A stretch of DNA of 32,886 nucleotides from Acidimicrobiales bacterium. GTDB lineage: Bacteria; Actinomycetota; Acidimicrobiia; Acidimicrobiales; DASWMK01. Of this stretch, positions 1 through 32,886 are shown piece after piece. Positions within the stretch are counted from its first letter, which is position 1. Every line of letters begins with the position of its first letter. The position numbers and the translations under genes were made by a program. Location: the NCBI GenBank assembly GCA_036399815.1, contig DASWMK010000218.1, positions 1-32,886 of the forward strand. Direction: 5' to 3'. The notes below the pieces were generated by a model that searched no databases, was not told the DNA's origin, and saw only the letters and a list, made by a program, of their open reading frames with translations.

Positions 1-1
1 C

Positions 2-787
2 CAGGCCCGCCGCGAAGTCGAAGGCCACCTCGCCATCGCCGCCGCACGACGCGGCCAAGACCACTTGGACGGCGACGCCTGGAACCCCGCCTCCGGCGCC
101 GACATGTGCGACCTCGCCGAAGCCCTCCACCAAGCCGGCCATCACCACGAAGCCGCCGAAACCGCCGCGACCGCCATCCGCCTGTTGGGCGACGCCCCCT
201 CCGTCTACCTCGACACCGCCCGCCGAATCCGCGCCGACGCCACCCTCGCCGCCGCCGACGGCTCAGACCGGGTTCCCACCCTCGTCGCCCTCGCTTCCAC
301 GAGCGGCGCCGCGTTCGCCGAGCTGGTGGAGGAGTTCGCGCCGCTGATCGCGTCGTTCATCCGGGCGCACCGCCTGTTCGGGGACGACGCGGCCGACGTG
401 GCGCAGCATGTGTGGGCGACGTTCGCAGCCAAGTCGGGGGAGATCACGAACCCGGCGGCGGTGGCGGGCTGGCTGCGGACGACGACGCACCGGGAGTGTC
501 TGGCGGTGTTGGAGAGGCAGGGGCGGACGGTGCCGACGGAGGGGCCGTGGGACGGCTGGTGGGAGGACCCGGAGCCGGTGGACCCTCAGGAGCGGAAGGC
601 GCTGGGGGCGGCCATGGCGGGCCTGTCAGGGCGGGAGCTGGAGTTGGTGGGGCTGCTGATCGACGGGGAGTTGTCGTACGACGAAATCGCGGAGAAGTTG
701 GGCATGCCGCGTGGATCGATCGGGCCGACACGGGCGCGTGCTCTGGCGAAGCTGGAGCGCCACCCGGCGATCAGGAAGCTCAGGTGA
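2..787 (+). CDS. ECF-like RNA polymerase sigma factor, 5' end outside window
   Basis: The frame is open from base 2, so the true start probably lies upstream; a TTG at 65 is the first possible start inside the window and would give 240 residues. Counting from that TTG, residues about 12-60 are alanine-rich helical hairpins resembling a TPR. Residues about 84-147 match sigma region 2, with acidic DDAADVAQHVWATF and the helix AVAGWLRTTTHREC. Residues about 186-232 match sigma region 4, with a helix-turn-helix around LSYDEIAEKLGMPRGSIG that would read a -35 element. It would direct host RNA polymerase to alternative promoters. It is followed 15 bases later by a second plus-strand gene with its own ribosome site. 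Whether it serves this phage's late genes is inference. Confidence 0.85.
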   Translation, partial: QARREVEGHLAIAAARRGQDHLDGDAWNPASGADMCDLAEALHQAGHHHEAAETAATAIRLLGDAPSVYLDTARRIRADATLAAADGSDRVPTLVALASTSGAAFAELVEEFAPLIASFIRAHRLFGDDAADVAQHVWATFAAKSGEITNPAAVAGWLRTTTHRECLAVLERQGRTVPTEGPWDGWWEDPEPVDPQERKALGAAMAGLSGRELELVGLLIDGELSYDEIAEKLGMPRGSIGPTRARALAKLERHPAIRKLR

Positions 788-802
788 ACGGAGAAAGTGA
801 CC

Positions 803-1198
803 ATGCAGTTCGACCTTGGTGACGTGCTCACCATCACGACCGGGAGACTGGTCAGCCGCGACCACATCGACGGCGTGTACCGCATCCTTAACCACATGAC
901 CGGCGACAACCTGTTCACCCACCAGTTGCCCCGGGCGATGGACGAGTGCCGTCCGGACTTGCTGCGACAGCACCCTGACCTCGCCGCCATCACCGTGCCC
1001 GACGGCATCGACTCGGCGGAGACATGCGCCGCGTGGCTGGACTCGCTGGAACCGGTCTACGGCAGCGTGCGCGACGTCGAGCCGCTGCACCCGGACGACC
1101 ACACCCAGATCGACCCGCTGGCCGAACTTGGGCTGAGGGGCGTCCGGAAGGCGAGCGTGATCCCGGTTGTCGTGGGCGACGACCCCCAAGAGCGCTAG
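803..1198 (+). CDS. Conserved-looking small phage protein, 131 aa
   Basis: The ATG at 803 is preferred because GGAG at 790-793 lies nine bases upstream; the GTG at 797 is too close to it. The N-terminal half has a distinctive block with LGDVLTITTGRLVS, GVYRILNHMTGDNLFTH and QLPRA, and I recall similar blocks in small proteins of actinophages and their hosts (the domain called DUF7736 may be the match). No catalytic motif, signal peptide or membrane segment is visible. The C-terminal third is acidic and less structured. It is probably co-transcribed with the sigma factor ending 15 bases upstream. Its stop overlaps by four bases the end of the convergent minus-strand gene at 1195, so this is where the late operon meets the plus-strand unit. 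Function unknown. Confidence 0.75.
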   Translation: MQFDLGDVLTITTGRLVSRDHIDGVYRILNHMTGDNLFTHQLPRAMDECRPDLLRQHPDLAAITVPDGIDSAETCAAWLDSLEPVYGSVRDVEPLHPDDHTQIDPLAELGLRGVRKASVIPVVVGDDPQER

Positions 1199-1317
1199 TC
1201 CTCGCCTCGTCCTACGGGGAACTCGTCGGGGCAGCCAGCGGCCACCCACTCGGAGAGCGCGTCGAGAAGCCGCTCATCCGACAGGTCCGGCTCGGCGCGC
1301 TCGTCCGGAGCGCACAT
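1195..1317 (-). CDS. 40-residue acidic protein ending the late operon
   Basis: The ATG at 1317 overlaps the stop of the upstream gene (ATGA), which fixes the start and implies translational coupling. The product is acidic, with a predicted helix around SDERLLDALSEWVAAG and a short disordered tail. It has no membrane segment or known motif. It is the last gene of the minus-strand unit and its TAG overlaps the stop of the convergent plus-strand gene. No function can be assigned. Confidence 0.6.
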   Translation of the reverse strand: MCAPDERAEPDLSDERLLDALSEWVAAGCPDEFPVGRGED

Positions 1318-1511
1318 CAGCGGATGACCCTCGCGGCGTCGGCGTAGGCGCCGGACACGACTGCCTCCCCCGCCGCCAGACAGTCCGCGTAGTTCGTGTA
1401 CCCCTCGCCGCTGGTGGCGATGATCCGGCCGTTGGCGGCGCGCAGCCTCCACCGCCACTTCTCGGCGCGGAGCAGCGACCGCGACCGGTACACCTCCAAC
1501 CGGGTCGTCAC
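1317..1511 (-). CDS. DUF1508 / YegP-like domain protein, 64 aa
   Basis: The GTG at 1511 overlaps the upstream TGA (GTGA), so the start is decided by coupling. Residues about 18-60 follow the DUF1508 pattern: a WRWRL strand, NGRIIATSGEGYTNY, then a helix that pairs with the first strands. This small domain occurs in bacterial YegP proteins and in many actinophages, and no biochemical activity is established for the phage versions. A single copy is present here. It sits at the distal end of the late operon after the putative holin. Confidence 0.75.
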   Translation of the reverse strand: MTTRLEVYRSRSLLRAEKWRWRLRAANGRIIATSGEGYTNYADCLAAGEAVVSGAYADAARVIR

Positions 1512-1972
1512 CGGATGGGCGGCTGGCGGGAGCCGTCGAGGCGGGGCAGCGCCGCCGTCTGCGTGTTGTCCCGGGCGACGAGGAAGTCGTTGAACAGCGA
1601 CGCCGACGACCCCACGGTGAGGCCGATCAGCACGACCGACGCGACACCGGAGATGTCGACGCCGAGCTGGTCGGCGAAGTCCGAGGCGGCGACGAGCCAC
1701 ACGACCACGGTGGAGCCGGTCCATGCGACGGCCTGGGTGACGACGCCGGTCCAGTCGCGGCCGGCGACCATGCGGATCAGGTCGACGGCCTTCTTCACGA
1801 TGGGGGCGGCGACGGCGAGGAACACGGCGACCGAGCCGAAGTCCAGCCCGCCCGCTGCTCCACCGTCGGAGGTCTGGGCGCCGGCGGCGGGGGCGAGGAG
1901 GGCGAGGACGACGAGTGCGGCAGCCGCGACGAGCACGAACCATTCGCCGAGGCCGAAACGGTGACGGGTCAT
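1508..1972 (-). CDS. Multi-spanning membrane protein, holin candidate
   Basis: The 154-residue product has hydrophobic stretches at about 13-32, 43-59, 77-96 and 107-124. The first ends in an AGA-QT boundary that could be a signal peptidase site, leaving either four membrane segments or a signal plus three. The C-terminus is hydrophilic. ATG 1972 is preceded only by a weak AAGAG. A CTGCATCC element ends 36 bases upstream of the start. Its place in the lysis region after the endolysin and two one-pass membrane proteins makes it the best holin candidate here, but holins have no diagnostic motif. It overlaps the next gene by GTGA. Confidence 0.65.
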   Translation of the reverse strand: MTRHRFGLGEWFVLVAAAALVVLALLAPAAGAQTSDGGAAGGLDFGSVAVFLAVAAPIVKKAVDLIRMVAGRDWTGVVTQAVAWTGSTVVVWLVAASDFADQLGVDISGVASVVLIGLTVGSSASLFNDFLVARDNTQTAALPRLDGSRQPPIR

Positions 1973-2008
1973 GTGCTCTTGGGTAGCGGGACCGCGTTCA
2001 GCGGGAAC

Positions 2009-2016
2009 GGATGCAG
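2009..2016 (-). repeat. CTGCATCC element, copy 1
   Basis: This copy lies in the divergent gap between the minus-strand membrane protein (start 1972) and the plus-strand zinc-ribbon gene (start 2054). Its minus-strand 3' end is 36 bases from the ATG at 1972. It is one of five identical 8-mers confined to late-operon gaps. It may be a promoter or operator element; its function is inferred only from position. Confidence 0.5.
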
Positions 2017-2053
2017 GGACGGGCGGGACGTGGGAGAATGAACAGGACGGCTT

Positions 2054-2293
2054 GTGGTGAGCCGCACCCCGGCTACAAGGGAGGAGGGCGGGCCGCCTGT
2101 CGTGAACGTCCCGCCGGTGTGCCCGCACTGTCGACAGTACGCCAACCCCGGCGCGGAGCGGTGCTACTGGTGCGGTGGGAGCCTTCACGTTCCGACGCTG
2201 GCCGACGAGGTTCTGCGCGTCGCGCTCGTCCTCATCATTGCCGGGATGATCGTCGCGGTGCTCGTGGCCGTCGCCCTTCAGACCGAACGCTGA
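2054..2293 (+). CDS. Zinc-ribbon protein with C-terminal membrane anchor
   Basis: The product is 79 residues from GTG 2054; GTG 2057 is an equal alternative, and GTG 2102 would leave a shorter form. A CxxC-x10-CxxC knuckle (C23, C26, C37, C40; CPHCRQYANPG, RCYWCGGS) is followed by one hydrophobic helix at about 53-75 and a short basic end, giving a tail-anchored topology with the zinc ribbon probably cytoplasmic. It is read against the surrounding late operon, so it needs its own promoter, and a CTGCATCC element lies 37 bases upstream. Cargo genes oriented this way often act in host takeover or superinfection exclusion. No specific function is visible. Confidence 0.65.
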   Translation: MVSRTPATREEGGPPVVNVPPVCPHCRQYANPGAERCYWCGGSLHVPTLADEVLRVALVLIIAGMIVAVLVAVALQTER

Positions 2294-2361
2294 AGCCGGG
2301 CAAGGAGCGAGCTGATGCCGCACCACCCGCGACCGAGGCATCCCGCTACTCGAAACCGAGA

Positions 2362-2382
2362 CTCTAAACGAGAGGTTTAGAG
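2362..2382. repeat. Perfect AT-rich inverted repeat between convergent genes
   Basis: CTCTAAAC, loop GAGAG, GTTTAGAG: an uninterrupted 8-bp stem in the gap between the plus-strand gene ending at 2293 and the minus-strand gene ending at 2427. It is markedly less GC-rich than its surroundings. No T-run follows on either strand, so it is not a classic intrinsic terminator. It may be a bidirectional terminator of another type or a protein-binding site. Confidence 0.45.
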
Positions 2383-2426
2383 CTGGCCGGTCAGTACCAG
2401 TGGTTGCCGCGCATGAGCAGCCTCCC

Positions 2427-2816
2427 TTAGTCGCAGCCCGCCGGCAGGTCTGGGAGGGACACGTCCACCCCCACCGCCCTCGTGATCGACACCGCCACCT
2501 TCCGCAAGTCCTGCGCCAACGCGCAGTTGATCGCCAACACCGCCCGCCCCGTCCGCACCTCCCCGTTCTCGAAGCACTCGTGGAAGTCGTCGTCCTGCGA
2601 CGGGGTCGTGCACTCCACCAGCAGGTCACCGTTCGCCCGGTTCTGCTCGGCGATCTCCTCCAACCGGCCCAGCACACCGACCAGCGTCCACACCCCCACC
2701 GCGACCACGATGGCAAGCGCGACGATCACGGCGTCGAGGATGATGGCACGGCGACGGAAGAACCGGTTCTGTGCGTCGACAGCGGCGAACAGTTCGTCTT
2801 CGGGTACGGGGGTCAT
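2427..2816 (-). CDS. One-pass membrane protein of lysis region, 129 aa
   Basis: ATG 2816 overlaps the upstream stop as ATGA. Residues 1-23 are charged and end in FFRRR. Residues about 25-47 form one strong membrane helix, followed by a polar domain with four cysteines (C69, C81, C98, C128) that may form disulphides if outside the membrane. The basic N-terminus suggests N-in topology with the cysteine domain outside. The gene lies in a row of small membrane proteins downstream of the endolysin. Roles in holin regulation or envelope disruption are plausible; none is shown. Confidence 0.7.
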   Translation of the reverse strand: MTPVPEDELFAAVDAQNRFFRRRAIILDAVIVALAIVVAVGVWTLVGVLGRLEEIAEQNRANGDLLVECTTPSQDDDFHECFENGEVRTGRAVLAINCALAQDLRKVAVSITRAVGVDVSLPDLPAGCD

Positions 2817-3106
2817 GCGCCTCCTCTTGCGAGCCGCCGCCGCAGGTCGTCGTTGACCTCCCGAAGCTCGTTCAGTTCCTGTTGCAGCGCCTGGCAGTGG
2901 CGTTCGCAGGCGTCCGCCTTCTTCTCCGCAGCCTCGGCACGGTTCTTCGCCCGCTCCAACTCCTCGCGAAGGTCGGTCACGAGGTCGCGGGTCCACTGCC
3001 GTACCTCTGCTGCGGTGTCCTGCCGGGTGCCCCGCCGGTAGAGGAGCCACGCGGGAAGCGCGGCCACGATAACGGCGACCACCCCGCTGATGATCGCCGC
3101 TTCCAC
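2813..3106 (-). CDS. Membrane-anchored coiled-coil protein, 97 aa
   Basis: The GTG at 3106 is supported by GGAGG about five bases upstream. Residues about 4-22 are a membrane helix (AIISGVVAVIVAALP), then YRRG, then a long charged heptad-rich helix from about 34 to 93 rich in E, R, K, A and L. An N-terminal anchor plus cytoplasmic coiled coil is a common shape for accessory lysis proteins near actinophage endolysins. It overlaps the next gene by ATGA. It could be a holin-like or antiholin-like partner; this is inference from shape and place. Confidence 0.7.
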   Translation of the reverse strand: MEAAIISGVVAVIVAALPAWLLYRRGTRQDTAAEVRQWTRDLVTDLREELERAKNRAEAAEKKADACERHCQALQQELNELREVNDDLRRRLARGGA

Positions 3107-3121
3107 TTCACCTCCATCGGA

Positions 3122-3184
3122 TCACAGCCCGCCGTGTATCCCGCCGCCGAGCGGGCCGCTCTGTAGGTCACTACGGTTCCGCAT
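3122..3184 (-). CDS. Possible 20-residue micro-ORF
   Basis: An ATG at 3184 follows a purine-rich GGAGGGAACCGGAGA, a better ribosome site than most here. It opens a 20-codon frame with 16 of 20 third positions G or C. The stop is 15 bases before the next GTG start. The frame contains a palindrome, GAGCGG-G-CCGCTC (3149-3161). It could be a leader peptide or merely part of a 156-base gap. Tentative. Confidence 0.3.
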   Translation of the reverse strand: MRNRSDLQSGPLGGGIHGGL

Positions 3185-3262
3185 TCTCCGGTTCCCTCCT
3201 CACCCGAGGGGATCGGGGTACAGGCCGGGGCGTCTGTTCACGCAGGCGTCCCGGCCGCCTCC

Positions 3263-3456
3263 TTACTGCGTGTGGCCTCGCCGGTGGAACAGGTAGAGGT
3301 AGTCGGCGAGCACGTCGACGGTCGACTTGCCGTGCTCGATTCCGGCCACGCGCACGACGCCCGCAGGATCGGGTCGTCCATCTCCGCTGCGCAGGCGTCG
3401 CAGTCCGGCCGCCGGCCGAAGCCGTACCAGCGCAGCACCTTCGTGGCCGTCGGCAT
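3263..3456 (-). CDS. Small gene needing a -1 frame change near base 3362
   Basis: ATG 3456 lies two bases after the endolysin stop. The first 32 codons have high GC3 and encode a CDAC-containing stretch ending MDDPILR. After CTGCGGGCG (about 3366-3358) the coding signature moves to the -1 frame, which continues with high GC3 (VRVAGIEHGKSTVDV onward) to TAA at 3265-3263, giving about 64 residues. The original frame runs on to 3238 but becomes serine/threonine-rich shadow sequence. A missing G, a real mutation or programmed slippage could explain this; alternatively, two overlapping small genes exist. No family is recognised. Confidence 0.55.
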
Positions 3457-3458
3457 GA

Positions 3459-4268
3459 TCAGGCGGCTTCGAGCTTCGCCAGCGCTGCCTCGGCCGCCGC
3501 GTACTGCTGCTCGTAGTAGGCGCGCTTGTCGGCCAGGTCCGCCCGCTCCTTGTCCGTCAGGCCCTCGCGAAGCTCGTCCAGCGCGACGGCGGCGAGGTTC
3601 GTGCCCCACCGGTTCAGCCGGGAGGCGACGACGAGGCGGTCCGTCTGCGCCTGCTGCGACTTGGCGAACTCGATCAGGACGGGGGCGAGCTTCGACGCCA
3701 TCAGGTCGCCGATCCGCTCGATGTCGTCTTCGGTCATGTCGTCCTCCGGGATCGGGGGCGGTGGGGGCGGGATCGTTCCGGCGGCGGTCGACCAGTCGAT
3801 CCCGACGGCGAGCTCGGCGGGCGACAGGTTGACCTCGTAGTGCATGGCGTCGTAGGCGGTGTGGCCGGTGGCGGGATTCCAATCCCAGTCGCCGCCCCAC
3901 CGGAACACGGCGAGGCCGGCCTTCGTCTTGATGGCGTGGATGGCGGCGACCATCGCTGCGGGCATGTCGGTGACGAGACGGGAGCCGTACGGGTTGTCCA
4001 GCCAGTTGTGGTCCCCGGCGATGCCGTAGGCGTGCAGCGAGTAGTCGGTGCCACCGGTGATCGCCCGGCAGTTGTAGGCGCCGGTGTCGAGCGGACCGCA
4101 GGCGTACCCGTAGTGGCGCATCACCTGAGCGAGCGCCTTGAACGCTTCCTCGCAGCGAGAGTCGACCCAGCAGGCGGCGCCGCCGTAGTAGTCGACGCGG
4201 ACGAGGCGACGGCCGCCGTTCATGCAGGCGGGCGCCCACAGGGCGCGCATCTCCGAAGTACCCCTCAT
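3459..4268 (-). CDS. Endolysin, M15-type zinc peptidase
   Basis: The product is 269 residues; ATG 4268 is preceded by AGGAAGGAGACC. The catalytic region (about 20-155) matches M15-type D-Ala-D-Ala carboxypeptidase / L-Ala-D-Glu peptidase folds: DTGAYNCRA, then SLHAYGIAGDHN with probable zinc ligands H79 and D86, and a third ligand H143 in AMHYEV. A proline run (167-172) links it to a charged helical C-terminal region (about 178-269) that may bind the cell wall or oligomerise. It has no signal peptide, so it would need a holin for export. It cuts the peptide part of peptidoglycan at lysis. Its start overlaps a 38-residue membrane peptide by ATGA. Confidence 0.85.
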   Translation of the reverse strand: MRGTSEMRALWAPACMNGGRRLVRVDYYGGAACWVDSRCEEAFKALAQVMRHYGYACGPLDTGAYNCRAITGGTDYSLHAYGIAGDHNWLDNPYGSRLVTDMPAAMVAAIHAIKTKAGLAVFRWGGDWDWNPATGHTAYDAMHYEVNLSPAELAVGIDWSTAAGTIPPPPPPIPEDDMTEDDIERIGDLMASKLAPVLIEFAKSQQAQTDRLVVASRLNRWGTNLAAVALDELREGLTDKERADLADKRAYYEQQYAAAEAALAKLEAA

Positions 4269-4381
4269 GGTCTCCTTCCTCCTGCGATGGCGACTGCGCA
4301 CACACCGAGGGACGCCGCCACCGCGACGAGGCACAGGGCGGGCCGGGCAACGAATCGGAGGGTCCGCAGCGGACGCCTCAC
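4265..4381 (-). CDS. 38-residue membrane peptide coupled to endolysin
   Basis: GTG 4381 overlaps the upstream TGA (GTGA) and its own TGA overlaps the endolysin ATG (ATGA), so the frame exactly fills the gap between two genes. The product has a basic N-terminus (MRRPLRTLRF), one hydrophobic segment at about 11-34 (PALCLVAVAASLGVCAVAIA) and a GGRRP tail. Its stop region also carries the endolysin ribosome site. It could be a tiny holin, a signal-peptide-like export helper, or a coupling leader. No homologue is recognised. Confidence 0.6.
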   Translation of the reverse strand: MRRPLRTLRFVARPALCLVAVAASLGVCAVAIAGGRRP

Positions 4382-4587
4382 GGCTGGCGCTCCTCGGGCG
4401 CCGTGGCTGGGTTTCCGGGCATGTCACGCAGGTCGATCGTCTCGTCGTCGGCGACTGCGCCGCCGTCAATCAGCGCGCTCACCACGTCGGTTGTCATGTC
4501 GCCCACCGACACAGGCCGGTCGAGCCACGGCGCCAGCGCCGGTTCGATCAGCATCCGCAGGTCCGGGCGGGACTGCGACGAAGCCAT
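4378..4587 (-). CDS. Small acidic protein before the lysis genes, 69 aa
   Basis: ATG 4587 follows GAGGAGG at good spacing. The product is soluble, with an N-terminal helix (PDLRMLIEPALAPWL), a middle helix and an acidic C-terminal part. There is no motif that assigns function. The end overlaps the 38-residue membrane peptide by GTGA. By position it belongs to the tail-tip/lysis junction. Confidence 0.65.
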   Translation of the reverse strand: MASSQSRPDLRMLIEPALAPWLDRPVSVGDMTTDVVSALIDGGAVADDETIDLRDMPGNPATAPEERQP

Positions 4588-4661
4588 CCCGTCGCCTCCT
4601 CGGGTCGGCCGCCCTGCCGGAACATGGCGCCGACACTCGCCGCCACCCGAAGATGCTGACC

Positions 4662-4669
4662 GGATGCAG
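4662..4669 (-). repeat. CTGCATCC element, copy 2
   Basis: It begins five bases after the TGA at 4677-4675 (TGAGCCTC then the motif). An ATG at 4625 lies exactly 36 bases downstream and opens a 25-codon frame (4548-4625) that overlaps the 69-aa gene out of frame; the annotated ATG at 4587 is 74 bases away. Confidence 0.5.
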
Positions 4670-4674
4670 GAGGC

Positions 4675-4839
4675 TCAGCGGGGACGACGTGACGACCGTC
4701 GAAGGAGCGGCCCGATGATGCGCTCGAGACGGGCGGTGCACCAGGCGGCCACCTCGGGGGCCGGCTTGCCGCGCAGCTCGGCGGTCAACGTCGGGTTGCC
4801 CGACGCGTAGCTCCGGTCGCGTCGACGCGGCGTGGGCAT
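4675..4839 (-). CDS. Basic 54-residue protein
   Basis: ATG 4839 overlaps the upstream stop as ATGA. The product is arginine-rich at both ends (MPTPRRRDRSY, RRSSRRPR) with a central helix containing AAWCTARLERIIGPLL. It could bind nucleic acid or be a small tail-tip accessory. It has no known domain. The gene is followed directly by a CTGCATCC element. Confidence 0.6.
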   Translation of the reverse strand: MPTPRRRDRSYASGNPTLTAELRGKPAPEVAAWCTARLERIIGPLLRRSSRRPR

Positions 4840-5267
4840 CAGGGGAAGGCCGTCCAGCGGAACGTGACCTCCGCTTCGGTGATCAGCCCGGACGACGACC
4901 ACCACCGGGTCTGGACGGTCGCCGAGTTGATCGCCCCGACGACGGCGAAGCCGGGTACGTCTGCGGTGCCGGCGATCGGCGCCTGGCCGACGCAGACGAC
5001 CATGCGGGGCGTCCAGTCGAGACCGTGGTCCCAGGTGGAGTAGCCGTTCTCGTCGGTCGTGACCGTCTTCGTGCCACCCTCGGGCTGGCGGGCGACGTAC
5101 AGGCCGTCGGCTCGGGGTTCGATGGACTGGCCTTCGTCGTCGGAGAGGACCACGGCGAAGGTGTACGGGTCGACCGTGGAGCCGGTGCCGCTGGCGACGA
5201 CGGTGGCGGAGTCGTCGACGGCGCACTGGCAGCCGGCGACGGTCGTCTCGGAGCAGCGGCACGGCAT
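4839..5267 (-). CDS. Probable tail-tip accessory beta protein, 142 aa
   Basis: ATG 5267 is the only start in frame and has no visible ribosome site; a CTGCATCC element ends 35 bases upstream. The N-terminus carries a cysteine cluster (PCRCSETTVAGCQC) followed by VVASGTGSTVDPYTFAVVL, a pattern I associate with small proteins next to actinophage tail fibres. The remainder is beta-rich, with many aromatic residues (STWDHGLDWTP, RWWSSSGLITEAEVTFRW). It lies directly after the fibre-like gene, so a receptor-binding or fibre-associated role is likely but inferred. Confidence 0.65.
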   Translation of the reverse strand: MPCRCSETTVAGCQCAVDDSATVVASGTGSTVDPYTFAVVLSDDEGQSIEPRADGLYVARQPEGGTKTVTTDENGYSTWDHGLDWTPRMVVCVGQAPIAGTADVPGFAVVGAINSATVQTRWWSSSGLITEAEVTFRWTAFP

Positions 5268-5302
5268 GCGTGGAGCGTCGCTGTCGGCTGTCGAGGCGGG
5301 GA

Positions 5303-5310
5303 GGATGCAG
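5303..5310 (-). repeat. CTGCATCC element, copy 3
   Basis: It starts three bases after the TGA of the fibre-like gene (TGACCT then the motif) and ends 35 bases before the ATG at 5267, a gene without a Shine-Dalgarno sequence. Confidence 0.5.
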
Positions 5311-5313
5311 AGG

Positions 5314-6612
5314 TCAGGTGACCCAGCCGAACACCTGGCGGGTCGTCGCCGTCAACGCTGCGGCGGTGAACGGCAGCGTCGGGGGGGCCGACATGCCGGT
5401 GTCGGCGGACCCGCAGAGGATCGGCGGTATGTCGAAGTGGGCGCCGGTGACGCCGAGCGTCACGCCGAGCAGCGAGGGGACGGTTGTGGCCTTCACCATG
5501 GCGCCGATGTAGTAGAGGCCGGTCGACGGCACCGTGTAGGTCGAAGAGAGGGCCAGCGACTTGGTGGTGTTCGCCGCCCACCCGGCGGTCAGCTGGTCGG
5601 CGGTCAGGCGGAGTGCTACGCGGGACGAGTCGAACAGGCCGAACCACCAGTTCGTCGGCGTCGCCATCGCCTGCGCGCCCGACCGGAACACGACGCTGGT
5701 GACCACGTCGCCCGCCTGGAGGCCGACGGCGAACAGGCGCAGCACGCCCGTCGCGAGCGCGGCGGTCAGGTCGGCGATGGCGACGCCGTCCCGGTCGAAG
5801 GTGACGCCGAGCGCGCCGGTCGGCCACTTCGCTCGGCGGCCGGCGAGCAGACTCGTGTCGGCGGTCGTGCGGGCCGTCGTCTCCGCCGCTACGAGCGACG
5901 CCGCCGTACCCGCCGAGTCGTACGTGCCGGTGTGGGTGTGGCCGGAGGTCGCCGCCCCGATGCTGAGCGGGATGACAGGGTCGGGCCCGCCGGTGGCGTG
6001 GGACGCGGCGTGAGCCGTCGGGGTGCGGGCGTCGGTGAGCCGGACGTCGCCCTCGAGGACCGCCGCGGCGGCGGACGGCACCCAGAGGGTCCCGTTGTAG
6101 GCGAGCACTCTGCCGATTCCCGCGCCCGTCGTGTCGACGTCGGTCAGGTCGTCGAGGGCGACGGCACCTCCGCCGGTGGGGAGCGGGACGTGGACGTAGC
6201 CGCCGGTTGCTAGGTCGTAGGCGATGGTGTCACCGTCGGCGGGCGGGCCGTCCTCGACGTTCGCCAGCCCTTCGAGGGTGGTGCTGACGGAGCCGGCGAC
6301 GAGCGCGCCGACGGTGACGGTGCCGGACACGTTGGCGTCGCCGGTGAGAGTGAGGCTGCCGGTGTGGGCGATGTCGGCGAGGATCACCAGCGGCACGGTC
6401 GTCGGGTCGGCCGTCGTGACGAGAGCGACGACGAGCTGGCCGGTGAGGACGAGGTCCCGGCCGACGGGGAGCGGGGTGGCGCCCGGGTCGAGCTCGGCGG
6501 AGCGGAACAGGTTGCGAGAGCCGACCTGCCGGAACAGTGTGCGCAGGTCGGCTTGGATGCCGTCCAGCTCACGGCGGAGAGCGACGAGCGGGTCGGACGG
6601 GCGGCGGGTCAC
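5314..6612 (-). CDS. Minor tail protein / tail fibre, 432 aa
   Basis: GTG 6612 overlaps the upstream stop (GTGA). The first 35 residues form a helix that may trimerise or attach to the tail tip. Residues about 80-130 are repeat-like beta sequence (LTLTGDANVSGTVTVGALVAG). Residues about 153-179 carry the fibre motif LDDLTDVDTTGAG..VLAYNGTLWVP, and about 200-232 carry HAASHATGGPDPVIP and GHTHTGTYD, common in phage fibre shafts. The C-terminal about 150 residues form a separate beta domain likely to be the receptor-binding head. It acts at the distal tail end in host attachment. This role follows from family features and position; the receptor is unknown. Confidence 0.8.
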   Translation of the reverse strand: MTRRPSDPLVALRRELDGIQADLRTLFRQVGSRNLFRSAELDPGATPLPVGRDLVLTGQLVVALVTTADPTTVPLVILADIAHTGSLTLTGDANVSGTVTVGALVAGSVSTTLEGLANVEDGPPADGDTIAYDLATGGYVHVPLPTGGGAVALDDLTDVDTTGAGIGRVLAYNGTLWVPSAAAAVLEGDVRLTDARTPTAHAASHATGGPDPVIPLSIGAATSGHTHTGTYDSAGTAASLVAAETTARTTADTSLLAGRRAKWPTGALGVTFDRDGVAIADLTAALATGVLRLFAVGLQAGDVVTSVVFRSGAQAMATPTNWWFGLFDSSRVALRLTADQLTAGWAANTTKSLALSSTYTVPSTGLYYIGAMVKATTVPSLLGVTLGVTGAHFDIPPILCGSADTGMSAPPTLPFTAAALTATTRQVFGWVT

Positions 6613-7673
6613 GCCATCGCTTCGAGGTCGACGGTCACTTCTTCGTGGCCGCCCCGCCAGGTGACGGCGAGGTCGGTGATCATGTAGTCGCCGACGAGGC
6701 GGGGGCGGGTGGCGGCGACCCGGAGGGTGACGACACGGCCGGGGATCAGGTCTTCCATGCGGACCCCGGCGTTGGGCCGCAGTTTGAGGGTGGGCGCGGT
6801 CTGGGCGCGGCGGGACGCCGCGAGCCGGGCGGCGGCGGCCTCGTCGGCGTCGGCCTTCTCGATGATGCCGTCTTCGTCGGCGACGCGTTCGACGAGACCG
6901 AGGCGGGAGTCGACGCCGCCGGCTTGGCCGGCGAACGCGAAGCCGGTGTCCGGGTCGGCGTCGCCGGGGGTGACGTACCACTTGGTGGCGATGGTCGTGC
7001 CGTCCTGGCCGGGGTTGGCGTCGGCGAGGGTGTGGTCCACGAGGACGCCGACCGGGTCGGGGTCGAACGGGACGGCTCCGACGTGGAGGCGCCGGCCGAC
7101 CATCGTCCAGGGGACGCCGTCGCGGGCGAGCTCGGCGAGGCGGTCGGCGGCCAACGCGTAGTCGGCGGCGAGCACGGAGCGGGTGGCGACGATCCCGGAG
7201 GGGCGGGCGACGACGACGACCCCCGGGGACGGGTCGGGGGCCATCGCGTCGTCGACGTAGGCGACGAAGATGTCGGTGAGGTCGCGGCGGGCGGGACGGT
7301 GGTCGTCGTGGATCAGCCGCACCCCCCACCAGGCGGACAGGTCGCCGACCGAGAGGCGGAGGGTGTCGCCGTCGACGACGGGCACGTCGCGGACAGGGCC
7401 GACGAACTGCTCGGGCCAGCGGCCGGCGGCGGCCGGGTCGGCGCGTCGGATGGACACCTCGTGCTCCCACGCGTTCGCTGTCTCTGCGACGAGCTCGGCT
7501 TCGGGGGAGTCGAGCGCGACGTCAACGGTGGCGGACGCTGTAGCGCTCCGGGTGCGTCCCCAGGTGAGCGTCGTGAACGGGACGGGGACGGTGCCGGGGG
7601 CGCCGGTGGTGCGGGGGCCGCCGCGGGGTTGGAGGGTGACGGCGTAGGAGCCGTCGCCGAGCCAGCCGGTCAT
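6609..7673 (-). CDS. Minor tail protein, tail-hub type, 354 aa
   Basis: The N-terminal part is beta-rich with a WGRTRSATASATVDVAL block. The C-terminal part has LKLRPNAGVRMEDLIPGRVVTLRV and LVGDYMITDLAVTWRGGHEEVTVDL, resembling the Gp37-like / tail-hub minor tail proteins of actinobacterial siphoviruses. Such proteins form the hub below the distal tail protein and connect it to fibres. ATG 7673 has no clear ribosome site and sits just after a strong hairpin, so initiation may depend on upstream translation. It overlaps the fibre gene by GTGA. The hub assignment is moderately sure; the minor tail assignment is firmer. Confidence 0.75.
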   Translation of the reverse strand: MTGWLGDGSYAVTLQPRGGPRTTGAPGTVPVPFTTLTWGRTRSATASATVDVALDSPEAELVAETANAWEHEVSIRRADPAAAGRWPEQFVGPVRDVPVVDGDTLRLSVGDLSAWWGVRLIHDDHRPARRDLTDIFVAYVDDAMAPDPSPGVVVVARPSGIVATRSVLAADYALAADRLAELARDGVPWTMVGRRLHVGAVPFDPDPVGVLVDHTLADANPGQDGTTIATKWYVTPGDADPDTGFAFAGQAGGVDSRLGLVERVADEDGIIEKADADEAAAARLAASRRAQTAPTLKLRPNAGVRMEDLIPGRVVTLRVAATRPRLVGDYMITDLAVTWRGGHEEVTVDLEAMA

Positions 7674-7682
7674 GAGACGGGC

Positions 7683-7708
7683 CGGGGGCGGGGAGCACGC
7701 CGCCCCCG
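7683..7708 (-). terminator. GC-rich hairpin between tail genes
   Basis: CGGGGGCGG and CCGCCCCCG form a perfect 9-bp stem with an 8-base loop in the 52-base gap between two tail genes. No T-run follows, so if it stops transcription it would be partial or factor-dependent. It could also act as an RNA stability or expression-balancing element. Confidence 0.45.
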
Positions 7709-7725
7709 ACCCACCTCGACCGTGG

Positions 7726-10700
7726 TCACCCCAGCTCCCGGGGGTAGGCGGTGACCGTCGGGAACGTGTCGTCGTTGACCATCCCGCCCGCCTCCACTTC
7801 GACGCACATGGTCGTGCAGGGCGGCACGTCCGGCCAGTCGAACACCTCCGGCCACACCGGGACGATCAGCCCCTCCCCCGGCTGCGGCGCCTTCGACGTC
7901 CCCGGGTAGGCGAGCACCCGGCGGGCGCGTCCGTCGACCACCAGCCGGTCCCCGGATTCGAGGCGGGGGATCAGCCATTCGACGCACGGCGGCCACGGCG
8001 GCGGGCACGGGTCGGTGTCGGCCCGCTTCGGGGTGAACCGCACCCGCAGGTCGGTGACCGGGCCCGGCTCGCCGGCGTACACGTCGACGACGAAGGTGGC
8101 GTCCCGGCCCCACGGGTCGGTCGTGTAGGTCCCCACCCAGGGGACGGCGAGGCCGGACAGGTCCGCCTCGTACAGGTACTGGGGGAGGGTGTCGTCGTCG
8201 GCGAGGACGGCGGTGCCGGCGGCGTGGTTGATCGACGCCCACAGATGCGAGTCGGCGTCGAAGCCGCCCTTCACGGCCCCGAACCGGGAGCCGGCCGGCC
8301 CGGCGGCCTGGAGGCTCGACAGGCCGAGGTTGAGGAAGTCCGGATAGTAGACGGGGGCGACGTCCTGCTCGGAGAAGGCGACGTACATGACCGTCCCGGT
8401 CGCCGCGTTCCGGAACGTGATGCCCCGGCTGATCGACACGGCGGTCGTCGCGATCATGGCGTGCATCTGGGCGGGCACGTAGTCGGTGGTCGAACCGGGC
8501 CGCCACGGCGACTCGTAGGTGAAGATCGTCGACCCGGCGGCATTCCGGAGCGTGAGGGACACCTTGAAGTCGCAGGCCGCCGAGAACTTCACCCAGGCGT
8601 TCACGTAGGCGGAGTGGTGGCCGTCGCGGAACTCGGCGGGGATGGCGGTCGGGTTGGCGCCGGTGCCGACGATGCCGGTCGTGCCGAGGGCGTTCTTCAC
8701 GACCCGCATCCGGCCGCCGTCGGTCGCCTCCCACGTCGGCGTGTTGGTCGTGCCCGACACGGGCGCCCAGCCGGTGACGCTGGCGGCGAACGTCTCGTTC
8801 GACGGGAGGGCCTGCTTGCGCTCGAGTGGGGCGTCGGGGACGACGGGCAGCACGTAGCCGCCGTTCCCGATGACGGCGACCGTGCCCGCCGGGGACTGGT
8901 GGTGGCCGCGGGCGGCGAGCGTGCCGCCCATCTGGTCGGACAGGCCGGCGAGGGGGAAGTCGGCGACGACGGGGCGGCCGGCGTCGGTCTCCCACGACCC
9001 GGTAGCGGGCGCCTGGGTGACCAGCCCCCATGTGTCGCTGTCCATCTTCCAGACGTTGCACGCCCGGCTGTTGAGCGTCGCGAACGGGTTGCCGGTCTCG
9101 GCGTTGGCGTGGGCGGTGTGGCCCCACAGGGAGCCGTCGGCGTTCCACCCGGCGATGGCGAACTGGACGTCGAGGTTGTCGGTCAGCGTCTCGGCGCCGG
9201 TGACGAAGTCGCCGGGCGGGAGCACAGCAGCGGACAGCGGCTCGTAGCCGGCCGGCGAGGCGGCGGGGTCGGCGACGAACAGCTGGAGGAGCGCCGGGTA
9301 CGGGTCGCCCGCCGAGAACGAGTCGTAGACGACCGAGGTGACCATCCGGCCGTCGGACAGGGCAACCGGGCACGCCTCGTGATCCCGGGGCAGGAGGCCG
9401 AGCGGATGGCCCTGCCAGTCGGTCATGTCGGGCAGTTGCAGGAACGCCCGGGTGATCCCCTCGGGGTCGACGAGCATCAGCCGACCGGACCGGCCGGTGC
9501 CGCCCAGGTCGTTGTCCTGCAGGTAGTGGACGACCGACATCCACCCGTTGGGCAGGACGCACGCCTCGCCGTAGCCGCCGTTCAACCGGTACGCCTGGCC
9601 GTGCCCGTTGGTCGTCTCCGGGTAGCAGGCGTCGGCGACGTCGAGGGCGAGCGTCAGGCTGCTCACCGCGTTGGCGAACAGCTCGTCGACGGTGAACGTG
9701 CGGTCGAGGTCGAGCTCGTAGCGGCCGTCGGTTCCGAGCTTGAAGCTGGCCATCGCCGGCCACCGGCCGGAGGTGTTCAGGTTGGCGGCGCCGTCGTAGT
9801 CCCGCATGCACCAGGCGACGACGCGGGGCCCGTCGGAGGTGACGACGTTGCAGAGGTCGGAGGTGTCGCCGCCGTAGAAGCCCGGCGGGTCGCCGGGCAG
9901 GCCGCGCCCCTCCGAGGTGGAGACGTACACCTGGTACCGCTCCCCGGTGGCCTTGTTGTAGAAGGCGACCGACATGGTGTTCTGCGGCTCCGGGTCGAAC
10001 TGCGACCCTGACCAGGGAATCACCGTCGACGCGACCGTCACCCCGTCGGGGCAGACGTGGGAGAAGAATCGCTGGGTGCCGGGCGGGAACTCGTCGCCGT
10101 CCACCACCGAGGTGGTGAACGACTGGCCGCGAGGCAGGGTCGTGTCGCCCTCGAGGTTCCCGAAGGTGCCGTCGAGCCCGTACAGGGTGACGGTGGTGGT
10201 CTCGGCGACCACCTGGGAGCCGGGCCCGTAGAGCCACGGCATCTCCGACACCGCCTGGAACGACACCCGTCGGGTGACGCCCCGGATCGGGCCGGCGGAG
10301 GGAACCGGGCCGTCGACGAGGCCGGCGGAGACGAGGGTCCGCTCCCATCGTCCCGGGTCGGGGTCGGTGGGGTCCGGGCAGGCGGACCAGACGACGAGTT
10401 CGGCGGTCGTAGCGCAGCCGGCGTCGGTGAGGACGTCGGCGAGCCACGCTTCCCCGTAGGCGAGGCCCCGGACGGTGGTCGCCCACAGGGTGCCGGTCAC
10501 CGCCAGGGTGCGATGGCGGAGCCGGAGCGGGCCGAGCGTCGACCCGACCCGACGGCCGCTGTTGGCGGTCGTCTCCCGGCTGGCGACGGCGTCGACTTCG
10601 ATCGGGTCCGCCCAGAAGCCGAGGAACTCGGCGGATTCGGGGCGGCCAGCGACGTACCAGGGGGCGGGGTCGTGGGTGTCGTCGCCGGCCGGGGTCGGCG

Positions 10701-10851
10701 AGTAGCCGTCGTCGTCTGCCCAGGCGGCGCAGCAGCCGCCGTCGAACCACAGGTCGACGGCGGGGAGGTCGGCGGCGGCGAGGTAGGCGGCGACCCGGGC
10801 GGGGTTCGACACTTCGGTGCCGTCGACGCAGAGGTACGGCTCGGCGATCAT
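7726..10851 (-). CDS. Large minor tail protein with inserted propeller and carbohydrate-binding-like domains
   Basis: ATG 10851 overlaps the tape measure stop (ATGA); 1041 residues. Residues about 1-230 and 925-1041 read as two parts of one ordinary actinophage distal minor tail protein; the end has DLRVRFTPKR, a CPPPWPPC cluster and LVVDGRARRVLAY. Between them about 690 residues look inserted. Stretches with G-rich strand turns (GYGEACVLPNGWMSVVHY, EACPVALSDGRMVTSVVY, FAIAGWNADGSLWGH) suggest a beta-propeller at about 290-670. A jelly-roll-like segment starting SNETFAASVTGW covers about 684-850. A last blade-like strand set (GGFDADSHLWASINH) follows at about 862-905. The likely role is adhesion to or cleavage of a host glycan. 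Domain calls are by eye. Confidence 0.75.
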   Translation of the reverse strand: MIAEPYLCVDGTEVSNPARVAAYLAAADLPAVDLWFDGGCCAAWADDDGYSPTPAGDDTHDPAPWYVAGRPESAEFLGFWADPIEVDAVASRETTANSGRRVGSTLGPLRLRHRTLAVTGTLWATTVRGLAYGEAWLADVLTDAGCATTAELVVWSACPDPTDPDPGRWERTLVSAGLVDGPVPSAGPIRGVTRRVSFQAVSEMPWLYGPGSQVVAETTTVTLYGLDGTFGNLEGDTTLPRGQSFTTSVVDGDEFPPGTQRFFSHVCPDGVTVASTVIPWSGSQFDPEPQNTMSVAFYNKATGERYQVYVSTSEGRGLPGDPPGFYGGDTSDLCNVVTSDGPRVVAWCMRDYDGAANLNTSGRWPAMASFKLGTDGRYELDLDRTFTVDELFANAVSSLTLALDVADACYPETTNGHGQAYRLNGGYGEACVLPNGWMSVVHYLQDNDLGGTGRSGRLMLVDPEGITRAFLQLPDMTDWQGHPLGLLPRDHEACPVALSDGRMVTSVVYDSFSAGDPYPALLQLFVADPAASPAGYEPLSAAVLPPGDFVTGAETLTDNLDVQFAIAGWNADGSLWGHTAHANAETGNPFATLNSRACNVWKMDSDTWGLVTQAPATGSWETDAGRPVVADFPLAGLSDQMGGTLAARGHHQSPAGTVAVIGNGGYVLPVVPDAPLERKQALPSNETFAASVTGWAPVSGTTNTPTWEATDGGRMRVVKNALGTTGIVGTGANPTAIPAEFRDGHHSAYVNAWVKFSAACDFKVSLTLRNAAGSTIFTYESPWRPGSTTDYVPAQMHAMIATTAVSISRGITFRNAATGTVMYVAFSEQDVAPVYYPDFLNLGLSSLQAAGPAGSRFGAVKGGFDADSHLWASINHAAGTAVLADDDTLPQYLYEADLSGLAVPWVGTYTTDPWGRDATFVVDVYAGEPGPVTDLRVRFTPKRADTDPCPPPWPPCVEWLIPRLESGDRLVVDGRARRVLAYPGTSKAPQPGEGLIVPVWPEVFDWPDVPPCTTMCVEVEAGGMVNDDTFPTVTAYPRELG

Positions 10852-13800
10852 CGGGCGACCAGCCGGGCGGCGACAGCGCGGGCGGTCACCTCGGGGTCGA
10901 CGGCTTCCCACACTTGGATCGGGCGGGCCGCCTCCTTCACCTTCGCGGCCGTCTCCTCGGCGACCAGGACGGCCAGCCGGCGGAGCGTCGCCTCGTCGAC
11001 CGGGCTTCCCAGGTTCGGCGTCGGCCGGAGCGTCACCGGTTCGGGGGTGACGACCCGGGCTGAAACGTCGGCGGGGAGGATCACGCCCGGCTGGGCGAAC
11101 ATCACCGACTCCTGGCCGCCCGACCCGAGCCAGGCGGCTCCGCCCGACCCGAACAGGGCCAGCTCGGGGCCTTCCTCGCCGACCGTGTACGGGAACCCGG
11201 GTACGGCGGGGCCGCCGGTCGCGGCGGCGACCGAGTGCATGCGGGTGTACACGTCGATGTACCGGACGACGTTGCTCACCGAGTTCATGGAGCTTTGCGC
11301 CGACCCGGCAGCCGACGGGGCGTTCGTGGTGACCGTGATCGACCGGGTGACCCCGTCGACCCCGAAGATCGCTCCCTGCGCGGTGTTCGACCCGCTGATC
11401 GCGCCCGACGGGTCCGCGTCGACCGGGCGGGTCACGCCGAACACGGCGGAGATCACCGCCTGCGCCGCCGCCGCGCCCTGCTGGGCGCCGGACGGGTCGG
11501 CGTCGATGTCGGTCCCGTGGAAGAACGGCACGGAGTCGATCGCCTGCGCCGCCAGCCGGGCGGCGTCGGCGGCGGGTCCGGGGTCGCCGTCCAGTTCGGT
11601 CACATGAAGGAACGGCACCGCCTCCACGGCCGCCGACGCCAACGCGGCGGCTGCCTCAGCTTCCGCTGCGTCGGCGGACAGGGTCGACCGATGCTCGATG
11701 GGGATGGCGTTGATCGTCTCCCCGGCGAGCAGGGCGGCTTCGGTGGCTGAGGCGGCGTCGGCGGTCACGGTGGTGTGCCGCTCGGGGGGGATGCGGTCGG
11801 CGGCGTCGGCGGTGGTCGCCATGTCGCGGGCGGCCTGCTCGGCGCCCGGAGCCGAGACGGGGACGTCGAGGGCCGGGACGAGCGACAGGAGCCTGATCTG
11901 GTCGGCGAACGCCTTCACCTGATCGGCGGGGATACCGGCTGCCGCTCCGGTCGCCTCCAGGTCGGCGGCCAGGAACCCGAGTCCCGTGCGGATGTCCTCG
12001 ACGGGCACCCCGGCCTCGGCCATCGCCACCGCCCACGCCCCGGCGTCGTCGACCGCCGAGCGGAGTTCCTCGCGGACGCGGATCGCCTCCGTCGAGAATC
12101 CCGACAGGGACACGCCGGCGCCGTCGTTCGCGTCCGCCGCGGCGCGGGCGGCGTCCGCGACCCCGTTGAGGGTCGACTTGAAGTCGTCCAACGCCTCGTC
12201 GGAGGACACCCCGCCGATCAGCCCGTCGATCTGCCGTTTCAGTTCCGACACCGCCTCAGCGGCTCGCTCGGCTGGACCGGGAAGCCCCTCGAAGAAGTCG
12301 ACCACCTCGTCGCCGCCGGAGAACTCGTCGAGGCCGGCGAACGCGTCGCCCAACGCGCCGGCGAACCGCTCGACCGGCACGTTCCGGATCACACCGTCGA
12401 CCCGGCGGGTCGCCTCCTCGACCTCCCCGAGGCCCCCGGCGGCGATCTTCCCCTGCGACTCGAGCAGTTCCAGGGCGGCGCCGTACTCGCCGGTGCTGGT
12501 GTTCGCGTCGGACGCGGCGAGCGCGGCGTTCACCTCCTGCTGGGACAGGTCGCCGTTCGACACGGCGGCCCGCACCGCCGCCTCCGCCGTCTCCTCCATC
12601 GTCGACCGCAACTGGGCGAAGATGGTGTCGGCGACCTCACCGTCCACCCCGGCAGCCTCCAACCGGGTGTGCAGTTCGGCCAGGCCGACATTGCCGGCCT
12701 GCGCCATCCGTGCCAGCTCGTCGCCGGTCAACCCGGCCTGGGCGAACAGCTCGCCGAGGACCCGGCCGTTCTCGCTCACCGTGAACGCCTGATCCAACCA
12801 CGCCCCGGTCGCCGACCGCAGCGTCCCCTCCTGCGCCTGGTAGGCGGCGGTCAGGTCCTGCACGGACCGGGCGTGGGCGGCTTCCCGGGCGGCGGCCTCC
12901 GACTGGATGATCGTGTACGCCGTGAACGCCGCCGCGGCGGCGGCGACGGCGACGCTCATCGTCCCGGCGCCGACCGTGACGCCGCTCAGTTGGGGGATCA
13001 CCCGGCTGAGGCCGCCGAGGAGGCTGTTGACGCCGGAGCCGAGAAGGGTGGCGCCCCGGTGGGCGGTCAGGAACGCGACGCCGGCGGTCGTGAGGCCGGG
13101 CGGCAGCATCGACACCAGCCGCAGCAGAGTGGTGAGCACGTCGATCAGCGGCAGCCCCGAGTCGACCATCGCCTGGGCGAGGCTGACCGCCACCGGCACC
13201 CCGGAGCGGAGCAGGTCGATCGCCGGGGCGACGACCGGCTGGCCGATCTGCTCGAGCGCCTCCCCGAACGCGACGCTGAGACTGCGGACCTGCACCTGGG
13301 CGTTCTGGGCGCCTTCGGCGACGTTCGATCCGAGGCTGTCGCCGTACCGCTCCGACGCGATCGCCGCGCCAGCGGCGGCCCGGTCGAACACCGTCAGTTC
13401 AGCGGCGGTGTCCTTCCCGGTGTCGGCGAGGGCTCGGGATTCGATCTCGGCCGTGCTCAAGCTGATCCCGAAGTTCGCCGCCGACCGGTTACCGCGGGCG
13501 AGGGCGTTGACCATCTGGTCGGCGACGGCGCCCACGTCCCCGAGGGCGGGGTCCAACGCGACGGCGTTCGCGGCGAGAGCGAGAACCTGTTCGGCGGTGG
13601 CCGCCACCTCGGGGCCGCTGCGCTCGCTGGCCTCGCCGAGCTGGACGAGGCTGGACACGGACCGGCGGATGGCGTCGTCGCTGCTGCCGAGGCTGACCGC
13701 CAGGGTCGAGATGTCGGTGTTGAGGGTGCCGACGTTGATGTCGTCGACCTGGGCGGCGTACTCGCCAAGCGTGGCGTTGTACCGTTCCTGGGCGCCTTGG

Positions 13801-14678
13801 GCGTCGAGTGCGGCGGAGAAGGTGCCGCCGAGGACGGCGGCGTACGCGGAGCCGACGGCGACCGCTGCGGTCGTCCCGGCGTTCAGCTCGCCGACGGCGG
13901 TCGCGAAGCCGCTGGCCTGCCCGAGCGCCCCCGACGCGATCCCGGTGAACGCCGCGGTCGCGTCGGTCAACTGGCCGACCCCGCCAGCGGCCTCCTGTGC
14001 GGCCTCACCCACGTCCTCGGCCGCCTCCTCGGCCTGGGAGGTGTCGAGTTCGATGGCCGCAGGTTCGGCGTCGGCGACGGCGGCTTCGATCGCGGCGGTG
14101 ACGGGGCTGGCGTCCGCGGTGACGGTCACCTCGCTGCCAGCCGCCGCCTGCGCGACCGCGGCCTGCACCTCGGCGGGGATGCCGCTCGCGTCGGCGGACA
14201 CCGGCACCTCGGCGGCGACGGACCCGACGGCCCGCTCCACGTCACCCGGGATCGACGAGGCGTCACCGGTCACCTCGACCGTCGGTTCGACCCCGGCGAG
14301 CGCGGCTTCGACGGTGGCGACCGCCGGCTGCGGGTCGCCTTCGACGACGACGGTCGGCTCCACCCCGGCGACGGCGGCCTCCACCTCTGAGACGAGAGGG
14401 TCGGCGTCGCCGTCGACGATCAGCGGGTCCAGGCCGGTGAGGGCGCCGTCGATGGCGGCTTCGACGGCGGACACGTCGGCGTCGAGCGTCAGGGGATCGA
14501 TGCCTGCCAACGCGGCCTCTACGGCAGCGGCGACCGGGCTGGCGTCGACCGACCCGAGCGCCGAGGCGAGCGCTGAACTGAACGAATCGACAGCAGCACC
14601 CAAGGACTGCTCGATCCGGTCGATCGTCGCGTCGGCGGCGCCGGTTTCGAGTTCGAGTACGGCGGTGAGGTCAGGCAT
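10848..14678 (-). CDS. Tail tape measure protein
   Basis: The product is 1276 residues, the longest here, alanine-rich and mostly helical. It lies directly after the tail assembly chaperones, the canonical place. Residues about 45-212 contain seven copies of a roughly 24-residue unit (pattern V.AAVEAALAG.DPL.LDAD). The middle holds hydrophobic stretches near 530-640, as in tape measures that insert into membranes. The C-terminal 250 residues carry a second repeat family built on 'DADPSGA...AQ.AI..V' units. It sets tail length and may help DNA cross the envelope. ATG 14678 overlaps the chaperone stop by eight bases, with a GGTGAGCG ribosome site. No peptidase or lysozyme motif was recognised. 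Confidence 0.9.
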   Translation of the reverse strand: MPDLTAVLELETGAADATIDRIEQSLGAAVDSFSSALASALGSVDASPVAAAVEAALAGIDPLTLDADVSAVEAAIDGALTGLDPLIVDGDADPLVSEVEAAVAGVEPTVVVEGDPQPAVATVEAALAGVEPTVEVTGDASSIPGDVERAVGSVAAEVPVSADASGIPAEVQAAVAQAAAGSEVTVTADASPVTAAIEAAVADAEPAAIELDTSQAEEAAEDVGEAAQEAAGGVGQLTDATAAFTGIASGALGQASGFATAVGELNAGTTAAVAVGSAYAAVLGGTFSAALDAQGAQERYNATLGEYAAQVDDINVGTLNTDISTLAVSLGSSDDAIRRSVSSLVQLGEASERSGPEVAATAEQVLALAANAVALDPALGDVGAVADQMVNALARGNRSAANFGISLSTAEIESRALADTGKDTAAELTVFDRAAAGAAIASERYGDSLGSNVAEGAQNAQVQVRSLSVAFGEALEQIGQPVVAPAIDLLRSGVPVAVSLAQAMVDSGLPLIDVLTTLLRLVSMLPPGLTTAGVAFLTAHRGATLLGSGVNSLLGGLSRVIPQLSGVTVGAGTMSVAVAAAAAAFTAYTIIQSEAAAREAAHARSVQDLTAAYQAQEGTLRSATGAWLDQAFTVSENGRVLGELFAQAGLTGDELARMAQAGNVGLAELHTRLEAAGVDGEVADTIFAQLRSTMEETAEAAVRAAVSNGDLSQQEVNAALAASDANTSTGEYGAALELLESQGKIAAGGLGEVEEATRRVDGVIRNVPVERFAGALGDAFAGLDEFSGGDEVVDFFEGLPGPAERAAEAVSELKRQIDGLIGGVSSDEALDDFKSTLNGVADAARAAADANDGAGVSLSGFSTEAIRVREELRSAVDDAGAWAVAMAEAGVPVEDIRTGLGFLAADLEATGAAAGIPADQVKAFADQIRLLSLVPALDVPVSAPGAEQAARDMATTADAADRIPPERHTTVTADAASATEAALLAGETINAIPIEHRSTLSADAAEAEAAAALASAAVEAVPFLHVTELDGDPGPAADAARLAAQAIDSVPFFHGTDIDADPSGAQQGAAAAQAVISAVFGVTRPVDADPSGAISGSNTAQGAIFGVDGVTRSITVTTNAPSAAGSAQSSMNSVSNVVRYIDVYTRMHSVAAATGGPAVPGFPYTVGEEGPELALFGSGGAAWLGSGGQESVMFAQPGVILPADVSARVVTPEPVTLRPTPNLGSPVDEATLRRLAVLVAEETAAKVKEAARPIQVWEAVDPEVTARAVAARLVAR

Positions 14679-15437
14679 CGCTCACCGTCGCGGGCGGCAG
14701 GTACCGGTCGGCGAGCGCCTCGACCTCGGCGGGGACGGTCCGGGGGGCCGGCTGGTCGCCGTGGCCGAGGACCACCGCCGTGTACCAGACCTCCATCCGA
14801 TCGGTCTGGTACATGTCGTAGCCGCGTTCGCTGAGCGCCTTGTACAGGGGCGCGTACTCACCGAGTACCGTCCCCGACAGGGCGCTGACGGTCACCGGCG
14901 TGCCGACCGATCCGGCCGGCGACCAAGGGCCAAAGGGACCGACCGCCAGAAGTCGATGAGAGCGGCGGGGAACCCGTCGGCGACGAGGTCGACCGGCCAG
15001 TCGTCGGTCGACTCGGGCAGCTTCCCGGTGCCCAGCCCACGGAACCCGTTGCCGTCGCCTTCGACGACGATGCGGAGCCATTCGGCTTTGATGTCGTCCG
15101 GTTCGGCGACGCGGCGTCTGATCTCGGCGACGAGCTCGTCGTTCGCCTTCCGGGCCTTGTCCTCGGCTCGGCGGCGCGCTCTCGCGTCGACGGCCGCTTC
15201 GACGGCGGCGGCCCGTTCCCGTTCGATTTCGGCGAGGCGGTCCATCATCTTCGACCGGTCGGCTTGGAGGGCGAGGCGGGAGGCGTTGACGCGGGCGAGG
15301 CGTTCGACGAGATCCTCGTGGAAGCGGCGCAGCTGGCCGAGGGTTGGGCGGCGGAGGGTGACCTTGCCGGTGGGGATGGCGATGATGACTTCGCCGGTCG
15401 GCGCGAATTCGATTCCGGTAGGGCCGGGGTTGTCCAC
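14671..15437 (-). CDS. Tail assembly chaperone, long frameshift product (gpGT type)
   Basis: It is read from the same GTG as the short chaperone, then switched to the -1 frame at CCCTTTG (14937-14931). The coding segments are 15437-14931 and 14931-14671, for about 255 residues. The extension starts GPWSPAGSVGTP and contains LSGTVLGEYAPLYKAL, GYDMYQTDRMEVWYT and a C-terminal helix. In lambda and most siphoviruses the long form bridges tape measure and tail tube subunits during assembly. The downstream frame has no sensible start of its own and directly precedes the tape measure, so frameshifting is strongly indicated. Confidence 0.85.
14890..14937 (-). promoter_or_regulatory. Programmed -1 frameshift signal
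   Basis: The heptamer C CCT TTG is in the exact phase required for X XXY YYZ slippage (CCCTTTG, 14937-14931). Six bases later a 10-bp stem with one G-U pair forms between 14924-14915 and 14899-14890, with a 15-base loop. The zero-frame stop (14894-14892) lies inside the 3' arm of the stem. Spacer, stem and phase match known tail-chaperone frameshift sites. Confidence 0.88.
14892..15437 (-). CDS. Tail assembly chaperone, short product (gpG type)
   Basis: GTG 15437 follows GGAGGAGCACCC; 181 residues. A short beta N-terminus (GEVIIAIPTGKVTLRRP) is followed by a long charged helix at about 34-112, then an alpha domain with KAEWLRIVVEGDG and PAALIDFWRSVPL. The stop is reached only if ribosomes do not slip. 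By analogy with lambda gpG it coats the tape measure before the tube polymerises and is not in the virion. The -1 signal at its 3' end identifies the family even without sequence similarity. Confidence 0.85.
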   Translation of the reverse strand: MDNPGPTGIEFAPTGEVIIAIPTGKVTLRRPTLGQLRRFHEDLVERLARVNASRLALQADRSKMMDRLAEIERERAAAVEAAVDARARRRAEDKARKANDELVAEIRRRVAEPDDIKAEWLRIVVEGDGNGFRGLGTGKLPESTDDWPVDLVADGFPAALIDFWRSVPLALGRRPDRSARR

Positions 15438-15460
15438 GGGTGCTCCTCCGTGTGGGACGG

Positions 15461-15940
15461 TCAGCGGATCGTGACGGTCACGTCGAACCGCCAGCCGGAT
15501 GCGGCGCCCTGAGGGCCGTGGGGGACGAGGTCGGCGAGGTCGATGTCGTTCGGCTCGGTCGTCACCCGCGGGAACAGCGGGTTGGGGGTGCCGCGGCGGC
15601 GGGCGGCGATCCCCTTCCACAGGGTCCAGCCGTCCTCGTTGACGCGTCGGGCGAACTCGGACCGCTGCTCGTCTGTCGGCTGCTGGGCGGTCGGACCGCA
15701 CCCGAGCGTCAACCGCACTCCGAGCCGGGCGCGGGGGACGATCACGCATGCCTGGCCGGAGCCGATCGGGGTGAGGCCGACGGAGACGGGGAAGACAATG
15801 AGCTGGTCGCAGCCGGGGGCGGGGTCGGCGACGAGCGGGCCGGCTTCCACGTAGGCGCCGGTCGGCGCCCGGTCCCCCAACGCGTCGACGGCGGCGGCGA
15901 GAAGGTCGTCGCAGGCGTCGGCGAGCTTCGTGTCGACCAT
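15461..15940 (-). CDS. Probable tail terminator / tail completion protein
   Basis: The product is 159 residues; ATG 15940 overlaps the upstream stop (ATGA). It opens with a helix (DACDDLLAAAVDAL) followed by beta strands containing GCDQLIVFPVSVG and ACVIVPRARLGVRLTLGCGP. It then has a helix PTDEQRSEFARRVNEDGWTLWKGI and a closing strand WRFDVTVTI, the alpha-beta layout of terminator proteins that cap the tail tube. It sits between the gp10-like protein and the chaperones, where this gene is expected. The family assignment rests on layout and order more than on a motif. Confidence 0.65.
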   Translation of the reverse strand: MVDTKLADACDDLLAAAVDALGDRAPTGAYVEAGPLVADPAPGCDQLIVFPVSVGLTPIGSGQACVIVPRARLGVRLTLGCGPTAQQPTDEQRSEFARRVNEDGWTLWKGIAARRRGTPNPLFPRVTTEPNDIDLADLVPHGPQGAASGWRFDVTVTIR

Positions 15941-16329
15941 CAGAACGGGGTCTTCGCTGCGGCGGCGGCGAGGAACGGCACCCAGCGGGCGACGACCTTG
16001 TCGAACCAGCCGGTCGCCGGGGTGCCGGGATGGTCGACGTAGCGGGCGAACACGGTGACGCCGCCCACGTCGAACGCCAGCACCTTCGCGTTGCGGGGAA
16101 CGATCCGATGGGGTCGGGTGCCGTCGTTGGTGAACCCGGCCTGCTCGGTCGCCGCGCGCGCCGTGGCGGTGAGGCCGGCGACTTCGACGATGGTGGCCGC
16201 CTGGGTGGCGCCCGTGTCGTAGGGGGCGGCGGTCCGAAGCTCGGCTTCCATGTCGTCGCCGCCGACTTCGACGAGCGTCACCGTCCACCTGCCGAACCGC
16301 TCCCGGAGGGCAGAGGCGTCAGCCGGCAT
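15940..16329 (-). CDS. HK97 gp10-like head-tail connector protein
   Basis: The product is 129 residues, starting at ATG 16329. It begins with a helix (ALRERFGRWTVTLVE), then AAPYDTGATQAATI, the usual 'P.DTG.L' region of the gp10/neck family, followed by RPHRIVPRNAKVLAFDVGG and VDHPGTPATGWFDKV, which correspond to the 'I.p.....L.f......v....v.HPG....pf' core. These proteins act at the portal-tail interface during tail completion. It is followed by the terminator gene with an ATGA overlap, as in other siphoviruses. Confidence 0.8.
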   Translation of the reverse strand: MPADASALRERFGRWTVTLVEVGGDDMEAELRTAAPYDTGATQAATIVEVAGLTATARAATEQAGFTNDGTRPHRIVPRNAKVLAFDVGGVTVFARYVDHPGTPATGWFDKVVARWVPFLAAAAAKTPF

Positions 16330-16333
16330 TGGA

Positions 16334-16339
16334 TACGAT
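16334..16339 (+). promoter_or_regulatory. Candidate -10 box (TACGAT) for the inverted gene
   Basis: TACGAT fits the actinobacterial TAnnnT -10 consensus and lies six bases before the GTG at 16346, so transcription could begin at or very near the start codon. No convincing -35 box is seen. This is the spacing expected of a leaderless promoter. Confidence 0.4.
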
Positions 16340-16345
16340 CCGAGG

Positions 16346-16567
16346 GTGACGGTCGCCGAGCAAGCCGCCGCGATGTGGACGATGGCGATGCACGAGGCTG
16401 GTCACCCGGAGGTCAGCGCATACGCCGATTCGGTGGTCGCCTACGAGGACGACCCCGACAACTCGGTCCGGTTCCGCTTCCCGGATGGCCTCACAGTGAA
16501 CCGGCCGAACCCGTTGCGGGACGACTACCGGCACGCGTGGGCTCTCGTGCGCGCCCGCCTGGGCTGA
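16346..16567 (+). CDS. Inverted 73-residue gene, probably leaderless
   Basis: This gene is read against the late operon in the 242-base gap between minus-strand genes ending at 16572 and starting at 16329. The first 25 residues form a helix (TVAEQAAAMWTMAMHEAG); the middle is acidic (YEDDPDNSVRFRFPDG), and the end has RDDYRHAWALVRARLG. Codon usage favours this strand over the reverse frame, whose product looks random. No ribosome site precedes GTG 16346, but a -10-like TACGAT does. No domain is recognised. A separately expressed cargo gene is the simplest reading. Confidence 0.6.
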   Translation: MTVAEQAAAMWTMAMHEAGHPEVSAYADSVVAYEDDPDNSVRFRFPDGLTVNRPNPLRDDYRHAWALVRARLG

Positions 16568-16571
16568 GGCG

Positions 16572-16877
16572 TCAGCCAGCACTCAGCACCTTCTCGGCCC
16601 GCTCCACCGCGTCCATCACGGTCTTGCGGGGGCCGCCGTCGCGGGCCTCCTCGACCTGTCGGACCGCGTCGGCGCGGGACGGGTCACGGTCCAGGTAGGC
16701 GACCACGTCGGCGGCGCGCTCTGGTATCCGATGGCCGGGGACGCCGAGAAGCGCCTCCGGCTGGGCGTTGACGGTCGGGGTGACGGCCGCCTGTTCGGCG
16801 GCGCGGCGGGTCGCCCGGTTGGTGCGGCGGACGCTGCCCTTCGTCTGCCGCCAGGTGCGGCCACGGTACGGGTCCAT
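16572..16877 (-). CDS. Small head-tail region protein, 101 aa
   Basis: ATG 16877 follows GAGGAG at seven bases. The N-terminus is very basic (DPYRGRTWRQTKGSVRRTNRATRR). Then come VPGHRIPERAADVVAYLD and a charged helix (RADAVRQVEEARDG..TVMDAVERAEKV). It could be a minor connector or DNA-contacting structural protein in the neck region. It has no known domain. It lies between the adaptor-like and gp10-like genes, where a head-closure protein often sits, but its sequence does not look like a typical stopper. Confidence 0.6.
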   Translation of the reverse strand: MDPYRGRTWRQTKGSVRRTNRATRRAAEQAAVTPTVNAQPEALLGVPGHRIPERAADVVAYLDRDPSRADAVRQVEEARDGGPRKTVMDAVERAEKVLSAG

Positions 16878-16889
16878 CGGGTGCTCCTC

Positions 16890-17654
16890 TCAGGTGCCGG
16901 CGTAGCGGAGCCGGCGGTCGGTGTCGGGCGACCAGACGCGGGGGCGGGCGACCATCCCCTTCGGGTTGACGGCCCGCAGGAAGGCGCGCACGGTGGGCGG
17001 CAGGCCGGATGCGGGGGACGAGTCGTCCGTCGGGTTCACCTCGTAGGTGACGTTCTGGCGTTGCAAGGTGCGGACCACCTCGTCGAGGTCGCATCCCTGC
17101 GAGCCGCCCCGCTGGAGGTACCAGCAGGCGAGGTCGGCGGCGGCCCGCTCCCCCGACGGCGGCGGCCGCTCGCCGTGCGTCCATGTCACCTCCCACGTCC
17201 CCGGCTCGGACGACGGCAGGTCGAGCCGCTGGCAGGCCGGCCACCGTTCCCCGTCGACGCGGACGAGGAACCGGTGGTCGTCCACCCGGTATGCCGCCTC
17301 GTCGAGGATCAGTCCGTCGACGACGACCTCGGTGACCGCGACGACGGGGCCGGGAAGCTCGACCTGCGCCAGCCCCGCCCCGCACGAGCAGACGCCGCCG
17401 CACAACGACCGGTAGCCCGACGGGGCCGGATCGCCCGGAAACCACCATGAGAGGCCCGTGGCGCCCCGCAGGCAGGGCCGGGCGGTGTCGCCACACTCCC
17501 CGGGGAACTGGAAGGCGCTGAGCCGCCACAGCAGGTCCGACGCGACCGCTATCGCGTTGGACGCCGCTTCGTCGCCGGAGGCGCCCGCGTCGCGGCACGC
17601 CAACTGGTCGGGCGTGCACCACGGTTCGCAGACGGTGTTCCGGGGGGCGGCCAT
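16890..17654 (-). CDS. Head-to-tail adaptor-like connector, 254 aa
   Basis: ATG 17654 lies four bases after the major tail protein stop. The protein is cysteine-rich (CEPWCTPDQLAC, GECGDTARPC, CGGVCSCGAG). It has an N-terminal helix AIAVASDLLWRLSAFQFPG, a beta centre (VVAVTEVVVDGLILDEAAYRVDDHRFLVRV) and a C-terminal helical part. This layout is that of the actinophage adaptor proteins that dock under the portal: a helix with 'A...L..lsg..fpG' followed by beta hairpins defining 'G..l....Y.v'. The following gp10-like and terminator genes support this. Confidence is moderate to good. Confidence 0.72.
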   Translation of the reverse strand: MAAPRNTVCEPWCTPDQLACRDAGASGDEAASNAIAVASDLLWRLSAFQFPGECGDTARPCLRGATGLSWWFPGDPAPSGYRSLCGGVCSCGAGLAQVELPGPVVAVTEVVVDGLILDEAAYRVDDHRFLVRVDGERWPACQRLDLPSSEPGTWEVTWTHGERPPPSGERAAADLACWYLQRGGSQGCDLDEVVRTLQRQNVTYEVNPTDDSSPASGLPPTVRAFLRAVNPKGMVARPRVWSPDTDRRLRYAGT

Positions 17655-17658
17655 CCCG

Positions 17659-18333
17659 CTACGGGATGGTCAGCGTCGCTGAGGCGCACACCTCGTCGGG
17701 CAGGTCGTCGGTGCCGTTCTCGAGCGGCTCCTGGAACCAGGCGAGCGTCCCGGCCTCGGCGATCGACGCTGGCAGGTCGCCGCCCGGGCCGGTGCCGAGG
17801 CTCAGGTTCTGGCGGCCCTTGAACGGCAGCGGCACGTTCAGCACCGACCGGTTGAGGGTGAAGTCGCCGATCCGGAACTTCGCGTGGGGGACCACGTACC
17901 GCCAGAAGACGAGCGACGTCCCGTCGACCGCCTGCTCCTCGCCGTCCCACGCGTACGTCCACCCCTCGACCGACACGGCGGGGACGGGGTCGCCCTTGCC
18001 GGGCATGGCGTAGCCGAGGACGGGGGCGTTCGCGCCGGTGCCGTCGCGGTAGAGGGTGCCGCCGGCGAGGAACTCGGCGAGGCCGGGGTTCGGGCCGCAG
18101 ATGGTGAGCGTGCCGTTGTAGCCGATGATCTCGTCGTCGCCCTGCGCCCGGACGCACTCGGTGCCGTCGCCCAGCTCCTGGGTGAGGACCGACCCGTCGC
18201 GGTACTGCGGCTGGACGGCGAGGCTGATCGCCCGGGCGACGTACAGGTTGCCTGTCCCTTCGTCCGGCGCGCCGGTGGCGTCGAGCCGGGCGAACCTGGC
18301 CCGGAGGAACGAGTGTGAACCGAAGCACTCCAT
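17659..18333 (-). CDS. Major tail protein (tail tube subunit)
   Basis: The product is 224 residues; ATG 18333 has a clear AGGAGG seven bases upstream, fitting high expression. The N-terminus has RARFARLDATGAP, followed by strands typical of tube proteins, GDDEIIGYNGTLTICGPNPGL and FLAGGTLYRDGTG (the 'c..dP.l..ll.gG' pattern of actinophage tube subunits), then VEGWTYAWDG and FWRYVVPHAKF. It would polymerise into the tail tube around the tape measure. Unusually, it lies upstream of the adaptor, gp10-like and terminator genes rather than after them. A glycosyltransferase gene ends ten bases before it. Confidence 0.75.
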   Translation of the reverse strand: MECFGSHSFLRARFARLDATGAPDEGTGNLYVARAISLAVQPQYRDGSVLTQELGDGTECVRAQGDDEIIGYNGTLTICGPNPGLAEFLAGGTLYRDGTGANAPVLGYAMPGKGDPVPAVSVEGWTYAWDGEEQAVDGTSLVFWRYVVPHAKFRIGDFTLNRSVLNVPLPFKGRQNLSLGTGPGGDLPASIAEAGTLAWFQEPLENGTDDLPDEVCASATLTIP

Positions 18334-18343
18334 GTCGGGCCTC

Positions 18344-19339
18344 CTAGGCGGCGACGGGGACGGACACGAGGGAACGGACGGCCGAGCAGAGCCGGTCGAG
18401 GTCGTCGGAGGTGACCTGCTCCACTTCGACGGCGCGGCGGCGGGAGGCGGCCGAGCAGTGCGCGTACCAGGCGGGGTCGTCGAGCAGGCGGCGGACCTCG
18501 GCGGCGAAGTCGTCGGCGGTGGTGGCGAACACCCCAGCGTCGCCTAACGACTCTCGGAGGCCGGAGGTGGGGCAGGCGACGACCGGGATGCCGGAGCACA
18601 TCGCCTCGACGGCGACCCGCCCCCACGACTCGTAGACGGAGGGGACGACCAGCACCTTGGTGCGGGCGTACACGTCGTCGCGCATCCGGGGGGTGTTGTC
18701 GACCACGTCGACGTTCGGCAGGGTCCGCACGTCCTGGGTGCCGTAGCCGCCCCGCACCCCGAGGAACCCCACGTCGGGCATCCGCTCCGCCAGATGCCAG
18801 AACACGTCGGCGCCCTTGTCCGGGTACAGGTTGACCAGCGTCACCCGGTCCCCCGGCTTGGTCGTGTAGCGGGCGACGGGGACGTGGGGGCGGGCGACGA
18901 CCATCGGGCCCGGCCAGTGGAGCGTGTCGGCCACCCACCGGGAGTTGGCGACGACGAGGTCGGCTTCGCTGCGGCGGACCCGCCAGTGGGCGAGCTGCCG
19001 GTGGTTGTGCACCAGGTGGACGACCGGCCGGTGCGACTGCTTCGCGAGGGTGACGGCACGACGGGTGCAGTCCAGGTGGGTGAGGACCACGTCCGCCCAC
19101 CGGTACGCCTGCCGGTCCCTGGTCACCGCGATCCCCTCCAACGGCTCCCCGGTGCGGCCGGTGGTGTTCAGCACCCGCACGTCGGCGCCCCGGTCGCGGA
19201 GGCCGACCATCACCTCGTGGGCGTACCATTCGGCGCCGGCGTTCTGGTGGGGCGGGTAGCCGTGGAAGTGGCCGAGCACCCGCAGGCCTCCCGGCTGGTG
19301 GCGCTCGACGCCGCTGAGGCGGGCGCGGTAAGGGTCCAT
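18344..19339 (-). CDS. Family 4-type (GT-B) glycosyltransferase
   Basis: The product is 331 residues; ATG 19339 overlaps the upstream stop (ATGA). The N-terminal domain includes LGHFHGYPPHQNAGAEWYAHE, with the 'P..nGGae' acceptor-side pattern. The C-terminal domain has VTLVNLYPDKGADVFWHLAE (nucleotide-sugar side) and YESWGRVAVEAMCSGIPVVA with the E-x7-E pair E237/E245 and the 'G.PVVa' loop. It transfers a sugar from a nucleotide donor. Its place between capsid-like genes and the major tail protein suggests virion proteins as acceptors; the sugar and target are not visible. Confidence 0.88.
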   Translation of the reverse strand: MDPYRARLSGVERHQPGGLRVLGHFHGYPPHQNAGAEWYAHEVMVGLRDRGADVRVLNTTGRTGEPLEGIAVTRDRQAYRWADVVLTHLDCTRRAVTLAKQSHRPVVHLVHNHRQLAHWRVRRSEADLVVANSRWVADTLHWPGPMVVARPHVPVARYTTKPGDRVTLVNLYPDKGADVFWHLAERMPDVGFLGVRGGYGTQDVRTLPNVDVVDNTPRMRDDVYARTKVLVVPSVYESWGRVAVEAMCSGIPVVACPTSGLRESLGDAGVFATTADDFAAEVRRLLDDPAWYAHCSAASRRRAVEVEQVTSDDLDRLCSAVRSLVSVPVAA

Positions 19340-20220
19340 CAGGCGGCCAGGTCGACGGTGGCGGCGAAGTGGCAGCACGGGTCGAACGTGGCGGCGACGG
19401 CCCGCTCGGCGAGCCAGGCACGCCGGTTCAGCTGAGGGTGGACCGCCTCCCGCTCCTCGACGGTGGACCGTCGGAGCGCGACCCTGCCGGTCGCGTACAC
19501 CGTCTCGGTGCCCGACGCGCCGGTCGCCCCGCCCGGCCCGGTCCCCGGGTAGCCGGCGCCGGGAACGACGATCGACCCCATCCACGTGGTGATCAGGTTC
19601 GACCCGGCCTCCTTGCGGAGCAGGCCCTTCGACCCGGCGATCACCAGCGCCCGGACCGACAGGTGGATCATCCCCCGTCGGAGGCAGCCGGCCAGAGCCG
19701 CCTCTAGCTCGGCGAAGGTGTTCACGATCGTCGGGGTGTCGGCGGTGACGTCGACTGCGTTCCCGTCGGCGAGGAACGGGTTGCCCCATCCGGCGGCGAC
19801 GGCGACCTCGCCGGTCCACAGCTCCCGTTCGATCAGCGCCGACTCGGCGGCGTCGAGCAGACGGCGGGTCGCGGCGGACCGGTCCTGGCCGGACAGGGTG
19901 GAGCACTCGCGGATGACCGCCACGTAGAACGGGTGGGCGGTCGCCTCCTCCTCGACGGCGACGACCGCCTGCTTCTGCCCGGCGTCCGGGTCGATCGCCC
20001 GTCCCACGGCGCCCACGTCGGAGCACGGCTCCGGCACCCAGGTGACGCCGCCGATCCACCGGTCGTCGGCCTCGGTGATCCGGGTGGCGGCGACGAGGAT
20101 TCCCTGCAACGGCTCGGCCGGCGGGGTCGGCTCGACCGGCGCGGGAGGGGCTGCGGCGGTCAGCGCCGCCGTGCGTGCCTCCTCTGCGGTTCGGCCGACC
20201 CCACCGGCGACGTCGATCAT
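19339..20220 (-). CDS. Second capsid-like structural protein, 293 aa
   Basis: It is coupled to the major capsid gene by ATGA. After a proline-rich N-terminus, the order of elements resembles an HK97-type capsid core: a strand region, then AHPFYVAVIRECSTLSG leading into a long helix (AATRRLLDAAESALIERELW). Later come RALVIAGSKGLL, WMGSIVVPGAGYPG, ETVYATGRVALRRS and a final strand pair with FDPCCHFAATVDL. It may be a vertex (pentamer) protein, a minor capsid or a head-associated protein; separate hexamer and pentamer proteins are described in some actinophages. There is no export signal. Capsid-like is a by-eye judgement. Confidence 0.55.
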   Translation of the reverse strand: MIDVAGGVGRTAEEARTAALTAAAPPAPVEPTPPAEPLQGILVAATRITEADDRWIGGVTWVPEPCSDVGAVGRAIDPDAGQKQAVVAVEEEATAHPFYVAVIRECSTLSGQDRSAATRRLLDAAESALIERELWTGEVAVAAGWGNPFLADGNAVDVTADTPTIVNTFAELEAALAGCLRRGMIHLSVRALVIAGSKGLLRKEAGSNLITTWMGSIVVPGAGYPGTGPGGATGASGTETVYATGRVALRRSTVEEREAVHPQLNRRAWLAERAVAATFDPCCHFAATVDLAA

Positions 20221-22031
20221 CAGGCGGCCTCACCGCCCTGGGCGCCGGACTGCGGGTCGCAGGCGAAGTCGATGGCGCCGATCCGGGCGCCGGAGGCGCA
20301 CAGGGTGGAGGTGCCGTCGATGCCGAGGACGCCGCGGAACAGGAGGCCTTCGAAGGTCTCCATGAACTGCCGGTACCGGTTGGTGCGGACCAGCTCGTCG
20401 TCCCGGTAGGCGTCGACCCGCAGCTCGCCGCCGTTCAGGAAGAACAGCGACCCCTCCGGGTACAGCAGCCACCGGACCGTCGCCGGGAACGACGGGAGGG
20501 CGCCGTCGGCGGTGGGGGCGGCGAGCACCTGGAGGTCCGGGGAGAAGGTGACGTTGACGCCGCGGGACTGGAGGTCGGCGACGAACTGCTGGCGGGCGTA
20601 GCGCATCTCGTCCCCGGTGGCCGGCAGCTGTCGGGACCGGTCGATGGACACCAGCCGGTCCGTCCAGTCGGGGAGGACCAGCCGCCACGCCTGGTCGCCG
20701 AGCCGGTGCGCCGAGCCGACGGTGGCGAGGGCGACGTCGACCGCGAACATCAGGTCGGGGAGGGCCGACACCTGCGCGCCGACCGTCTGGGCGAACACCC
20801 GGGGGTGGGCGCGGAACAGGTCGCGCAGCTTCTGCTCGGCGACTCGGGCGTGGACGACGGTCGCGAGCCGTTCGATGGCGGGCACCTTCTCCGGGTGGGC
20901 CCTGGTCTCGAACACGCCGAGGGTGATGCACGAGGTGGCCGCGTGGAGTTCGGCGTCCTCGGTGTCGCAGTCGACCTCGACGCAGGGCTTCCAGGTGGCC
21001 GGGTCGTCGGGGTCGACGGCCTCGTCCATCGCCGCCGTGTAGATGACCGCCGAGCCGGCGAGGTCGGCGACGGTCATCGGCTCGACGGCGGTCACCCGGC
21101 CGCGGGGGGCCTGCATGTCGACCATGGCGTCGCGGAACGGGCGGACGTCGGTGCCCCAGACGGGGACGTCGTAGATCGGCTGGGCGGGGGCGCAGCCGAA
21201 GCCGCCGGCGGCGGCGAGGGCGGTCGGGTCCGGTCCTGCCGCTGCGGCCTGGAGGGCGGCGATCCGTTCGGCGTTGACGACCGGGCTGTCCGTGAACCGC
21301 CGGTCCTCGGGGTACTCGATGACCGCCTCGCCGACGGTGCGCTGCCCGTCGCGGGCGCCCATCCGGTGGGCCATGTCGGCGGCGGCGGCGAACAGGTCGG
21401 CGGTGGTCGCCTGCCCGGTGCGGCCGGTGGCGGCGCCGACGGCGAGGCGGACCTCGGTCCGGCCCCGGCCGTGGGTGGCCGCGCCGGGGTCGGCGGTCGC
21501 GGCGGTGGGCCTGCGGCCGGTGGCGGCCTGCCGACGGGCGACGGCGGCGACCGTGGGCCGACGGCGGGGGGTCGGGGTCGCGGCGGCGGCGACCGGTTCG
21601 GGCGTGTCGGCCGTCGCGTCGTCCTCGCCGTTCGCCGCGTCGCCGTCCTCGCCCTCGTCGTCGCCCGTGTTGGCCTCGTCGCCCGCGTCGTCGGCCTCGT
21701 CGCCGGTCTCATCGTCGTCGGTGTCGCCGTTGATGACCCGAAGGGCGGCGTCCCTCGCCTCGGTGCGGATCGTCTGCGCCTCCCGCACCTCGGCGGCCAG
21801 GGTGGCGGCGTCCTGCAGGTCGGCGAGGGGGGTGGCCTCGTCGGCGGCGAGCGCCTGGATGCCGGCGAGCACCGAGTCGAGCGCGTCGGACGGCAGGTCG
21901 GCGAGCGCCTGACGGAACTCGGACCGCTCGTCGTCGGACAGCGGGTTGTCGGCGTCCCCGAGGCGCTGGGCGAGAGCGATCGTCGCCTCGTCGGCGCCGG
22001 CCTCGGTGAGCAGGCGGATCAGCTCGTCCAC
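20220..22031 (-). CDS. Major capsid protein with fused scaffold-like N-terminus
   Basis: GTG 22031 is chosen because CCGGAGAGAACCACC precedes it; 603 residues. Residues 1-95 are helical and charged like a scaffolding delta domain (DELIRLLTEAGADEATIALA). Residues about 101-145 form a very acidic Asp/Glu/Gly linker, followed by a Pro/Arg/Ala-rich stretch to about 185. The capsid core runs from about 230 to the end, with WKPCVEVDCD, a long helix (KVPAIERLATVVHARVAEQK) and a typical C-terminal FFLNGGELRVDAYRDDELVRTNRYRQFMETFEGLLFR block split by beta strands. Protease cleavage after the linker would free the core during maturation. It follows the protease in transcription order. Confidence 0.82.
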   Translation of the reverse strand: MDELIRLLTEAGADEATIALAQRLGDADNPLSDDERSEFRQALADLPSDALDSVLAGIQALAADEATPLADLQDAATLAAEVREAQTIRTEARDAALRVINGDTDDDETGDEADDAGDEANTGDDEGEDGDAANGEDDATADTPEPVAAAATPTPRRRPTVAAVARRQAATGRRPTAATADPGAATHGRGRTEVRLAVGAATGRTGQATTADLFAAAADMAHRMGARDGQRTVGEAVIEYPEDRRFTDSPVVNAERIAALQAAAAGPDPTALAAAGGFGCAPAQPIYDVPVWGTDVRPFRDAMVDMQAPRGRVTAVEPMTVADLAGSAVIYTAAMDEAVDPDDPATWKPCVEVDCDTEDAELHAATSCITLGVFETRAHPEKVPAIERLATVVHARVAEQKLRDLFRAHPRVFAQTVGAQVSALPDLMFAVDVALATVGSAHRLGDQAWRLVLPDWTDRLVSIDRSRQLPATGDEMRYARQQFVADLQSRGVNVTFSPDLQVLAAPTADGALPSFPATVRWLLYPEGSLFFLNGGELRVDAYRDDELVRTNRYRQFMETFEGLLFRGVLGIDGTSTLCASGARIGAIDFACDPQSGAQGGEAA

Positions 22032-22232
22032 GGTGGTTCTCTCCGGGTTCTCGTCGCGTGTCGGCGGGCGAGCGCTCGGGGACTGGGTCCGCACCGAGGC
22101 ACCGGGGCCGGGACGACTGGGTCGACCCTTGCCGGGCTCGTCGATCAGGATGAGCCGGCTGTTCGCGGCGGGTCCGGATGCAGCAGGATCAGGTCGACGT
22201 ATCCGGCCGGGACGCTCCGGCGTCTGATCAGG
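22032..22232. other. 201-base divergent intergenic region
   Basis: This is the largest gap in the window, between the capsid gene (minus, start 22031) and the lipoprotein gene (plus, start 22233). It holds one CTGCATCC element (22176-22183) and should contain the promoter of the plus-strand pair. No clear -10/-35 pair is seen. The minus-strand frame across it reads VDLILLHPDP by chance and lacks coding character. Confidence 0.5.
22176..22183 (-). repeat. CTGCATCC element, copy 4
   Basis: It is preceded by TGATCCTG on the minus strand, so TGA again lies five bases upstream although no gene now ends there. It lies 144 bases from the capsid GTG and 49 bases before the plus-strand GTG at 22233. 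Confidence 0.5.
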
Positions 22233-22466
22233 GTGGTGAGGACGACGGGGTGGAAGCAGCGCGTGGTCGGAGCGGTCGTCGCAGCGGTCGTCGTCGTCGG
22301 CTGCTCAGGCAGCGGCTCGGAAGTGTCCCGGGACCGGTGCATGGCCTACTTCGAGGACCGGGTCGGGCATGACGTGGCCGACGACGGGTTCTGGGAGACG
22401 TTGCAGGACTGCGCCCGGGAGGGGCTTCTCCCGGAGGGGCAGAACGACCCGGGGTTCTACGAGTAG
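22233..22466 (+). CDS. Small predicted lipoprotein, inverted cargo gene
   Basis: The product is 77 residues from GTG 22233 (GTG 22236 equally possible). Basic KQR is followed by a hydrophobic stretch (VVGAVVAAVVVVGC) ending in a lipobox-like VVGC with C24 as the lipidated residue, then SGSGS. The exported part has two cysteines (C36, C60) and an acidic helical character (FEDRVGHDVADDGFWETLQD). It would be anchored on the outside of the host membrane. It is transcribed opposite to the virion genes. Phage lipoproteins in other systems, such as Ltp of TP-J34, block superinfection at the DNA injection step; a similar role here is inference. Confidence 0.68.
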   Translation: MVRTTGWKQRVVGAVVAAVVVVGCSGSGSEVSRDRCMAYFEDRVGHDVADDGFWETLQDCAREGLLPEGQNDPGFYE

Positions 22467-22673
22467 GTGCGGCGCCGGTTCTGGTGGTGGCTGGCGAGCC
22501 GGGACAAGGACGTCTGGTACGCCGCCCGTCTGCTCACCGAGGCCGGGCGGCGGGTGACGGGGTGGGCTGAGCGGCGGGCTAGGCGGCTGCCGGCATCGCA
22601 CGCAGAGCACGGATCGCGGCGGGGTCGCCCTGAGCGCGTTCGTAGGCGCGGCACCGGTCCCGGTTGCGAGTGA
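22467..22673 (+). CDS. Possible short basic protein after the lipoprotein
   Basis: GTG 22467 directly follows the lipoprotein TAG. The first 40 codons have strong GC3 and encode an aromatic start (RRRFWWWLASRDKDVWY) and an amphipathic helix (AARLLTEAGRRVTGWAERRARR). From about 22580 the frame overlaps the 3' end of the convergent glycosyltransferase and codon bias fades, so the C-terminal third may be non-selected. It may be a membrane-associated partner of the lipoprotein. Function unknown. Confidence 0.42.
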   Translation: MRRRFWWWLASRDKDVWYAARLLTEAGRRVTGWAERRARRLPASHAEHGSRRGRPERVRRRGTGPGCE

Positions 22674-23289
22674 AGGTGGGGTCGTCGGGTCGACGGTTGG
22701 TGGGGTGCCACAGGTGGACGAGGTCGCCGGCCACCCGGCTGTCGGGGGCGACGAGGGTGCGGAGCGCGCAGACGAAGGCGACATCCTCAAAGCCCCATCC
22801 GCGGAACGTGGGGTCCATCCCGCCGACCCGGTCGAACGCCGACCGGTGGAGGACGAGCACCCCGCCGAGGGAGCCGGTGGAGCGGGCCATCGGCTGGTCG
22901 AGGTCGCCGTCGCGGGTCGCCGGCCAGACCGGGGCGCCGTCGACCAGCTGTTCGGTGGCACGCCGGTTGAGGGGCATGTACCGGACGTAGGGGAGCACCC
23001 ACCCCTGCCTGTGCGCCGCCTGGGTGATCGCGACGGTCGCCTGGTTGTAGTCGATCGTCAGGTCGGAGTCGGCGATGATCCGCACGTCGCCGGTGGCCTT
23101 CTCGGCGGCGGCGTTCACCGAGGCGGCACGGGAGAAGGGTCGGCCGCCGTCGTCGCCGAGGATCACCTCCATCCGGTAGCTGTTCGCGAGGAGCCGCTGC
23201 CAGCGGCGCCAGCACCACACCCACAGCCGCTCCCGCCACTCGGACTCGGGCCGGTACGGGACGAGCACCGACACCGTCGGCTGGATCAT
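22579..23289 (-). CDS. Family 2-type (GT-A) glycosyltransferase
   Basis: The product is 236 residues; ATG 23289 overlaps the upstream TGA. The N-terminus VSVLVPYRPE is the nucleotide-binding strand. SVNAAAEKATGDVRIIADSDLT contains the DxD-type metal/nucleotide-sugar site (D74-D76). GGVLVLHRSAFDRVGGMDPTFRGWGFED is the acceptor/catalytic region typical of galactosyltransferase-like GT2 enzymes (ED at 168-169), and LVHLWHP gives a late histidine. It has no membrane helix, so it is probably a soluble enzyme. Lying between the protease and capsid genes, it probably modifies a head protein or works with the family 4 enzyme. Confidence 0.86.
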   Translation of the reverse strand: MIQPTVSVLVPYRPESEWRERLWVWCWRRWQRLLANSYRMEVILGDDGGRPFSRAASVNAAAEKATGDVRIIADSDLTIDYNQATVAITQAAHRQGWVLPYVRYMPLNRRATEQLVDGAPVWPATRDGDLDQPMARSTGSLGGVLVLHRSAFDRVGGMDPTFRGWGFEDVAFVCALRTLVAPDSRVAGDLVHLWHPTNRRPDDPTFTRNRDRCRAYERAQGDPAAIRALRAMPAAA

Positions 23290-23525
23290 CCGACCGCCGC
23301 CGCTACAAGGTCGAGCAGCGCGGCCGCCGCACCATCTGGGGTATCAGCGACCGCGGACCGTTCGCCGCAGGATGCGCGCCACTGGAGCACACCGTCGGTC
23401 TCGGAGACGGTGAACGACACGGCGTTGCCGTCGCAGAGGGCTTCCACCGCGCGGACCATCGTCAGGAGGTTCCCGCCGGGCATCGCCGTCACCGACCCGG
23501 TGAAGGGAGCGAGGGAACCATCCAC
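23286..23525 (-). CDS. Small hypothetical protein, 79 aa
   Basis: The start is GTG 23525, without a clear ribosome site; the internal ATG at residue 15 is an alternative. The product is alpha-beta: a helix NLLTMVRAVEALCDG, strands AVSFTVSETDGVLQWRASCG, and a C-terminal helix GAAAALLDLVAAAVG. The end overlaps the family 2 glycosyltransferase start by ATGA. The hydrophobic C-terminal helix is short for a membrane anchor. No function is recognised. Confidence 0.6.
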   Translation of the reverse strand: MDGSLAPFTGSVTAMPGGNLLTMVRAVEALCDGNAVSFTVSETDGVLQWRASCGERSAVADTPDGAAAALLDLVAAAVG

Positions 23526-23538
23526 GAGTCGGCGGTGC

Positions 23539-23721
23539 TCACGACAGCGCGTCCTCTAGGACCGAACGGTTCCTGTCGGCGCACTCGCTGTGCCAGACGT
23601 AGCCGCCGCTCTCCACATGCTCGCCGCGGTCGCTCCACACGTCGTCGCCGCACCACTCGCAGATGCCGACATGCAGACCAGCGGCTATGGCCGCGGCGCG
23701 GGTCATGTCGTCGCTGCTCAC
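23539..23721 (-). CDS. Small zinc-binding-type protein, 60 aa
   Basis: GTG 23721 is chosen because it overlaps the upstream stop as GTGA; ATG 23706 would give 55 residues. It carries CEWCGDDVWSD and WHSEC, giving CxxC plus H-x2-C, a plausible single zinc site. Otherwise it is polar and acidic. Such short zinc-knuckle proteins are common accessory genes in actinophages. No specific function. Confidence 0.6.
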   Translation of the reverse strand: MSSDDMTRAAAIAAGLHVGICEWCGDDVWSDRGEHVESGGYVWHSECADRNRSVLEDALS

Positions 23722-23954
23722 GACACGGCCACCACGACGAGAATCGCACCCACCGCTGCGACGAGGATCACGGCGTCGGCGTCCTCCGCTGGCCATTCCA
23801 CGTCCGGCGGAGGGCCGAGGAACATGTACCGAGCCGCCGAACCGGGCCGCACGCGATGCAGCACGCACTCGACCAGCCACGCCCACACCGGCTTCTCCCC
23901 GACAGCCCCGTAGCGGCGGCCCACCCACCTGCAGAACCGCTCTGCGCTACCCAC
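23718..23954 (-). CDS. Tail-anchored small membrane protein, 78 aa
   Basis: GTG 23954 overlaps the protease stop by eight bases. Residues 1-40 are basic with aromatic residues (ERFCRWVGRRYGAVG, VWAWLVECVLHRVRPG). A short acidic linker (DVEWPAEDAD) precedes one hydrophobic helix at the very C-terminus (AVILVAAVGAILVVVAVS). This is a second membrane-anchor type gene outside the lysis region. It may target the cytoplasmic membrane; its role is unknown. Confidence 0.6.
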   Translation of the reverse strand: MGSAERFCRWVGRRYGAVGEKPVWAWLVECVLHRVRPGSAARYMFLGPPPDVEWPAEDADAVILVAAVGAILVVVAVS

Positions 23955-25494
23955 GGCGCAGCCGCTTCGCGACGGCCGACGGCTCCCGGCGGACCGGGGC
24001 GACCTGGGACCGGGCGTAGGCGAGAGCTTCCGGCTCGAGATGGCGGGTGCGTCGCTCGAGCGTGGCGAGCCGGGCCGACAGGTTCTGCTCCATCCCGTGC
24101 ATCGCGTCGACCAGCATCATCACCGAGGAGCCGTCCAGCTCCAGCGTCGCCCGCAGGTCGGCCCGCTGCCGCTTCTCGCATTCGGCGCAGCGGCGCACCA
24201 TGCCGGCGGCGACGAGCGCGACCGTCTCCCCGGCGTCGGTCGTCGCCGCCATCCGCACCGACGCGGGCATCGGCAGGCCGGAGGCGGTGATCGTCTCCCG
24301 GCGGATCGGGAAGCCGCCGACGTTGACGGCGAGCAGGCCGACCAGCTCGCCGCCCCGCCAGTCTCCCGACAAGCAGAGCCCGCGGAGCACCCGCACCTGC
24401 GCCGCGGTCACGTCGGGCAGAAGCACGCCGGCCACCCAGGGTCCGTGGCGGCCGTTCGACACTCGGACATCGGCCCAGCCGAGGCCGGCGTGGGCGTAGT
24501 GGTCGCGCGCTTCGGACGGGCTGACGCCACGGGCGGTGGACGCGTGGTCGCAGCCGACCACCAGACGGCCGGTGTTTACCTCGGTCCCGTCGGCGCAGCG
24601 GGTCAGCCCCGTGTGGAACGACGCGTACGACTCGGGGCGGGGCGGGGACACGCAGGCGCCGGGGAAGCCGACATGGCAGGCGCCCCAGCAGGCGGCGTGG
24701 CCGTACACCCGGCCGTCGTCGGTGATGGTCAGCGGCACCGCCTGCCGGCCCTGGCCCTGGTCGACGTAGCGGTCGTCGCCGTCGTCCGGCTCCGTCATGT
24801 CGAACCAGGCTCGTGCCGGCAACGGCGGTGCGGCCGACCCGGCGGCCACCCGCGCCTCGTCGTCACCCGCCGTCTCGCCGCCCTCCAACGTGACGTAGGC
24901 GCGGGCGAAGGCGGGCATCGGCTCGACCGTCATGCCGATGATCTCGTAGGCGAGGAACCGCCAGCGGGTGCACCACTCGACCCCGTCCTCGTCCTCCTCC
25001 GTCTCCGCGCATTCGACTTCGACGGCGCCGGGGTCGACGGACACGCCGAACCGGCCAGCCCCGGCGATGATCGACCTCGCCTCCCGGCCGGCGTCGATCG
25101 CGAACCAGCGGCCCCTGCCCTGCGGCGCCGCCCGCTCTCCCAGCCCCGTCACCTCGGTGAAGAACCCGGCGAGGCGGGCCTCCCAGTGTGCCGGCAGGTT
25201 CTGGGTCTGGACGAACACCGGCATGGTGCTCACCGCCGGGTCGCGGGCCGTCCACGTGCAGTCGGTGAAGTCGCGGCCGTCGCCGGTGTCCTCCGAGAAG
25301 GCGAGCTCGGAGTACCACACGTCGGGCAGAAGTTCCGACTCGTTGACCCCGGCGGCGGCGGTGACGGTGTCGCCTAGCGCGGAGGCGACGAGGGCGACCG
25401 CCTGCTGCCGGGTGGGCACTTCGGTGGTGGTCCCGTCGCGGGTGTCGACCACCTGGACCGGGCCGTCGGCGCGCTGCTGGCGGATGGTGAACAT
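23947..25494 (-). CDS. Capsid maturation protease
   Basis: The product is 515 residues; ATG 25494 overlaps the portal stop (ATGA). The protease core is in the second half: RVYGHAACWGACHVGFPGAC, a Phe-His-Thr-Gly segment, GRLVVGCDHAS with probable catalytic H317, ARDHYAHAGLGWADVRV, GPWVAGVLLP, and CLSGDWRGGELVGLLAVNVGGFPI with probable nucleophile S376. This follows the actinophage pattern '..HA...YD.tg..vA.v...........lSGDWR....L...a...v..pGFP'. The N-terminal 210 residues are an extra domain and the C-terminal 80 form a charged helix that may bind scaffold. It cleaves scaffold and capsid domains in the prohead. Confidence 0.82.
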   Translation of the reverse strand: MFTIRQQRADGPVQVVDTRDGTTTEVPTRQQAVALVASALGDTVTAAAGVNESELLPDVWYSELAFSEDTGDGRDFTDCTWTARDPAVSTMPVFVQTQNLPAHWEARLAGFFTEVTGLGERAAPQGRGRWFAIDAGREARSIIAGAGRFGVSVDPGAVEVECAETEEDEDGVEWCTRWRFLAYEIIGMTVEPMPAFARAYVTLEGGETAGDDEARVAAGSAAPPLPARAWFDMTEPDDGDDRYVDQGQGRQAVPLTITDDGRVYGHAACWGACHVGFPGACVSPPRPESYASFHTGLTRCADGTEVNTGRLVVGCDHASTARGVSPSEARDHYAHAGLGWADVRVSNGRHGPWVAGVLLPDVTAAQVRVLRGLCLSGDWRGGELVGLLAVNVGGFPIRRETITASGLPMPASVRMAATTDAGETVALVAAGMVRRCAECEKRQRADLRATLELDGSSVMMLVDAMHGMEQNLSARLATLERRTRHLEPEALAYARSQVAPVRREPSAVAKRLRRG

Positions 25495-27848
25495 CAGGCG
25501 GCCTCCTCCCCGGCGTGCCGGGTGTCGGGAAGCTGGTCGGCGGTGGGAGCTTCCACCAGGGTGGGGACCAGCGAACAGGTGCAGCCGGCGTGGTCGCCCG
25601 GCATGTAGTACGCGAGCCGCAGCCAGTCGCCCTCCGCACCCACACGCAGGACAGGGGCGGTGAAGTCGGCGAACTCGGTGCCGTCGAGATCGACATGCGG
25701 TTGGAACGGGCGGACTGCGCCGCCGTGCGTCCACGCCCACCCGCCGACCACGACGCCGGCTTCGGCGAGCACATCCGTGGTGGTCGGCCCGGTGGCGACC
25801 CCGAGCACCGGTGCCCCGTCGCCAGTGACCACGCCTCCCGCCGGGGTGTCAGCCAGATCGGTGTGGCCGCCCGCCGCGGCGAGCGCTCGCCGGACGACGC
25901 CGGCTTGGACGGCCATCGACGGGTCGTGCTCCCCGTTCGGGGGTTCGTCGTCGGCGGGGTCGAACAGCCGCCGCGACGCCAACGCGAGGAGGGCGGCGAG
26001 GAGGAGGCCCCAGCCGCGCTCCCGGTCGGTGTCGTGTCGGGCAGCCCACGCCTCGTCGTCGGCGTCCACGAACGGCGACACCGCCTGCCTCGCTCGCCGC
26101 TGAACTGCCGACACCCACGTGTCGTACTTGTCGGCCAGCCCGTCGAACACGCCATCCAGCGGGTCGCCGGCTTCGGCTACGACCGGATGGTCCCGTCCGA
26201 GCGCCCGGCCCACGTCCTCGGGGCGGACGTTGCGGAGCTGGGCGCGCAGGGCGGTGTCGCCGTTCGCCTTCGACCGCAGCCTCGCCCCCGCGACGCGGAG
26301 GGCGTTGGTGAGGGCTGCGTCGCAGGCGACGTGCAGCCGGTCGAACAACGACCGGTCCATGTCGGCCAGCCGGCGGGACAAGCTGCTCAGGTCGCGGGTG
26401 CGTGCGGCGACCAGCGCGGGCATCATCCGAGACGACGCTGCGATCACCCGGGACTGCTCCCCGCCGGGCAGCGGATTCTCGGCGCTCACGCCGCCGTCCG
26501 TGCCGGTGCTGCGGGTCGCGATGGCGAAGCGGGCGGCGATCTCCTCGTCGGTGGGGGCGTCGTCGTCGGACGCGCCGATCGCCCGCCGCACCGCCTCGAC
26601 ACCGACAGCGGGGACGGGAAGCTTGTTGGCGTCCATGAAGTCCTTCGCCCGGTTCGGGTGCGACACGATCGCCGACGGGTCGTCCCACACCACCAGCCGG
26701 TCCGCCACGTCCGCCGCGAACCCAGCCTCCAGCGCGGCGGGCCGGAGCCACGCGGAGGTCAGCGCCTCGGTTTGGAGGCGGACGCCGGGCTGCAAGTGGA
26801 ACTGGTAGTCGGTTTCCGGGACCTGCCAGGCGGTCCAATGGTTCAGGTCGGCGAGGCCCTGCACGATCTCCGGGGGGAAGTCGCAGCCCTGGATGATGCC
26901 GGCGACCAGCCCCTTCATCCGCTCCTGCGTCTCCTTGTCGATCGGCCGGTCGAAGGTGACGTGCTTCGGTTCGCCCTCGTCCTTGCCGCCGCCGCCGATC
27001 AGCACGATCGGCAGGGCGCCGACCGCGGAGCCGGGGTCGCCGATCGGGGTGACCATCGCGTCGATGAACTCTTCGACCGCCTCGTCGAGCGTGCCCTTCG
27101 ACTGGTCGGCCTTCGGCAGCCGCCAGGAGCCGGGGATCAGCAGGACGCCGTTCGCGGCCATCCTCGAGCGGGCCTTCCCCCGGTTGCCTGCGGCGAGCCA
27201 CAGGAGTTCGTCGCAGTCGTCGAGCGTCCCCCACCAGACGGCGTCGGCGGCACGATGGTGGCGAGGATGGCGGCGCCACACGCGGATGAACACGTCGTCG
27301 GCGGTGACCGGGATGCGCTCGGTGCCGGCAAGGACGACCGGGCCCTCCGAGCGCCACTGCACCTCGTCGACCGACAGGACCTCCCAGGTGGCGGCCGGGT
27401 CGCCTTCGGCGGCGGCGCGGCCCCACCAGTAGCATTCGGCGGCCACGGTGAGGTTCAGGTCCGACACTCGTTGGAGTTCGCTCTGCCCGCCGTCCTTCGC
27501 TTTCCAGTCGGCGAGGACGTCGGCGGCGAACCCGACGAGGTCGGCGGGCGGCTTGTCGGCCTGGTCGATGTCGTCGGAGTCGAGCGCGTCCTGCAGTGGG
27601 ATCGGCGGGGCGTCCGGGTCGACGGTCCAGGCGGGGAACAGGCGGACCATGCCGACGGCCGACGCGCGACGGTTGTACGCGTACTTGAGGAAGCCGACCT
27701 TGTCGTAGACGTTCCACGCTCTGGTTTGGACGGGGGTCGGCCGGCGGCGGGAGCGGCGGGCGGTGCCGTCGCCGAGGTCGAGTTTCGCTGCGGACGCGAC
27801 GATCGTGCCCGGCTGGCGGAGGCTGCGGAACCGGTCGAGGATCGCCAT
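25494..27848 (-). CDS. Portal protein with C-terminal MuF-like domain
   Basis: The product is 784 residues, longer than most portals (about 450-550). ATG 27848 lies one base after the upstream TGA. The portal part (to about 500) has VYDKVGFLKYAYNRRASAVG, AECYWWGRAA, VLSVDEVQW, IRVWRRHPRH, KGLVAGIIQGCDFPPEIVQGL and the aromatic NHWTAWQVPE. The remaining about 280 residues are helical and end in GDHAGCTCSLVP, resembling the H-x2-C-x-C end of SPP1 gp7 / Mu gpF minor head proteins. It forms the dodecameric DNA gate of the head. No separate MuF gene is seen, consistent with fusion. Confidence 0.85.
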   Translation of the reverse strand: MAILDRFRSLRQPGTIVASAAKLDLGDGTARRSRRRPTPVQTRAWNVYDKVGFLKYAYNRRASAVGMVRLFPAWTVDPDAPPIPLQDALDSDDIDQADKPPADLVGFAADVLADWKAKDGGQSELQRVSDLNLTVAAECYWWGRAAAEGDPAATWEVLSVDEVQWRSEGPVVLAGTERIPVTADDVFIRVWRRHPRHHRAADAVWWGTLDDCDELLWLAAGNRGKARSRMAANGVLLIPGSWRLPKADQSKGTLDEAVEEFIDAMVTPIGDPGSAVGALPIVLIGGGGKDEGEPKHVTFDRPIDKETQERMKGLVAGIIQGCDFPPEIVQGLADLNHWTAWQVPETDYQFHLQPGVRLQTEALTSAWLRPAALEAGFAADVADRLVVWDDPSAIVSHPNRAKDFMDANKLPVPAVGVEAVRRAIGASDDDAPTDEEIAARFAIATRSTGTDGGVSAENPLPGGEQSRVIAASSRMMPALVAARTRDLSSLSRRLADMDRSLFDRLHVACDAALTNALRVAGARLRSKANGDTALRAQLRNVRPEDVGRALGRDHPVVAEAGDPLDGVFDGLADKYDTWVSAVQRRARQAVSPFVDADDEAWAARHDTDRERGWGLLLAALLALASRRLFDPADDEPPNGEHDPSMAVQAGVVRRALAAAGGHTDLADTPAGGVVTGDGAPVLGVATGPTTTDVLAEAGVVVGGWAWTHGGAVRPFQPHVDLDGTEFADFTAPVLRVGAEGDWLRLAYYMPGDHAGCTCSLVPTLVEAPTADQLPDTRHAGEEAA

Positions 27849-27849
27849 G

Positions 27850-28086
27850 TCAGGCGGCCCGCTCGACGCTGATGTTGCGGTAGTCGACCATGTCGCCGGA
27901 CCGGAAGTAGGCCGTCCGGCAGTAGTTGGCCCACGCCTCTGCCCCTCGCCGTGTCCAGCAGCGACGCAGGACTATGCGGCTCACCTCGTCCCAGCATCGC
28001 TGGCCGTTGTGCTCGCGTACCCCCGGTGGCGTCGGTGGCCGGTCGCATACCAGCACGGTCCGGCGCAGGACGACCTCCCACGCCAT
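27850..28086 (-). CDS. Small basic protein between WhiB and portal, 78 aa
   Basis: ATG 28086 follows the WhiB stop by one base (TGA C ATG), and the same arrangement joins it to the portal. The protein is arginine- and tryptophan-rich with three of its cysteines in RCWDEV, RRCWTRR and NYCRT, and a C-terminal FRSGDMVDYRNISVERAA. The cysteines could bind a metal. It is not recognised. Tight packing suggests it is translated with its neighbours. Confidence 0.6.
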   Translation of the reverse strand: MAWEVVLRRTVLVCDRPPTPPGVREHNGQRCWDEVSRIVLRRCWTRRGAEAWANYCRTAYFRSGDMVDYRNISVERAA

Positions 28087-28087
28087 G

Positions 28088-28543
28088 TCAGCCGGCCTCG
28101 GGTCTGGCGATGTGGCCGTCGGCGCCGACCTGGCCATCGGCGAACCCGCCGGAGGCGTGCGCCCACCTGCTGATTCCGCCGTCGGAGCGGGTCAGCGGCT
28201 CCCCGCAGCCAGCGCAACGTCGGCTGGTGACCACCGGGACTGGCTGGTCGACCAGCGGAGGGCACCCACGCTTGTACCGGGTATACAGGCCATGTGGCAC
28301 GCCGGGTCGGCCGGCGACGCCGATCCTCGCCCGCTCCCGCTCGCTCATGCCGCCCCACACGCCATGCTGCTCGTTGTGTGCCACGGCGAAGTCGCCGCAC
28401 TGTCGGCGGACCGTGCACTCCGCGCACACCCGCTTGGCGACGATCACGCTCGCATCGTCGGACGGGAACATGTCCACGGTCCGGCCCTTGCATGCCGCCT
28501 GCGCCATCCACGCCGTCTCGGCGCGAACGCTCGCCGCGATCAC
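28088..28543 (-). CDS. WhiB-like iron-sulphur transcription factor
   Basis: GTG 28543 overlaps the upstream stop (GTGA); 151 residues. Four cysteines in the WhiB order, C18, C40, C43 and C49 (QAACKG, VCAECTVRRQC), would hold a [4Fe-4S] cluster. GVWGGMSERERARI (61-74) is the family's glycine-tryptophan turn, followed by a basic segment. Canonical Wbl proteins stop near 90-100 residues. This one continues with a second cysteine set (C94, C110, C113 in SRRCAGCGEPL) that may form a zinc ribbon. Wbl proteins act with sigma factors to control transcription; mycobacteriophage TM4 WhiB affects septation and superinfection. It lies between terminase and portal. Confidence 0.88.
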   Translation of the reverse strand: MIAASVRAETAWMAQAACKGRTVDMFPSDDASVIVAKRVCAECTVRRQCGDFAVAHNEQHGVWGGMSERERARIGVAGRPGVPHGLYTRYKRGCPPLVDQPVPVVTSRRCAGCGEPLTRSDGGISRWAHASGGFADGQVGADGHIARPEAG

Positions 28544-28848
28544 CGCTGCTCCCACGCGGCGACCAGCCCCGCCACCGCGGACGCCGCCAGCACCGCCGCA
28601 CCCGACCGCCACACCGCCACCGGCAGCACCCACCACGACCCGACCGCCAGCCCAGCGACCCACATCGACGCGCACCACGGGCAGGTGATCAGGTCGCCGA
28701 CCTTCACCCGCAGCGTCGCCGCCCGGCCGTCACGTTCGGACCAGGCGACGACCCGGTCGCGGGTGCCCTCCCAGATCGTGTCCTCGGTGACCAGGCGGGT
28801 CGCCCGGTACACGGCGAGCGCGCCGAGGAGAGCGTCGAGCCAGGTCAC
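28540..28848 (-). CDS. DUF1360 family membrane protein, 102 aa
   Basis: GTG 28848 overlaps the upstream micro-gene stop (GTGA). The N-terminal part ALAVYRATRLVTEDTIWEGTRDRVV and the ITCPWCASMWVAGLAVG segment with its CPWC motif are the DUF1360 signature. Hydrophobic helices lie at about 58-78 and 82-98. The family occurs in phages and bacteria and its function is not established. It is the largest member of a run of three membrane genes, so the three may act together. Confidence 0.75.
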   Translation of the reverse strand: MTWLDALLGALAVYRATRLVTEDTIWEGTRDRVVAWSERDGRAATLRVKVGDLITCPWCASMWVAGLAVGSWWVLPVAVWRSGAAVLAASAVAGLVAAWEQR

Positions 28849-28958
28849 GTCCGGTCCCGGAGGATCAGCGCCACACGGGCGGCGACCACGACGAGGCCAG
28901 CGGCGGCTAGAGCGGCGGCGACGGGGATGATGGCCCGCAGCCCACAGCGTTCGGTCAC
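28845..28958 (-). CDS. 37-residue membrane peptide
   Basis: GTG 28958 overlaps the upstream stop (GTGA) and its TGA overlaps the DUF1360 GTG (GTGA), so it fills the gap exactly. The sequence is a short polar start (TERCG), one hydrophobic helix (IIPVAAALAAAGLVVVAARVALI) and a charged end (RDRT). Third codon positions are mostly G/C. Its size and coupling argue for a real micro-gene; the function is unknown. Confidence 0.58.
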   Translation of the reverse strand: MTERCGLRAIIPVAAALAAAGLVVVAARVALILRDRT

Positions 28959-29077
28959 CGGACCAGCAGGACGAGCGTGTTGGCGGCCAGCAGCAGGACG
29001 ATCACCAGCCACACGCCGACGACCGACCGGCTGGGGCGCTCGTCGGCGCGCCGGATGCGGACCCGCTCAGCCGGCAT
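28955..29077 (-). CDS. 40-residue single-pass membrane protein
   Basis: It runs from ATG 29077 to a TGA that overlaps the next GTG (GTGA). The basic, soluble N-terminus (MPAERVRIRRADERPSR) is followed by a helix VVGVWLVIVLLLAANTLVLLV and a final R, a tail-anchored form. It stands first of three consecutive membrane genes. No family is recognised. Confidence 0.6.
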   Translation of the reverse strand: MPAERVRIRRADERPSRSVVGVWLVIVLLLAANTLVLLVR

Positions 29078-29129
29078 CGTCGGGCCGACGAATCGGGGGT
29101 GCCCACTTCCCCGCGAACCGGCCGATCAT
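29067..29129 (-). CDS. Possible 20-residue micro-ORF
   Basis: ATG 29129 overlaps the upstream stop as ATGA. The frame has 16 of 20 third positions G/C and a basic peptide starting MIGRFAGKWAPP. Its stop overlaps the next gene's start region by eleven bases. It may serve mainly to carry ribosomes from the 77-aa gene to the 40-aa gene. Tentative. Confidence 0.33.
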   Translation of the reverse strand: MIGRFAGKWAPPIRRPDDAG

Positions 29130-29359
29130 CGTCGCCCGATCTGCGGCGCCTCATCCGTCTCTTGCAGAACCGTCAGCGTGCGACGGACTTCTTGCAGCCG
29201 AGCTGCGACTTCGGTGGCGAGGGGCGAGTACATGACCCGCTCGGCCAGGTGCAGGGCGGCGTTCGACTCGCTCTGTCGGGACAGGTGCCGGTCCACCTGC
29301 GAGAGCGTCGCTTCGAGCTTCTGCAACTCGCGGATCAGGTCGTTCCCGTGCATCGTCAC
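29126..29359 (-). CDS. Helical hypothetical protein, 77 aa
   Basis: GTG 29359 overlaps the upstream stop (GTGA); the ATG two codons later is an alternative. Two long amphipathic helices (DLIRELQKLEATLSQVDRHL, and LATEVAARLQEVRRTLTVLQ) suggest a coiled-coil dimer. It has no known domain. It lies in the accessory block after terminase, where a head-assembly or regulatory partner is possible. Confidence 0.65.
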   Translation of the reverse strand: MTMHGNDLIRELQKLEATLSQVDRHLSRQSESNAALHLAERVMYSPLATEVAARLQEVRRTLTVLQETDEAPQIGRR

Positions 29360-29667
29360 GTCCGCACCGCCTCGGGCGGGGTGAACCGCTGCACCGCCTT
29401 GTCCACCTGGCAGCCGCACGACACCCGAAGCCGGGTCGCCGCCCACACCCCGTCGTCCGTCACCACACTCAGCTGGTTGCCCTGCTGCGTCCACGACGCC
29501 CCCGGCAGGTCACGGACCAGCACCACACCGGGCGCCACCGACGGCAGCCCCGGATGGCGGCTCGCCTTCCCGAAGAAGCGGACACCGCCGTCGTCGGTGA
29601 CAACACGGACCCGGTCGAGACGGGAGCCGTCCGGGGCGACCACCCTGCACGGGTAGAGGTCGGGCAT
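29356..29667 (-). CDS. Beta-rich hypothetical protein, 103 aa
   Basis: ATG 29667 has no Shine-Dalgarno sequence; a CTGCATCC element ends 36 bases upstream. The protein is mostly short strands (DLYPCRVVAPDG, RVRVVTDDGGVRFFG, QLSVVTDDGVWAATRLRVSCGCQ) with VTDDG twice, suggesting a small barrel made of two similar halves. It has three cysteines, two in CGC. It directly follows the large terminase gene. Function unknown. Confidence 0.65.
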   Translation of the reverse strand: MPDLYPCRVVAPDGSRLDRVRVVTDDGGVRFFGKASRHPGLPSVAPGVVLVRDLPGASWTQQGNQLSVVTDDGVWAATRLRVSCGCQVDKAVQRFTPPEAVRT

Positions 29668-29703
29668 CCGACAAGAGATCCCACGGCCGGCTGCCGGACG
29701 GAC

Positions 29704-29711
29704 GGATGCAG
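29704..29711 (-). repeat. CTGCATCC element, copy 5
   Basis: It begins four bases after the terminase TGA (TGACCTT then the motif) and ends 36 bases before the ATG at 29667. The 48-base gap holds nothing else apart from a weak CCGG-CAG-CCGG repeat. Confidence 0.5.
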
Positions 29712-29715
29712 AAGG

Positions 29716-31263
29716 TCAGACGGCGTGCTCCGGGATACGCCGCTGCGCCACCCGCTTCGCCGCCAGCACCCTCGGCCGGGAATCGTCGTCCCAGAAGGCC
29801 TGCACCACGGCATCGCCGTCGTCTGTCGACCTGCCGAGCCGCTTGCGGATGTCGTCCTTTCCCTCCACTTGGAGGCGGCCACCCGCCATCACCCGCCACT
29901 TCGGCGCCGTCAGATCCCCCGTCAGCAGATCATCCGGCGGGAGCGCCACCTCTTCCCCGCCGTCGGGGTCGAGCAGCTCCCGCAGATTCCACCAAGCCGC
30001 CGACCGCTTGTTCGTGAACCCCAACTCCCCGGAGCGGTCCCGCTTCGTCGTCCCCTCCGACGCGTTGAACGGGACGGCCCGGTCGCCCACCTCGTCTACG
30101 AGCTCGTCGTACACGCCAGCGCCGACGCCGATCACGTCGACCACAGCGACCGCCTGGACATGCACGTCCAAGACCCCCTTCACCACACCCGACGTAGCCG
30201 TCGTTCCCTGCCGGCCGTACCGGCGCAGCTCCGACACCAGCGGCCCGTGACGGAAGCTCAGCACCGTCCGGTCCGACCCCGAGCGAGCCACGTCCACGCC
30301 GACATGAGTGAGCGGCGACGCCGGCCGGCCGGCGTCATGCCAGCGCCGCCACCGTTCGTTCGCTAGTTCGACCCACGCCAACGGGATCACCCCGTCCTCG
30401 TCGCTTGAAGCGAACTCCCCTTCCACCCGGTTCTGGTAGACCGCCGAGTCCCTCCCCCACTGGCGGGCCCGCTGCTCCGCCCACCTGGCCGACATCCGCC
30501 CCGCCGCCACCACTTCCGCCTTCGTCACATGCCGCACCCACCAGTCCTCGAGACCCGGTTGCCGCTTGTGGATTTCGTGGAACCGGCCGTTCGGCTCACC
30601 TGGAGTCGACGACGCCAAGGCGTACGCCTCGTGAGCGGTGTCCGACCCGGCGCCGGAGAACGCCCCCTCCGCGGCGTCGAAGGTCGCCGCTGGAATCGCC
30701 TTCGCCTCATCGAAGATGTACAGGAGGGCGTCGGCGTGGGCGCCCTCGATGCGGGCCGGGTCATTGCTCGCGACCGCGAACGCCTCGCCATGGCGGAGCT
30801 TGAGGTGCAGGTCCAACAGTTCGGTACGTGGTGAGAACGGCGGCCTGCCCAGTCGGTCCCAGCGCAGACGACGCGCCCACTTGTGCACCTCGGGCCACAG
30901 GTACTGCTGCAACTGCCGCCAGGCGCTCGCCGTGGTGGGCACCTTCCAATCGACCCCGGCTGCATCGCGAGTCGTTGAGAACCAGAGCAGGCCTATGGCG
31001 TTCCCGGTCGTCTTCCCCAGCCCATGTGGTCCCCGAACAGCCGCTCGGCCATGATCCACGAGGGCTGACAGGACCTCCTCCTGGTAGCAGGTGAGACGCT
31101 GACCCTCAGGCCAGTCGATCATGTCCCTCGCCCAGGCCGCCGGCCGGTAGTAGTACCGCTCCAGCCGCAGGCCTGCCGCGAGCTTGTGCTGCTGCTCAGC
31201 GTTCGCCAGCGTCAGCCGACGTTCGAGTTCCGCCCGGCTTCCGATCCGGTCGACGAGCGTCAA
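29716..31263 (-). CDS. terL: Terminase large subunit
   Basis: The product is 515 residues from TTG 31263, which overlaps the small subunit TGA (TTGA) and has GGAGG five to six bases upstream. The ATPase part has Walker A GPHGLGKTT (78-86) and Walker B LLYIFDEA (180-187) with the coupling motif ASSTPGEPNG after it. The nuclease part has acidic residues D324 (VGVDVARSGSD), D376 (VVDVIGVG) and D484 (DDGDAVVQAF), the RNase H-type metal set. It cuts concatemeric DNA and pumps it through the portal using ATP. The packaging strategy cannot be read from this sequence alone. Confidence 0.93.
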   Translation of the reverse strand: MTLVDRIGSRAELERRLTLANAEQQHKLAAGLRLERYYYRPAAWARDMIDWPEGQRLTCYQEEVLSALVDHGRAAVRGPHGLGKTTGNAIGLLWFSTTRDAAGVDWKVPTTASAWRQLQQYLWPEVHKWARRLRWDRLGRPPFSPRTELLDLHLKLRHGEAFAVASNDPARIEGAHADALLYIFDEAKAIPAATFDAAEGAFSGAGSDTAHEAYALASSTPGEPNGRFHEIHKRQPGLEDWWVRHVTKAEVVAAGRMSARWAEQRARQWGRDSAVYQNRVEGEFASSDEDGVIPLAWVELANERWRRWHDAGRPASPLTHVGVDVARSGSDRTVLSFRHGPLVSELRRYGRQGTTATSGVVKGVLDVHVQAVAVVDVIGVGAGVYDELVDEVGDRAVPFNASEGTTKRDRSGELGFTNKRSAAWWNLRELLDPDGGEEVALPPDDLLTGDLTAPKWRVMAGGRLQVEGKDDIRKRLGRSTDDGDAVVQAFWDDDSRPRVLAAKRVAQRRIPEHAV

Positions 31264-31787
31264 GCGCCCCTCCGGCGCTCCCTCCACGCCTCCAACTCGT
31301 CCCACGCCTCCAGCGCCTCACGGCGGGGATCACCACCGAGCGTCTCGGTTCGCTGCGTCGCCTCACCCGTCAACAGCTGCACCTTGTCCACCGCGATCCC
31401 GATGGCGGTCATGATCTTCACCTGCTCGCCGAACGTCGGCTGGTCCCGCTCCACCACGGCGATCTCCACCCGACCCGGGTGACCCCGGCCACCCGAGAGG
31501 GCTATCGGCTTCTGCTCGACGCAGGGGGCGAACAGCTGGACGCGCAACCGCTCCACGTCCCCCATCAGTGCTTCGGCCAGCCGCTCACGACGCTCCGCCA
31601 TGGTGGCCCGCACGGCGGCTGCAGCCGCCGGGTTTTGGTTGCAACCCTCCACCCCGGCCCTGCTGGCCCACGACTTGAGGGTCCCGCGAGGGACGCCGGT
31701 CGCCTGCTCGGCGGCGGCGATGCCTTCGGTGGCGTACAGGCGGAGCGCCTCGGCCTTGACGGCGTCGTCGTACTTGGTGCGGGGCAT
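31260..31787 (-). CDS. Terminase small subunit-like protein
   Basis: The product is 175 residues starting at ATG 31787. A helix-turn-helix covers about 5-45 (AVKAEALRLYATEG, AAAEQATGVPRGTLKSWASRAG), the DNA-recognition domain typical of small terminases. A central helix set follows (ERRERLAEALMGDVERLRVQLFAP), then a region with GEQVKIMTAIGIAVDKVQLLTGEA that would form the oligomer core, and a charged tail. It selects phage DNA for packaging and regulates the large subunit, whose start it overlaps. A transposase-type HTH is the main alternative, but the context makes terminase far more likely. Confidence 0.82.
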   Translation of the reverse strand: MPRTKYDDAVKAEALRLYATEGIAAAEQATGVPRGTLKSWASRAGVEGCNQNPAAAAAVRATMAERRERLAEALMGDVERLRVQLFAPCVEQKPIALSGGRGHPGRVEIAVVERDQPTFGEQVKIMTAIGIAVDKVQLLTGEATQRTETLGGDPRREALEAWDELEAWRERRRGA

Positions 31788-31838
31788 CTCGGGCTTCGTT
31801 CTACTCGTCGGGGGTGTAGGAGGACTTGGACATGAGAA

Positions 31839-32159
31839 TCAGGCGGGGTTCTCGACGGTCTCGCTGTCGCCGCAGCGGTCGCACCAGCGCGCCACCGCGT
31901 GGCCGTCCCACCTGCGAAGCTCGGTCCACTGGTGCCCCTCCTCCAGGCAGCGGAGCACGTCGAGCGGGTCGGGGGCCAGCGCCAGTCGAAGGGCCGCTGC
32001 CGCACGCTCGTCTGTCTCGGCGTCAGCTCCTGACCACACGTCGGTGAGCATGTCGGACCGCCACTGCACGTCCACCTCCGGGGCGCGATGCCGTTCCGTC
32101 TGTCCGATGCTCGCGAGGGCTGCATCCGGGGCCACCAACGAAACGAGACGGGCGAGCAT
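31839..32159 (-). CDS. Small hypothetical protein with CxxC, 106 aa
   Basis: ATG 32159 overlaps the HNH stop (ATGA). The N-terminal half is helical and acidic; the C-terminal half holds PDPLDVLRCLEEGHQWTELRRWDG and RWCDRCGDSETV, a likely zinc knuckle together with nearby His/Cys. It is placed between HNH endonuclease and small terminase, so it may assist DNA packaging or end formation. A 51-base gap separates it from the small terminase gene. Confidence 0.62.
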   Translation of the reverse strand: MLARLVSLVAPDAALASIGQTERHRAPEVDVQWRSDMLTDVWSGADAETDERAAAALRLALAPDPLDVLRCLEEGHQWTELRRWDGHAVARWCDRCGDSETVENPA

Positions 32160-32647
32160 CAGGCCACCTGCTCGAACAGCGACGGCTCAGGTGCAGATGC
32201 TCGGCGATGACCGAACTGTCGGGCCGTCTCTTCGACATGGCAGCGATGGCACAGCGTCTCAAGGCCGTCGAGATGATGGTGACAGCCGACGACTGCGTGC
32301 CTGCCGAGAATGGGGTTGATGTGGTTGACCTCCAACGACGACACCCGGAGGAACGCCCAGTAGGCCTCCCGTGCGCTCGGCGCCCATGTAGGCACCGGGC
32401 CGCAGACGAGACACAGCAGGTGGGCGAACTCCTCGCGGCGCTGACGTTCCTCCTGCGGGTCGTGGCCGCAACGGACGCACCGGTTGCCGTCGCGGCGCTT
32501 CGCCGCCTCACGGGCCTCGTTCCAACCGTGGTTCTCCCAGTAGGCCGTCGAGCACGCTGTGCTGCACCAGCGGCGGGCGCGCCCGGTGAGCTTCGCCCCG
32601 CACCAGTCACAGCCCTCCGGAGCGGCCATCGCAGCGGGACAACCCAT
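32159..32647 (-). CDS. HNH endonuclease with zinc knuckles
   Basis: The product is 162 residues starting at ATG 32647. The N-terminal part has a Cys4 knuckle (CDWC at 13-16 and WCSTAC at 28-32) and a second CVRCG/CLVCG pair at about 57-82. The nuclease core is LEVNHINPILG (105-115) followed by HHHLDGLETLCHRCHVEET (123-141), the beta-beta-alpha-metal HNH fold with H109 as probable catalytic residue. HNH enzymes next to terminase are required for DNA cleavage during packaging in HK97-like phages. The position here fits that role rather than a homing enzyme. Confidence 0.87.
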   Translation of the reverse strand: MGCPAAMAAPEGCDWCGAKLTGRARRWCSTACSTAYWENHGWNEAREAAKRRDGNRCVRCGHDPQEERQRREEFAHLLCLVCGPVPTWAPSAREAYWAFLRVSSLEVNHINPILGRHAVVGCHHHLDGLETLCHRCHVEETARQFGHRRASAPEPSLFEQVA

Positions 32648-32651
32648 GGGC

Positions 32652-32849
32652 CTACCGCTCCAGTGTCACGCCGTCGGGGGACACCAGCCGCCAACCCCCC
32701 GTCAGCAGGCCGTTCACCGCCGCCACCGCCGCGTGGTGCGTCGTCGTGGACAGCGCCTCGTAGGTCACGTCCACCGCCGCGTCGAACGCCTTCGCTTCCG
32801 GAGCGGGAAGGTCGGGGCGGTCACCGAGGTCGCACACCAGCGCCGCCAT
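32652..32849 (-). CDS. Small hypothetical protein before HNH gene, 65 aa
   Basis: ATG 32849 overlaps an upstream stop by one base (TGATG). The product is a helical, alanine-rich protein (EAKAFDAAVDVTYEALS, HAAVAAVNGLLTGG) ending in a short strand (WRLVSPDGVTLER). Its stop is four bases before the HNH start. No domain is recognised. Confidence 0.62.
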   Translation of the reverse strand: MAALVCDLGDRPDLPAPEAKAFDAAVDVTYEALSTTTHHAAVAAVNGLLTGGWRLVSPDGVTLER

Positions 32850-32886
32850 CAGATCGTGCGACGCTCGACTGACACACCGCGAGAGA
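32849..32886 (-). CDS. C-terminal end of an upstream gene, cut by window edge
   Basis: Only eleven complete codons before TGA (32851-32849) are visible, reading SRGVSVERRTI. The TGATG junction with the next gene suggests it is the end of a coupled upstream gene, but the fragment is too short for identification. Confidence 0.3.
   Translation of the reverse strand, partial: SRGVSVERRTI

What the first reader, a model, noticed from the sequence alone, without database searches (positions are those of the whole stretch)
2009..29711. A repeated CTGCATCC element marks the gaps of the late operon
Five exact copies lie on the minus strand: 2009-2016, 4662-4669, 5303-5310, 22176-22183 and 29704-29711. 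All five are in non-coding gaps, although such gaps make up only a few percent of the operon. Chance predicts well under one copy per strand for this 8-mer at this GC content, by my rough estimate. Four copies have TGA three to five bases upstream (TGACCT, TGACCTT, TGAGCCTC, TGATCCTG), giving an extended TGAnCCTnCTGCATCCG. In four gaps an ATG follows after 35 or 36 bases (1972, 5267, 29667, and 4625 as a small overlapping frame). The genes at 5267 and 29667 lack a Shine-Dalgarno sequence. Possible meanings: a promoter box for a phage sigma factor or WhiB, an operator, an RNA-level start signal, or a module-boundary sequence used in recombination.
Basis: partly seen in the sequence, partly recalled or inferred. 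Interest (0 to 1): 0.82.

Follow-up and report, generated by a model that had tools for sequence, protein, structure and literature searches.

The report
Phage late promoters with shared box
The repeated CTGCATCC words are the upstream half of a family of phage promoters that switch on separate modules of virus-building genes, mostly starting the message at or next to the start codon, and the same layout with changed words recurs in other phages, probably read by a phage activator such as WhiB.

Summary
CTGCATCC lies five times on the late strand, always in gaps (4% of the window). Resampled gaps never shared an 8-mer five times (0 of 2000). A sixth copy sits inside a gene on the other strand.

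The element is best explained as the upstream box of late promoters. A -10-like hexamer (nAnnnT) lies 23 nt after the box, and a start codon 6-7 nt further on, so many messages would be leaderless or nearly so. The window alone shows this weakly (3 of 5 hexamers). Two other virus contigs show it strongly. G664 has the same CTGCATCC 8 times on one strand and 0 on the other, with 8/8 hexamers at N22/23. G001 has GAATCC 9 to 0, with 7/9 hexamers. A prophage (G224) has two CTCCG sites of the same form. G664 and G001 carry promoters at the same genes with different boxes, which points to a trans-acting reader of changing specificity.

Box position (-36 to -43) and gene content favour a phage activator at sigma region 4. 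WhiB is the only shared named candidate, but it is unproven. No transcript data exist.

The parts
29704..29711 (-). Box 1, CTGCATCC, in the 48-nt gap after the terminase large subunit gene
   Evidence: Exact match; gap
29675..29680 (-). -10-like hexamer GATCTC, 23 nt after box 1 and 7 nt before ATG 29667 (weak: no T in the last place)
22176..22183 (-). Box 2, CTGCATCC, upstream of the major capsid gene (22031-20220) and behind a small + strand gene 22233-22466
22147..22152 (-). -10-like hexamer CATCCT, 23 nt after box 2; no start codon within 8 nt, so a leader of about 115 nt is implied
5303..5310 (-). Box 3, CTGCATCC, in the 46-nt gap before gene 5267-4839
5274..5279 (-). -10-like hexamer GACGCT, 23 nt after box 3 and 6 nt before ATG 5267
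4662..4669 (-). Box 4, CTGCATCC, before gene 4587-4378 and the endolysin cassette
4633..4638 (-). -10-like hexamer GAGTGT, 23 nt after box 4 and 7 nt before ATG 4625 (short frame only)
2009..2016 (-). Box 5, CTGCATCC, before the holin-like membrane protein gene 1972-1508; a + strand zinc-ribbon gene 2102-2293 diverges
1980..1985 (-). -10-like hexamer TACCCA, 23 nt after box 5 and 7 nt before ATG 1972 (weak: A in the last place)
28088..28543 (-). WhiB-like gene, candidate activator
   Evidence: Pfam Whib 1.3e-18; four conserved cysteines and GVWGG
32120..32127 (+). Sixth CTGCATCC, other strand, inside gene 31839-32159; judged a chance copy

Best explanation
CTGCATCC is the upstream recognition box of a family of phage late promoters. 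The layout is box, 22-23 nt without any -35 hexamer, a host sigma-A-like -10 hexamer (nAnnnT, commonest forms nACCCT and nACCGT), 6-8 nt, then the start codon. Transcription would begin at or within a few bases of the start codon, giving leaderless or nearly leaderless late mRNAs; the capsid promoter has a longer leader. The box would then lie at about -43 to -36, just upstream of where a -35 hexamer would be. Shown by sequence: the boxes, their spacing and strand bias, and their recurrence in other phages. Inferred: that transcription starts there, and that a trans-acting, phage-specific protein reads the box. Inferred more weakly (about 40%): that this protein is the phage WhiB-like factor docked on region 4 of the host's main sigma factor. 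Separate late modules (the run after the terminase, capsid, tail end, lysis) would thus each have a promoter, switched on together.
For: Gap placement and strand bias in the window. G001: GAATCC 9 times on the late strand and 0 on the other, all in gaps, 7 with nAnnnT at N23, 7 with a start codon at 34-37 nt (P 9e-10 and 7e-6). G664: the same CTGCATCC 8 to 0, confined to the late region, 8/8 with nAnnnT at N22/23 (P 2e-10 without the selecting site), 6/8 with a start codon at 34-37 nt. G224 prophage: two sites in the same register. Over 26 sites the hexamer falls at offset 23 (17) or 22 (4), at most 2 at any other offset. Window, G001 and G224 all have a site in the gap after the terminase; G001 and G664 have sites at homologous portal, connector and endolysin genes with different boxes. 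The host genome does not use the layout. WhiB genes in window, G224 and G664; no sigma factor matched among the early genes scanned in G224 and G664. WhiB7 binds sigma A region 4 and DNA just upstream of the -35 (PMC3905903).
Against: No transcript data. In the window only 3 of 5 hexamers fit nAnnnT, and 2 of 5 sites (22176, 4662) are not followed at 35-36 nt by a convincing gene start. G224 has only two sites, aligned after the fact, and two further ACCTCCGCA copies inside genes. One G664 box (25875) is inside the end of a gene and one G001 box (1763) lacks a -10 and a nearby start. Most other terminase relatives lack the layout. WhiB genes are common in actinophages, and the G001 contig contains no recognised WhiB.
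Confidence: 0.82

Rival explanations
1. Same promoters, but the box is read by another phage DNA-binding activator (for example a small XRE- or MerR-type protein or an unrecognised family), not WhiB.
For: XRE-type HTH proteins occur in G664 and G224 and a MerR-like one in G224; most early proteins have no known domain; several WhiB paralogues in G664 make a one-to-one match unclear.
Against: The XRE proteins look like repressors; none of these HTH families is seen in the window; WhiB is the only recognised regulator found in window, G224 and G664.
Confidence: 0.42
2. The box is the -35 element of an alternative sigma factor (phage-encoded or the ECF-like factor at window 2-787).
For: A short asymmetric box is typical of -35 elements; an ECF-like sigma gene lies at the window's left end.
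Against: A 22-23 nt spacer is longer than the usual 16-19 nt; the -10 looks like that of the main sigma factor; no sigma factor matched among the early genes scanned in G664 and G224; the window's sigma gene has host paralogues at 44-47%, so it is probably host-type, yet the host lacks such promoters.
Confidence: 0.1
3. The boxes are repressor or roadblock sites like the stoperators of Cluster A mycobacteriophages.
For: One orientation, in gaps, several per genome; stoperators are asymmetric sites of a monomeric repressor (PMC9283540).
Against: Constant spacing to a -10-like hexamer and start codons; in G664 the sites are confined to the late region.
Confidence: 0.05
4. The box works in RNA (processing, translation start or mRNA stability).
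For: It lies just after stop codons and before genes without a Shine-Dalgarno.
Against: No RNA structure beyond shuffled sequence (z -1.2 to +1.5); the second conserved block is a -10-like hexamer; the box word changes between phages while that block stays.
Confidence: 0.02

Closest known systems
WhiB7-activated sigma-A promoters of mycobacteria (PMC3905903)
   Same: [quoted passage not shown] an activator bound to sigma region 4.
   Different: The WhiB7 motif is AT-rich and a -35 hexamer is present; here the box is mixed (CTGCATCC, GAATCCG, CTCCG), no -35 is visible, and the genes are phage late genes. WhiB involvement is untested.
T4 middle promoters (MotA box, sigma appropriation; from general knowledge, review PMC2988021 listed)
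   Same: A phage activator box takes the place of the -35 at many phage promoters that keep the host -10.
   Different: The MotA box lies nearer the -10 (centred near -30); here it ends 22-23 nt before it. No MotA or AsiA relative was sought or found.
Actinobacterial leaderless promoters (TAnnnT about 7 nt before the start codon; general knowledge)
   Same: A -10 hexamer 6-8 nt before ATG or GTG, no Shine-Dalgarno. A plain example lies in the window: TACGAT before GTG 16346 on the + strand.
   Different: An added upstream box at fixed distance, and a weaker first base of the -10.
Stoperators of Cluster A mycobacteriophages (PMC6550527, PMC9283540, listed)
   Same: Short asymmetric words repeated in gaps in one orientation relative to transcription.
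   Different: Here the spacing to a -10 and a start codon is fixed and sites are limited to late genes.
Start-associated sequences of Cluster K mycobacteriophages (from memory)
   Same: A repeated word at a set place before phage start codons.
   Different: Those contain the ribosome-binding site next to the start; this box is 35 nt away and has no such sequence.

Membership tests
Phage late promoters read by a dedicated factor | Same word, same strand, before several late modules | tested here: met
   Window 5:1 with the odd copy inside a gene; G001 9:0; G664 8:0
Phage late promoters read by a dedicated factor | Constant spacing between the word and a -10 hexamer | tested here: met
   21 of 26 sites at offset 22/23, at most 2 at any other; in the window alone 3 of 5
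Phage late promoters read by a dedicated factor | Transcripts start at the predicted points, late in infection | not testable with these tools
   No RNA data
[quoted passage not shown]
   Box at about -43 to -36 if transcription starts at the start codon
WhiB-dependent sigma-A promoters | A -35 hexamer recognised by sigma A | tested here: not met
   No consensus between box and -10
WhiB-dependent sigma-A promoters | WhiB gene present in each phage with the layout | tested here: inconclusive
   Window, G224 and G664 have one; the G001 contig shows none but seems to lack its early region
WhiB-dependent sigma-A promoters | Binding or activation by WhiB | not testable with these tools
   Needs an experiment
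Stoperators (Cluster A) | Sites not tied to a promoter | tested here: not met
   Fixed spacing to a -10 and a start codon
Alternative-sigma (ECF) promoters | About 16-19 nt between the two elements | tested here: not met
   22-23 nt
Leaderless promoters | -10 hexamer 6-8 nt before the start codon, no Shine-Dalgarno | tested here: met
   Start codon at 34-37 nt after the box in 4/5 window, 6/8 G664 and 7/9 G001 sites; in the window one of the four is only a short frame

The most novel reading that the evidence does not exclude
Actinophage WhiB proteins are late-gene activators: bound to host sigma A region 4 they read a 6-8 nt box just upstream of a missing -35 and drive leaderless late mRNAs. 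Their box specificity changes between phages (CTGCATCC, GAATCCG, CTCCGCA) while promoter positions stay, so whole regulons switch words together.
Probability: 0.33. Interest if true: 0.8.

Novelty: new variant of a known kind. Interest (0 to 1): 0.62.

Why it matters
It defines, from sequence alone, a late-promoter class in phages of (inferred) actinobacteria, and gives exact sites and spacings to test. It offers a concrete candidate role for phage WhiB proteins: in a survey of WhiB in actinobacteriophages (PMC8612146) a search for 'promoter', 'late gene' and 'sigma' found none of these words. The coordinated change of box words at fixed positions is a natural case of regulon rewiring.

Tried and rejected
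A near search of the phage collection with window DNA found nothing. Among terminase relatives (L002-L080) CTGCATCC itself is not conserved; other repeated gap words, in L020, L041, L053, L059, L068 and L077, did not show this layout. Collection scans with loose promoter patterns mostly return chance hits, one per contig. A stricter pattern gave 31 stretches in all of IMG/VR, of which only G664 holds two, so no further close member was found there. Portal searches for close relatives of G001 and G664 returned only themselves. The first genome-contig scan (capsid) gave nothing; the second (terminase) gave five relatives without the layout. Portal relatives in the host's order (G642, G458, G559, G405, G259) lack it. 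Cultured phages phiAsp2, ZL12 and TurkishDelight lack it, though TurkishDelight has another late-gap element. The host genome does not use it. RNA folding of the sites gave nothing. Abundance of the 8-mer alone was rejected as evidence. A literature search for WhiB with phage and 'late promoter' found no paper in the held library.

Full report
OBSERVATION. CTGCATCC occurs at the five stated minus-strand places and once more on the + strand inside a gene. As a word it is only moderately over-represented (5 against 0.51 on the late strand, rank 84 among 8-mers). What stands out is the placement. With gene calls made by hand and checked with a small codon-usage gene caller, gaps make up 4.1% of the window, and CTGCATCC is the commonest 8-mer in them. 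No 8-mer reaches five gaps in 2000 Markov resamplings; random coding pieces reach five in about 8% of draws through repeated codon pairs. The window is contig C218 of a 4.16-Mb MAG; CTGCATCCG occurs 24 times in the rest of that MAG.

CONTEXT. The contig is a tailed phage or prophage: terminase large subunit 31263-29716, portal, capsid 22031-20220, tape measure, tail proteins, endolysin 4268-3459, and a WhiB gene 28543-28088. IMG/VR holds the same phage as two contigs of metagenome 3300034402. The TGA before the box is the stop codon of the previous gene at 29716 and 5314, and probably at 4675; boxes begin only a few bases after it.

ANATOMY. Twenty-three bases after each box lies GATCTC, CATCCT, GACGCT, GAGTGT or TACCCA. 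A is in the second place in 5 of 5 (base frequency 0.14), and nAnnnT fits in 3 of 5 (P 4e-4). In four cases an ATG follows 6-7 nt later. On its own this would be suggestive only.

REPLICATION 1. An unsupervised search for repeated gap words in terminase relatives picked out L022. Its full record G001 (31.7 kb) has GAATCC nine times on the late strand and never on the other, always in gaps. Seven sites have nAnnnT exactly 23 nt later (GATGCT, TACCGT, CACCGT, TACGTT, TACCGT, GACCGT, GACGAT), followed after 6 or 8 nt by ATG or GTG. P is 9e-10 for the hexamer and 7e-6 for the start codon. The layout was noticed in this record, so these P values are descriptive; G664 below is the cleaner test.

REPLICATION 2. 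A pattern scan brought in L191. Its full record G664 (47.8 kb) has the same CTGCATCC as the window eight times on the late strand and none on the other, all between 16.7 and 37 kb. All eight have nAnnnT at N22 or N23 (P 2e-10 without the selecting site), and six have a start codon at 34-37 nt. G664 and G001 are homologous through the structural genes (portal 36%, connector 47%). They carry promoters at corresponding genes (portal, connector, the gene upstream of the capsid, endolysin), one using GAATCC and the other CTGCATCC. The sites stay and the word changes everywhere at once, as expected if one trans-acting protein of changing specificity reads them.

REPLICATION 3. A prophage in a MAG of the host's order (G224, terminase 47-48%) has two sites ACCTCCGCA with TACCGT or TATGGT in the same register and a start codon 8 nt on. 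The first opens the gene after the terminase, as in the window and G001. This one was aligned after the fact and rests on two sites.

CONTROLS. Over 26 sites the -10-like hexamer falls at offset 23 (17 sites) or 22 (4), with at most 2 at any other offset from 10 to 39. Equal 6-mers at equal distance from three or more called starts are rare in other phage loci and absent among 219 stretches brought in by pattern scans. The reversed-pattern control in G001 is zero. The host genome has almost no such promoters. No -35 consensus is visible between box and -10.

MECHANISM. A box at about -43 to -36, no -35, and a main-sigma-like -10 is the geometry of an activator sitting at sigma region 4. [quoted passage not shown] WhiB3 touches G-C pairs at the same junction (PMC10245118). 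WhiB genes occur in the window, in G224 (one) and in G664 (four), and no sigma factor matched among the early genes scanned in G224 and G664. That makes WhiB the best named candidate. But WhiB genes are common in actinophages, and the G001 contig, which seems to lack its early region, shows none. The host is an unnamed MAG; an actinobacterial host is inferred from WhiB.

KNOWN KINDS. The arrangement works like WhiB7-dependent promoters and, more loosely, like the MotA-box middle promoters of T4, where an activator box takes over from the -35. It is not filed as a member of either: WhiB7 promoters have a -35, and the MotA box lies closer to the -10. Stoperators share the gap placement and single orientation but not the fixed spacing to a promoter and start codon.

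LIMITS. Nothing here shows transcription. The window's own hexamers are poor at two sites. The capsid promoter (22176) needs a leader of about 115 nt, and ATG 4625 may be only a by-product of the start-point sequence. Gene calls are computational.

Noticed in passing
L365 (Streptomyces phage TurkishDelight NC_073473.1), 12938-30551: A 13-nt element CTGGTTnTGGGCC, 9 copies, all on the + strand and none in L398 (40001-90000), stands before capsid, major tail, chaperone, tape measure, minor tail and tailspike genes. TAnnnT hexamers lie upstream of several copies, so it may be at the 5' end of late mRNAs. The annotated tailspike start (30557) falls inside the element.
   Followed up: partly
L020 6292-8600: Four copies of TAGACAATCTATCGGAT, all one orientation, before minus-strand genes of another terminase relative: probably an operator or promoter set of early genes.
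   Followed up: no
L366 (Actinoplanes phage phiAsp2): TGTGAAGTGTCAA repeated in gaps on both strands, reminiscent of mycobacteriophage stoperators.
   Followed up: no
window 22233-22466 +, 16346-16567 +, 2102-2293 +: Three small + strand genes inside the minus-strand late operon (a lipoprotein-like, an unknown and a zinc-ribbon membrane protein). The middle one has a clear leaderless promoter, TACGAT 6 nt before GTG.
   Followed up: partly
window 2-787 + and 797-1198 +: An ECF-like sigma gene with a repeat-like N-terminus, and a DUF7736 gene. The host MAG has two sigma paralogues at 44-47%, so this end may be host DNA next to a prophage. IMG/VR contig 3300034402_000017 runs 323 bp further left.
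   Followed up: partly
window 2362-2382 -: Perfect inverted repeat CTCTAAAC-CTCTC-GTTTAGAG in a gap: a possible operator or terminator.
   Followed up: no
window 3262-3456 -: Small gene after the endolysin whose likely C-terminus (VRVAGIEHGKSTVDVLADYLYLFHRRGHTQ) is in another frame from its start: two overlapping genes or a frameshift.
   Followed up: no
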